Positions 1 through 38,683 of a DNA stretch of 38,683 bases are shown in pieces. A program made the position numbers and the translations under genes. The number at the start of each line of letters is the position of its first letter. Position 1 is the first letter of the stretch. The stretch covers positions 1 to 38,683 of the IMG/VR virus record IMGVR_UViG_3300031974_001102, one strand, 5' to 3'. The notes under the pieces are model-generated. The model was not told the DNA's origin. It did not search any database and saw only the letters and a program-made list of their open reading frames with translations. The stretch comes from a virus.

Positions 1-126
1 TACAAGGTATTGAACATCAAAATTATAAACACCTGGTACTATGTTTGTATTTTCATCTATTGGTAAATTTCCAATAGTATCTATGTTTAGACTTCCACCT
101 TCTTTGAGTGTTGTTAATAATGACAT
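1..126 (-). CDS. Partial virion (tail-region) protein, N-terminal 42 aa
   Basis: The frame is open from an ATG at 124-126 to the left edge, so only the first 42 residues are present (starting MSLLTTLKEGGSLNID). It is the last visible gene of the leftward late operon. It sits directly downstream of the 202-aa gene, whose stop ends two bases before this ATG. By position after the adaptor- and propeller-like genes it should be a tail fibre, baseplate or other tail-tip protein, but the fragment shows no diagnostic motif. Function is inferred from order only. Confidence 0.6.
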   Translation of the reverse strand, partial: MSLLTTLKEGGSLNIDTIGNLPIDENTNIVPGVYNFDVQYLV

Positions 127-735
127 TTATGCACCCATTACTAAAAATGGGTGTACATCTGCAGGTGTTGCTATTTGTTTTGTTTTAACTTTTTTTACTG
201 CAGTTGCATCACTATCGTACAATAAAACTAAATCGTTTTCTCCATCAACTGTAATAGCTGTACCATCTGTAGCACCATTAATGTCTACTTCTGATGCAGG
301 TAAGTTAGTTAATGTATTTGTAGAACCACTAATACTTTTATTTGTAAAAGTTATAACACCATCAGCAGTTACACCTGCATCAATTCTATCGTGTACATCT
401 TCAAACATTTCTTTGACAACTGCCATACGAACAACAGTTCCTTCAGAATGGTTAGGTGCAGTAGAAGCATCACCAGGTGTTCCATACCTACCTTCTTTAT
501 CTCTAACTATTGTTGTTAAGCTAGTTCCTGTAGCTGCTGTAACTTCTATAACTTCTCTCGAACCTGCACTATCAGGGTCTACTACTAAATAATAAGGTGT
601 ACTAATTGCTGATGTACCATTACTTGTTGGTGCTGCTGTTAGTGTTGCTACTATAACATTAGTAGGTAAACCACCACCACCATTGGCTAATGTACTTTCA
701 TAAAAATTTGAAAACTTTACTTCTTGGTTTGCCAT
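127..735 (-). CDS. Virion-associated protein, 202 aa, probably tail
   Basis: Beta-rich, Thr/Ser/Gly-rich protein starting MANQEVKFSNFYES with a good ribosome site (GGAGATAA before the ATG). Residues about 60-105 form a small domain (EVIEVTAATG...TIVRDKEGRYGT...NHSEGTVV) resembling the segment of the 335-aa upstream protein with VTRGVRGTTAASHSIGD. The two tail-region proteins may therefore share a beta fold. The C-terminal half has repeats typical of fibre or baseplate-attached proteins (GSTNTLTNLPAS, INGATDGTAITVDG). No enzyme motif is seen. It lies eight bases downstream of the 656-aa gene. A minor tail or fibre-attachment protein is the likeliest role. Confidence 0.6.
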   Translation of the reverse strand: MANQEVKFSNFYESTLANGGGGLPTNVIVATLTAAPTSNGTSAISTPYYLVVDPDSAGSREVIEVTAATGTSLTTIVRDKEGRYGTPGDASTAPNHSEGTVVRMAVVKEMFEDVHDRIDAGVTADGVITFTNKSISGSTNTLTNLPASEVDINGATDGTAITVDGENDLVLLYDSDATAVKKVKTKQIATPADVHPFLVMGA

Positions 736-742
736 TTATCTC

Positions 743-2713
743 CTATGCACCAAATCTTACAAATCCTAGTGCGTTAATACCAAACACATGAACACTTGTC
801 ACATCTGTGATAGTTGGTTGTCTAGTACCACGCACAGTTATTATAGCATACTGTGTTACGCTTCCTCTTTCAACATTAGAATTTATTGGATAACTAATTC
901 TTTCTACTACACCTCTAATAATTTCTGCAGGGTCAAATAATTCTAAGGTAACACTATCACCTTCTTTTGCACGAAGTGTATTGTACAATGTATCTCCAAG
1001 ACCTTTAACCTTTATTGGTTTTCTACCTGGTCTTTCTACTCTATCAGATATGTTTATAGGTATTTGTGCAACGACAAGTTCTGGTCTAGCTAATGCACGA
1101 AACTGTACTGATTTAAGTTTAGGTGTATTTAAACCATTTGATGATTTTAAAACAACTTTACCTATAATGTATCTAGCAATCTCTGCTATTTGTTTTTCTT
1201 CATCACCAACACCAGTAGCTTGTGTAAATGCCAACTGATAAGAACTATCATCAGGATTATCTAATGCTTCAAACTTTGTTGAGTAATATAATTCTATACT
1301 TGTATTACTAGGCATAGTAAATGTAGATATTTCTGCACCTACAAATTGTTTATGTTCTGCTGTATAAAAATCTGCAGCAGACATCAATATATATCCTTCA
1401 CTTTCGTATGTAGATGTTTCTTTATATACATCAGAATTTGCAACAGATATAACAAACTTTCCATCTCCTTGTGTAATTCCCATAACTAATCCATTACCAG
1501 ATGTTTGTAAATCTCTTGCAAGTCCTGCAGTAGGTAGGTAATATCTCCATAAGTTAGTATCATTTGTTCCTTCATTGACACCCATATACACACTATCTCT
1601 TGATACAAACATAGAGTGTGGTGTAGTATCAAATCCAGTTTCTACCCATTCTTTTACTAACTGTCTGTTAGCTAATACATATAAGTTATCTGCAACTGTT
1701 AAGTCTGCACGATATAATCTACCAACAGTTCTTGATGTTTCTTGTGTTCCTAAGAATACAATTCCCTCTGTAGCTGCCATAGAATGTATCTGTTCAAAAG
1801 GTATGTGTGTCTGTCCTTGTAGTGTTAATGTTCCTGATACATCTTTAAGTGAATAAACATTTTCATTTGTGCTACCTGCAAGTACAACTGCACCTGCATC
1901 AACAACAGAAGTAAATTCGTGTGTAGGTTCTACAGTAATTATTGCATCAACAGTAGCAAATGCAGATGCCCAACTGTCTGCAAATGGGTCACCTTCCCAT
2001 AAGTATTCTGCATCTCCATCATTAGCTGTAACAATTAATCTATCTTTTACAAACCAAACACCTGTAAATATTCCACCAGTAAAACCTGTATTATGTACTG
2101 ACCAACCATGACCACCTGGTTCATAGTGTACAAACTGTTTATTAGTTGTTCCTTCAGTTCCAGTAGTTACATAAATTGTATTTCCAAAAGCAGCAATACC
2201 TGTAATAGCATAAAGTATTCCAGTAGATGTCATAGCTGACCAGTTATCTCCATCATCTGTACTTTCATAAATAGTTGTACCATCAGCTACATAAATATTC
2301 CCATTAGTAGTTCTAGCCATATAGTTATTATCTGAACTAAAGCTAATACTTTCTGCTGCAGTTGTGTATAACAAATGAGTGTGATAAGAAGTTTCATCAT
2401 CACCATGAAATACATCTACACCTTTGCTATCAAAAAATCTTGTTGTATCTTTAGGAGTACCATTAGCCCTATGTGCTGTATCTAATCCTTGTCCACCTGC
2501 AAAGTTATTTCTTGAATAGATACGACCTAAGTTAGATGTAAAATCTTCTGGGTTTTGTTTAACATTAATCTGTTGTTCTTGTACATCAGATGATTGTATC
2601 TGCATCTCTCTACCAGGACCAACAGCAGAACGAAGTAGTATGTTATCAATTCGTACATCATATCCATATCTTTTAGGATTGTTTATGTTAGAAGTGGTAG
2701 CTACTCTAGGCAT
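743..2713 (-). CDS. Large tail protein with beta-propeller-like repeats (nozzle / tail tube B-like)
   Basis: 656-aa protein. Residues about 110-430 contain repeated short beta-strand blocks (NIYVADGTTIYE, NTIYVTTGTEG, GIVFLGTQET). An Asp-box-like motif STDDGDNW lies at about 151-158, suggesting a beta-propeller. The C-terminal third (GRKPIKVKGLGDTL, then GDSVTLELFDP) looks like a separate beta domain. Its start ATG overlaps by one base the stop of the adaptor-like gene. In short-tailed phages a large propeller-containing nozzle protein follows the adaptor, and that order fits here. No catalytic motif is seen. The assignment comes from order plus the propeller-like pattern; a receptor-binding role is also possible. 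Confidence 0.55.
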   Translation of the reverse strand: MPRVATTSNINNPKRYGYDVRIDNILLRSAVGPGREMQIQSSDVQEQQINVKQNPEDFTSNLGRIYSRNNFAGGQGLDTAHRANGTPKDTTRFFDSKGVDVFHGDDETSYHTHLLYTTAAESISFSSDNNYMARTTNGNIYVADGTTIYESTDDGDNWSAMTSTGILYAITGIAAFGNTIYVTTGTEGTTNKQFVHYEPGGHGWSVHNTGFTGGIFTGVWFVKDRLIVTANDGDAEYLWEGDPFADSWASAFATVDAIITVEPTHEFTSVVDAGAVVLAGSTNENVYSLKDVSGTLTLQGQTHIPFEQIHSMAATEGIVFLGTQETSRTVGRLYRADLTVADNLYVLANRQLVKEWVETGFDTTPHSMFVSRDSVYMGVNEGTNDTNLWRYYLPTAGLARDLQTSGNGLVMGITQGDGKFVISVANSDVYKETSTYESEGYILMSAADFYTAEHKQFVGAEISTFTMPSNTSIELYYSTKFEALDNPDDSSYQLAFTQATGVGDEEKQIAEIARYIIGKVVLKSSNGLNTPKLKSVQFRALARPELVVAQIPINISDRVERPGRKPIKVKGLGDTLYNTLRAKEGDSVTLELFDPAEIIRGVVERISYPINSNVERGSVTQYAIITVRGTRQPTITDVTSVHVFGINALGFVRFGA

Positions 2714-3720
2714 TATTGCACTCCAGAGTTAACACCATTTATCTCTACTGCTTCTGGATATTTCGCTCTTAAATATTTTCTAGCTTGTGTTATTAGTAAC
2801 TGTTGATATTGAAGTAATGAGTTTCTAATACTGTTAGATGAACCTACAGGATAAACTTGTGCTGCCATCTGGTCTGTTATGTAATCAGTTGTAGCAGCAG
2901 GTATATCTCTACCTGACATCATATGTGCAGCAACACCTGCCATTATGATTGGTTCATATTCATCTTCTAAACCTACTGTTGCTAGTGTTGTAGCTTCACT
3001 CGTAGGTTCTACAAATTTCTTTTTAAAAGTTATATAACAAGTATGACCTTGGTCAATGCTATAAAACTGTAAAGCATTAACTTGGTTAGGTCCTGTAGTG
3101 TAGGTTATTGTTCTCTCTGTTCCATCACTATCTGTATAAGTAAATGGATTAGGTAGTTGTATCATTTGTACAGACACAGGTTGAAATATAACACCTGTCT
3201 GGTCTGAACCACTACTAAAGTCTGTGTATTGTGATATCGCTTTTAAAACAGAAACTAAATAGTTATGGGTTCCTGGTGCATCATAGCTACCAAGCAGTAC
3301 ATATCCAGAACCACTTGTAACATTGACAGTTTCTACTGCGAATAGAGTAGGAAATAAATTTTTAATCTGGTCAACTACAGCATCAAATACATTCTTGCGA
3401 GGAAAAGGAGGTGCAATTTTAATTAAATCTCCTATGCTATGACTTGCTGCAGTAGTACCTCTAACACCTCTAGTAACTGTAACTGTGTTAGTAACTGCAT
3501 TAAGGTCACGACATATCATAAGCTCTTGACCTATTTCTATAATTGTACCTGCATCTAAAGCATCTTCTTCTTCAACAGACAATAAGTCACCATTAAATAC
3601 TATTTCTGTGTCTGTATCGTTTATAGCAGTTGTTAGTGTTGTATAACTAACAATGTCATCCATAGGTTCAAGATATTCTCTAAAGGTCCTATCTACTAGG
3701 TCACCAATCGTTGTACTCAT
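2713..3720 (-). CDS. Adaptor / head-tail connector-like protein (tail tube A-like)
   Basis: 335 aa. The N-terminus MSTTIGDLVDRTFREYLEPMDD is a helix, then comes a beta domain (about 30-105) with VTRGVRGTTAASHSIGD and a helical segment (FDAVVDQIKNLFPTLF). The C-terminal helices (EPIIMAGVAAHMMSG...LLITQARKYLRAKYP) resemble connector proteins that ring the portal in podoviruses. The start is supported by AGGAGAGCCA upstream. It follows the head genes and precedes the large tail protein, with a one-base stop/start overlap downstream. The family is recognised by general layout only, so the precise connector type stays open. Confidence 0.6.
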   Translation of the reverse strand: MSTTIGDLVDRTFREYLEPMDDIVSYTTLTTAINDTDTEIVFNGDLLSVEEEDALDAGTIIEIGQELMICRDLNAVTNTVTVTRGVRGTTAASHSIGDLIKIAPPFPRKNVFDAVVDQIKNLFPTLFAVETVNVTSGSGYVLLGSYDAPGTHNYLVSVLKAISQYTDFSSGSDQTGVIFQPVSVQMIQLPNPFTYTDSDGTERTITYTTGPNQVNALQFYSIDQGHTCYITFKKKFVEPTSEATTLATVGLEDEYEPIIMAGVAAHMMSGRDIPAATTDYITDQMAAQVYPVGSSNSIRNSLLQYQQLLITQARKYLRAKYPEAVEINGVNSGVQ

Positions 3721-3728
3721 TGGCTCTC

Positions 3729-4061
3729 CTAACTATGTCTTAGATGAACTATTATGCTTCTATCTGCTGCTTCTGTTCCATCAGATGTAATTCTTAGATA
3801 TCCATTACTAGCAAAAGCCCAACCACTAGGGTCAACTCTTACTGCATCTCCTGCTGAAATTGTATATGATACATCAGTTCCATCTGTTTCTTTGACATCT
3901 GCCCAGTTTTGATTGTCTAATGAGAAATCAAATGTAACAGCAGTACCTGTCATAGTTGCAGGGAATTGAATACCACAAAGCAACATTCCATCAAGTTTAA
4001 AACCTACAGAATTACTTGCATCTTCTGAAACATCTATAAGTGCTTGTTTTGAAATAATCAT
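3729..4061 (-). CDS. Small beta-rich head protein (decoration-like)
   Basis: 110 aa from the internal start MIISKQALIDV. I chose this over an upstream ATG because AAGGAAAGT lies just before it. The protein is almost entirely short beta strands (TAVTFDFSLDNQNWADVK, YTISAGDAVRVDPSGW, NGYLRITSDG), an Ig-like or jelly-roll-like pattern, and is Cys-poor. It lies immediately downstream of the capsid gene, beyond a terminator hairpin, so it could be transcribed at a lower level than the capsid gene. Head decoration or head-fibre protein is the natural guess. No family is firmly recognised. Confidence 0.55.
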   Translation of the reverse strand: MIISKQALIDVSEDASNSVGFKLDGMLLCGIQFPATMTGTAVTFDFSLDNQNWADVKETDGTDVSYTISAGDAVRVDPSGWAFASNGYLRITSDGTEAADRSIIVHLRHS

Positions 4062-4087
4062 ACTTTCCTTACTATAGCACAAGAAAA

Positions 4088-4109
4088 GGGTGGAGGTGGA
4101 GTTCCACCC
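4088..4109 (-). terminator. Intrinsic terminator after the capsid gene
   Basis: Read on the minus strand, GGGTGGA and TCCACCC form a 7-bp GC-rich stem with an 8-nt loop, followed by TTTTCTTG. It sits 21 bases after the capsid stop codon and before the next gene in the same direction. It probably trims capsid mRNA and lowers downstream expression. Confidence 0.75.
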
Positions 4110-4130
4110 TAATCTTGAAAATTATGTAGC

Positions 4131-5255
4131 TTAGGCTACATCTGAAATTTCACAATGATATGAAGGAGGACCAAATTCAAATCCCATCTCCATATAAATT
4201 GCTTTACCAATTCTAGCATTGGCATCTTGGTCTAAGTCACGAACAAACACAGTACCAAATCCTGGGATATTGGTAAATACTGGTTGTACATAAGCTAAGT
4301 CAAGAATGAATGCTTTGTTGGCAGGTAAGACATCAGGGTCAATAACCATCATTCCGATTGAACCGAATGGGGTTACAACTGTGTCAATATCAATACCTGC
4401 GATACTTCTATCTCTAGGTATGATTGCACCTGTAATTCCAACATTACCTGCAAGTAGTTCTTTGTTTAATGCAAGAACTTGTGCAGGAGAAACGCAGAGA
4501 ACTGGTTGCTTTAATGGTGCGTGTGCATCATAAAGTCGTTTCATAGCACCTGCGATAGCATCCCAATTTAATACTTGGTCAGTACCTGTACCATCACCAA
4601 CTGTATCGTTGTAATATATATTACCTCCGAGTGGGTTAGCTGATGCAGCTACAGCGTTAGAAGCATTAGCATTTAGCTCTACCCATTCTGCAATACCTCT
4701 CATCTCTCTTGTTCCTGAACCAGGTGTTACATTAGCACCATCTGCGAATGTACCATTGAATGCAAACCATTCAACTTCTCTAGCTACTTTTTCCAATGCT
4801 TTTTCTAATTGCAAAGCAAATTCATCATTTACTGGGTTACCACCAAATAGTCCTAGTTTATCTGCTGCTGTTGTTGTTCCATCTCCATCAGATGAATTAA
4901 CAATGTTTGCTGATAAATCAAAAGGATTTTGGTTACCTGTTGATGCTAAAGCTGTGTAGGTCATTTGTACACCTTTATGGAAAATTTGAGTTACATATGT
5001 ATATGCTGCTCTATCTCTTCCAAGATATTCTGTAGGTGTTGAACCTTCTTGTCCTTTAGTTGGTTCTGAATTGATAATTGCATTATCTTCTACTTGGATT
5101 TGCCAAAATGTAGAGTTTAATACTTTACCACCATTCAAACCACCAACTGCAGACATTAAAGGTGTTCTTTGACCACCAACTTTAAACAATTCACCAGTAA
5201 AGTTATTAATGTTTTGTGCATAAATCGTATTATTAGTTAACGATATGTCTGCCAT
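4131..5255 (-). CDS. Major capsid protein (HK97 fold)
   Basis: 374 aa starting MADISLTNNTIYAQNINN, preceded by AGGAGAAGAAAATT. Features of HK97-type shell proteins are seen. An N-terminal stretch PLMSAVGGLNGGKVLNSTFW with a Trp/Gln beta strand resembles the SU10-like capsid family. A long alpha-helical segment around the acidic LEKALEKVAREVEWFAFNG follows, and a C-terminal beta-rich P-domain includes FGSIGMMVIDPDVLP. Length is usual. It lies directly downstream of the scaffold gene and is followed by a terminator, as expected for the most abundant virion protein. No N-terminal protease-processed region is obvious. Confidence 0.85.
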   Translation of the reverse strand: MADISLTNNTIYAQNINNFTGELFKVGGQRTPLMSAVGGLNGGKVLNSTFWQIQVEDNAIINSEPTKGQEGSTPTEYLGRDRAAYTYVTQIFHKGVQMTYTALASTGNQNPFDLSANIVNSSDGDGTTTAADKLGLFGGNPVNDEFALQLEKALEKVAREVEWFAFNGTFADGANVTPGSGTREMRGIAEWVELNANASNAVAASANPLGGNIYYNDTVGDGTGTDQVLNWDAIAGAMKRLYDAHAPLKQPVLCVSPAQVLALNKELLAGNVGITGAIIPRDRSIAGIDIDTVVTPFGSIGMMVIDPDVLPANKAFILDLAYVQPVFTNIPGFGTVFVRDLDQDANARIGKAIYMEMGFEFGPPSYHCEISDVA

Positions 5256-5315
5256 AATTTTCTTCTCCTATAAATTATTTAAATTGTCTTATACTTTTAG
5301 AAGAAGTTTAAAAAA

Positions 5316-5762
5316 CTAACTGTTCTTTTTTGCTTCTTCCATAACAGAAAGTTTGGCAGCTATTGATTGTCTTGTACTTCCAGTTTTTTCTATTTCTTTT
5401 ACTTGTGAAATAGCATCTGTGTTGTACAAATCTACAACTGAATTTTTTTGAATATTACTTAGGCGTTCTTGACTTTGTTCGCTAGTTGTTACACTATCTT
5501 GTAATCTGTCTTGTTGCCCAAATTCAACTCCAAATTCTTCAGTAGCATATTGTTGTATGTTATCTACAGTAAGTTCACCTTCAAACATCATTTCAATAGC
5601 TTTTCCGACACCTTTTGAAGTATCAAGTCCTGCTTCGCTAAAAACAGTTTTTCTTTCTTTAGCTTCATATTCTGCGATTTTACCTTCGTAGAGTTCGAGT
5701 TTTTCTCTCATCTCTTTCCAGTTCTTATCACCTGTGTCAGAGTTGTTTAGTTCTTCTGTCAT
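5316..5762 (-). CDS. Scaffolding protein
   Basis: 148-aa, highly charged, helix-forming protein with an N-terminal coiled-coil segment (KEMREKLELYEGKIAEYEAKERK). A middle DNA/protein-assembly-type region follows (KGVGKAIEMMFEGELTVDNIQQYA), then a Lys-rich C-terminus (KLSVMEEAKKNS) typical of capsid-binding scaffold tails. It lies immediately upstream of the capsid gene on the same strand. Composition, size and location together identify it, although scaffold sequences diverge widely and no motif is diagnostic. It is the first gene after a strong extended -10 promoter and a ~160-nt leader. Confidence 0.75.
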   Translation of the reverse strand: MTEELNNSDTGDKNWKEMREKLELYEGKIAEYEAKERKTVFSEAGLDTSKGVGKAIEMMFEGELTVDNIQQYATEEFGVEFGQQDRLQDSVTTSEQSQERLSNIQKNSVVDLYNTDAISQVKEIEKTGSTRQSIAAKLSVMEEAKKNS

Positions 5763-5937
5763 TATTTAATTGTCCTTACTTCATACGATATTTTTACAAG
5801 AGGCGTATGAGTTACCTCTGCATTTTTTCTTTACACTACTGTTTTTATTTGACAGGTCTTGTCAGTAGGCATCAAGACCGATTACAAAATCTAGGTCTAG
5901 TTTTTATTTCGGACCTTAGTACAAAATAGCTAAGTTT
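5763..5937 (-). promoter_or_regulatory. Leader of the scaffold-capsid mRNA with alternative hairpins
   Basis: This gene-free stretch between the promoter and the scaffold start can form two mutually exclusive hairpins. One pairs 5855-5860 (GGTCTT) with 5874-5879 (AAGACC). The other pairs 5850-5854 (TGACA) with 5860-5864 (TGTCA). Neither is followed by a U-run on the minus strand, so I do not call a terminator. They may affect stability or translation of capsid mRNA. Confidence 0.35.
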
Positions 5938-5964
5938 ATTATATCATATTAAAAGTAAATGCAA
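5938..5964 (-). promoter_or_regulatory. Extended -10 promoter for scaffold-capsid transcription
   Basis: On the minus strand a perfect TATAAT (5938-5943) is preceded by TGA, an extended -10. TTGCAT at 5959-5964 serves as the -35, with a 15-bp spacer. The palindrome TTGTTTAAACAA (5966-5977) abuts the -35 upstream, where an activator or repressor could act. It lies in the 220-bp gap before the scaffold gene. Confidence 0.7.
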
Positions 5965-5982
5965 GTTGTTTAAACAAGTAGT

Positions 5983-7101
5983 TTAGAGTTCGGTTAAACC
6001 TGTAACTTCTCCAGTTTGTGTTGTAGCAGCACCTACTTCAAATGATGACATTGATGCTCTTCTTGCTTGTAAGTTTCTAATAGTAGCTAAAGCATCTGGG
6101 TCTAATCCTGCAACACCTCTAGCAATAGCAGTTGTTGTCATACCAGATAATCCAGGAGATATAGCAGCTACTTCTCCATAAATCTCTCTTGCTCTTTCTT
6201 GTGATATACCTGCTTGTGCGAATGCGATTGCACCTTCTTTGCTTAATGATGCACCTGCTGTTTCTGCTTCAGCGATAATAGTGCTAACAAGTATGTTTTG
6301 TGATAATACATTTTCTGCAATATCTGGAGATATAAACATAGCAAACAATGCTTCATCTGATAAATCCATTCCATACTCTCTAAGATATACTTCTTTAACA
6401 GCAGGAATATTGTTTATTATCTCGCTATATCCATACTCTAATCTACTAACAAACTCTTTAGCACTAACATCTCCTGCAATAGCGCTAGTAATATCTTCTT
6501 CAAATATCTCTGGGTTTAAGTTGTATGACCTTAGTGCATCTTTCATTACATCTTTTGTTTCGTAATATTCACTCTCTGTCATACGAAGAGTTCCATCTTC
6601 TCTTGCAATACCTGGAAATGTTTTCTTATAATCTTCTGATGCTCGTAAGTTAGCTAATGCAATATCAATACTTCCTGTATCAATATATCCACCTTCTCCA
6701 TCAATAAGTATCTTTAACAATCCATCTGTTAACCATGGGTATAAGTTTTTTAAATCTCTTTCTGTAGGTACATATTCTTTTTCTTGTTCATCAAATTGTG
6801 CATCAACAGTTGGTGCATTGTATAAACCTAAGCCACTAGATTGTCTAAGAAATTCATTAATAAGATTTTGTGTTCTGTTTTCTGCTCTATAAAGTTCTAG
6901 TTGTGCATCTGTAAGTTCATCACCAGTTGGTGTTGGTGCGCCTTCTCCAGTTTCTAACCCTACTGGAGTAGCACTATAATTATCATTATCAATAAGATAT
7001 GTAGCATATTGTTCTGCATTATCAAAACCTTTACTTTGTGCAAAGCTATCTGTTATCTCTTGACCTTGTGGTGTATCTGCTCTCCAAATTGTTACTGCCA
7101 T
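5983..7101 (-). CDS. Large virion protein, 372 aa, unassigned
   Basis: Soluble, mostly helical, acidic protein. A central stretch (about 170-265) contains ESEYYETKDVMKDALRSY, NPEIFEEDITSAIAGDVSAK and a YGYSEI...LREYGM segment. This reads like a helical module I associate from memory with actinophage virion proteins. The C-terminus is Ala/Thr-rich (AAISPGLSGMTTTAIARG). The ATG overlaps the stop of the 391-aa gene by one base, so it is the last member of the large-virion-protein block. No membrane segment or enzyme motif is seen. An internal (ejected) or tail-associated virion protein is inferred from position. Confidence 0.6.
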   Translation of the reverse strand: MAVTIWRADTPQGQEITDSFAQSKGFDNAEQYATYLIDNDNYSATPVGLETGEGAPTPTGDELTDAQLELYRAENRTQNLINEFLRQSSGLGLYNAPTVDAQFDEQEKEYVPTERDLKNLYPWLTDGLLKILIDGEGGYIDTGSIDIALANLRASEDYKKTFPGIAREDGTLRMTESEYYETKDVMKDALRSYNLNPEIFEEDITSAIAGDVSAKEFVSRLEYGYSEIINNIPAVKEVYLREYGMDLSDEALFAMFISPDIAENVLSQNILVSTIIAEAETAGASLSKEGAIAFAQAGISQERAREIYGEVAAISPGLSGMTTTAIARGVAGLDPDALATIRNLQARRASMSSFEVGAATTQTGEVTGLTEL

Positions 7102-8276
7102 TAAAATACTCCTGACACTGCTTGTGGAACTCTAGCTAACATTCCCTCTATTATTGCATTCTTAACTCCTGGCGCATCTCTGTATTGTTTTCTAATTAAC
7201 TTATCAAACTCTTGATAGTCGCCATTAGATTGAATAATTAAATCATTAACGATACCTTTTTGTTTTGTAGTAAGGTCTACAATTTGATTTCCTGAAGTTC
7301 CATTTATAATCTTTGATGCTCTGTTTGAATAGTAATTATTCCAAGTGCTGTACTTAGAACCTTTAAATGCAGGAAACATATTGTCGTGTAATGATTGCAA
7401 TTCTGTATTAACCATATCTGTTTGTCCATTGTTTATCATTCCTGCATAGCGTAATAGCGTTCCATCATCCATAAATCCTGCTACTGCTTCACTTCCTAAA
7501 TAACTTTTAATTAAAGATTGTGCAGTTGATTTACCTTGTACTGTTTCAAACTGATTAATGTATTGTCTTAGTTCTGGTGGCAATACTTGTTCTCCACCTG
7601 CAATAGTTAAGAATGTATTATCTCCTATGTAGTCAATATACAAATCTACTTCTTCTGGTGTATATGCTTGTGAGGCAACACCAAATGCAAGTGTTGATGT
7701 CAAACTTGTAATATCACCTTTAAATCCTTGTCCATAAATCTTTGCTCGTATTGAAGATATATTGTTTGCTACTTTTTCTTGGAAGGCATCATTGTCTGCA
7801 TAGAACTCTGCCATAAAGTTTCTTTGCCCTTCAGTTGACATATTGTACCAAGCTGTATCTTTCAAATCATCTACAGATATTGGCTGTCCAGTAAGAGTTG
7901 CTGCTAAGAATGCTGTCTGTACATCTCTATCTAATATCCAAGCCATACCTTCTTCTTTACCTTTAGCATCTAACTTGGCTTCCATTGTGTCCATAACACT
8001 TCGATACTCTACTGCTTCTTGACCTGGTTCTAGTGTTGGTATCTCTGATACTAATAAATCTTCGTGACCTCTAAATACATAACCATATAAACTAGCAAAC
8101 TCTTCTTCATTTTCTAGTTTTTTAATAACACTAGGGTCTTTAACAAAATTCATACTGTCTACTTTTGCGAGTATAGGAAAGTCACCTAAACTCTCTGTGT
8201 CAAAATACACAGCATAAACAACGCCATCTAATTCTATAATGGCATCAGGCTGAAATTGAAATTGGTCTGTTAACAT
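7101..8276 (-). CDS. Large virion protein, 391 aa, unassigned
   Basis: Starts MLTDQFQFQPDAIIELDGV. A repeated-looking pattern of Trp/Tyr plus helix is present: LKDTAWYNMSTEGQRNFM at about 140-158 and YSTWNNYYSNRASKII near 310. This 'TAWY...QR...' pattern is, from memory, frequent in very large virion proteins of actinobacterial phages. One-base stop/start overlaps occur at both ends (shared A at 7101 and 8276), implying coupled translation and stoichiometric production with its neighbours. No signal peptide, membrane segment or catalytic motif is recognised. A structural role is inferred. Confidence 0.6.
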   Translation of the reverse strand: MLTDQFQFQPDAIIELDGVVYAVYFDTESLGDFPILAKVDSMNFVKDPSVIKKLENEEEFASLYGYVFRGHEDLLVSEIPTLEPGQEAVEYRSVMDTMEAKLDAKGKEEGMAWILDRDVQTAFLAATLTGQPISVDDLKDTAWYNMSTEGQRNFMAEFYADNDAFQEKVANNISSIRAKIYGQGFKGDITSLTSTLAFGVASQAYTPEEVDLYIDYIGDNTFLTIAGGEQVLPPELRQYINQFETVQGKSTAQSLIKSYLGSEAVAGFMDDGTLLRYAGMINNGQTDMVNTELQSLHDNMFPAFKGSKYSTWNNYYSNRASKIINGTSGNQIVDLTTKQKGIVNDLIIQSNGDYQEFDKLIRKQYRDAPGVKNAIIEGMLARVPQAVSGVF

Positions 8277-11200
8277 TATCTACTAAATGAGTATAGTGTA
8301 TTATCATCTTCTAAGTCGACTTTTATTGCATCTAACAATAAGTCGTAGGTAGGCTTTGTTATCTTATAAGCAATAGAATACTTATCTGATATTTCTCCAA
8401 AGTTATCCCAAAAACCCTCTGATGTTGTTTCTGCTTTGTAAACTGAATTAATTGCATCTGCTAATAGTAGAGATGTTTCATACGCTGCGTAGGCAAGTGC
8501 AGCAGGTCCAGTAGCAGCAGACATACCTATTCTCGGTAATGCTCTTTTAATTACTTGCTGTATTACTTGGTCACCAACATCAAATTTTTCTAACACACTT
8601 AATACCTTGCTAAATATACGAGGATTTTTATTTATAATTTCTTTAGACTTATTTAAACTATCTAATCCATCTGACTTAATTATTGCATCTTCTACTTCAT
8701 CTACTACATTTGTAGGTACATCATCTACAAAATTTGCCATTTTTTTAATACGAAATTCTACTTGGTCTTGTGCTACATCATCTTTGTAAAATACACCTGC
8801 ATTTTTTTGTAGATAATCGTAAGCAGTTTTAGCATCTGCACCTTCGTATGTAAATATATTAATATCATTTTTACCACCAAGTTTTAGTATATTTAAAGTA
8901 GTTGCTCTAACTAAACCTTCAGGTGATTGTATATATAATTCTTCAGGTGCATTCATTAATATTTCACCTAATCTAGTTGTTGGTCTAGCGTGTAACAAAC
9001 CATCTATTTCTAAAGTAGCTACAGGTATAGGATTATTAACATCTATAACACTAAATGCTTTACCTAAATCTTTTTCAGGTACTTTTAAATCTTGTCTTTG
9101 CACTTCTTCAGAATAAAGTACATCATAAAACAATCTATCATAGTTACCTTGTTCAGATGGTGTTATCTCTCGACCTGATAAACTTTTATTAAAGTATTCT
9201 AGTATTGTATTTACTGTGTATCTTCTTCCTTTATCTGTTATAGAATTTACTATATTTCTTATAGTTCTATCATTATCAAAAAAACTACCTTTAAGCATAA
9301 ATGGATTACCTGATATATATTCTCTTAATACTCGGCTGTTAAACAAATTATTTTTTTGACCTTTAATCAAACGAACTGTGGCTGCATTTGGTTTGACAAT
9401 ATAAGATATACTACCTACATCTTCAATATCATTGGTGTATGCAATAACATCATACTCACCAAATAACAATTCTTGTATTTCATTTTTTGATAAACCAGGA
9501 GATATTTCAAGTCTATTATTACCTATAGTTATTGCATCTATATCTTGATAAACTGTGCTTGATGTAGGTTGATTAAATCCCTTTTCGACTATGTCTTGTA
9601 GTGCATCTGCAGTTAAGCGTACTTCTTTTCCTCTTTGTTCTACTACAATAGGTTGGTCTAAACTTAATATTTTTGTATCTTTAGGAATTGTTACTTCATA
9701 TAAACTATAACCCTTTGCAAAGTCAAATTCTCCACCAGGCGATATAGGCATCCTACTCATAACATCATCAATATCTGCAGCATCCTGCATTCTTATTTCA
9801 CCAACTAATTCTGCTACAGTACCTTCTGATGAATATCCTGTTGTGTCAAAACCTTCACTGTATTCACCCCATCCTCTTCCATCTAAATAACCTTCCTCAT
9901 CAAACAATGCAATTCTTAACTCTTCATTATCAGCATCCCAAGTTATTTCTGCACTCAATGTTGAACTATTGTTAGAAGTACCAAAATCTGCTGTAACACT
10001 TATTTCATTACTTTCACCAAGAGTAAAATTTTCTAATTCACCATTAATTAACTCGTTTAATTCATTAAATGTTTCTCCTAACATTTCATACATATGCTTT
10101 CCTTCATATTTAAAAGAGGCTCTATCTAATGCAGCTTGATATGTACCAGTGTGAAAATTAATATCTGGTGGTAGTTCACCTTGACTATTAGGTCTTGAAT
10201 GGTAGGTAACTATGTCATCATCTAATTGTGAAACACCTTCTTGTTCAGTAGCAGTAAGATACCCTTTACCATATTTACCTATAGGTTCTTCATACTTATT
10301 TAACTTTTTTATAACAGGGTCTATATCTTGAAAATCAGGTCTTTGTGGATATCGTAATGTTTCTGCTAATACTTCTCCTATAGTCATTCCTTCATAGCCA
10401 GGTCTATATATTCTTTCTACCTGTACTGAACCTTCAGTTGATAAACCCACTATTTCATTTAATCTATTAATTACTGCACCTGATACATATGGTGGAAAGT
10501 TTATGTCAATTTGAAATGCTCTATGTGCATCATCTAAAGAAGTAAGCAAACTTATAGGTTCAGGTGAGTTTCTAACTAATATATCTATATCAACCAGACC
10601 TGTTTCTATTATTTCTTTCGTAAACATTTCTCTAAATTGTGTTCTAATACCTGTACCTCTATCAAAATAAGTTGGTCTGTCGTATGCAAAGTTACCTACA
10701 AATCCACCTTTACCTTTTAAATACGAATTACTTTGGTCTGTAAAATCTTGTAAAAAAGAAACTATTTTGTCTTTTAGAAATTCTTTTTCTTTACCTGTGT
10801 ATTGACTTAATAAAACTTTTTGATGTTGTGCATCATCTAAAGCAAAAAATTCAAACTTCTTTGCTAACATTTTCATTTCTACTTTGTCCATATTTTCAGA
10901 AAGTTCATCTAAACTATCGTGCAAAGCTACAGCAACATTAACTGCAGGTCGCATACCTTCTGTTCCAGGAACAGCAGCGTACATACCACCTAATTCCACT
11001 GTGTATAATTCTTGTATTAATGGTTCTAGTGCATCAATTAACTTTTCGTTGTCTAATATTTTGATGTCATTTATTTTTAATCGAGTAATTTGTGCAAATG
11101 TGTGAAGGTCATCATATAGTTTTACAACTTGTTTTCTATCTAAGACATCAGTACCTTGAATATTTCCTGGTATTTCAAATCCTAAATCAAAATTATCATC

Positions 11201-11590
11201 TAATACTTCTAATAATGGTTTAAGTTTATTTCTGTAAAAAGATGCAATATCACTATCAGCGTGATGTATCATATCGTAAGATGTAGTTCCTAATTCTATA
11301 TCTTCTGACAAATATATTGACAACAGATTTTGTAAATGTTCAGTTACCCTAGATAAAGGTAGTTTATTAAAATGTCGTGGTTGTATATTGTCTTGAACAG
11401 TGCTAAATAACACTTCTGTATGTGTTTGAAAAGATGTTGAGTTATTTTGAAATAAATTAAAAAATACAGCTTTTCTTAATTCTTCTAGTGATGATATCTC
11501 TTCGTTAGGAAATGATGATAATAAATCTTCTAATAAGGAATTGTGTAAATCCCATAATTTTTTTTGATTTTCTAATGAGTAACCTGACAC
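8276..11590 (-). CDS. Very large virion protein, 1104 aa, possible ADP-ribosyltransferase-like fold inside
   Basis: The start is GTG at 11588-11590, with GAGG five bases upstream. The N-terminal ~430 residues are helical. A middle region (about 450-700) has features resembling ART-like or toxin-like domains: VTYHSRPNSQGELPPDINFH, HTGTYQAALDRASF, SLYEVTIPKDTKILSLDQP and YDVIAYTNDIED. The C-terminus has an Ala/Gly-rich hydrophobic segment (GMSAATGPAALAYAAYETS), perhaps membrane-active. Such proteins can be packaged and injected. The enzymatic reading is weak because I cannot place an R-S-E triad with certainty. It is co-transcribed and overlapped with its neighbours. Confidence 0.6.
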   Translation of the reverse strand: MSGYSLENQKKLWDLHNSLLEDLLSSFPNEEISSLEELRKAVFFNLFQNNSTSFQTHTEVLFSTVQDNIQPRHFNKLPLSRVTEHLQNLLSIYLSEDIELGTTSYDMIHHADSDIASFYRNKLKPLLEVLDDNFDLGFEIPGNIQGTDVLDRKQVVKLYDDLHTFAQITRLKINDIKILDNEKLIDALEPLIQELYTVELGGMYAAVPGTEGMRPAVNVAVALHDSLDELSENMDKVEMKMLAKKFEFFALDDAQHQKVLLSQYTGKEKEFLKDKIVSFLQDFTDQSNSYLKGKGGFVGNFAYDRPTYFDRGTGIRTQFREMFTKEIIETGLVDIDILVRNSPEPISLLTSLDDAHRAFQIDINFPPYVSGAVINRLNEIVGLSTEGSVQVERIYRPGYEGMTIGEVLAETLRYPQRPDFQDIDPVIKKLNKYEEPIGKYGKGYLTATEQEGVSQLDDDIVTYHSRPNSQGELPPDINFHTGTYQAALDRASFKYEGKHMYEMLGETFNELNELINGELENFTLGESNEISVTADFGTSNNSSTLSAEITWDADNEELRIALFDEEGYLDGRGWGEYSEGFDTTGYSSEGTVAELVGEIRMQDAADIDDVMSRMPISPGGEFDFAKGYSLYEVTIPKDTKILSLDQPIVVEQRGKEVRLTADALQDIVEKGFNQPTSSTVYQDIDAITIGNNRLEISPGLSKNEIQELLFGEYDVIAYTNDIEDVGSISYIVKPNAATVRLIKGQKNNLFNSRVLREYISGNPFMLKGSFFDNDRTIRNIVNSITDKGRRYTVNTILEYFNKSLSGREITPSEQGNYDRLFYDVLYSEEVQRQDLKVPEKDLGKAFSVIDVNNPIPVATLEIDGLLHARPTTRLGEILMNAPEELYIQSPEGLVRATTLNILKLGGKNDINIFTYEGADAKTAYDYLQKNAGVFYKDDVAQDQVEFRIKKMANFVDDVPTNVVDEVEDAIIKSDGLDSLNKSKEIINKNPRIFSKVLSVLEKFDVGDQVIQQVIKRALPRIGMSAATGPAALAYAAYETSLLLADAINSVYKAETTSEGFWDNFGEISDKYSIAYKITKPTYDLLLDAIKVDLEDDNTLYSFSR

Positions 11591-11592
11591 AG

Positions 11593-11712
11593 TTACCTCA
11601 ATGTACTAACAGCTTTTTTAACAGCCTCACTAATTTCTTTATCTAATTTATCTAAAGCATCTTTATCTTTATTCAATGCTACAAAATTAATACTATTATT
11701 ATTCTTTTTCAT
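11593..11712 (-). CDS. Small helical protein, 39 aa, between virion genes
   Basis: Short frame MKKNNNSINFVALNKDKDAL ending KAVSTLR and TAA. It fills exactly the gap between two large genes. Its ATG overlaps the last codons of the 306-aa gene in another frame, and its end carries the GAGG that serves the GTG of the 1104-aa gene. It is highly charged and helical with no motif. This tight fit supports a real coupled gene. The alternative is a spacer that only supplies the next ribosome site. Confidence 0.5.
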   Translation of the reverse strand: MKKNNNSINFVALNKDKDALDKLDKEISEAVKKAVSTLR

Positions 11713-12619
11713 TTGGATTAAATGCACCTTCTCTGCCTATTTCTCTTAGTCTGTCAATAATCTCTCTAAGTGATGGTCCTTTTTCTGCTGTTTCCATATT
11801 ATCTTGCACACCTTCAACAACCTTTTTACCAAACTCTACAGGTCCTCTAGCAGCACTACCAAGAAAATCTTTTGTTCCCTCTGTTACTGCCTCTCCAACC
11901 TTAGTTAGTTCTTTAAGCAAGGAATAATAGCTTCTAGCAGGTTGTTTAAACAAGTCCTGTTTACCCTGTGTTTGTGGTCTTTGTGGAAACCTAGTATTTG
12001 GAGGAGGTGTAGGTTGTTCTTCTGGTCTTTGTGGAAACACAGTGTTCGGTGTGTCCATAGTATCTTTGTAGAAATCTTCATCTACAATACTAAAATCTTC
12101 TGCCTGTGTTTGTCCTGGTTGTAATACTGCTTGATTATTAGCAACATCACTTAGATACCATTTATAAAACTCTTCTTTATCTTTAAATCCTGTAGCAATA
12201 TAGTCTGTTATAGCGCCAGTTTGTATCTCTGATGCTAACTCCATACCATTACCATATTGCACTTTATTTCCATAAACACTTGCAACATTATTCATATTGT
12301 CTAATGCAGGTAAGTAGGCTTTAGCAAATCCTTCTTGGTCTGCTATATCTACAAATGGAGGGTACATCTTAATTCTTGATACATACTGTTCAACAATTTG
12401 TTCTTCAGACATCTGTTGATACTCTTCAGGTCCAGGTCCTTCAGGTGCTTGGTCATTTAAGTCAGCACCAGTTCTTATAACAAGTTCTCCACCTGCCATA
12501 AAAGCATATTCCTGCTCATCATTAAAGTAGTTACCTTGTGCCATAGTTACCAAATCACTACGCATTTGTTCTACAGTTTTTGCTCTATACCAATCTAAAG
12601 GTCCAAATTCATCTTCCAT
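11699..12619 (-). CDS. Virion protein, 306 aa, with proline-rich repeat
   Basis: Acidic N-terminal half with helices (EEQIVEQYVSRIKMYPPF, KDKEEFYKWYLSDVANNQ), then a low-complexity linker. The linker holds two copies of an NT(V/R)FPQRP motif (PNTVFPQRPEEQ and PNTRFPQRPQTQ), visible also as a DNA repeat near 11,970-12,040. A helical tail follows (FGKKVVEGVQDNME). The palindrome TTGTTTAAACAA (11942-11953) is inside the gene, read as LFKQ. Its position in the block between portal and scaffold suggests a minor virion protein. No family is recognised. Confidence 0.55.
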   Translation of the reverse strand: MEDEFGPLDWYRAKTVEQMRSDLVTMAQGNYFNDEQEYAFMAGGELVIRTGADLNDQAPEGPGPEEYQQMSEEQIVEQYVSRIKMYPPFVDIADQEGFAKAYLPALDNMNNVASVYGNKVQYGNGMELASEIQTGAITDYIATGFKDKEEFYKWYLSDVANNQAVLQPGQTQAEDFSIVDEDFYKDTMDTPNTVFPQRPEEQPTPPPNTRFPQRPQTQGKQDLFKQPARSYYSLLKELTKVGEAVTEGTKDFLGSAARGPVEFGKKVVEGVQDNMETAEKGPSLREIIDRLREIGREGAFNPNEKE

Positions 12620-14184
12620 TATTTATCCTCTGCGCCTCCATATGTTAATTGACCCATTGATTGTTCAAATAAGTTTGCTGCATATTTTATTTCTCGTAGG
12701 TCTTGACTACCTTCTATCTGTCTGCTTTTTAATATTTTTAATTCATCATTAATTAATTGTTGTGTATTTTTAACTTCTGGTTGTACGCCTTTAGTCTGTG
12801 TTAGGAACTCATAGCTAGGTAATACTAATGGTAAAGAACTACCACCTAACATTCTGCTAGGTCCATACTCTCCACTGTAAGCAGACCTTGGGTCTTTAAA
12901 GCTAGTGTTTAATATTAAATCTCTATCTGTAACTTGTGCTGCATCATACGCTCTTTGTGTTGCTGCTGCTTTCTCCATTGATTGCGTTACAACATTTGCA
13001 AAGTTTACATAATCTGCTTCTGATAAAACTACACCATTTACTCTTGCTGCCTCATCTAATAACGACTTAACTTCTCCTGCAGTTGGTCTAGGCTTTGGTA
13101 CGCCATAACCTTCTTTTGTAAGCATATTGACAAAGTTTTCTGTTTCTTCGTAATTAGCAATCATATCGTTTAGTGCTGTTTCATATTGTGCTACACCATT
13201 TTGTCTATCGATATCCCATGTGCCATTGTCTGTAGCTTTAGTAAATACTATTGCCATAAAGTTAGCTTCTCGTGCTGTCCATTGACCATACTCATCTACA
13301 GTAGGAGGTGACATACCTGCAGCTACCATTCGTTTTTGTAATCTAAAAATATCTGCTTCTGATAAATCTAAGAAATCATAATACTCATCACCTTTTAAGA
13401 ATGGTGCTATTTCTCTTTCTCCTGTTCTAGGATTTATAATATAACCATCTTCTTGTGTGCTAAATCCCCAAGCTAATCCACTCGTACCATATTGTTGTGT
13501 ATTATTTACAATAGTTTTTGCTGTAGCTAACTCTGCTGCATCTGCTTCTTCTTTAAATTTTTCTTCTGCATCTTCTTTAGATTTTTCTGTTGTTGCAGCA
13601 ACTGCACCATCATACAGTTTAAATACATCATCTAATGTAAAAACATTAGCTTCTCCTTGGCTGTTAAATGAATTTAATCTTTTACCTATACCTGGATTAC
13701 CATTCTCTGTTTTTTTAGAATTGTAATTAACTATTTGAACATCTGAACCTGCTTCTTCTTTAATGTTGTATCGAAATGTATCTTCTTCTTTAAAATACTC
13801 GTGCATATCTTGCACAAGAGATATCATTTGTTGTTCTAATTCATCTCCAGAAAACTGTAATCCTGTAATACTTCTGTATCTATCTCTAAACTGTCTAGGC
13901 ATAAATTGATTAAATCTATAATCATTGACTATTTCGTTTAAAGATAAATAATCACTTCTGCTTAATTTAGGGTCAGTAGAAAAATAACCACTTCTAAAGC
14001 TGTCAACTGGCATATCAAAAAAGAATATAGGTAAGTTTACATAGTCCTCTACAAGACCATAAAGGGTATTTGCTACATACTTATCTGTAAATTGTTGTTC
14101 TTCTGTTACTACTTCTTCTGTTGGTTCATCACCTAAAAGTTCTTCAACTTCTTCAGTAACTACTACATCATCATCTTCTGGCAT
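12619..14184 (-). CDS. Large virion protein, 521 aa, unassigned
   Basis: The N-terminus is strongly acidic and disordered (EDDDVVVTEEVEELLGDEP). It is followed by mixed helices and a Glu/Ala/Lys-rich coiled coil at about 195-225 (TTEKSKEDAEEKFKEEADAA). The central region has YYDFLDLSEADIFRLQKRM, then a helical C-terminus with LLDEAARVNGVVLSEADYVN. One-base overlaps occur on both sides. It lies between the 2138-aa and 306-aa genes. The acidic tail plus coiled coil resembles proteins that pack inside heads or bind partner virion proteins. Function is inferred from context. Confidence 0.6.
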   Translation of the reverse strand: MPEDDDVVVTEEVEELLGDEPTEEVVTEEQQFTDKYVANTLYGLVEDYVNLPIFFFDMPVDSFRSGYFSTDPKLSRSDYLSLNEIVNDYRFNQFMPRQFRDRYRSITGLQFSGDELEQQMISLVQDMHEYFKEEDTFRYNIKEEAGSDVQIVNYNSKKTENGNPGIGKRLNSFNSQGEANVFTLDDVFKLYDGAVAATTEKSKEDAEEKFKEEADAAELATAKTIVNNTQQYGTSGLAWGFSTQEDGYIINPRTGEREIAPFLKGDEYYDFLDLSEADIFRLQKRMVAAGMSPPTVDEYGQWTAREANFMAIVFTKATDNGTWDIDRQNGVAQYETALNDMIANYEETENFVNMLTKEGYGVPKPRPTAGEVKSLLDEAARVNGVVLSEADYVNFANVVTQSMEKAAATQRAYDAAQVTDRDLILNTSFKDPRSAYSGEYGPSRMLGGSSLPLVLPSYEFLTQTKGVQPEVKNTQQLINDELKILKSRQIEGSQDLREIKYAANLFEQSMGQLTYGGAEDK

Positions 14185-17100
14185 TATTTACTCTCATTCG
14201 CACTGTTTGTCGGACTTAATTCATAAAATAAAACTTCGTTAGCTAGTTGAGGATAGTTAGTATCTTTACCTTCATTTACAATGTCATTCCAAATTGCTGT
14301 CATTATTTTCCTAGCATCAATCGTTATTTGTGAAGTACCATTAAGAGTTCTTGCAGATTTGCTACTTCTCTTAGTAACTGTTTTTGTATCTGTTGTACCC
14401 TCAATGACCTCATCATAAGTATAGTAAATTTTACCATCTCTGTTCTCAACTTCTAATGACAAATCTTTATAATTAAATGTTCCACCTTGTAGCATTACAT
14501 CTATTAACTCATCACGCAAATCTAAATATTTCTGTACATATTTATTTTCTGGGCTGTTTTTTGTTAAATCAAAGTTATTCCATCTACGCAACTCTGCCAT
14601 AAGTTCTAATGTAGTTGGAGTTTGTGGTTTACCTGAAAAAGCAAACATATCAAATCCACCATACTCATCTTGTATTCTTGCTCTTTCAAATCGTAAATCA
14701 TCTTCTTGTTCTGATTTTGTTTTACCACTACCTCTGATATCTTCTTTAACTTTTTCATATTCAAATATCATTTGTGTTTTTCTCATAAAGTCTGCAAACT
14801 GTCCTGTTGTAATATTCTGCGCTCTTGTTTCATAGTAAGCAGGATAAAATAACTCATCTTCTATCTTGTCTGGAAATACATAATAAGCTGTATTAGGCAA
14901 GTTGTTTGCTCTTAGTAGTTCTTTATTGTCATCTCTCTGCCAGAATATAAAAGAGTTTTCTTTAATTGGTTGCTTACCAACTCTATAACTTTCTGGTTGT
15001 TTTAATGGTATTGGATTAACACCAAATTTTGTAATAAATTCTTGTTGTGTTTGATAGTGGTCATAACCATTTTTTATTAACATCTCCTGATATTTATTAA
15101 CTAATACCTGAACACCCCACCATTGACCATTCTTATCTTCTACTTCTATTCGTGGTTGTACAGCAGTAGGTAATGCAAACTGTGCTGCTGCTCTAAAACC
15201 AAACACTGCTCTAGCTTGTTCTGTTGCTCGTTCTACACCTTTTGTTACGCTATCTGGGTCAGATTGGTCAACAATACCTGCAAGTACATATGCTGTATAT
15301 AAGTCCATAGCTGTAGAGGCAAATGTTCTCTGTAAGTCTTTATCTACAATGTTTTCTCCTGCTAGTAATAATCTAAACTTTTTAAGCCATGCAGGTTGTG
15401 CAGTATCTGTAATCTTTCCAGAACTCTCATACTCTCCTAAAAAGAATTTACGAAATGCTTTACCACTACCAAATTTATCTATAAAAAACTTCATTGGCAT
15501 TTGTACAAGAGGACCAAATCCTGGTGCAAAACCATTCTGTGCAACTAAGTTAAGACCTGCAGCAAAACCAGGTGCAGTAACTCGTACACCTTCTTCTGTT
15601 AAATCTTCTCCAAATACTGTAGTTTGATATGGAGATGTAACAATATCTGGCAACGCATCTCTAACACCTGCCATCTCTGTTATCTTTCCTAGTGCTTTAA
15701 ATGTTCCTAATGTCAATATATTAAAAGCATCTACATAGTTAAACATAAGTTTTCCTGTTCTAGGGTCTGTAGATAAGAAACCATTTTCATCATCCCATGG
15801 TGTTGCTTCTGTACCATTGTCTATAGTTATTCTGGTTCTGTTAAACTTTTGTGGATTATCAAGTATTAAAGTACCCCAAGTTTTAAATACCTCTGCCCAT
15901 ATTTCTGGAAATGGTATGTATTTAGAAAACAAATCAGATGCTATATGTCTTTGTGATGTTGAATAAAATAATGTCTTTACTTCATTCATAGCAGCGTGTT
16001 TTAATAATTGTTCTGCTTGTTCTAAACTTGTAACTGTATTTTCTAATTTAGGTTCTTTAGCAATAGCTAACAATTCATCCCAAAGTTTATCTCCTTCAAT
16101 CCAAGTCTTAGCGCCTTTAAGAAACTCTGCTGTAGTAGCTTCATCCATAAATCTCATAACTTCTTTTGCATTATCATAAAATGCGTATCTAAACAGTGGG
16201 TCACGATTTAACCAGTTAGAAGGTTTAGATATTAACAAGTTGTACCCTGCATCTAATAGTGGGTCTAGTTTACCTAACATCTCACTACCACTGTGTGCAA
16301 TATCTTCCATCATTCCTGCTGCAGATATTTTTTCTCCTGCAATAATTGTGCCATCATCACTAACTCTGTTCTTTAAATCAAATCTTCTAGCAACTGTCTT
16401 TGGACCTAAGTTTGCACCATTAACTTGGTCATCAAATAATGCAATAAACTCTTCGTAAAACTTCTGATTGGCAGCACCCTTTTGTCTTAGGTTAGGAAGA
16501 GTATTGATATGTTCTTTATATCTTATCCAATCTTTTCCTTCTAAAAATCCACCATTCTTTATAAATTGAAATAGTTTGGTATTAGAAACTTTATGAGATA
16601 AATCTACTTGAAACTTAGGATATACTTTTTGTTTGTTTCTCCACCATATTCTATTTGTCATACTTGCATCTAATTCTTTACCTGTAAATGGGTCAAGTAT
16701 TTTAGCTGTAGGGTTTCCTGTTGCAATACCAATTCTGTATTCAATACTTTCTAAATATTCTTTAAGTGCTTTGTCATCTGTAAGGAATGCTATGTCATCT
16801 GGATTATGACTTCTCTCTACAAACTCTTTTAACAATCTCTTGCCAGAAGGTTTTGTTCTTAAATAATCCATCATCTCATCTTTACCTAAATTGAGTAGTC
16901 GTACAACTATTGGGTCTGGTGCAAGTATTTCACCTATCTCTGTCCATAGTCCTTCCCAATATTGTGGATTTATATTTCCATTTGGTAATCTTTTATCTAC
17001 TCTTATGAATAAGTTTTCTACTAAGTCTTTTCTATTACCTAACAATCCTTCTATAACAGCAGTTTCGCCCATAGACATTTGATATGTTTCATCTCCACTA

Positions 17101-20100
17101 AATAAACTTCCATCAGGCATACCTCTAGCAGCACCTTCTACATCAGATACTTTTAGCGATAAAGCATCAAAGTTATTTTTATACAAAACTTCTAATGCTT
17201 CTTTTGCAATAACACTGTCGTAATCAATAGCAGCAGCACCACCTGTTAACAACTCTCCTTCTTTTGCTTGTTTTCTGTAAAGATAAATAAACCCATCTGA
17301 TGTCATAACATTGTTATATCCTGCTTGTACAGCAGCCTCTCTACCTTTAGGAGAAACATAAATACTTTCCTGAAAACTATTCATACCTAAAAACACAGCA
17401 TTGTCTATAGCATTTTCTCCTTGAAATCCTACAGCTACATCTAGCATTATGACACCATCATTATCTGTATACACACCAAGCACATGATTTTGCTTAGATA
17501 ACAACGCTATTGTTTCATCATCAAAAAATAAATTGTCTATTTGATTGTCTATATAATCTGCAATAGAAACATTTTGTTCATTAGCTTTAGCAGTTATTTC
17601 ATCTATCTTTCCTAATGGAAACTCTTTTTCTTTATAAGTAGATACAAATACTTCTGCATCTGAAGGCGCTCTTTTTTCTAAATCTAAATATTTTGCTGCA
17701 TCTAAATCAACACTAAAACCACCAGTTTTTTCTATAGCTTCACCCATAGATGAATACAATTTTTCATCATATCCTATAATGTCACCTTTAGCTTGTGCTT
17801 TTATTTTCTTGCTAGTGATATTTAACTTGCTTTCTTGTACACCTTCTTTAATAAAACTTTTAAGATTGACATTGTTAATAGCAGCATTAATCATATAATC
17901 AGAAACTTGTCCATTGTAATTAGTTCCTAATAGATATGATTTAACTAACTTCTCTATAGCAGGATATTCCATAGTTTGAAACTTCTTTAGTGATTTAACA
18001 TCAATAAGATTTTTTAATAACTCAACATCATCAGGACCAAACTGTGTAGTAAATACTATTTCTCCTAAGTTGTTATAAAACTGTGCTACTTGGTCCTCTC
18101 TAACTCTATCTCCAAACCAACCTAATGATTTATTAGATGTCATAGCTAATCTGCGTAATGGATGTGTAAAAGCATTTATCTTACCACCATATGCTGCTCG
18201 TAATGCCTCTTCTGGTGCAATACGCAACATAAGTGCTAAACGAAACATCCAAGCAGGTTTTAATAATTTGTTTTGTAAATCATCAAACAAACTATCAATA
18301 GGTCCTTTAGGTTTTAAAGTTAATCTTCCTGCAGTAGAGTTTTGTATAAGTGCTTTTCTTGGTATCTTAAAAGCATCAGCCCAATTCATGTCTGCTATCT
18401 GTCTAGGTTTATTAACCCATGCTCGTAAATAACTATCTGTAGGTCCAATAAGAGTTTGATGTGCTTTTGTAGCTTGTATTACATCTCTAGGGTCAATAAG
18501 TTGACTTAGGTATGATTTAGAAGCCTGTGACAATAAGTGCATACTAGGTACTGCTTCAAATACAAATCGTTTAACATCTTCTGGTTTTACTTCTATTCCA
18601 GTAAGCTCAAAATGTTTTTGTATATCTGGGATTAATTTATCTATTCTTTTTTTTACTTTGACACCATTAAAAGCAATAGAACCACCTGCACTGTTTCCAA
18701 AGAAATCTCTTAACTCTTCTATCTGTGCGTGATAGTTTTCTTGTTGTTTAACAAAATCTTCTACATCTACTTTGAGGTTAGGGTTTTGTTCGCCTACAGA
18801 TTTAGCTATTGCTTTATTTATCCTAAATGTAACCTCATCAAGTTCTGCTTGTGTAGTAGCTTGTAACACTTCTCGTGAAAAAGCACCTCTTGTCTTAGCA
18901 TCTGCAAACGCTAGTTTTAACATATCATTAGCATTCTTAGAGGCTTGTTCTATGTCATCAATAACCATTGTTGTTTCTGGTCTAAGTTGCATAGCTCGTT
19001 TAACATGGCGAGGAAAAAACTTAGTTCTACCTAATTGTGTTCCTGCACCAAGCAATCCCTTAGCAGGGTCATCTTTAGATAAAAACATTCCTGCAAACTT
19101 TCTAAGTGGTGCTACATCTGTACTACCACCCATTATCTTAAACATTGTATTAAACAATTCGCCCATAGCTGTAGGTCGTGCAGGAATTGCATTTAAACCA
19201 AAGTTAAGATTATTAACAGATAGTTCTCTAACTCTGTCTAATTCTGCTTGTACATTTTTTGGTACATATTCTTTTAAGATGTTAAATACATTATCAAACT
19301 GTGTATCTGTTAGATTGCCACCTTTAGCAACAATATCTAATACATCCCATACATGAACTGGGTCATCTACTGCTAACAAGACTTCTTTTACAGAAGCAGG
19401 TACTGCATCAAATTCTTTGATGTCATTAAGAAAAGCCATACCTTCATCACCTTGTAATTTAGCTATAGCATTACCAAAGTCTTGACCCCATTTAGTTTGT
19501 CGTACATCATCTACAGTTCTTCCATAATATAAAGTACGATTGTATCTACCAGTTTTTCCTGGTACAAAACTTTTAAGGAATGTAGTTGTTGGACTAGCTG
19601 ACTTTAAAGCCTTTTGATTAGCAGATACTAATGTTCTCATAGCTGTTTTTACACCTGCACCATACATCAACGCTAAGTTCGTTGGGTCACCTGCAAGTCT
19701 AAAAACACCATCAAGTATTCCAGATACGACATTGTAGCCAAGTGAACCTGGCTCTGCCATTTGTACAGCAATAACACGACCTGGTGATATATTTACTTTT
19801 GTACCTTCTTGTGATGTGTACTTGTATCTATCTTCTCTTTTGTCATACAACTGTGTAATAGGTAAACCATATCTATTTACAGCAGCTTGTGTAGCTTGAC
19901 TTTCTGTCTTACCTCTTCTTATTTCATCTAAATACACTTGTGTCTGTGTAGGGTCTATTGATTTAGGAATAAATCCTGTACCTAAGTTAAGAGGTTTACC
20001 CTGTCTACTTTGTGCTAAAGCTAATCTAAATTCATTCTTTCCATAAGCATCTCTTGCTTGTTTAAACTTCTCCCCTACTCCACCACCATAAACACGATTA

Positions 20101-20600
20101 AGAAAATTAGCTGTAGTTCTGCCTTCTTCTCCTTCTGCTTGTGGCATAAATGTTTCGCCAAGTCCACCTAAAGTAGCAGCAGCTACAACGCCTGGTACTG
20201 ACTTACCTGTTTGTTGTGCAGCAACAACAGCAGACTTAAAACCTCTTGATATATTTTGAAATGCAGCATCTAATCCTAAAAAGCTAAGTTGTACACCACG
20301 CTTAAATGGATTTACTTGTGTAACAATATTTTCTGTATTTCTTTTTGCTACAACCTCTGCTGCTCTGTTAGCTAGGTCTAACGCTAGTTGGTCCTCTGCA
20401 GTAACACCACTTAATGCTACATAAGGCAATATCTCTTTAGGTATTGTTGGATATGACTTAGATAAACTAGCAATATTTTGTGATAAATCAGGACTTGTTT
20501 CTTTTACACCTTTGTCATAGGAATATGCTCGTTGATAAGTTTCTTCAGCATTTTGCCTTTGAATGTCTGACAGCGAAAAACGCAAACCATATCTGCGCAT
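14184..20600 (-). CDS. Giant virion protein, 2138 aa (internal/ejection-type candidate)
   Basis: The largest gene of the window. It starts MRRYGLRFSLSDIQRQNAEE and is mostly helical. An N-terminal Gly/Ala stretch (SVPGVVAAATLGGLGE, about 135-155) could insert in a membrane. At about 800-850 is a segment WMFRLALMLRIAPEEALRAA, which I recall as typical of giant actinophage virion proteins. A later segment (YIPFPEIWAEVFKTWGTL) is aromatic-rich. No lysozyme, protease or nuclease motif is found. Length and its place just after portal and small genes suggest an internal, DNA-ejection protein, or a giant tail component. It shares one base with each neighbour. Confidence 0.65.
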   Translation of the reverse strand: MRRYGLRFSLSDIQRQNAEETYQRAYSYDKGVKETSPDLSQNIASLSKSYPTIPKEILPYVALSGVTAEDQLALDLANRAAEVVAKRNTENIVTQVNPFKRGVQLSFLGLDAAFQNISRGFKSAVVAAQQTGKSVPGVVAAATLGGLGETFMPQAEGEEGRTTANFLNRVYGGGVGEKFKQARDAYGKNEFRLALAQSRQGKPLNLGTGFIPKSIDPTQTQVYLDEIRRGKTESQATQAAVNRYGLPITQLYDKREDRYKYTSQEGTKVNISPGRVIAVQMAEPGSLGYNVVSGILDGVFRLAGDPTNLALMYGAGVKTAMRTLVSANQKALKSASPTTTFLKSFVPGKTGRYNRTLYYGRTVDDVRQTKWGQDFGNAIAKLQGDEGMAFLNDIKEFDAVPASVKEVLLAVDDPVHVWDVLDIVAKGGNLTDTQFDNVFNILKEYVPKNVQAELDRVRELSVNNLNFGLNAIPARPTAMGELFNTMFKIMGGSTDVAPLRKFAGMFLSKDDPAKGLLGAGTQLGRTKFFPRHVKRAMQLRPETTMVIDDIEQASKNANDMLKLAFADAKTRGAFSREVLQATTQAELDEVTFRINKAIAKSVGEQNPNLKVDVEDFVKQQENYHAQIEELRDFFGNSAGGSIAFNGVKVKKRIDKLIPDIQKHFELTGIEVKPEDVKRFVFEAVPSMHLLSQASKSYLSQLIDPRDVIQATKAHQTLIGPTDSYLRAWVNKPRQIADMNWADAFKIPRKALIQNSTAGRLTLKPKGPIDSLFDDLQNKLLKPAWMFRLALMLRIAPEEALRAAYGGKINAFTHPLRRLAMTSNKSLGWFGDRVREDQVAQFYNNLGEIVFTTQFGPDDVELLKNLIDVKSLKKFQTMEYPAIEKLVKSYLLGTNYNGQVSDYMINAAINNVNLKSFIKEGVQESKLNITSKKIKAQAKGDIIGYDEKLYSSMGEAIEKTGGFSVDLDAAKYLDLEKRAPSDAEVFVSTYKEKEFPLGKIDEITAKANEQNVSIADYIDNQIDNLFFDDETIALLSKQNHVLGVYTDNDGVIMLDVAVGFQGENAIDNAVFLGMNSFQESIYVSPKGREAAVQAGYNNVMTSDGFIYLYRKQAKEGELLTGGAAAIDYDSVIAKEALEVLYKNNFDALSLKVSDVEGAARGMPDGSLFSGDETYQMSMGETAVIEGLLGNRKDLVENLFIRVDKRLPNGNINPQYWEGLWTEIGEILAPDPIVVRLLNLGKDEMMDYLRTKPSGKRLLKEFVERSHNPDDIAFLTDDKALKEYLESIEYRIGIATGNPTAKILDPFTGKELDASMTNRIWWRNKQKVYPKFQVDLSHKVSNTKLFQFIKNGGFLEGKDWIRYKEHINTLPNLRQKGAANQKFYEEFIALFDDQVNGANLGPKTVARRFDLKNRVSDDGTIIAGEKISAAGMMEDIAHSGSEMLGKLDPLLDAGYNLLISKPSNWLNRDPLFRYAFYDNAKEVMRFMDEATTAEFLKGAKTWIEGDKLWDELLAIAKEPKLENTVTSLEQAEQLLKHAAMNEVKTLFYSTSQRHIASDLFSKYIPFPEIWAEVFKTWGTLILDNPQKFNRTRITIDNGTEATPWDDENGFLSTDPRTGKLMFNYVDAFNILTLGTFKALGKITEMAGVRDALPDIVTSPYQTTVFGEDLTEEGVRVTAPGFAAGLNLVAQNGFAPGFGPLVQMPMKFFIDKFGSGKAFRKFFLGEYESSGKITDTAQPAWLKKFRLLLAGENIVDKDLQRTFASTAMDLYTAYVLAGIVDQSDPDSVTKGVERATEQARAVFGFRAAAQFALPTAVQPRIEVEDKNGQWWGVQVLVNKYQEMLIKNGYDHYQTQQEFITKFGVNPIPLKQPESYRVGKQPIKENSFIFWQRDDNKELLRANNLPNTAYYVFPDKIEDELFYPAYYETRAQNITTGQFADFMRKTQMIFEYEKVKEDIRGSGKTKSEQEDDLRFERARIQDEYGGFDMFAFSGKPQTPTTLELMAELRRWNNFDLTKNSPENKYVQKYLDLRDELIDVMLQGGTFNYKDLSLEVENRDGKIYYTYDEVIEGTTDTKTVTKRSSKSARTLNGTSQITIDARKIMTAIWNDIVNEGKDTNYPQLANEVLFYELSPTNSANESK

Positions 20601-21028
20601 TAGAGTAGCCTTTGATTAGCGTTTCTTTCCTCCACAGGTGCTGCGTTCTTTTGTTCTATTAATTCTAAAATTATTGGGTCGTTATATTTACTTAACAATC
20701 CAGACAAATACGCATCTAAATCTGTTACTTGTGGAGAACCACCCATTCTTCCTTCTCCAGGACCTTGACTAATACCTGCTGTATTTGGCTCACTAGCAAA
20801 TCTAGTAGGTTGTCCTAATGATATTGGACTAGCTGTTCGTGTAACTTCTTGTGCAACAGCAGCAGATTGTGCTGTAGGTAAAGAGTAATCTAACTGGTCC
20901 TCTTGGTCGTTTATTATTTTAGATTGTCCTGTTGGGTCGCCTTCTTTTCTAGGTATATATAAATCCTGAAATGCAGGGTCTGGTTTTGTATCTGTAGCTT
21001 GTTTCAAAGCCTTTGGTTTTCTAACCAT
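20600..21028 (-). CDS. Small disordered protein, 142 aa, next to portal
   Basis: I take the start as the ATG of MVRKPKALKQATDT at 21028. GGAGGGTTCT directly precedes it, while upstream in-frame ATGs lack a ribosome site. The first ~100 residues are Pro/Gln/Thr-rich and probably disordered (GQPTRFASEPNTAGISQGPG). The C-terminal 40 form helices (DLDAYLSGLLSKYNDPIILE). It overlaps the 89-aa gene by eight bases and the giant gene by one. It may be a minor head or portal-associated protein. No homologous family is recognised. Confidence 0.5.
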   Translation of the reverse strand: MVRKPKALKQATDTKPDPAFQDLYIPRKEGDPTGQSKIINDQEDQLDYSLPTAQSAAVAQEVTRTASPISLGQPTRFASEPNTAGISQGPGEGRMGGSPQVTDLDAYLSGLLSKYNDPIILELIEQKNAAPVEERNANQRLL

Positions 21029-21290
21029 AGAACCCTCCATCATTAAAGTAATCATCTAATCCACCTAGAAACTTTTTTAACTCTTCGTTTTCATCTGCAT
21101 CTTCGATAGTAAAATCGACACGAATAAATACTTTAGGATGAGGTGTAGGCATCCAGTATTGCATTACTGGTGGAGTAAACTCATCTACTTCATCAATATT
21201 GTTTAATTCTAAATCCCAATCTTCTGAATTGATAATGTCATAAAATTTGACATTAGTTTCTCTCATTTTATCTGATGGTTCTTTTGACAT
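21021..21290 (-). CDS. Small acidic protein, 89 aa, unassigned
   Basis: Very acidic (SEDWDLELNNIDEVDEFTPP; DADENEELKKFLGGLDDYFND), with a short beta segment HPKVFIRVDFTIED. The start ATG overlaps the portal stop by one base and has GGAGGACAAT upstream, so translation is coupled to portal. The acid-rich composition recalls DNA-mimic or head-binding proteins, but nothing identifies it. Confidence 0.5.
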   Translation of the reverse strand: MSKEPSDKMRETNVKFYDIINSEDWDLELNNIDEVDEFTPPVMQYWMPTPHPKVFIRVDFTIEDADENEELKKFLGGLDDYFNDGGFYG

Positions 21291-23056
21291 TATTGTCCTC
21301 CCTGTTGTGCCACTTGTGATAACACTTGTGCTAAACCAGGTGGTGGACCAGTAGGAACTCCACCTTGTGGTTGTTGAGAAGCCATTAACATAGCTAGTTC
21401 TTCTTCGCTAGGTTCTTCTCCCTCTGCAGTATAGTATTTGTCTAGTATTTCAGACATTCTTTGTGGATTTTTTCTAATTTCAATAGCTGCAACAAGTGCC
21501 TTTTGGTCACCCTGTGAGGCTTGTGCCATAAGAGTTTCAAATAAAACTGTTTCTGCTCTTTCTTTATTTACTCTGTTTTGTATCTTAGTTATATTATCTA
21601 AACCATCCATATTTTCTTGGAGTGTTTGTTTGTCAATAATACCTTGTTGATACAACTGTAAACCTGTAATAATTTTCTGTGGCTCATCAAATCCTGCCAT
21701 AACACCATACACTCTTCGAGTTTCGTAAACCTCTGATATGTCTGATGTTGGACTATAAGTTTCTTTGTAAGATGTACCTTTATGAAATCCTGCTAATGGT
21801 TTTCTTTTATCTCCAAATACAATCTCATCATACTCTAATCTCTTAGCATCTAATTCCTCTAAGGCATCTCCTAGTACAGTTTGATATTCTCTTACATGGA
21901 GTGATGCAGATTGACCTAACTCTTCTAGTCCTCTACCAGTAACAAATGCGTTAGGTGATTGTCCATCATCTGATACAGGATATGCTGCACCAAGTCGCAA
22001 GTGTCGCTCTAGTCTATCTACTTGTTGAAATAATTGGTATGGTAGATTATTGACAGGCTTCGACACTTGTGAACCTGGTGTTAAATAGTTGACAGCAAAT
22101 CTGCCTTTTCTATATTTACCACTCTCGATTTCACCTACGATATTTGTTTCTGTAAATACTGCATCTTCCATAGCAATAGTTCCAAGAATATTAATCTTTG
22201 CCATGTTTGCCATAAGACCTGTAATGTGTTGAAACTGTGATTGCATTTGGTCAAAGCTGTATCGTTTAGCAATAACAAAACTTGGTCCTGACTTTAGAGG
22301 ATTAGGAATAAAATCTATTATCTTTTTATTTTCTGGTAGGAATACATAAGTTCCTTCTTTGTCATAGTATTCAACTAAAACTTTTCCATGTCCAGTTGAA
22401 TTAGCCCAACTTCCTGCTCTATCTGTACTATCTAACAAAGCAGAGTATGGATTTTGAAATCCATCATTGTTCTCTTCTTGTGCATAGATATACGCTTTAG
22501 CTTCTGGATATTGTTCGGCTAACACTCTATGTGGAACTCTACGAATAATTGCTAACTCATTAGGTTGTTGGTCATTACCAAATGTTCCTGGATAGCAAGT
22601 AAAAGGGTCTTGTAGTTCTGCATAAGGATATGCAAATCCATCTTTATTTCTTCTATGAGATATTGTCCATACAACAAAACCATAACCAGGTAACCATCTA
22701 CCTACTTGTGGTAATTGTTTATTTAGTTTTTGATATTTGTCATAACTAACAACTATGCGTTCAAGTTTCTCTGATTTTTTTCTTGCTCTCTCGCTATCTT
22801 TCTCATTGATAATATCGACTTTGATATCAGGACTTCTACCTAGTTTTTGTGCAAATCTTTCTAGTGCAGTTAAAAATAAGTTAGGTGCAGGTAACTCGTG
22901 ATACTCTACATTAATTGTATTACCTAGCAACGCTTTTACTGCTGCTTCGCCACCATTCATAATGTCACGAATACGACTTCTATCAACCATTTGGTCTTGA
23001 TTTATTACACGAAGGTAATCTATTCTGTCGTAAAGTTTTTCGCTATTTAAAGGCAT
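21290..23056 (-). CDS. Portal protein
   Basis: 588 aa. Portal-typical features are present. A helical N-terminus (KLYDRIDYLRVINQDQMVDR) is followed by AAVKALLGNTINVEYHELPAP. The clip/wing core has ERIVVSYDKYQKLNKQLPQV and GRWLPGYGFVVWTIS, a beta-rich QDPFTCYPGTF region, and a long stem helix around YQLFQQVDRLERHLRLGAAY. A Gly/Pro/Gln-rich tail (QPQGGVPTGPPPGLAQ) ends the protein. It starts one base away from the terminase stop, and the terminase-portal order is the classic packaging pair. The ring forms the DNA channel at the head vertex. Family assignment is by pattern and position. Confidence 0.8.
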   Translation of the reverse strand: MPLNSEKLYDRIDYLRVINQDQMVDRSRIRDIMNGGEAAVKALLGNTINVEYHELPAPNLFLTALERFAQKLGRSPDIKVDIINEKDSERARKKSEKLERIVVSYDKYQKLNKQLPQVGRWLPGYGFVVWTISHRRNKDGFAYPYAELQDPFTCYPGTFGNDQQPNELAIIRRVPHRVLAEQYPEAKAYIYAQEENNDGFQNPYSALLDSTDRAGSWANSTGHGKVLVEYYDKEGTYVFLPENKKIIDFIPNPLKSGPSFVIAKRYSFDQMQSQFQHITGLMANMAKINILGTIAMEDAVFTETNIVGEIESGKYRKGRFAVNYLTPGSQVSKPVNNLPYQLFQQVDRLERHLRLGAAYPVSDDGQSPNAFVTGRGLEELGQSASLHVREYQTVLGDALEELDAKRLEYDEIVFGDKRKPLAGFHKGTSYKETYSPTSDISEVYETRRVYGVMAGFDEPQKIITGLQLYQQGIIDKQTLQENMDGLDNITKIQNRVNKERAETVLFETLMAQASQGDQKALVAAIEIRKNPQRMSEILDKYYTAEGEEPSEEELAMLMASQQPQGGVPTGPPPGLAQVLSQVAQQGGQ

Positions 23057-24973
23057 TTATCTCCAATTATCATAATCTATACTACTAGGATTATACCCTG
23101 AAAAGCTAGGATTGTAATCATATCCTAAGTCTGCAAAGCGTTCCTTCTGCATTCTTCTTATAGCTCTCATTGGAAACCAACTAGCCATAACTATGTCTGT
23201 TTTTGTACCTACACTCTTGCTTCTATTTTTAGCAGAACTAAAGTACACTAACTGACTTGTATATAAGTTTATCTTCTCTTGCGCCTCAAATCCACCATAA
23301 GGTAAATTAATTAATTGGTCTGCAAACATTGGTCGCATAGCTGTAACACCAAACAATGGGTCAAACTTTTGATTTCGTGTTTCGTGTCCTTCTAAGAATA
23401 CGCCATGCTGACTAGCAAATTGTTTTATTGATACATCTTGTCGTATAGCTTTCTGGAAACCATTCTCTTCAATAACCCAGTGTGAACAGTTGTAATCTTT
23501 CCACCACTTCTTAATAATATTTAATGCTTGTGGAATACCACCACCAAGATTATTTTCTATATCAATTAAAAATAACTTACCTGTTTCTACTTGATATCCC
23601 CACAATACTGCTGCTTGATATCCTGTAGAGGCAGGGTCAAGTCCTGCAATCAATCTAACATTCAAAGGTATGTCGCCAATAGGTCTGCTTTGGTCACGAC
23701 ATTGTTCTATCTCTTCTCTTTCAAAGAGTGCCATACCATCTGGCATAGCTACATTCAAATAAACCATTTCGTATATTGCTCTACCACCTGTAGTTTCTGC
23801 TGCTCTCTTTCTATCCATTAACCACTTGTAAGTTCGTTTACCAGACCACAACATACAATCTACATGTTCATCATCTGCAAACTCTGGTAAGACACAGGAA
23901 GTATCGTGTGCTTCTTCTACTAAGGTACTCCAACTATCGTTTTCTAATAAGTGAGAATACAGGTCATCATAATGTTGTCGAGAACCGATTACGATTATTG
24001 CTGTATGTTCCTCTTTACGACTTGACAATGTTGTAGTCCACCAGTTTCTAGTGTTTTCTCGTGAAGCAGGTTGCATAGTTGATGAGTGGTCCTCCAAGTC
24101 ATCTCCGATAATGATGTCACAATCTCTTGATAGGATTTTTCCTCCACGACCGATACCAACCATGGTAGGTGACTTAATACCAGTAACAGTACGAGTGCCG
24201 ACAGTAAAGCCATTCTGCGACCACGCTTTTCCAGTTCGTGATGTTGGCTTAAAAGTTTTTCCAGGAGGACAGAGTTCTTCAATTAGTTTCTCATTGTTTT
24301 CAAGTTGGTCAATTACAGAAGATACTGCGTTTTTAGCAATCTCTTCATTACCACCTACCCACAATATTCTAACATTAGGGTTCTTGATTATTAACCATAC
24401 TGCAAAATGAATTAACAAGTCTGTCTTGCCATGTCGAGGTGGAGATAGTATCATCTGCTGATTTCCATGTTCGATAGCTTCTAAGATAGACTTAATCCAT
24501 CTTATGTGAAAGTCTGGTGTTTCGTAAGGTTTACCTTGTTCTGTTTCAAAGTATCTATCTCTAAATATCTTAAAGTCAGCTAAGGACTTTTCTGCTTTAG
24601 CAGGTAGTGTCCAGTTTTCTGCTTTTGACTTAGTTTCCATATCTTCTACCCAAGCAGCGTATGCGTAACTAAGTGCAGCTTTTGTACAACCTAATAGTTC
24701 GGCTGCATCTTTTTTAGTCATATCTCCTTTAAGGATTAATGGACCTAAATCTTTTTCTACTAACTGTTCGTATACTTTACCTCTACGCTTTTGTACATTA
24801 GGTTCTGCTACTGGTTTACCATCATGGTCAATCTCATAGACAGCACCTTTTTGTTTAGCGTAATAAACAGCATTGTGATAATTCTTAGAACAAGTAGAGG
24901 AACAAAACTTTTTCTTAGGAGGGCGTAATATATTATGACAACCCTTTGCAAAACATAATTTGGTTTTTGTCAT
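23057..24973 (-). CDS. terL: Terminase large subunit with N-terminal zinc finger and HTH
   Basis: 638 aa. Residues 1-40 carry a Cys4 cluster (C7, C12, C24, C28: CFAKGCHN...KFCSSTC). About 75-110 is an HTH-like segment (MTKKDAAELLGCTKAALSY), as in small-terminase DNA-binding domains. The ATPase domain has Walker A SPPRHGKT (177-184) and an acidic Walker B-like IIIGDDLED (287-295). Further, GSRQHYDDLY is typical, and the nuclease domain begins at GLDPASTG (D446). It drives packaging of DNA into the head. No separate small subunit is seen nearby, so the N-terminus may supply DNA recognition. Translation is coupled to the upstream zinc-ribbon gene by ATGA. Confidence 0.88.
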   Translation of the reverse strand: MTKTKLCFAKGCHNILRPPKKKFCSSTCSKNYHNAVYYAKQKGAVYEIDHDGKPVAEPNVQKRRGKVYEQLVEKDLGPLILKGDMTKKDAAELLGCTKAALSYAYAAWVEDMETKSKAENWTLPAKAEKSLADFKIFRDRYFETEQGKPYETPDFHIRWIKSILEAIEHGNQQMILSPPRHGKTDLLIHFAVWLIIKNPNVRILWVGGNEEIAKNAVSSVIDQLENNEKLIEELCPPGKTFKPTSRTGKAWSQNGFTVGTRTVTGIKSPTMVGIGRGGKILSRDCDIIIGDDLEDHSSTMQPASRENTRNWWTTTLSSRKEEHTAIIVIGSRQHYDDLYSHLLENDSWSTLVEEAHDTSCVLPEFADDEHVDCMLWSGKRTYKWLMDRKRAAETTGGRAIYEMVYLNVAMPDGMALFEREEIEQCRDQSRPIGDIPLNVRLIAGLDPASTGYQAAVLWGYQVETGKLFLIDIENNLGGGIPQALNIIKKWWKDYNCSHWVIEENGFQKAIRQDVSIKQFASQHGVFLEGHETRNQKFDPLFGVTAMRPMFADQLINLPYGGFEAQEKINLYTSQLVYFSSAKNRSKSVGTKTDIVMASWFPMRAIRRMQKERFADLGYDYNPSFSGYNPSSIDYDNWR

Positions 24974-25071
24974 TTCTTATACTTTTTACATTGTTTGTTT
25001 AAACAAGTAGTAATTCCCTTGTTACTATCGTACTCTAATGGTATGCCACACATAGGGCATTGTACTTTCAA
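24970..25071 (-). CDS. Zinc-ribbon microprotein, 33 aa (TTG start)
   Basis: A TTG directly after the preceding TAA opens a frame encoding (M)KVQCPMCGIPLEYDS, then TCLNKQCKKYKK. CxxC and a later CLNKQC make a compact zinc ribbon. It ends in ATGA overlapping the terminase start. The palindrome TTGTTTAAACAA (24995-25006) supplies the Cys-Leu-Asn codons. Operon fit and the Cys pattern support a real gene; the weak upstream ribosome site and rare start make it less certain. It may bind nucleic acid or assist terminase. Confidence 0.5.
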   Translation of the reverse strand: MKVQCPMCGIPLEYDSNKGITTCLNKQCKKYKK

Positions 25072-25212
25072 TTACTTTTTCTTTTTAGGTAGTTTCTTTA
25101 TCTTGCCATTTTGTGTTCTAGCAAATCTATGGGTTTTGGTTTCCATACTAGGAATAAGCGTTCCTGAATATGTTTTTCCACCCCATTTCCAACTTACTTT
25201 TCTACCTGCCAT
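25072..25212 (-). CDS. Small basic protein, 46 aa
   Basis: MAGRKVSWKWGGKTYSGTLI followed by a Lys-rich tail (IKKLPKKKK). Ribosome site AGGAG lies five bases upstream of the ATG. The SWKWGGKTYSG segment could be one SH3-like beta hairpin, and the tail suggests DNA or RNA binding. It lies between the conserved 85-aa gene and the zinc ribbon, within the late-operon head. No family is recognised. Confidence 0.6.
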   Translation of the reverse strand: MAGRKVSWKWGGKTYSGTLIPSMETKTHRFARTQNGKIKKLPKKKK

Positions 25213-25221
25213 AATACTCCT

Positions 25222-25479
25222 TTACCACATCTTGCAAGACCAATATCTTGCTGATGTTTTATCTGTAGCTGTATCACATTTGTGTCTAGCACGAAAAGAC
25301 TTTCTGGCTTCTGGGTTATCTTTTCTGATTTCCATATTTGGGTCACCAAACATAACCTTTTTTACTTTATCTCCATCTTTGACATACACTTTAAACTTTT
25401 TACGACCAAAGCCTGGTTCACCTTTACTAATGCGTGAAGGTTTATTTAAAGTTACTGTCTTTCCTTGATATAGTGCCAT
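25222..25479 (-). CDS. Conserved basic protein, 85 aa
   Basis: The C-terminal half carries the conspicuous signature VMFGDPNMEIRKDNPEARKS, then FRARHKCDTATDKTSARYWS. I recall this signature (FGDP, RKSFRARH, C...W.CKMW) from small proteins of marine phages and large DNA viruses with unknown function. The N-terminus is Lys-rich. It is translated from an ATG overlapping the stop of the tiny basic gene upstream (TAATG). The basic nature suggests nucleic-acid or capsid binding. Confidence 0.7.
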   Translation of the reverse strand: MALYQGKTVTLNKPSRISKGEPGFGRKKFKVYVKDGDKVKKVMFGDPNMEIRKDNPEARKSFRARHKCDTATDKTSARYWSCKMW

Positions 25480-25553
25480 TACATCTTCTTTGTTTTTTTC
25501 TTACCACCCTTTTTGGCGTAAGACTTCTTTTTACCATATTTACTTATTGGCAT
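25479..25553 (-). CDS. Lys-rich micro-protein, 24 aa
   Basis: First gene of the late operon: MPISKYGKKKSYAKKGGKKK, then TKKM and TAA. GGAG lies seven bases before the ATG, and the stop overlaps the next start as TAATG. Nearly half its residues are lysine. Such tiny basic proteins occur at the head of many late phage operons and may bind DNA or RNA. Real translation is supported by the ribosome site and coupling, not by homology. Confidence 0.55.
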   Translation of the reverse strand: MPISKYGKKKSYAKKGGKKKTKKM

Positions 25554-25579
25554 TACATACTCCTGTATAGCTTCTTCTT

Positions 25580-25585
25580 ACTATA
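25580..25585 (-). promoter_or_regulatory. Weak extended -10 just after the leader terminator
   Basis: On the minus strand TGT TATAGT follows the terminator hairpin at once and could fire a short leader 27 bases upstream of the first late gene. No convincing -35 is seen within the hairpin, so confidence is low. Confidence 0.25.
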
Positions 25586-25828
25586 ACACAAAACCTCACC
25601 GAAGTGAGGTTCTGTTCGTACAGTGTGTCCAATACTGTTCTACGAGTTTGTGGGCAGTTGTTTCCTCAATTAAAGGTCCTCGCACCCACTCGCTCTATGA
25701 AAGAAAATGAAATTCAATCAACCTTATCCATACATAACAATCCTGTGAACTGTCTTAGATGATTAAGCTATCTTTCTTTTCAAATTCTACCTATATCCCC
25801 ATACAGGTAACCCAGGACTTTCCTAGGT
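25586..25828 (-). ncRNA. Structured leader or small RNA upstream of the late operon
   Basis: Minus-strand transcript of about 240 nt predicted between an extended -10 promoter and the UUCG terminator. Near its 5' end it forms CUAGGA-AAG-UCCUGG (25812-25826). Next is a 9-bp hairpin with a GGGG loop (25788-25809). Both contain one G-U pair that would be an A-C mismatch if the plus strand were the RNA, which fixes orientation. A further pairing around 25651-25698 (CGAGT with ACTCG, CCC with GGG) adds structure. It could be a stable phage RNA or an antitermination-type leader controlling late genes. No known family is recognised. Confidence 0.55.
25592..25611 (-). terminator. UUCG-tetraloop intrinsic terminator ahead of the late operon
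   Basis: Minus-strand AACCTCAC-TTCG-GTGAGGTT is a perfect 8-bp stem closed by C(UUCG)G and followed by TTGTGTTATAG. It ends the structured leader and stands only 39 bases before the first late gene. Late transcription must therefore start after it or read through it. Confidence 0.8.
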
Positions 25829-25834
25829 ATATTT

Positions 25835-25865
25835 AATATATCACAGTTACAGAGTTAGGTGTAAA
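25835..25865 (-). promoter_or_regulatory. Candidate late leftward promoter
   Basis: Minus-strand TATATT (25835-25840) preceded by TGA makes an extended -10. TTTACA (25860-25865) is a -35-like box with a long 19-bp spacer. The predicted start at about 25828 falls just before the first hairpin of the leader RNA, which supports it. Confidence 0.5.
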
Positions 25866-25888
25866 AAAAATTTTTTTAGAAATACTCA

Positions 25889-25916
25889 TGGGTCTATCAG
25901 TTGCCTGGCAGACCCA
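25889..25916 (+). other. Hairpin at the start of the rightward untranslated region
   Basis: TGGGTCT and AGACCCA form a 7-bp stem around a 14-nt loop that itself contains TGCCTGGCA. It follows an A8T7 tract. No U-run follows, so it is not a plus-strand terminator. It is the first of a series of plus-strand hairpins reaching to 26.4 kb. Confidence 0.5.
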
Positions 25917-25961
25917 ATCGTATACACAATAGAAAGGGCTTAAACTATCCGAAAGGAGGAC

Positions 25962-26096
25962 ATGAATAATCCTTACCATAACTATACCATATACAGATTT
26001 TATGCAAGTAAAAATGATGGGATTTCTGTGAAGGGCGTAGGCGAAAGGAGGAAACTCCTACTATACAAAAACCCCATCAATAAATACTACCATTAA
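25962..26096 (+). CDS. Possible small gene, 44 aa, inside structured region
   Basis: ATG preceded closely by AAAGGAGGAC opens MNNPYHNYTIYRFYASKNDG and continues to KYYH and TAA. The ribosome-site spacing is short (two to three bases), and the frame is embedded in nested inverted repeats that could themselves explain the conservation of the sequence. No family is recognised. It could be a leader peptide. I keep it at low confidence. Confidence 0.3.
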   Translation: MNNPYHNYTIYRFYASKNDGISVKGVGERRKLLLYKNPINKYYH

Positions 26097-26118
26097 AACA
26101 ATAAGGTGGTATAGTTAT
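25978..26118 (+). ncRNA. Nested three-stem RNA-like structure
   Basis: The outer stem ATAACTATACCA (25978-25989) pairs perfectly with TGGTATAGTTAT (26107-26118), with a further U-G pair inside. Within it TGATGGG (26015-26021) pairs with CCCATCA (26073-26079). Inside that is GGAG-GAAA-CTCC (26047-26058), a GNRA tetraloop hairpin extended by GTA/TAC. All stems nest without conflict. No known RNA family is recognised. Confidence 0.55.
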
Positions 26119-26129
26119 ACGACAAGCAC

Positions 26130-26192
26130 GATAGATTTCAGACACTTAGAAAAAATCTATCAGATAAAAACATCACTAAGTGGACTTGTCTG
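26130..26192 (+). ncRNA. H-type pseudoknot
   Basis: Stem 1 is GATAGATTT (26130-26138) with AAATCTATC (26153-26161), 9 bp. Its loop holds CACTTAG (26143-26149), which pairs perfectly with downstream CTAAGTG (26176-26182). An alternative CAGACA (26139-26144) with TGTCTG (26187-26192) is next to it. Such crossing pairs point to functional RNA, 12 bases after the nested element. Confidence 0.5.
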
Positions 26193-26303
26193 ACCATGGT
26201 AACTAGCGTTAAAGGCTATTACTTCATATATAAAAATAAGTCATAAATAGATTTGTTATCGGTTTGGGAGGGATGACACAGGGTTAGCTGTATCTATATG
26301 TTT

Positions 26304-26378
26304 TTACTTATTTAAGTAACTTACTCTAAGAGTTTAAACAAGCACCTTAGAGGGCTGTTTTACTGTGGGGTTAACAGC
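26304..26378 (+). other. Three consecutive hairpins, one with GTTTAAAC apex
   Basis: TTACTTA/TAAGTAA (26304-26319) is a tight hairpin. CTCTAAG/CTTAGAG (26324-26352) encloses GTTTAAAC in its loop, matching the hairpin family between early genes. GCTGTT/AACAGC (26354-26378) follows. Together they make this part of the gene-free region strongly structured. Confidence 0.5.
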
Positions 26379-26406
26379 ATATTCTAAGAGGACACACATA
26401 TAATAT

Positions 26407-26540
26407 AAGGGCGTAGCCACCTTAAACCCCCCCATACTATATATAGTCCTAACACAAGCGTACACAATATATAGTACAACCACACCACACCACAACATAT
26501 AGTATCTGTCTAGTTATGGTAGTAATTTGGTAATAATTAC
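26407..26540 (+). other. Short repeats and palindromes, possible origin or regulatory DNA
   Basis: No gene is seen. The stretch holds AAGGGCGTAG (9 bases shared with 26032-26040), a C7 run (26427-26433) and the palindrome ACTATATATAGT. Two further ATATAGT copies follow to 26505, with CCACA repeats (26480-26494) and the hairpin TGGTAATAATTACCA near 26530. AT-rich palindromes plus small repeats are typical of phage origins, but no initiator gene or known motif confirms it. Confidence 0.3.
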
Positions 26541-26661
26541 CAGTAATTTAAACAAAGACAGTAAGAGGATAGACAAACATTAATAATTCAAAAATGTTTC
26601 AACCTTCCAAATTCCAGACACTCAAAAAATACAGCGAGGCTGTTTAAACACACAGGCAAAA

Positions 26662-26736
26662 AACACCACGCCAGATTTATATCAATGTACTAACCACGCC
26701 AGAGAGAGTATGTACCAACCTAGCCAAAGATAGTAC
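26662..26736. repeat. Iteron-like imperfect tandem repeats
   Basis: Two adjacent 25-bp units, 26687-26711 and 26712-26736, share GTAC.AACC..GCCA.AGA.AGTA. The core ACCACGCCAGA also occurs at 26665-26675, exactly 28 bases before its copy at 26693-26703. The repeats lie 10-100 bases upstream of two TTGACCA copies (26745 and 26767). They may bind a replication initiator or transcription factor. Confidence 0.45.
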
Positions 26737-26766
26737 AAAAAGTCTTGACCACTTTTCGAGGCAAAA

Positions 26767-26796
26767 TTGACCAAGTTTTTTTAAAAAAAATAAAGT
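26767..26796 (+). promoter_or_regulatory. Weak rightward promoter candidate
   Basis: TTGACC (26767-26772) and TAAAGT (26791-26796) are separated by 18 bases of mostly A/T. A second TTGACCA lies 22 bases upstream. The -10 matches only four of six positions, but the location at the start of the rightward genes fits an early promoter. Confidence 0.3.
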
Positions 26797-26862
26797 TTTT
26801 TTTCTACCTACCTGTAAAAGCCTATAAACACTGGATATTTCCCTAATTATTTTTTATCAAAT

Positions 26863-27045
26863 ATGACAACAAAAGTTGGCATAAAACACAGACCTAGTAA
26901 TGTTATTAGTAACACAATAGAGAAGGACTTAGACTTCTACTTAAAAAAGCCTAAGAAAGTGGTCGAGGCAAGTACAGTTGAAATCGTGTTTCAATTAAAT
27001 AGTAATACAGCGAGAGTAAGCCCAAAGAGAAAAGCCAGAGTGTAA
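26863..27045 (+). CDS. Doubtful small protein, 60 aa
   Basis: Open frame MTTKVGIKHRPSNVISNTIE to a basic C-terminus (SPKRKARV). It is Lys/Val-rich without cysteines. No ribosome site precedes the ATG (TTTTTTATCAAAT), unlike all convincing neighbours, which carry GAGG or AGGAGG. The basic tail and its position behind a promoter-like site keep it possible; it could be a small nucleic-acid-binding protein. Otherwise it is chance. Confidence 0.3.
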   Translation: MTTKVGIKHRPSNVISNTIEKDLDFYLKKPKKVVEASTVEIVFQLNSNTARVSPKRKARV

Positions 27046-27112
27046 TCTGGAAAAACTCTTCTTCTAGCGAAGATTGGTCGAGAGGCATAAAACAACACCA
27101 CTAGCGAAAAAA

Positions 27113-27142
27113 TTGACATTATTGATTTAGATTGGATATTTA
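27113..27142 (+). promoter_or_regulatory. Rightward promoter candidate ahead of the small-gene operon
   Basis: A perfect TTGACA (27113-27118) is followed after 18 bases by TATTTA (27137-27142), or after 16 by GATATT. It stands about 190 bases upstream of the first rightward zinc-finger gene and would place the 27.2-27.3 kb stem structure in the leader. Confidence 0.4.
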
Positions 27143-27187
27143 CAGAAACTATGACACTGTACGCATATTTCATTAGCCTTACTATCG

Positions 27188-27304
27188 GCTAGTTACTGTA
27201 ACTAGCTAGAAACTTACTAAGGAATTAGCCTAAACCAAATATTAGGTTAGACATTGTGAGTAGATTGGTACACGCTTACAAATAACTTTGTAGGTTTCTA
27301 GCTA
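27188..27304 (+). ncRNA. Long-stem RNA element in the leader of the rightward operon
   Basis: GCTAGTTAC-T-GTAACTAGC (27188-27206) is a perfect dyad. Overlapping its end, TAGCTAGAAACTTAC (27203-27217) pairs with GTAGGTTTCTAGCTA (27290-27304), 15 bp with one U-G. The stem encloses 72 nt that include CCTAA/TTAGG. The arrangement (long stem closing a short folded domain) is the same as in the three modules at 29.86-30.31 kb, although the sequence differs. No gene is present in 27046-27334. Confidence 0.45.
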
Positions 27305-27334
27305 TTTATAGCAGAGATAGAAAGAGGCAAAAAA

Positions 27335-27508
27335 ATGGTATGTGATAATTATGAAAATTGTGGAAACTTTGCAAGTTTCGAAAATTCTATTGAATATGAT
27401 GAAGGGCAATTTATTAAAACTTTAATTTTTTGTTCTAGTTGTTATTCAACAGAAATCAAAAAGCGTGATTTATTATCCAATAATGGCGTTCAACAATTAT
27501 CAATTTAA
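27335..27508 (+). CDS. Cys-rich small protein, 57 aa, zinc-finger-like
   Basis: MVCDNYENCGNFASFENSIE, then LIFCSSCYSTEIKKRD. Two Cys pairs (C3/C9 and C33/C36) are spaced like a small zinc ribbon. AGAGGC lies seven bases before the ATG, the same ribosome-site style as the next genes. It is the first clear gene of the rightward operon and is followed by a palindrome hairpin. Zinc binding and a regulatory role are inferred; no family is known. Confidence 0.6.
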   Translation: MVCDNYENCGNFASFENSIEYDEGQFIKTLIFCSSCYSTEIKKRDLLSNNGVQQLSI

Positions 27509-27516
27509 TTAGCTAA

Positions 27517-27542
27517 CTACACATTGTTTAAACAGTGTGTAG
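27517..27542 (+). repeat. Intergenic hairpin with TGTTTAAACA apex, copy 1
   Basis: CTACACA-T-TGTTTAAACA-G-TGTGTAG: the arms are perfectly complementary and the T/G step next to the core is a U-G wobble in plus-strand RNA. It occupies the gap between the first two rightward genes. No U-run follows, so it is not an ordinary terminator. Confidence 0.7.
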
Positions 27543-27578
27543 ATAGGTAGTTAAAACTATCAGAAAGTAAGAGGCGTA

Positions 27579-27764
27579 ATGAGAGATATCAAACACACAA
27601 AGGAAGAAATCATAGAAGAGCTTAAAAATGGTCTTAGTCTTATAGACCAAGCAGATGACATGGTTTCTTACAGCGAGTGGCAAGATGATGTTGATATACA
27701 AGATGAATTTTACGAGCTTATAAGCGAGGTAAGTTCATTCATTGAGCAACTCAAACTAAAATAA
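27579..27764 (+). CDS. Small acidic helical protein, 61 aa
   Basis: MRDIKHTKEEIIEELKNGLS, then acidic helices to IEQLKLK. It is almost certainly all-helical with heptad-like spacing, so it may dimerise. Ribosome site AGAGGCGTA lies just before the ATG. It stands alone between two palindrome hairpins. No family is recognised; early host-takeover or regulatory proteins of phages are often of this type. Confidence 0.6.
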   Translation: MRDIKHTKEEIIEELKNGLSLIDQADDMVSYSEWQDDVDIQDEFYELISEVSSFIEQLKLK

Positions 27765-27768
27765 AATA

Positions 27769-27834
27769 TCTAACTACTCATTGTTTAAACAAATAGTGAG
27801 TAGATAGATACACTTATAATTTTTATGAGTGTAT
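27769..27834 (+). repeat. Intergenic palindrome hairpin, copy 2, plus a second hairpin
   Basis: CTACTCA (27774-27780) pairs with TGAGTAG (27797-27803) around TTGTTTAAACAA (27781-27792). The stem continues outward (ATCTA/TAGAT) with one mismatch. It is followed by ATACACTTATA/TATGAGTGTAT (27808-27834), 11 bp with one U-G wobble. Both lie between the 61-aa gene and the SprT-like gene. Confidence 0.65.
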
Positions 27835-27867
27835 TATTAAATAACACAAAGAATAGAGAGGCAAATA

Positions 27868-28572
27868 ATGGAAACTAAAGAAAAAGTTACTACACAAGAA
27901 GAAATCAAATTCTTCGAAGGTACAAGAGAAGAGTGGCTTAACAAAGTTGCAGACTTTATCTATGATGAAATCAAGAAAGAGTTCGTATGCGAGGTTGAGC
28001 GTGACAAAATCAAACTATCTGTCGGCTTTATGCCAAAAGGTAATGCGAAAGCTATTGGTATCTGTCACTACGAAAGTCACAGCGAGGGCGATTACAGAGA
28101 AATCTTTATATGCCCAACTCGTTCTGGTACTTCTCTAGCCAACAGTATTGAAACAGCGCAGATTGTCGCCCATGAGGTCACTCATGCAATACTTCCAGTA
28201 GGTACAGGTCATAATCGTAGATTTTCTAAGATTATTATCGACTACTTAGGCGCAGAGGGTATACCTACAGCGACAGTTAGTGGCGCTAAGTTCACTTTAC
28301 TTGTACAAGACTTCATCAAAGAGTTAGGCTTACTTCCTCATTATGCTATCAAGCAACAAGAGGGTAAGGGTTCAACTACAGTTGCAGTTCGTTGTACAGG
28401 TGCAGAGGCTTGTATCGGTGCTAGTGACAAATCAATCGCGCAGGGTTGGGGTTTAATCAGCAGAGTATCTATGGCTGTGTACAAGAAAGTTGGCAACAAC
28501 TTTAGGTGCATGGCTTGTGGTAGCGAAACTGTTGTAGAATTACCAATCAACCTACGCAAAGATTATCAATAA
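27868..28572 (+). CDS. SprT-like zinc metalloprotein
   Basis: 234 aa. HEVTH (residues 102-106) within IVAHEVTHAILPVG is the HExxH zinc and catalytic motif, with H115 of GTGHNRRF as a possible third ligand. The C-terminal part carries C176, C182, C214 and C217 (RCMACGSE), forming a zinc ribbon like that of SprT-family proteins. SprT-like proteases act on DNA-bound or crosslinked proteins, so a phage role in freeing DNA or cutting host proteins is plausible but inferred. The ribosome site is GAGAGGCAAATA. The gene is alone between palindrome hairpins. Confidence 0.65.
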   Translation: METKEKVTTQEEIKFFEGTREEWLNKVADFIYDEIKKEFVCEVERDKIKLSVGFMPKGNAKAIGICHYESHSEGDYREIFICPTRSGTSLANSIETAQIVAHEVTHAILPVGTGHNRRFSKIIIDYLGAEGIPTATVSGAKFTLLVQDFIKELGLLPHYAIKQQEGKGSTTVAVRCTGAEACIGASDKSIAQGWGLISRVSMAVYKKVGNNFRCMACGSETVVELPINLRKDYQ

Positions 28573-28575
28573 ATA

Positions 28576-28636
28576 ATCGTAGAGCGCTTGTTTAAACAAC
28601 GAGCGTTCAACGATATTTATTAGGCAATAATAAATA
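28576..28636 (+). repeat. Intergenic palindrome hairpin, copy 3, plus AT hairpin
   Basis: ATCGT (28576-28580) pairs with ACGAT (28610-28614), and CGCT with AGCG, around TTGTTTAAACAA (28588-28599). Next, TATTTATT (28614-28621) pairs with AATAAATA (28629-28636). As at copy 2, a palindrome hairpin is followed by a second hairpin just ahead of the next ribosome site. Confidence 0.6.
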
Positions 28637-28660
28637 CAAACAGAATAGAGGAGGCAACTA

Positions 28661-29086
28661 ATGAAAGAGCAGTATGTAATACAGGCTAAAGATGTATTTA
28701 GTTTATATACAGATGTCAGTATTGTTACAGCGCAAAGCAACGAGGAGGCGTTACTTCAGTGGCGTTCACTCAATGGCAAAACTGGTATCAATGTAGATGT
28801 TAGATATATCGAAGAGAGTATTAAAGTTCAGCGCTTAGGTTTACTAAGTGACAACTACTGGAGAGATATCCGACTACTCAACAACTCTGTAACTATGAAA
28901 CACAATATTGGTGTTACTCAACAAGAAGATTGTGGCAACATCAAAGACAAACACTTCTTAACCTTAGATGAGTTAAGAAGAGGGTTAAGTAGAGCAGAGT
29001 TCAGAGATTTTATGGGTATGGACTTATCGCCAGAGGACAAAGCATACTTAAATAAGGAATTAGATTTATCTAATCCACCTTTCTAA
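28661..29086 (+). CDS. Hypothetical protein, 141 aa
   Basis: MKEQYVIQAKDVFSLYTDVS: the first ~60 residues form alternating beta strands with a helix (SNEEALLQWRSLNGKTG). This is a small alpha/beta unit also hinted at in the 51-, 56- and 56-aa proteins further right. The C-terminal part (LTLDELRRGLSRAEFRDFMG) is helical. GGAGGC lies seven bases before the ATG. No enzyme motif is seen and no family is recognised. Confidence 0.6.
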   Translation: MKEQYVIQAKDVFSLYTDVSIVTAQSNEEALLQWRSLNGKTGINVDVRYIEESIKVQRLGLLSDNYWRDIRLLNNSVTMKHNIGVTQQEDCGNIKDKHFLTLDELRRGLSRAEFRDFMGMDLSPEDKAYLNKELDLSNPPF

Positions 29087-29100
29087 CTGTAGTTAGCTAG

Positions 29101-29124
29101 ACCTCGTTGTTTAAACAGCGAGGT
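29101..29124 (+). repeat. Intergenic palindrome hairpin, copy 4
   Basis: ACCTCG-T-TGTTTAAACA-G-CGAGGT: the perfect arms are again different in sequence from the other copies, with the same T/G wobble next to the core. TTTAT follows, so weak termination is possible here. An upstream dyad CTAACT/AGTTAG sits at 29084-29097. Confidence 0.7.
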
Positions 29125-29173
29125 TTATGGTAATTACAATCAGTGATTATCAGCAAAATATTATGGAGGCATA

Positions 29174-29374
29174 ATGAATACATTAACAATAGAGAAAAAA
29201 GATTATAGAAATGTAGTCTGTGATTATTGTAAAAATGATAATGAAGAAACTTATTATCTTTTTACTGTGGAGGCTTATGACATTTACAGAGAATTATATA
29301 TCTGTGAATTAGATAAGGAAGAGGCTATTGATTATATAAAAATTAATCATGGCGTAAAAGTAATAGGAGGATAA
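29174..29374 (+). CDS. Small CxxC protein, 66 aa
   Basis: MNTLTIEKKDYRNVVCDYCK followed by acidic, Tyr-rich sequence and a C-terminal ELDKEEAIDYIKINHGVKV. C16 and C19 (CDYC) and a later Cys (YICELD) suggest a zinc knuckle. The ribosome site is GGAGGCATA. The next gene follows within five bases, so the two are co-translated. Function is unknown. Confidence 0.6.
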   Translation: MNTLTIEKKDYRNVVCDYCKNDNEETYYLFTVEAYDIYRELYICELDKEEAIDYIKINHGVKVIGG

Positions 29375-29379
29375 AAAAA

Positions 29380-29598
29380 ATGGCTACAAAAAATGATGAG
29401 GGTAAATTAATTATCCCAGAATATGTGTTCGAGGCAATCTCGAATGTCAGAGATAGTGGCATAATCAACATGGCTAGTTTCAGAGAGTTACTGGAATTAG
29501 TTCCTAGTGATGTTGCTACATGGCTAAAAGATAACAAAGAAATCTACATGGAAGGTTTCTTCTATGGTTTTGTACCAGACACAAAGGTAAATAAGTAA
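29380..29598 (+). CDS. DUF5049-like small protein, 72 aa
   Basis: The segment FEAISNVRDSGIINMASFRE, then VATWLKDNKEIYMEGFFYGF matches my memory of the small phage family DUF5049. There the pattern is a helix with (I/V)R.SG..NM, then a helix and a Tyr-rich end. The family is common in phage accessory regions and has no known function. GGAGGATA serves as ribosome site. It is followed by two hairpins. Confidence 0.55.
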   Translation: MATKNDEGKLIIPEYVFEAISNVRDSGIINMASFRELLELVPSDVATWLKDNKEIYMEGFFYGFVPDTKVNK

Positions 29599-29622
29599 TA
29601 GGGAAATCCCCTTATAGTGATT

Positions 29623-29648
29623 GGGATAGTTGTTGCCTCGACTATCCC
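29623..29648 (+). terminator. Hairpin after the 72-aa gene (terminator-like)
   Basis: GGGATAGT (29623-29630) pairs perfectly with ACTATCCC (29641-29648) around a 10-nt loop. A small GGG/CCC hairpin lies just upstream, and CCTTCACTG follows rather than a U-run. It may be a weak terminator or a stabilising structure. Next to it CTGTTTAAACAG (29654-29665) runs into the ribosome site of the next gene. Confidence 0.45.
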
Positions 29649-29673
29649 CTTCACTGTTTAAACAGGAGGACTA

Positions 29674-29838
29674 ATGAAAGTAAAGTGTGAGATGTGTAAC
29701 AAAAAAATAAATAGAATTAGTCACAATAATTGTATCGTTACTTTAGATACTGGTACTTATGATGTCAGATACTTTTGTAAAGAGAATTACAATGACATAG
29801 AAAACTTTTGTTATATATCTTATTTATACGACAAATAA
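29674..29838 (+). CDS. Small Cys-rich protein, 54 aa
   Basis: MKVKCEMCNKKINRISHNNC then DVRYFCKENYNDIENFCYIS. C5/C8 form a CxxC knuckle, with further Cys residues at 20, 35 and 46, so a zinc-binding fold is likely. Ribosome site AGGAGGA begins directly at the end of the CTGTTTAAACAG palindrome, so access of ribosomes would change if the palindrome is bound or paired. It is followed by the gene-free RNA block. Confidence 0.6.
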   Translation: MKVKCEMCNKKINRISHNNCIVTLDTGTYDVRYFCKENYNDIENFCYISYLYDK

Positions 29839-29843
29839 AGTTA

Positions 29844-29866
29844 CTACTTGTTTAAACAATGAGTAG
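29844..29866 (+). repeat. Palindrome hairpin, copy 6, leading into the RNA block
   Basis: CTACT (29844-29848) pairs with AGTAG (29862-29866) around the TTGTTTAAACAA core (29848-29859). The right arm is also the beginning of the closing stem of RNA module 1, so the two structures would compete or be alternative states. Confidence 0.5.
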
Positions 29867-29994
29867 GTAGCTTGTAACACATAAGAGAGAATAGATGACA
29901 ACTAAGCATAAGCGTATCTCTTAGTTCGGTAGTAGGAAGTTGGAAACGCTACCAATGAGCAATTAAAAACAACTTGTGTGTTACAAGCTATCTA
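29864..29994 (+). ncRNA. Tandem RNA module 1
   Basis: TAGGTAGCTTGTAACACA (29864-29881) pairs with TGTGTTACAAGCTATCTA (29977-29994). TAAG/CTTG continues the stem to 22 bp including U-G pairs. The loop of about 90 nt has two hairpins: TAAGAGA/TCTCTTA (29882-29922) and GGTAG/CTACC (29927-29953). The whole lies in a gene-free stretch. It is a plus-strand RNA candidate without a recognised family. Confidence 0.6.
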
Positions 29995-30041
29995 TTAGTA
30001 GGACTAGGTTCTCAATGCCCTGTTTATCCTAATACCGAAAG
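29995..30041 (+). other. Spacer between RNA modules 1 and 2
   Basis: TTAG(TA)GGA (29995-30003) can pair with TCCTAA, with a two-base bulge, giving a hairpin with a pyrimidine-rich loop. No gene or promoter is seen. Confidence 0.35.
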
Positions 30042-30120
30042 TAGGTAGCTTGTAGCACACAAGCAGTTGCAAATGTGATTAGAGATATTGCGTTCTAATC
30101 AGTGTGTTACAAGCTATCTA
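30042..30120 (+). ncRNA. Tandem RNA module 2
   Basis: TAGGTAGCTTGTAGCACA (30042-30059) pairs with TGTGTTACAAGCTATCTA (30103-30120), 18-19 bp with two G-U pairs. The A-to-G change against module 1 keeps pairing only if plus-strand RNA forms. Inside is an 8-bp hairpin TGATTAGA/TCTAATCA (30076-30101) and a short GCA/TGC hairpin. Confidence 0.6.
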
Positions 30121-30229
30121 TAACTTAGATATTGTATCGTGAGATACAAGATAGTCGGATAACGAAGTGTAATTAGCTTCGGCTTGTAGTGAGTAAATAG
30201 AAACGCAACGACTTCACTACCAAAAGTTA
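30121..30229 (+). ncRNA. Four-way-junction-like domain between modules 2 and 3
   Basis: TAACTT (30121-30126) and AAGTTA (30224-30229) close a domain with three hairpins. These are TTGTATC-GTGA-GATACAA, CGAAG/CTTCG around nine bases, and GTAGTGA (30186-30192)/TCACTAC (30214-30220). The outline recalls a cloverleaf, but it has no tRNA signature (no T-loop TTCGA, no CCA-like end). It is probably part of one larger RNA. Confidence 0.5.
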
Positions 30230-30230
30230 G

Positions 30231-30307
30231 TAGGTAGCTTGTAGCACATAGGATATAACGCCTAACAGCGTTCATATATGTCAAACCTGTGTGTTACAAG
30301 CTATCTA
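30231..30307 (+). ncRNA. Tandem RNA module 3
   Basis: TAGGTAGCTTGTAGCACA (30231-30248) pairs with TGTGTTACAAGCTATCTA (30290-30307). The stem is extended by TAGG/CCTG where module 1 has TAAG/CTTG: an A-U pair there is replaced by G-C here, a compensatory change. The loop holds the hairpin AACGC/GCGTT flanked by ATAT/ATAT (30253-30279). Confidence 0.6.
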
Positions 30308-30424
30308 TGTGGGTGTACGCATAAGGTTGGAAACTCTAACTTAGAATTAGAGATATGAAATACCATATAAACAATGTAATTCCAGTTTGGTACGCATAAG
30401 CCCATGAGATAGTTGTTTAAACAG
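30308..30424 (+). other. 3' part of the RNA block with hairpins and a GTACGCATAAG repeat
   Basis: The direct repeat GTACGCATAAG occurs near 30315 and 30391. TGGG...CCCA can close the stretch. Hairpins CTCTAA/TTAGAG and ATATG/CATAT lie between, and TGTTTAAACA occurs at 30414-30423. No gene is seen before 30509. Confidence 0.4.
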
Positions 30425-30478
30425 CCAGTATAAAGTTAATAAATATTGACACATAAAATATCTACACCTTTATACTGG
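30425..30478 (+). promoter_or_regulatory. Promoter framed by an 11-bp inverted repeat
   Basis: CCAGTATAAAG (30425-30435) and CTTTATACTGG (30468-30478) are perfect inverted copies. Between or within them lie TTGACA (30446-30451) and TATACT (30471-30476), a -35 and -10 with a rather long 19-bp spacer. A protein bound to the repeat would control the gene cluster that starts at 30509. Confidence 0.5.
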
Positions 30479-30508
30479 TTGTACAACACAAATAGAAAGA
30501 GGTAAATT

Positions 30509-30712
30509 ATGAGCGAAGAGATAACATCAGAGCAAAAAACAGAAATCATTAAGCAATTATGGGAATGCCTTAGCAGAGGTTATACCTACGAAGAGGCACA
30601 AATTCATATGAGAGCTTTTAAAGAAGGCAAAACTACAGTAAAGACAGTTGTAGTTGTAGATGAAGATGACATAGCATTTAAAGATTATTTAAAAAGGAGG
30701 AATAATGGCTAA
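30509..30712 (+). CDS. Small charged protein, 67 aa
   Basis: MSEEITSEQKTEIIKQLWEC, then GYTYEEAQIHMRAFKEGKTT and a Val-rich strand (VKTVVVVDEDD). It ends in KDYLKRRNNG. It is helix-helix-strand with a basic tail, possibly a small DNA-binding or antirepressor-like protein. The ribosome site is AGAGGTAAATT. It overlaps the next gene by eight bases. No family is recognised. Confidence 0.55.
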   Translation: MSEEITSEQKTEIIKQLWECLSRGYTYEEAQIHMRAFKEGKTTVKTVVVVDEDDIAFKDYLKRRNNG

Positions 30713-31166
30713 GGGAAATTGTTACGAGGCAAACTTTAACGAGTTTACAAGCAGAGTAAATAACAAACCAAAGTACAACAATACAAACAAAGTATTAGTA
30801 CATGCTATGCGAGAGTGGGCAGGTAAGGGTTCAGAGATGTGGGGTGGACACGCCTTCATATTAGATAAGGACACAAACTGGGTTGATGATTACTCAAACA
30901 ACAAGCACTTGTCAGTTGCTAAAGATGAGATATTCGAGAAGTGGAATATCCAAACAGAAGGTAAGTTTATGTACTTTGAATATGATTATGTTCAAGCCAT
31001 AGACAAAGCAATAGAAACTGGACACTATGGTTGTTGGGATATTTTATTCGAGCAGTGGCAAAATGAAAATCATATAGAGTATATGAAAGATTATTTTATG
31101 CCTAAGTTTCAGCCAAGATTACACACAATGTACGAAGAGTACGATAAGAAGAAGGGGGTTGTTTAA
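30705..31166 (+). CDS. Hypothetical protein, 153 aa, possible papain-like fold
   Basis: NCYEANFN near the N-terminus (C6), LVHAMREWAG (H33), WGGHAFILD (H49) and NWVDDYS (D61/D62) give a Cys, His and Asp order. It is reminiscent of small papain/transglutaminase-like phage and bacterial proteins (pattern CYxN...GHxW...D). Catalysis is not established. The C-terminal half is helical and aromatic-rich. The ribosome site is AAAGGAGGAATA, and the stop codon lies inside the palindrome at 31159-31170. Confidence 0.45.
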   Translation: MAKGNCYEANFNEFTSRVNNKPKYNNTNKVLVHAMREWAGKGSEMWGGHAFILDKDTNWVDDYSNNKHLSVAKDEIFEKWNIQTEGKFMYFEYDYVQAIDKAIETGHYGCWDILFEQWQNENHIEYMKDYFMPKFQPRLHTMYEEYDKKKGVV

Positions 31167-31169
31167 ACA

Positions 31170-31325
31170 ATGACTAAATACAAAGTAATGATTACAGGAA
31201 ATATCTATGTGACTACAGATAGTGAAGAGAAAGCTATCCAACACGCAGAAGATAGAGTTAATGAATTACACAAGTTATACAACATGAGCATATTCTCAAT
31301 ATCAGAAGTACAGGAGGTTGAGTAA
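31170..31325 (+). CDS. Small alpha/beta protein, 51 aa
   Basis: MTKYKVMITGNIYVTTDSEE then KAIQHAEDRVNELHKLYNMS and a final beta strand. This strand-strand-helix-strand unit of about 50 residues recurs in the 56-aa genes at 31878 and 32754, suggesting a duplicated family. The ATG overlaps the last base of the palindrome (31159-31170). GAAGGGGGTT and the palindrome precede it, and no classic ribosome site is placed well. The stop overlaps the next start (TAATG). Confidence 0.5.
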   Translation: MTKYKVMITGNIYVTTDSEEKAIQHAEDRVNELHKLYNMSIFSISEVQEVE

Positions 31326-31516
31326 TGGCATGGGAAGTAATACAACTAAGTGAATGCAGAAATAAATATCCTAGCAACGCACAAGGTAGTGTTGTTAATG
31401 GTAGTTGTACAAATACAGAGATACATGGAACACATCATTTAGATTTTGGTAATGGTTTAGAGCCTATCCAAATGTGTAAAGAGTGTTATGAAGATTGGAA
31501 TATGGGAGGAGAATAA
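31325..31516 (+). CDS. Cys/His-rich small protein, 63 aa
   Basis: MAWEVIQLSECRNKYPSNAQ then GSCTNTEIHGTHHLDFGNG and QMCKECYEDWNMGGE. C11, C28, a His pair (THH) and CxxC (CKEC) suggest a zinc site. AGGAGG is eight bases upstream of the ATG. TAATG couplings occur at both ends, so it is part of a tight translational cluster. Confidence 0.55.
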   Translation: MAWEVIQLSECRNKYPSNAQGSVVNGSCTNTEIHGTHHLDFGNGLEPIQMCKECYEDWNMGGE

Positions 31517-31764
31517 TGGCTAACAGAATAAGACACGATATACCAGTAAGAGAATATGGAATAAGAGTATTTATTAATACACCAAATCCTATTGACTTAA
31601 CTGTAGAGTGTGATGAAACAGAAATAGGAAACAAAGCTAGAGAATATGCAGATGAAATTATTGCAGATGTTACAGAGCAGATATTAAAACAACTTAAAGA
31701 AATATCTGTTGGTAATGGTATTGCAGTTATTGACAAAAGAGATGTTGGTTGGGATATACAATAA
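31516..31764 (+). CDS. Small alpha/beta protein, 82 aa
   Basis: The start at 31516 (MANRIRHDIPVREYGIRVFI) is chosen for GGGAGGAGAATA upstream and its TAATG overlap with the previous gene, in preference to an earlier ATG. A beta-strand region is followed by a long helix (ADEIIADVTEQILKQLKEIS) and a final strand. No motif is recognised. Confidence 0.55.
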   Translation: MANRIRHDIPVREYGIRVFINTPNPIDLTVECDETEIGNKAREYADEIIADVTEQILKQLKEISVGNGIAVIDKRDVGWDIQ

Positions 31765-31874
31765 TGACAGATAGTTTATGTTTCGTATGTCACGAAATAC
31801 CAAATCAATTTATAATCTACGACCAAGTTTTAGTTTGTTGCGTAGATTGTGCAAATAAGAAAGGACTTGTTTAA
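31764..31874 (+). CDS. Zinc-ribbon microprotein, 36 aa
   Basis: MTDSLCFVCHEIPNQFIIYD then QVLVCCVDCANKKGLV. Two CxxC knuckles (C6/C9 and C26/C29) make a minimal zinc ribbon like the 33-aa one at 24970. It begins in TAATG with the preceding stop. Its own stop is supplied by the palindrome at 31867-31878, reading GTT TAA. Confidence 0.55.
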   Translation: MTDSLCFVCHEIPNQFIIYDQVLVCCVDCANKKGLV

Positions 31875-31877
31875 ACA

Positions 31878-32048
31878 ATGAAACAATTTACAGTAGAAAT
31901 AGAAAGAGAAATAGCTGTAACTGTTATTGCAGAAGATGTAGAACAGGCAGAAGAATTAGCTATGTCTAAAAATTATTCTGGACACGAAGAACTTTTATTG
32001 AACAGAGTTGTAGGCGTTACAGAATTAGAAAGTTACGAGGAGGAATAA
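31878..32048 (+). CDS. Small alpha/beta protein, 56 aa
   Basis: MKQFTVEIEREIAVTVIAED, then VEQAEELAMSKNYSGHEELL and a strand. It has strand-strand-helix-strand order like the 51-aa protein. The ATG begins at the last base of the palindrome (31867-31878), the same arrangement as at 31170, and the stop overlaps the next ATG (TAATG). It is acidic, with no enzyme motif. Confidence 0.5.
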   Translation: MKQFTVEIEREIAVTVIAEDVEQAEELAMSKNYSGHEELLLNRVVGVTELESYEEE

Positions 32049-32275
32049 TGAAATACGAATATATAGTAGAAGAACAATCTGTAGATGTTAGGACTTTTAA
32101 AATCGTTAGTGAGAAAGAATTAACCGAAGATGAAATTTATGAGTATTATCCAGTAGCAGAATTTAAAGAAGGTGTTGTTTATACAGCAGACTTTAATCCA
32201 AAAGTATCTGTGCAATTTGAAGGAACAGAATATGGAGATGATAGTCAAGTAACAATTACGAGGATAAACGAATAA
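32048..32275 (+). CDS. Small acidic beta-rich protein, 75 aa
   Basis: MKYEYIVEEQSVDVRTFKIV then ELTEDEIYEYYPVAEFKEG and GDDSQVTITRINE. Mostly beta strands, rich in Glu and Tyr. GAGGAGGA before the ATG is the ribosome site. It is coupled at both ends by TAATG. The composition is that of an early phage regulator or inhibitor, but nothing identifies it. Confidence 0.55.
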   Translation: MKYEYIVEEQSVDVRTFKIVSEKELTEDEIYEYYPVAEFKEGVVYTADFNPKVSVQFEGTEYGDDSQVTITRINE

Positions 32276-32421
32276 TGGTTAGTAATTGTGACCATACACC
32301 TAGTGCAGTTATGGAAATGCCTAACGCATATATCAATGGCGACAGAGATGAAGATGTTGTGTATTGCGAAGTTTGTCATAAGACATTCGAGGTAAGTGAT
32401 TACTTTGATGAGTATTCGTAA
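32275..32421 (+). CDS. Small CxxC protein, 48 aa
   Basis: MVSNCDHTPSAVMEMPNAYI then YCEVCHKTFEVSDYFDEYS. C5, H7 and CEVCH form a probable zinc knuckle. Ribosome site GAGGATAAACGA is upstream, with a TAATG overlap on the left. It is the third or fourth zinc-like microprotein in this cluster, suggesting an expanded set of nucleic-acid or protein binding factors. Confidence 0.5.
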   Translation: MVSNCDHTPSAVMEMPNAYINGDRDEDVVYCEVCHKTFEVSDYFDEYS

Positions 32422-32568
32422 ATGAATTATGGGTGGTACTGGGTAATCCTCGTATTACTCTTAACAGGGCTACTAACAAGATTTATAAATAGGAGGTGGA
32501 ATGATGAAGGAACTAATTTTACTAAGAGCAGAACTTCTAAAGTGGGAAGAAGAACTAATTGGTTTTAA
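32422..32568 (+). CDS. Possible membrane micro-protein, 48 aa
   Basis: Directly after a stop, MNYGWYWVILVLLLTGLLTR forms one transmembrane helix (about 4-19), followed by a basic tail (FINRRWNDEGTNF, SKVGRRTNWF). It overlaps the next gene by 68 bases in another frame, and no clear ribosome site precedes it, so it is uncertain. If made it would be an inner-membrane protein with a cytosolic basic tail. Confidence 0.35.
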   Translation: MNYGWYWVILVLLLTGLLTRFINRRWNDEGTNFTKSRTSKVGRRTNWF

Positions 32569-32701
32569 AAGTATAACACTTGGACAATCACATATTATGA
32601 ATAGTGAAATAAAAGAACTTGAAATTGAATTAGGTGCTGTTAGAACTTTTATTGCAAAAGTGGATAAAGCAATAAAGAACAAGAGAACACAGGCTGTTTA
32701 A
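32501..32701 (+). CDS. Coiled-coil small protein, 66 aa
   Basis: MMKELILLRAELLKWEEELI, then more helix to VDKAIKNKRTQAV. Leu/Ile heptads point to a dimeric coiled coil. Ribosome site AGGAGGTGGA stands before a double ATG; the second ATG (32504) is as likely. Its stop codon is embedded in the strong palindrome hairpin (32685-32714). Confidence 0.6.
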   Translation: MMKELILLRAELLKWEEELIGFKSITLGQSHIMNSEIKELEIELGAVRTFIAKVDKAIKNKRTQAV

Positions 32702-32714
32702 ACAGCTTGTGTTT
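32685..32714 (+). terminator. Palindrome hairpin that looks like an intrinsic terminator
   Basis: AACACA-G-GCTGTTTAAACAGC-T-TGTGTT is an almost perfect dyad (one G-U) followed by TTCT. It carries the TGTTTAAACA core in its centre and the stop codon of the upstream gene. Of all copies it is the one best fitting transcription termination. A 16-bp variant, TGTTTAAATTTAAACA, follows at 32729-32744. Confidence 0.65.
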
Positions 32715-32728
32715 TCTAAGTAAATACT

Positions 32729-32744
32729 TGTTTAAATTTAAACA
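32729..32744. repeat. Expanded palindrome variant
   Basis: TGTTTAAATTTAAACA is a perfect 16-bp palindrome made of the half-sites TGTTTAAA and TTTAAACA set apart. It sits 25 bases after the terminator copy and just before a gene lacking a ribosome site. Confidence 0.6.
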
Positions 32745-32753
32745 TCTATTAAC

Positions 32754-32924
32754 ATGGGTAGTATGAAATACTTAGTAAGAAGTCTTTCAATCTTTGATGC
32801 AAGTGTGATGACATGGGAATTTAATTCACATGATGAGGCACTTCAAAAAGTCAGAGAATTAAAAGACACAGGTGCTAACTATTTTATAGTATCTATCGAA
32901 CAGATAGAAACTGTAAGCAGTTAA
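32754..32924 (+). CDS. Small alpha/beta protein, 56 aa
   Basis: MGSMKYLVRSLSIFDASVMT then WEFNSHDEALQKVRELKDTG and a final strand. It matches the strand-helix-strand plan of the 51- and 56-aa proteins at 31170 and 31878. No ribosome site is seen before either ATG (M1 or M4), so it may be leaderless or coupled. It stands alone between a terminator-like hairpin and the next ribosome site. Confidence 0.5.
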   Translation: MGSMKYLVRSLSIFDASVMTWEFNSHDEALQKVRELKDTGANYFIVSIEQIETVSS

Positions 32925-32954
32925 ACAAAACACAATAAATATAAAGGAGAAGAG

Positions 32955-33158
32955 ATGACCGAAGGTCTATTTAGTGAACCAAAAAATCTTAAAAACTGGG
33001 CTATCAAACTTGCAAATGCTTGTGGTGGTCAAAAGGTTGAGAAATCTATTTTCCTTACAAAGACAAATCCACAACGCATAAGAGAGTTGTTAGATGAATT
33101 TGTTGAGGAACATAACAAACAAACACTTGCAGTAATGCAAGAGCTAGAGGAGGAATAA
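32955..33158 (+). CDS. Small helical protein, 67 aa
   Basis: MTEGLFSEPKNLKNWAIKLA then FLTKTNPQRIRELLDEFVEE. Helical and charged with a single Cys. AAAGGAGAAGAG is the ribosome site. It is coupled to the next gene by TAATG. No family is recognised; the N-terminal half could be a small DNA-binding helix bundle. Confidence 0.55.
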   Translation: MTEGLFSEPKNLKNWAIKLANACGGQKVEKSIFLTKTNPQRIRELLDEFVEEHNKQTLAVMQELEEE

Positions 33159-33451
33159 TGGTAAAAGCTAACGCAGATAAAAATGCAAGAGGTTTTCATA
33201 ACCTACCAATAGGTACAAAGATATCATTTTTATATCCATACAATCCAATTACAAAGCAACATGATGAAGATGATGTTTTGTTTTTAGAAATAGATGACAT
33301 GGAGAAAGCGCAGTTTAAACAAATAACTTTATACAAAGGTATGAATACCAAATTAATTACTTTTATAAAGATAGGCAGTACGCAACAAAGTGCGTATGAA
33401 ACCACTGTAGGCGTTAGCAAAGTACAAGAGAGGATAGAAATTGCCGAGTAA
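33158..33451 (+). CDS. Beta-rich small protein, 97 aa
   Basis: MVKANADKNARGFHNLPIGT then KISFLYPYNPITKQHDEDDV. A short basic N-terminus is followed by alternating strands (FLEIDDMEKAQFKQITLYKG) and a C-terminal helix. GTTTAAAC at 33313-33320 is read as part of QFKQ. It overlaps the next, TTG-started gene by 11 bases. Function is unknown. Confidence 0.55.
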   Translation: MVKANADKNARGFHNLPIGTKISFLYPYNPITKQHDEDDVLFLEIDDMEKAQFKQITLYKGMNTKLITFIKIGSTQQSAYETTVGVSKVQERIEIAE

Positions 33452-33602
33452 AGAAGAAACATGGCATTTAACTTTAACAATAGAAGTTAAACCAAAAAAT
33501 TTATTAAGAGATAAAGAACATATACCAAGTTTTTGGACAGGCTACATAAGTAATGTGGCAGGTCACAAAGTTATATCATCACAATATAAGGAGGTGAAAT
33601 AA
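33441..33602 (+). CDS. Small protein, 53 aa, TTG start
   Basis: A TTG seven bases after GAGG starts (M)PSKEETWHLTLTIEVKPKN, and the frame continues to HKVISSQYKEVK, with TAA overlapping the next ATG (TAATG). The overlap at both ends and good ribosome site support a real gene despite the rare start. Mostly beta, unidentified. Confidence 0.5.
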   Translation: MPSKEETWHLTLTIEVKPKNLLRDKEHIPSFWTGYISNVAGHKVISSQYKEVK

Positions 33603-33796
33603 TGTCAGACACTTTGGGTATGCTTAGAGAGGCGCAAAGCCTTTATGAGAGAAGTAAAGCAAACTTAGATGTAACAATCGCAAATAGAAAGAAACTTATA
33701 AGTGCTTGTTTAAACAATGGGCATAGCGTTATAGAAATAGCAAAAGTTTTAAACCTTAGTAGACAAAGGGTTTACAAAATAATGGAGAAGGAATAA
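33602..33796 (+). CDS. Small helix-turn-helix protein, 64 aa
   Basis: The C-terminal half NGHSVIEIAKVLNLSRQRVY is a resolvase/sigma-type HTH (residues about 40-62, with recognition helix SRQRVYKIMEK). The N-terminal helix (REAQSLYERSKANLDVTIAN) could dimerise. The ribosome site is AGGAGGTGAAATA. The palindrome at 33706-33717 lies in the gene as Cys-Leu-Asn-Asn. It is the only obvious DNA-binding regulator in the window and so a candidate reader of the palindromes, which is a guess. Confidence 0.6.
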   Translation: MSDTLGMLREAQSLYERSKANLDVTIANRKKLISACLNNGHSVIEIAKVLNLSRQRVYKIMEKE

Positions 33797-33798
33797 AT

Positions 33799-34701
33799 AT
33801 GGATAAAGAAACACATAAGAAACTAATAACAAACTTTCCGAAGAGCGCTGTTAAACAAGCGCCAAAGGGTAAGTTTGGTAACTATGTACCTCATCACTTA
33901 TATACAAAGAGATTAGTAGATACCATAGCAGGTAAATACAACTTCTCTTTTGATGAGATACGAGATAAAGATAATTCTATTGTAGGCGCTAAGTGTGTAC
34001 TAGAAATAGAAGGCTTAGGCAGAGTAGAAGAAGTCGGAGATGTTGATGTTCATGCAATTAATAGAGGCATTACAGAGAGCGAGATATTAAAACTTGCTGT
34101 CAGTGATGGCATTAAAAGATGTTGCATGAGATTTGGTATCGGCTTAGAACTGTGGACAGGAGATGTTAGCGAAGAAGAACATTACGCAGGAGAGTATAAA
34201 GAAGTCGTTACTCAATTAGAAAACTCTTCCCAACAGGTCGTAAAAGAAACTAAAAAAGATGACTATAAAGTCAGAATTAATAACGAACTTGAACACGCAG
34301 AGAAGGACAATCTAAAAAGAAACTCATATAAGCTAGAGGCATGGAACTTGTTTAAACAAACAAACGAAACAGATATGTCTAAGTGGTCAGACTTTGAGTT
34401 AGATAAGTTCTTAGATACATTCTACGAAGTTCAAGCTAAATATAAAGCAGAAGAGGAGAACATTCCCTCTACAGAATTAGTAGAAGAAGTCTTTGGCGAG
34501 GTCAAAGATGTTGGTAGATATTGCCCTCAATGTAATTCAATGGAATGGATAGAGGACAATAGAGAGAAGAAAGCAAGTGATAGTAAGTTTGAGAATATTC
34601 CAGACTTTACTTGTAGCAACTATGGTCAATCCAATGGCTGTGGTTGGGGAGGCTATATCGACAGCAAAGGCGATAGAGCAGTACCAACACAATGGCTATA
34701 G
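33799..34701 (+). CDS. Rad52-like single-strand annealing protein
   Basis: 300 aa. The core YVPHHLYTKRLVDTIAGKYN, a DxVGAKCVLEIEGLGR strand pair and SDGIKRCCMRFGIGLELW match the Rad52/22-like annealing fold of phage recombinases. About 130-230 is a charged linker. The C-terminus carries a zinc ribbon (RYCPQCNSMEWIED and TCSNYGQSNGCGWGGY). It would anneal complementary strands in replication and recombination. No RecE-like exonuclease partner is adjacent; the nuclease-like gene at 35656 could be the partner. AAGGAATAAAT is the ribosome site. Confidence 0.72.
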   Translation: MDKETHKKLITNFPKSAVKQAPKGKFGNYVPHHLYTKRLVDTIAGKYNFSFDEIRDKDNSIVGAKCVLEIEGLGRVEEVGDVDVHAINRGITESEILKLAVSDGIKRCCMRFGIGLELWTGDVSEEEHYAGEYKEVVTQLENSSQQVVKETKKDDYKVRINNELEHAEKDNLKRNSYKLEAWNLFKQTNETDMSKWSDFELDKFLDTFYEVQAKYKAEEENIPSTELVEEVFGEVKDVGRYCPQCNSMEWIEDNREKKASDSKFENIPDFTCSNYGQSNGCGWGGYIDSKGDRAVPTQWL

Positions 34702-35009
34702 AGCCAATCAATATTAATCTGGATAAACTCAAAGCAAAACTTAAAGAGCGTTATCCAGATTATGATTTTGATAAACCAGTACAATTAGATAGGAAGTGTA
34801 AGTTAGTTCCAGAAGGAAGGTCTTGCCCAAAAAAGCAAGACCGACCTATTGTAATTGACAACAACAAGAACGAAATGTGTGTCTACTTGTTTAAACACCT
34901 AGATGAGAAGTCGCAAATTAAGAGCGACAGAAGATGTTATGCAATAGTCACCACCGAAGAAGAGCGTACAAAGTACGAGCAAGGAACATGGTATGAAGGT
35001 AATAGATAA
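34692..35009 (+). CDS. Hypothetical protein, 105 aa
   Basis: MAIEPININLDKLKAKLKER then YPDYDFDKPVQLDRKCKLVP. Basic and Cys-containing (C36, C45, C62, C81), perhaps a zinc fold. It overlaps the annealing-protein gene by 10 bases and the next gene by 17, so it is made with them. The palindrome core at 34888-34897 reads as LFK. It may assist recombination, as suggested only by neighbourhood. Confidence 0.5.
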   Translation: MAIEPININLDKLKAKLKERYPDYDFDKPVQLDRKCKLVPEGRSCPKKQDRPIVIDNNKNEMCVYLFKHLDEKSQIKSDRRCYAIVTTEEERTKYEQGTWYEGNR

Positions 35010-35235
35010 GATATATGACTTTGAGAATGGCGACAAATATGTTGTTGAAACAAAGGAATGTTTTCACTGTGGCAAGACAGGAACAGTAGAGATATTTACG
35101 CAAGAGATGTTTTGGCTACATCAGGGCAAACATATTCAAGAGGCTGTTCAATCCTTAAATAAAGATTTAAGAGAGCAGATGATTACAGGCACACATCCTC
35201 AATGTTGGATAGAGATGTTTGGAGAAGAGGAATAA
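34993..35235 (+). CDS. Conserved CxxC protein, 80 aa, actinophage-type
   Basis: ECFHCGKTGTVEIFTQEMFW, then GKHIQEAVQSLNKDLREQMI and TGTHPQCWIEMF. The order CxHC-G...G...IQ.A...(S/N)...EQ.I.G.HP.CW is one I recall as a small conserved protein in many actinobacterial phages, of unknown function. A zinc site from CxxC and the His-Cys end is likely. It starts inside the preceding gene with AAGGA upstream, and its stop overlaps the lysozyme start (TAATG). Confidence 0.6.
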   Translation: MKVIDKIYDFENGDKYVVETKECFHCGKTGTVEIFTQEMFWLHQGKHIQEAVQSLNKDLREQMITGTHPQCWIEMFGEEE

Positions 35236-35666
35236 TGTATGGAATTGTACTTAGTTCTTTAATGCTATGTGCAATACCAAACAGCGAAACATTAAATAAT
35301 ATAAGGGCTTATGCCACTTGTTTAAACAATAACAAAAAGATTAATCATGTTATTGAATGGCAAGATGACATAAGCCTTTATTTTGAAGATGAAGATGTTA
35401 GAGAGGCACTGTTAATTGTTTATTGTGAGAGTTCTGGTAATCCTAACGCTGTCAATATAAACAAAGACAATTCTCGTGATGTTGGTCTGTTTCAGTTTTG
35501 GGATAACACATGGCAGTGGTTGGAAGATAAGTTAGACTTTACAGGCAATCGTAAGACACCAAGCCTCAACATCAAAGTAGCAAGTTGGTTGTACTACAAA
35601 AGTGGTTCACACCATTGGAACAGCAGTAGAAACTGTTGGGAGGAAAATATTATTTATGAGCAGTAA
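35235..35666 (+). CDS. Secreted lysozyme / transglycosylase-like protein
   Basis: 143 aa from the ATG at 35235 (MYGIVLSSLMLCAIPNSETL), chosen for GGAGAAGAGGAATA and TAATG coupling. A short hydrophobic N-terminus resembles a signal or anchor. The domain is SLT/RPF-like: VYCESSGNPNAVN carries the expected catalytic Glu (E65), and GLFQFWDNTWQW and KVASWLYYKSGSHHW follow the family order. It would cut peptidoglycan glycan chains. It is expressed with early genes, away from the holin and amidase, so it may act at entry, on superinfection or as host-wall remodelling. The palindrome at 35318-35329 encodes CLNN. Confidence 0.65.
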   Translation: MYGIVLSSLMLCAIPNSETLNNIRAYATCLNNNKKINHVIEWQDDISLYFEDEDVREALLIVYCESSGNPNAVNINKDNSRDVGLFQFWDNTWQWLEDKLDFTGNRKTPSLNIKVASWLYYKSGSHHWNSSRNCWEENIIYEQ

Positions 35667-36051
35667 TAAGAAATTTGATTTGGACTTAGCTAAAGGTATA
35701 CAAATGGAAGAAAAACTAGCCGAGTTCTTTGAAGGTAAGTTAGTAGAAGTAAAGAGTGAGAGATATATCTGGGAGAAAACAGGTAACCACTTTTTAGAAT
35801 ACGAAAGCTATGGCAAACCAAGTGGCATAGCTGTTACCGAAAGCGAGTATTGGGCATTGATGTTAGTAAAAGAAATTAATGGCGTTGATGTTCCAGTGAT
35901 GACTTATATTGTACCAGTTGAAACTATGAAAGAGTTAGGTAGAAAATATATTCATACCAAGACAGAAGGTGGAGATGACAATATGAGTAAAGGTGTCTTA
36001 GTGCCTATTAAAGAAATAGCACTAGCTTGTTTAAACAATGACAGGGAATGA
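35656..36051 (+). CDS. Possible PD-(D/E)XK nuclease-like protein
   Basis: 131 aa from MSSNKKFDLDLAKGIQMEEK. The order KGIQMEEK, LVEVKSERY, TGNHFLEYESYGKPSGIAVT and EYWALML is shared by small phage PD-(D/E)XK-like nucleases I recall (E..., EVK, TGN.FIEYE.KGKPSGI..T.ADYW). EVK (31-33) would be the (D/E)xK part; the preceding acid is not certain. It overlaps the lysozyme gene by 11 bases, with GGGAGG 13-16 bases upstream. The last codons lie in the palindrome 36027-36038 and overlap the end of the convergent phosphoesterase gene. Confidence 0.55.
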   Translation: MSSNKKFDLDLAKGIQMEEKLAEFFEGKLVEVKSERYIWEKTGNHFLEYESYGKPSGIAVTESEYWALMLVKEINGVDVPVMTYIVPVETMKELGRKYIHTKTEGGDDNMSKGVLVPIKEIALACLNNDRE

Positions 36052-37212
36052 AGCACCCCTGTCATTAACAAGTAATGTTAATGCGCCAGGATGTGACCAC
36101 AAGCCTGTTCGTTGTGTAAAGTCTAAACTCTTATCTAAACTAGGACATTGAAACCATTGTCTATCGCCCTGTTGTTTCGCACGAAAATGATGATAGTGCG
36201 CAGTTACAAGTATGTGTGCATTACCTGTTGGTAAGAAACCATACATCTGACCTTTCCACCAACTTTCAATCTTCGCCTCTGGATTACCACTACCATTGGT
36301 CATATGACCATGTGTGAATGCCATTTCTTTTCCTTTGACCCCAAGCGTTAAGTGATAACCTTCTGGCACAATGACATCAACTTTTTTATATCTCTCTTTA
36401 TTTGCATTAAAGATTTCTTTCATAATCTCTAAGTGCATAGTGTCTGAATTATCTAGCCTACTTGTTAATACTTGACCTTTAGAACTTCTAGTCATCTCAC
36501 CATGATTTCCTGGAACGCCTGTCAAAATTATTTTGTCTGCTAATGGCAGGAATGTTTCTACAGTTTTAAATATCATAGCTCTAGCTAGGCTGTATTGTTC
36601 CATAAGATTTAAAGAAACATTGTGTGGTTGGCTGTCGTAGAAGAACTTTGTACAGTTTTCTGTGAGGTCACCCATTCCTACTAGATATACTTCATCAATT
36701 TTGTAGCCTATCTTCCTGTAGTTTTTTAATAATTGAACTGCATCTTGTAATGCTATGTCGTATCTCTTGATAGTATTCTCAACTCCATAGTCATCCTTGC
36801 CCAACTGCCAATCACTCATAAAAAAGAAGAAGGCTGTATCGCCACCGAATAATTTATGCTTAGCTAATGGTGGCTTCTTTGCTGCTTGTTTAAACAACTC
36901 TTTATAATACTTATCACGATTAGCAGACTTCCTTCTTACACTTCCTTTAAATGCGTAAAAGGTTTCTACTATACCACCTTTTAATTGTGCGTTCCAAGAA
37001 GATACTTTTAATATCCCATCAATCTCGTATAACTTAGGGTCAAATCCCCAACTACGAAGTATCTCATCTGTCTTACTCTCATAGTTTGGGTCTGTTCCAA
37101 CATGAGTTATTTCACCTGTGCCTGTTGCATGGTCAAAATCAACAGTGGGTTTCCAACCTGCTTTAAAATAGTTATTACTATTCTCTACAGGAATAGATTT
37201 CTTCTTAGACAT
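36031..37212 (-). CDS. Calcineurin-like metallophosphoesterase
   Basis: 393 aa. Motifs of the family are in order: FFFMSDWQLG (D134, with Q136 where DxH is usual), VGMGDLTE, GVPGNHGEMTR, AFTHGHMT and VTAHYHHFRAK. Two metals and a phosphodiester or phosphomonoester bond are the expected chemistry; the substrate (cyclic nucleotide, DNA end or other) is unknown. From memory, SDWQLG-type phosphoesterases are common in actinophages. The N-terminal ~120 residues are a separate domain. AAAGGAGGGTAC precedes the ATG. Its stop codon is inside the palindrome at 36027-36038. Confidence 0.75.
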   Translation of the reverse strand: MSKKKSIPVENSNNYFKAGWKPTVDFDHATGTGEITHVGTDPNYESKTDEILRSWGFDPKLYEIDGILKVSSWNAQLKGGIVETFYAFKGSVRRKSANRDKYYKELFKQAAKKPPLAKHKLFGGDTAFFFFMSDWQLGKDDYGVENTIKRYDIALQDAVQLLKNYRKIGYKIDEVYLVGMGDLTENCTKFFYDSQPHNVSLNLMEQYSLARAMIFKTVETFLPLADKIILTGVPGNHGEMTRSSKGQVLTSRLDNSDTMHLEIMKEIFNANKERYKKVDVIVPEGYHLTLGVKGKEMAFTHGHMTNGSGNPEAKIESWWKGQMYGFLPTGNAHILVTAHYHHFRAKQQGDRQWFQCPSLDKSLDFTQRTGLWSHPGALTLLVNDRGASFPVIV

Positions 37213-37233
37213 GTACCCTCCTTTTGTATGTCA

Positions 37234-37255
37234 ACATCTATTTTACATTAGATGT
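37234..37255 (-). promoter_or_regulatory. Hairpin upstream of the phosphoesterase
   Basis: ACATCTA (37234-37240) and TAGATGT (37249-37255) form a 7-bp dyad in the 59-bp gap after the holin stop. It overlaps TTGACA on the minus strand and so may be an operator, a terminator of the lysis message, or both. No U-run is seen. Confidence 0.35.
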
Positions 37256-37271
37256 GTGACAAATAGGGTAT

Positions 37272-37481
37272 TTACTTAGATACTTTTTTAACTGGTGGAG
37301 ATATTTTTTTCTTTGCAAAAGACTTCAATACTGACAATACTGCAGCGCCACCAGATAAAGCAGCCACTTCAAGTGTGCTTATATCGACCCCAAGCGCAGG
37401 AGTTATGACAAGTGTTGAAGCAAATGTTTCTACAAAAGTCCAAAGACATCTCTCTAAAAGGTCTTTATACTCTTCACTCAT
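37272..37481 (-). CDS. Holin (r1t-like)
   Basis: 69 aa. LLERCLWTFVETFASTLVIT is one membrane helix, followed by TLEVAALSGGAAVLSVLKSF as a second, then a basic tail (AKKKISPPVKKVSK). The pattern R.LWTFV(E/Q)TF...AA...GG.AA.LS..K is that of r1t-type holins in actinobacterial and Gram-positive phages. It overlaps the amidase stop by four bases (ATGA), forming a classic lysis pair. It would open the inner membrane at lysis time. Confidence 0.75.
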   Translation of the reverse strand: MSEEYKDLLERCLWTFVETFASTLVITPALGVDISTLEVAALSGGAAVLSVLKSFAKKKISPPVKKVSK

Positions 37482-38116
37482 TGTATTAGTTTTCCTAACT
37501 TTAACTTATTTTCTATGTTCTCTAGTTTAGCAATAATAATATCAAGTTTCTTTTGAAATGATTGTGGGTGTATCATATCTGGTTCTGCTTTATTTGGTGT
37601 ATCTTTCACCCATTTATTAATATCATCTATTGCTTGTACATCTAATATCCATTGTCGCCAAGCATCACCAGGACAAGCTGTTTGTTTAAACGAAGAGTGT
37701 GGTTTTAGTTCTCCACCTACTTGTTCGTGTAACCACTTAACAGATTTAAGAGCTTTATTTGAAGGTTTGTCGGTAGCTTTGCTACCACCAAGCCAACACA
37801 CAGCAACATAATGCTTGTTATTGTAATTAATTTCTTGCCTACTGTTGCCACCTTGTGCTGCACTTCTGTTTCCAAATCCTCTGCCTTCATAAATCTGTCC
37901 TGTATCTCCTACTAAAAAGTTATATGCTACATCATTCCAACCTCTATCTTCTTGATGTAGTCTTTGTATCTTCTTACATTGGTCCATCTCTGCTTGATTA
38001 CCTACAGCTATAGGATAAGCAGACCAATGTATTACTAAACCTTTGACTTCACCTAGCTTACTAAACTTAGTCTTGTTAGGTTTAGCACCCCAATTATCTC
38101 TACTTATTATTTTCAC
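37478..38116 (-). CDS. N-acetylmuramoyl-L-alanine amidase (PGRP / Amidase_2 endolysin)
   Basis: 212 aa from the GTG at 38114-38116. I prefer this start over an upstream ATG because the enzyme domain begins at once (SRDNWGAKPNKTKF) and AAAGGTGGAAG lies 11 bases upstream. Zinc ligands of the T7-lysozyme type are present: H30 (VIHWSAYP), H140 (KPHSSFKQ) and C148 (TACPGD). Y65 of DVAYNFLVG is the expected partner. A helical C-terminal domain (FQKKLDIIIAKLENIENKLK) replaces a wall-binding domain. It cuts the amide bond between glycan and peptide. A palindrome half-variant (37684-37691) is inside. Confidence 0.85.
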   Translation of the reverse strand: MKIISRDNWGAKPNKTKFSKLGEVKGLVIHWSAYPIAVGNQAEMDQCKKIQRLHQEDRGWNDVAYNFLVGDTGQIYEGRGFGNRSAAQGGNSRQEINYNNKHYVAVCWLGGSKATDKPSNKALKSVKWLHEQVGGELKPHSSFKQTACPGDAWRQWILDVQAIDDINKWVKDTPNKAEPDMIHPQSFQKKLDIIIAKLENIENKLKLGKLIQ

Positions 38117-38189
38117 AGTTATCACTTCCACCTTTGCAGTTACACAACTGCACGAATGAACCATCTTCTTTTACATCTACTTTACACAT
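38100..38189 (-). CDS. Possible Cys-rich micro-protein, 29 aa
   Basis: MCKVDVKEDGSFVQLCNCKG followed by GSDNCENNK and TAG. It holds four cysteines (C2, C16, C18, C25), which could bind zinc. It overlaps the amidase GTG start and includes its ribosome site GGTGGAAG, so it might set amidase translation by coupling. It has no clear ribosome site itself. Confidence 0.35.
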   Translation of the reverse strand: MCKVDVKEDGSFVQLCNCKGGSDNCENNK

Positions 38190-38198
38190 ACTTATATT

Positions 38199-38402
38199 CT
38201 AGCCATTTAATTTAAATAGTAATTCAGTAAAGTTACTTTCTAACATATCTAATTCACTATTCATTTCTAATACCATAGCATCACAAGCGTTTTGATGTGA
38301 TTTAATTTCTTCTATTGAGTTGAATACCCAACCAAATGCACCAAGCATAGCTGATAACACTATAGGTATAATTGTTTTAGTGTCTATTTTTATTTGTGAC
38401 AT
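38199..38402 (-). CDS. Small membrane protein with coiled coil, 67 aa
   Basis: Residues about 10-28 (IIPIVLSAMLGAFGWVFNSI) are one transmembrane helix. The rest is a helical coiled-coil-like segment (LEMNSELDMLESNFTELLFK). GGAGAACA precedes the ATG. It lies between another small membrane protein and the amidase, so it may be an accessory holin, antiholin or spanin-like factor. No lipobox is seen. Confidence 0.55.
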   Translation of the reverse strand: MSQIKIDTKTIIPIVLSAMLGAFGWVFNSIEEIKSHQNACDAMVLEMNSELDMLESNFTELLFKLNG

Positions 38403-38409
38403 TGTTCTC

Positions 38410-38586
38410 CTACATTAAGGCAGCAACAACAACACCACCTACTGCTACCAATAAGCCTAATACTTTATAAAACTCTGCTTTGTCTAGTTTTGCATCTAGT
38501 TTTTTGTCAATTTCATTGAGGCGTTCAATAACCATATTTAATAATTCCTTTTGTGTATAACCATTACCATTAGAACTATTAGACAT
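38410..38586 (-). CDS. Small membrane protein, 58 aa
   Basis: MSNSSNGNGYTQKELLNMVI then an amphipathic helix (EIDKKLDAKLDKAEFYKVLG) and a C-terminal hydrophobic helix (LLVAVGGVVVAALM). It has N-in, tail-anchored topology, resembling small accessory holins or tail-end membrane proteins. Its ATG overlaps the previous stop (TAATG), and eight bases separate it from the next gene. Confidence 0.6.
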   Translation of the reverse strand: MSNSSNGNGYTQKELLNMVIERLNEIDKKLDAKLDKAEFYKVLGLLVAVGGVVVAALM

Positions 38587-38683
38587 TATGGTAGGTCATC
38601 CTCTGACATATAGATATCATCACTCCAGGTGTATGCTTTATCGTAGTAGTTACGATTTTCCCAATCCCAAGTGCTTAATCTTT
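38586..38683 (-). CDS. Partial protein, C-terminal 31 aa
   Basis: Frame open from the right edge, ending RLSTWDWENRNYYDKAYTWS and DDIYMSEDDLP before TAA, which overlaps the next ATG. Rich in Trp, Tyr and Asp. It could be the end of a tail or fibre protein preceding the lysis cassette. Too short to identify. Confidence 0.5.
   Translation of the reverse strand, partial: RLSTWDWENRNYYDKAYTWSDDIYMSEDDLP

Follow-up and report, generated by a model that had tools for sequence, protein, structure and literature searches.

Dispersed palindromes in a marine phage genome and a SprT-like zinc-ribbon protein as their candidate partner

Dispersed palindromes bound by a single kind of protein are familiar from ParB-parS systems, in which the binder is a partition protein. 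Among phages, the stoperators of cluster A (L5, TipsytheTRex) are present as more than 20 short, dispersed copies, many of them in short intergenic gaps, and are bound by one phage protein; each is 13 bp long, asymmetric and orientated with transcription, and the binder is the two-domain HTH repressor of temperate phages (PMC9283540). The SAS/ESAS motifs and intergenic repeats of actinophage clusters K, EF, O, EG, EC and EI, the functions of which are unknown, are likewise short motifs repeated near gene starts, and some of them are inverted repeats (PMC7302621).

The window, that is, the whole stretch of 38,683 bases that was analysed, is a linear IMG/VR fragment of a marine phage with terminase, capsid and holin/amidase genes, in which small rightward genes form a block from about 26 to 36 kb. 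Unlike a stoperator, the palindrome repeated in it is perfect and also occurs within genes, its candidate binder is a zinc ribbon, and the related sites of sequence GTTTACAC follow an orientation in certain phages but not in others; the scanned window genes showed no integrase. The sequences differ from SAS/ESAS as well, for which no trans-acting partner has been proposed and which overlap the ribosome site, whereas few window sites are start-associated. As for ParB-parS, the window site differs from the parS consensus, and a ParB that follows the sites was not seen. In the literature searched, outside which most subscription papers lay, no report was found that links GTTTAAAC or GTTTACAC to SprT-like proteins; the motif and the SprT link are thus unreported within that literature, while repeated actinophage motifs themselves are already known (PMC7302621).

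Distribution and conservation of the palindromes

By exact count the window holds 24 copies of GTTTAAAC, 20 of TGTTTAAACA and 13 of TTGTTTAAACAA, where an order-3 Markov model predicts 2.1 for the first and 0.39 for the second; right of 24.9 kb the corresponding figures are 21 against 0.78 and 18 against 0.15. GTTTAAAC is the top over-represented octamer among the palindromes of the window. A preliminary description of this DNA had reported an excess of the octamer, twenty full palindromes and a cluster from 24996 to 36896, all of which stand, the excess also after Markov correction, and the strong selection that it proposed is supported by the size of the excess together with octamer conservation against drifting flanks. 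Its account of clustering to the right is likewise sound, although it placed four of the 24 copies left of 24.9 kb where there are three (5968, 11944 and 20060), the fourth lying at 24997. The sites and the features around them are as follows, with strand where one applies.

5967..5976, TGTTTAAACA site, left arm, 5' of gene 5316-5762
11943..11952, TGTTTAAACA site within gene 11699-12619
20060..20067, GTTTAAAC lacking complete flanks, within gene 14184-20600; altered in 36 of 47 relatives and probably there by chance
24996..25005, TGTTTAAACA site upstream of the terminase gene
26332..26339, GTTTAAAC with partial flanks, control region
26641..26650, TGTTTAAACA site, control region
27506..27553, + strand, intergenic hairpin with site 27525-27534 as its tip; arms co-vary among relatives
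27774..27803, + strand, hairpin with site 27782-27791 as its tip, 77 bp upstream of the SprT-like gene
27868..28572, + strand, SprT-like zincin (HEVTH) with C-terminal zinc ribbon, 234 aa; candidate site binder
28360..28569, + strand, zinc-ribbon part of the SprT-like protein, the part tracking sites in other phages
28576..28614, + strand, bulged hairpin with site 28589-28598 as its tip, directly 3' of the SprT-like gene; arms co-vary
29089..29137, + strand, 20-pair hairpin with site 29108-29117 as its tip; 99.1% of cells paired, 25 double changes, 11 sequences
29655..29664, TGTTTAAACA site preceding the SD and start of gene 29674
29849..29858, TGTTTAAACA site behind gene 29674-29838
30414..30423, TGTTTAAACA site, intergenic
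31160..31169, TGTTTAAACA site giving the TAA stop of 30705-31166, with the ATG of 31170 immediately next
31868..31877, TGTTTAAACA site with an SD on one side and the ATG of 31878 on the other
32682..32717, + strand, hairpin with site 32695-32704 as its tip; the site gives the TAA stop of 32501-32701
33313..33320, GTTTAAAC with no full flank in gene 33158-33451; kept in 3 of 11, probably chance
33707..33716, TGTTTAAACA site within the HTH gene; kept in 12 of 12
34349..34358, TGTTTAAACA site within the SSAP-like gene; kept in 12 of 12
34888..34897, TGTTTAAACA site within gene 34692-35009; kept in 12 of 12
35319..35328, TGTTTAAACA site within gene 35202-35666; kept in 16 of 16
36028..36037, TGTTTAAACA site at convergent gene ends; kept in 14 of 14
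36887..36896, TGTTTAAACA site within the metallophosphoesterase gene; intact in 51 relatives, changed in 29
37684..37691, GTTTAAAC in the amidase gene; kept in 10 of 19 relatives

Few of the 21 sites in the right part directly precede a start, and most lie at gene ends, in intergenic gaps or in gene interiors, such that the start association suggested earlier applies to a handful of sites and fails for the rest. A GC-rich inverted repeat at the convergent gene ends (36037-36070), which adjoins a site, is likely a bidirectional terminator.

Relatives, collected by terminase and by metallophosphoesterase, fall into two classes, site-rich with 14-34 copies and site-less with 0-2. The alignment of related phages proposed in the preliminary description shows the octamer kept at orthologous right-arm positions: site-rich relatives hold it at the same spots, genic as well as intergenic, although the flanks drift. 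Between 27.5 and 36.0 kb it is intact at orthologous positions in every aligning relative with two exceptions, namely site 29109, where GTTTAAGC occurs once, and 33313, a site with poor flanks, in a count that leaves out seven right-arm sites without any aligning relative. The site-less relatives have their 0-2 copies in 30-42 kb and a metallophosphoesterase about 70% identical; because phages this closely related have so few copies, and because the octamer in the metallophosphoesterase gene is changed in 29 relatives, having sites or lacking them looks to be a trait of the phage as a whole. No replacement palindrome stood out in the site-less relatives, where TTAGCTAA is mostly coding sequence, and a search for the host through genome contigs matched four mixed MAG bins, at loci without sites. 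A leftward 85-aa protein (25222-25479) is 71-95% identical even in site-less relatives, which is unusually conserved for its size.

The SprT-like protein and its zinc ribbon

SPRTN and SprT proteases act in DNA-protein crosslink repair, and we know of no sequence-specific sites for SPRTN. SPRTN itself is a DNA-dependent protease (PMC5127644). The window protein carries HEVTH and was modelled (pLDDT 86.7) as a zincin close to SPRTN and selecase, the best structure matches being 6mdw (Z 8.5) and selecase (8.3). It therefore resembles SPRTN/SprT (PDB 6mdw, 6mdx) in having a zincin fold with HExxH, and the present phage family differs from them in that the ribbon persists without the protease. The window protein falls short of the Pfam SprT-like cut-off (16.5 bits against 25.6), which its Venkman relative clears with 38.3. 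The ribbon model is of moderate confidence only (pLDDT 75), and a PDB sequence search with the ribbon profile returned nothing significant. Most family members have in common a KKQ[ST]TR motif and ribbon Arg residues; in the window protein the KKQSTR motif is weakened to GKGSTT. Relatives annotated as 'SprT-like protease' or 'transcription elongation protein SprT' are found in considerably more than 100 sequenced phages, with no role assigned.

The SprT-like protein is the sole protein found in all 15 site-rich records and in none of the five site-poor ones, its absence from site-less relatives having been re-checked by profile; the fifteen include G026, G027 and G028, a second phage group that has almost nothing else in common with the window. 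When loci were scanned by the protein, the octamer was enriched at 57 of 59. When records were instead scanned by close pairs of sites, the protein not being used, the family was present, among the matches listed, in 30 of 40 site-rich records, some of them closely related to each other, and in 3 of 37 poor controls. The ten site-rich records without the family among these matches are fragments of 4-15 kb, and the three family-bearing 'poor' controls are site-enriched in the full record (14-16, 12 and 4 sites, G104 only weakly with 4). In 13 of the 30 family-bearing rich records among the matches listed, the match is ribbon-sized only, in an ORF of 60-111 aa, and HExxH is absent from several other family members in site-rich records. 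Since 13 records keep the ribbon alone and others lack the protease motif, it is the ribbon, not the protease, that tracks the sites as judged from these sequences. The 64-aa protein previously put forward as a binder, the one HTH protein seen, is not supported, because its gene occurs in the site-less relatives G001 and G014. A 56-aa protein (32754-32924) is limited to site-rich records of the window's own family (11/15 against 0/5 site-poor), with no match in G026-type phages.

Cultured phages, plasmids and the one-base variant

Venkman, a Methylophilales phage (PMC8163748), has 34 copies of GTTTAAAC. The octamer is present 17 times in Dinoroseobacter phage R5C and 16 times in Pseudanabaena phage Pan1, neither of which contains the reversed control; both share the protein family, as do Venkman and a Magnetospira plasmid with about 18 site copies. 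The Arthrobacter and Microbacterium relatives have no GTTTAAAC and carry 16-33 copies of GTTTACAC, which is different by one base; among actinophages without the family, Omar and Immanuel3 have no GTTTACAC and Racecar has 4 in 194 kb. This comparison is a lead rather than a test, because controls are few and the motif letter was picked after looking.

Neither motif is present in Dismas, which encodes the protein with a ribbon that has lost KKQ[ST]TR and the Arg residues; a P. viciae plasmid has no sites and a changed KKQ[ST]TR. Both cases, site-less with an altered ribbon, would fit a link between ribbon and site. The ep3 and Sphingomonas plasmid members keep a KQxTR ribbon, yet have 3-4 sites only. 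The link is an association, and gene modules pass between phages as blocks. If it is true, SprT-like phage proteins acquire a concrete DNA target and one class of dispersed phage repeats acquires a protein that goes with it, and the question is open to test in cultured systems (Arthrobacter/Microbacterium phages, Dinoroseobacter R5C, Venkman).

Candidate roles of the sites

We put at roughly even chances the general proposal that dispersed GTTTAMAC sites are read by a minimal zinc ribbon of some 45 aa, which in many cases is joined to a SprT-like protease, active or decayed, that site and ribbon changed together in lineages, and that the two form a widespread regulatory or genome-organising system of phages and plasmids. 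For the window, the balance is similarly even on whether the palindromes are dispersed double-stranded DNA sites for the SprT-like protein, engaged through its ribbon in a stoperator-like control of transcription, for which we infer binding, recognition and function from sequence patterns. Among the roles proposed earlier, that of operator or stoperator is the best supported, with binding as its putative part. The site cluster encloses the SprT-like gene, which has a site 77 bp upstream and stands close to the beginning of the rightward block, the timing of which is probably early. The protein would recognise double-stranded sites through its C-terminal zinc ribbon and, bound at many spaced sites, would most likely stop or slow RNA polymerase, damping transcription of the block and limiting its own synthesis; at points of halted transcription, the hairpins that transcripts form around some intergenic sites could shield or set the RNA ends. 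The outer flank preferences of the sites are symmetric and differ by lineage, and therefore argue for a DNA dyad. A site stands within 120 bp upstream of the family's gene in 16 of 23 records, against a position-only expectation of 3.0 that lies below the true background because sites favour intergenic gaps. Genes with such a site make up 12/26 in the right arm of the window (46%), and, in two actinophages, 12/69 in Kaylissa and 8/71 in Emotion (11-17%); since upstream sites are this common in general, the excess that bears on autoregulation is smaller than the position-only figure suggests.

Several intergenic sites are the tips of hairpins whose arms vary between relatives yet remain complementary. 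At site 29109, 99.1% of cells are paired, with 25 double changes against 7.2 in shuffles, for a structure defined from the same sequences used to test it; in slid controls pairing drops to 36-55%. Hairpins with compensatory changes are capped by about 24 of the 214 clusters of sites, where 7.8 would be expected by chance, such that the RNA-structure role raised in the preliminary description holds for a minority and fails for most sites. Arms are absent at most genic sites, a pooled flank-pairing test over all sites gave little covariation, the signal being limited to a subset, and matches to a hairpin pattern scan came, as far as checked, from the same clade only. At the 24 hairpin sites, every departure of the wobble type reads as G.U on the transcribed (+) strand (20 cases) and never as A.C, a pattern that points to RNA. 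Hairpins thus need additional explanation if the sites are read as DNA, and the strongest rival for this subset is RNA recognition: the zinc-ribbon protein would bind GUUUAAAC in transcripts, displayed on the tips of intergenic hairpins and otherwise in single-stranded RNA, and would control translation, processing or stability. The compensatory changes and the one-sided wobbles favour this, as do the sites that adjoin start and stop codons and the sense orientation of GTTTACAC in 54 of 66 cases across three Arthrobacter phages. That orientation bias, however, is present in some phages only, GTTTACAC often being on the opposite strand (15/33 in Honk, 6/22 in Zeta1847); the hairpins occur at few of the clusters, and a perfect palindromic core with symmetric outer preferences is unneeded for RNA reading. 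Overall we consider RNA binding unlikely.

The sites might also serve to label self DNA or to arrange the replicon for compaction, segregation or packaging, the ribbon protein then being a nucleoid-like binder. Spacing among the 18 full right-arm sites is more regular than random placement gives (gap CV 0.47 against 0.95, P 0.0005), and even spacing beyond chance recurs in Pan1, the Magnetospira plasmid, Kaylissa and R5C, though not in every replicon; in R5C, Pan1 and the Magnetospira plasmid sites are scattered across the whole replicon. That sites occur on a plasmid, and that the gene lies beside parA on a Sphingomonas plasmid, agrees with such a role. Against it, one block contains the bulk of the sites in each of the window, G003, G033 and Venkman, and structural genes there are nearly site-free; in our view the role is quite unlikely. 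Another phage or host factor might bind the sites and be acted on, for example cleaved, by the SprT-like protein, as ImmA/IrrE-type proteases act on repressors. HExxH is often intact and the family has a SPRTN-like fold, yet the protease motif is missing or the ribbon stands alone in many site-rich records and no other protein co-occurs across groups, and we rate this very unlikely. Hardly credible is a use of the sites as gene-shuffling linkers for an annealing recombinase, with a stop (GTTTAA) and then a start (ACAATG) making genes swappable: this stop-then-start form is seen at many junctions of the window and of G003, and the phage encodes an SSAP-like protein, but the genic sites are perfectly kept, the site-less G001 has the same SSAP-like protein, and both the SprT/ribbon link and the plasmid would be left unexplained.

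Further observations concern individual records. On sphingomonad and Pseudomonas plasmids (L401, L403) the SprT-like gene adjoins parA or a KfrB-domain gene, and sites are few or none. Arthrobacter phage Emotion (L272) has seven copies of GTTTCACGTGAAAC, which looks like a canonical ParB parS site, and Escherichia phage ep3 (L271), in which a ParB is annotated, has inverted repeats AACAATnATTGTT in 6-7 copies. In Microbacterium phage Zeta1847 (L269), TACACGCGTGTA occurs six times in promoter-like surroundings, some copies overlapping GTTTACAC sites. Two phage contigs of about 46% GC (L306, L342) carry one site per 240 bases, 39 in 9.3 kb in L306, and the terminase DNA of L342 is similar to that of Streptomyces phages.

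Follow-up and report, generated by a model that had tools for sequence, protein, structure and literature searches.

A repeated eight-base DNA word accompanies an SprT-like gene across phage families and may form a network of operator-like sites

In a viral record from IMG/VR, analysed over its whole length of 38,683 bases (hereafter, the window), a short palindromic core is found between consecutive early genes, at the apex of hairpins whose arms differ in sequence and still pair. The original prediction was that selection in this phage acts on an RNA hairpin whose self-complementary loop is fixed, and not on a DNA site alone. The question raised by this locus is what is being maintained, the hairpin, the core as a DNA word, or both, and which protein would read it. 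The late genes of the window, including an SU10-type capsid gene and the terminase, lie on the minus strand, and the early genes, at about 26.8-36 kb, on the plus strand. Between these divergent blocks, about 1.7 kb (25600-27300) is almost devoid of convincing ORFs and contains two core copies, possibly representing the early promoter or origin region. No named phage close to or near-identical with the window was found by DNA comparison. The nearest relatives of its terminase and exonuclease are those of actinobacteriophages, at 24-30% identity, and therefore an actinobacterial host is possible. Additionally, no integrase was recognised in this apparently lytic phage, which makes an immunity role improbable for the window.

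The core, GTTTAAAC, is present in 24 copies in the window, against 1.4 expected, a count reached in none of 100 shuffles, and it mostly lies within the longer context TGTTTAAACA (20 copies, with none for the reversed control). The window core is a palindrome, and its positions are given here without strand. In the late region, copies are found in an intergenic position with a counterpart in relatives (5968-5975), inside the late ORF 11699-12619 (11944-11951), inside an ORF of 2138 aa in the context TGTTTAAACT (20060-20067) and close to the terminase start (24997-25004). One copy without hairpin is located in the leader region (26642-26649) and another is intergenic (30415-30422). Several are placed at gene starts, either just 5′ of a Shine-Dalgarno sequence (29656-29663; GTTTAAACaggagg) or ending one base 5′ of an ATG start codon (31161-31168 and 31869-31876). 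Other copies are embedded in early coding sequences, namely ORF 33158-33451 (33313-33320, AGTTTAAACA), the helix-turn-helix ORF 33602-33796 (33708-33715), the single-strand-annealing-protein ORF 33799-34701 (34350-34357), ORF 34692-35009 (34889-34896) and the lysozyme-like ORF 35202-35666 (35320-35327). Further copies lie at the ends of convergent genes (36029-36036), in the exonuclease codons for Leu-Phe-Lys (36888-36895), which form the basis of the synonymous-site test described below, and inside the amidase ORF 37478-38164 (37684-37691; TGTTTAAACG).

Arms of any kind were detected at only about 7 of the 24 copies, with about 17 lacking them, in-gene copies included, and strong hairpins, defined by a threshold of -14 kcal/mol or lower, were found at 5 of the 24, compared with about 1% of random positions. 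Therefore, the claim that the arms always pair is wrong for the whole set, and the apex position of the core describes a minority of copies concentrated between the first early genes. For that minority the arms were found as they had been quoted, all on the plus strand. The hairpin at 27495-27563 carries the core TTGTTTAAACAG (27526-27533) at its apex between CTACACA/TGTGTAG, with -19.3 kcal/mol in sense versus -12.3 in antisense and a covariance model score of 31.4 bits. A second hairpin (27770-27806; core 27783-27790; -17.5 versus -12.5 kcal/mol), located 85 bases upstream of the SprT-like gene, has the arms CTACTCA/TGAGTAG out of register, the right arm being shifted. Directly 3′ of the same gene, ATCGT..ACGAT with CGCT/AGCG encloses the core 28590-28597 (hairpin 28568-28619; -21.0 versus -13.7 kcal/mol). 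The best example of the covarying element in the window is the hairpin at 29079-29146 (core 29109-29116; ACCTCG/CGAGGT), which scores 73.2 bits and folds at -20.7 versus -10.3 kcal/mol, and a further one lies at 32684-32715 (core 32696-32703; AACACA/TGTGTT; -23.5 versus -15.3 kcal/mol). Weaker arms, CTACT/AGTAG, surround the core 29850-29857 (29843-29864; -11.8 versus -4.1 kcal/mol). In the leader region, a weak hairpin (26324-26352) formed by CTCTAAG (26324-26330) and CTTAGAG (26346-26352) holds the variant core AGTTTAAACA (26331-26340), so that the copy at 26332 departs from the constant core that had been described. The T/G step noticed beside the core was located at 27526 and 29109. In a nearby non-coding stretch (29864-30308), three units of about 80-130 bases each follow one another, bounded by TAGGTAGCTTGTA(A/G)CACA and TGTGTTACAAGCTATCTA, and could constitute an array of structured RNAs.

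The sense and antisense strands were compared across 19 core-rich relatives, the window included, whose strong hairpins are mostly intergenic and confined largely to the early region. After masking of the core and two bases on either side, the sense strand gave the more stable fold for 39 hairpin copies and the antisense strand for 6, and T/G outnumbered C/A at the ±2 positions by 26:4 in hairpin copies, compared with 21:35 among the remaining copies (Fisher p=1.1e-5). When 22 sites were aligned, a single structure of 21 pairs with a bulge and a mismatch accounted for them: 88% of the cells pair and 62 show compensatory changes, against 19.5±3.5 in shuffles and no more than 16 when the register is slid. 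Because orthologous and paralogous sites stand together in this alignment, the cells do not count as independent events. The covariation expected among related phages is thus present, and the hairpin arms are a sense-strand RNA feature in the window's clade. It had also been noted that few hairpins precede U-runs; in fact, no U-run, the feature of intrinsic terminators, was found directly 3′ of the window hairpins. For this reason, mRNA processing or 5′-end protection is the most likely role of the nested hairpin. A long covarying sense-strand duplex between early genes, as in RNase III-type sites, is present in this clade, and no Rfam family matched at gathering score.

Selection on the core itself was followed in relatives, where near-complete core-rich genomes carry 14-34 copies each, or 14-19 when the figure of up to 34 is assigned to other carriers, and sister lineages 0-3. 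At the exonuclease site, Leu and Lys are identical in all core-rich and core-free relatives, and all 51 core-rich relatives write Leu-Phe-Lys as (T/C)TG-TTT-AAA-C, giving GTTTAAAC, whereas the same Leu is encoded by the A-ending codons TTA or CTA in 29 of 29 core-free relatives. On the exonuclease tree, at least three changes between the core-rich and core-free states are forced. No strong hairpin is found at this copy in the window; the core is selected as a DNA word, also where no hairpin exists. In the core-free relatives, no replacement word was found, nor was avoidance of GTTTAAAC seen, with 12 copies in about 0.8 Mb, close to background or slightly below. In the core-rich relative G042 (L262-L264) and in phage Venkman (L302), several copies sit exactly between the Shine-Dalgarno sequence and the ATG, as in GGAGT-GTTTAAAC-ATG. 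No earlier report of this word in phages was found in the literature searched, in which subscription journals were thinly covered.

The hairpin and the core could also be told apart directly. Searching 54 loci with a core-masked covariance model gave 48 matches (E up to 1), almost all of them within the window's clade, and 4 of the 31 matches that were read out, from three relatives, kept the stems and the internal loop around an unrelated, C-rich apex (UUCGACCCCCUCGAA and similar; L083:1892-1958, L083:2087-2154, L080:2054-2120 and L079:17782-17848). Conversely, the core-rich relatives G042 and G048, as well as phage Venkman and others, carry the word essentially without hairpins. The core and the RNA hairpin are two elements, nested yet separable. 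The reading in which the mRNA hairpin with its fixed self-complementary loop is the selected unit, serving processing, protection or loop-loop contact while the RNA keeps the core constant, accounts for the sense-strand bias and the strong arm covariation in the window's clade, and it is valid for the arms alone. As a general explanation, however, it is contradicted by the many copies without hairpin, by the near absence of hairpins in G042/G048 and Venkman, by the core kept at synonymous sites within genes, by word copies in actinophage promoter spacers, which are untranscribed from that promoter, and by the same hairpin without the core, so that it is left with a very small probability. That part of the original prediction which concerned sense-strand arms thus stood, and the part that tied the core to them did not. 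This case shows that a DNA site may lie nested within an RNA hairpin and the two may pass as one element.

The presence of the word goes together with that of one gene. The SprT-like gene (27868-28572, plus strand) encodes a protein of 234 aa with a HEVTHA..H metalloprotease signature and a C-terminal zinc ribbon, and it is present in 19 of 19 core-rich and 0 of 12 core-free relatives, a separation matched by no other family. Among 116 IMG/VR loci retrieved by SprT protein similarity alone, 102 were enriched for GTTTAAAC or GTTTACAC (P<0.001), with totals of 463 versus 15.4 expected for the former and 391 versus 19.8 for the latter, whereas reversed control words gave 28 versus 55 expected and no enriched locus (0/116). 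These loci include one bacterial contig and some lie close to each other, so that 116 overstates their independence and the set of 23 lineages is the safer count. In that set, the SprT-like family is the only one common to all 23 motif-bearing lineages (4742 ORFs compared). Of the named phages that carry the SprT-like gene, 14 of 16 contain the word, counted as GTTTAAAC or GTTTACAC: 34 copies in Venkman (1.7 expected), 20 in Dinoroseobacter phage R26L (0.02), 16 in Pseudanabaena phage Pan1 (0.02), 26 in Arthrobacter phage JohnDoe (0.14) and 23 in Microbacterium phage Barnstormer (0.04). The bacterial contig among the IMG/VR loci is a Caballeronia prophage contig that carries the gene and 6 copies of GTTTAAAC in its 42 kb; only a few copies occur elsewhere in the 7.4-Mb genome. 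The two named phages that carry the gene without the word, Dismas (L303), which has no annotated integrase, and Quenya (L316), show an altered zinc-ribbon signature (KSRSGKS). In Nanhaivirus genomes (L318-L325; Pan1, R26L), a second repeated hairpin, ATAACTCG..CGAGTTAT, was observed beside a word copy upstream of the SprT-like gene, CGAGTTAT occurring 16 times in R26L versus 0.36 expected.

Other candidates were considered and rejected. The 64-aa protein at 33602-33796, with a resolvase-type helix-turn-helix, is conserved in core-rich and core-free relatives, being present in 9 of 12 of the latter. The protein at 32754-32924 first looked core-specific, and it was then found in the core-free relatives G047 and G051 and is absent as a shared family in other lineages; that at 28661-29086, which had given the same impression, is not common to other lineages. 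A different phage or host protein could nevertheless bind the word, with the SprT-like protein acting on that binder, for instance as an antirepressor protease like ImmA, and helix-turn-helix or sigma-like genes near the SprT-like gene in some actinophages would fit such an arrangement. This is improbable, given that no second family, helix-turn-helix proteins included, is shared among the 23 lineages and that the zinc-ribbon signature changes where the word is absent; moreover, the hosts of the carriers span several bacterial phyla, making a common host binder improbable. The eight-base palindrome, a PmeI site repeated across genomes, could instead be a tag for modification, restriction, replication or packaging, without a regulatory role. 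This was judged the hardest of all the readings to credit, since no matching methyltransferase is shared among those lineages, GTTTACAC is not palindromic, and the word is placed at promoters and gene starts.

The SprT-like protein of the window matches phrog_6361 (E=1.7e-19). Its match to the Pfam SprT-like family PF10263 (E 0.008, 16.5 bits) is below the gathering score of 25.6, which is passed by its relatives in Venkman (38.3) and Dismas (26.5). In the alignments, H102, E103, H106 and H115, corresponding to HExxH and the distal His, are invariant, and the C..C pairs of the C-terminal ribbon, four Cys or Cys/His, are present. The ribbon signature KKQ(S/T)TR..K.EC..CG...R.T..W is strongly conserved in most lineages, from which the window's clade departs with a GKGSTT variant. 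An AlphaFold2 model (pLDDT 80) predicts a metalloprotease-like core followed by the ribbon region. The fold search returned only weak metalloprotease matches, the best being selecase (E=0.08), and no solved homologue was found by sequence. Phage genomes often carry genes annotated as SprT-like protease, and no phage role for such a protein was found in the literature searched.

The placement of the word in other carriers points to transcriptional control. In promoters of temperate Arthrobacter and Microbacterium phages, matched by consensus only and all of them outside the window, the word occupies the spacer in 7 of 8 TTGCGN-N15-19-TAYNNT promoters of Zeta1847 and 4 of 4 of Barnstormer, and directly 3′ of the -10 element in JohnDoe (5), DrManhattan (5) and JuneStar (2). 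Positions of this kind, between -35 and -10 or adjoining the -10, correspond to the anatomy of an operator, as far as consensus matching can tell. Additionally, of 31 non-redundant loci, 27 have a word copy in the 400 bases that precede the SprT start. The SprT-like gene adjoins or lies near the integrase gene in JohnDoe, JuneStar and integrase-bearing proteobacterial phages. It is also common to the Cluster AZ/EH phages, which were described as homoimmune, with 'currently unidentified repressors' (PMC8758107). An alternative is that the SprT-like protein is a sequence-addressed protease, which would dock at GTTTAMAC and cleave DNA-bound or crosslinked proteins, such as host silencers, crosslinks or stalled RNA polymerase, so that promoter copies would serve to clear and not to block. 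The invariant HExxH and distal His, the spread of word copies through coding DNA and the precedent of SPRTN as a DNA-activated protease (PMC5127644) are consistent with this. However, the word lies in or next to nearly every matched promoter of Zeta1847 and Barnstormer and upstream of the SprT-like gene itself, a placement typical of a repressor site, which leaves the addressed protease unlikely.

The explanation that we favour, with a probability of roughly 0.63, is that GTTTAAAC/GTTTACAC is the DNA word of the SprT-like protein and forms an operator- and stoperator-like network controlling phage transcription. The phage-encoded protein would read double-stranded GTTTAAAC (GTTTACAC in other lineages) and occupy some 15-30 of its copies in each genome. 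At promoters they would be operators that block initiation, those between or inside genes, often at gene starts, would damp elongation in a stoperator-like manner, and one copy would feed back on the SprT-like gene. In temperate members the protein would be the immunity repressor, whereas in apparently lytic phages such as the window it would switch early transcription off. A small number of intergenic copies in the early region of the window's clade are, in addition, enclosed as the loop of a distinct sense-strand RNA hairpin. That the SprT-like protein reads the word and represses is suggested by the operator anatomy, the ribbon change where the word is absent, the repressor gap in Cluster AZ/EH and the proximity to integrase genes. 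Several observations weigh against it. SprT homologues elsewhere are DNA-protein-crosslink proteases and not repressors (SPRTN, PMC5127644), and the catalytic HExxH, needless for a pure repressor, is invariant. The window's clade has the GKGSTT ribbon and would yet read the same word, and 14 of the 116 loci are not significantly enriched, although most of them keep the KKQ signature (these loci are mostly short or have few copies). Finally, the orientation bias of GTTTACAC is inconsistent between genomes (20:6 in JohnDoe, 8:15 in Barnstormer), unlike that of L5 stoperators.

A more specific proposal, which we consider tentative, is that a sequence-specific SprT-like metalloprotease coats the genome-wide GTTTAMAC network, is the missing immunity repressor of AZ/EH-type temperate phages and could be inactivated through its own protease domain upon DNA damage. 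If this is true, the protein would represent a new class of phage master regulator. The link of one gene to one word spans marine, cyanobacterial, proteobacterial and actinobacterial phages and predicts the DNA target of the SprT-like protein exactly. It also names a testable candidate for the repressors of homoimmune Arthrobacter phages, and gives a sequence-only way to recognise the SprT/word regulon in uncultured viruses.

Among known systems, the early RNase III sites of the T7 type lie between successive early genes and form hairpins with internal irregularities, which the irregular hairpins of the window resemble as far as their sequence reveals; unlike those sites, the present hairpins are found only in the window's clade, and most hold a DNA word at the apex. 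SPRTN is not known to recognise a specific DNA word, whereas here a conserved zinc ribbon accompanies one word across phage families. Both proteins share an HExxH metalloprotease domain, and SPRTN is DNA-associated (PMC5127644). The Start-Associated Sequences (SAS) and extended SAS of Cluster K mycobacteriophages are likewise short words repeated at gene starts, a subset of which has inverted repeats (PMC3203893). In the part of that source consulted, the SAS is asymmetric (GGGATAGGAGCCC), with conserved inverted repeats beside it and no binder named (PMC3203893), whereas the arms described here surround the word and differ from one another by compensatory changes. With the mycobacteriophages L5 and TipsytheTRex of Cluster A, the differences concern the word, which in L5 is asymmetric, of 13 bp, obeys an orientation rule and is bound by a repressor with a helix-turn-helix plus a stoperator domain (PMC9283540), whereas here it is an eight-base (quasi)palindrome, with many copies inside genes and an inconsistent orientation of GTTTACAC. 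A repressor of the L5 family was not found, and the linked protein is an SprT-like metalloprotease with a zinc ribbon. The stoperator comparison would therefore be functional and not a claim of family, and it lies in a short word repeated more than 20 times per genome, in promoters and intergenic positions, and in one phage protein proposed to block both initiation and elongation (PMC9283540).
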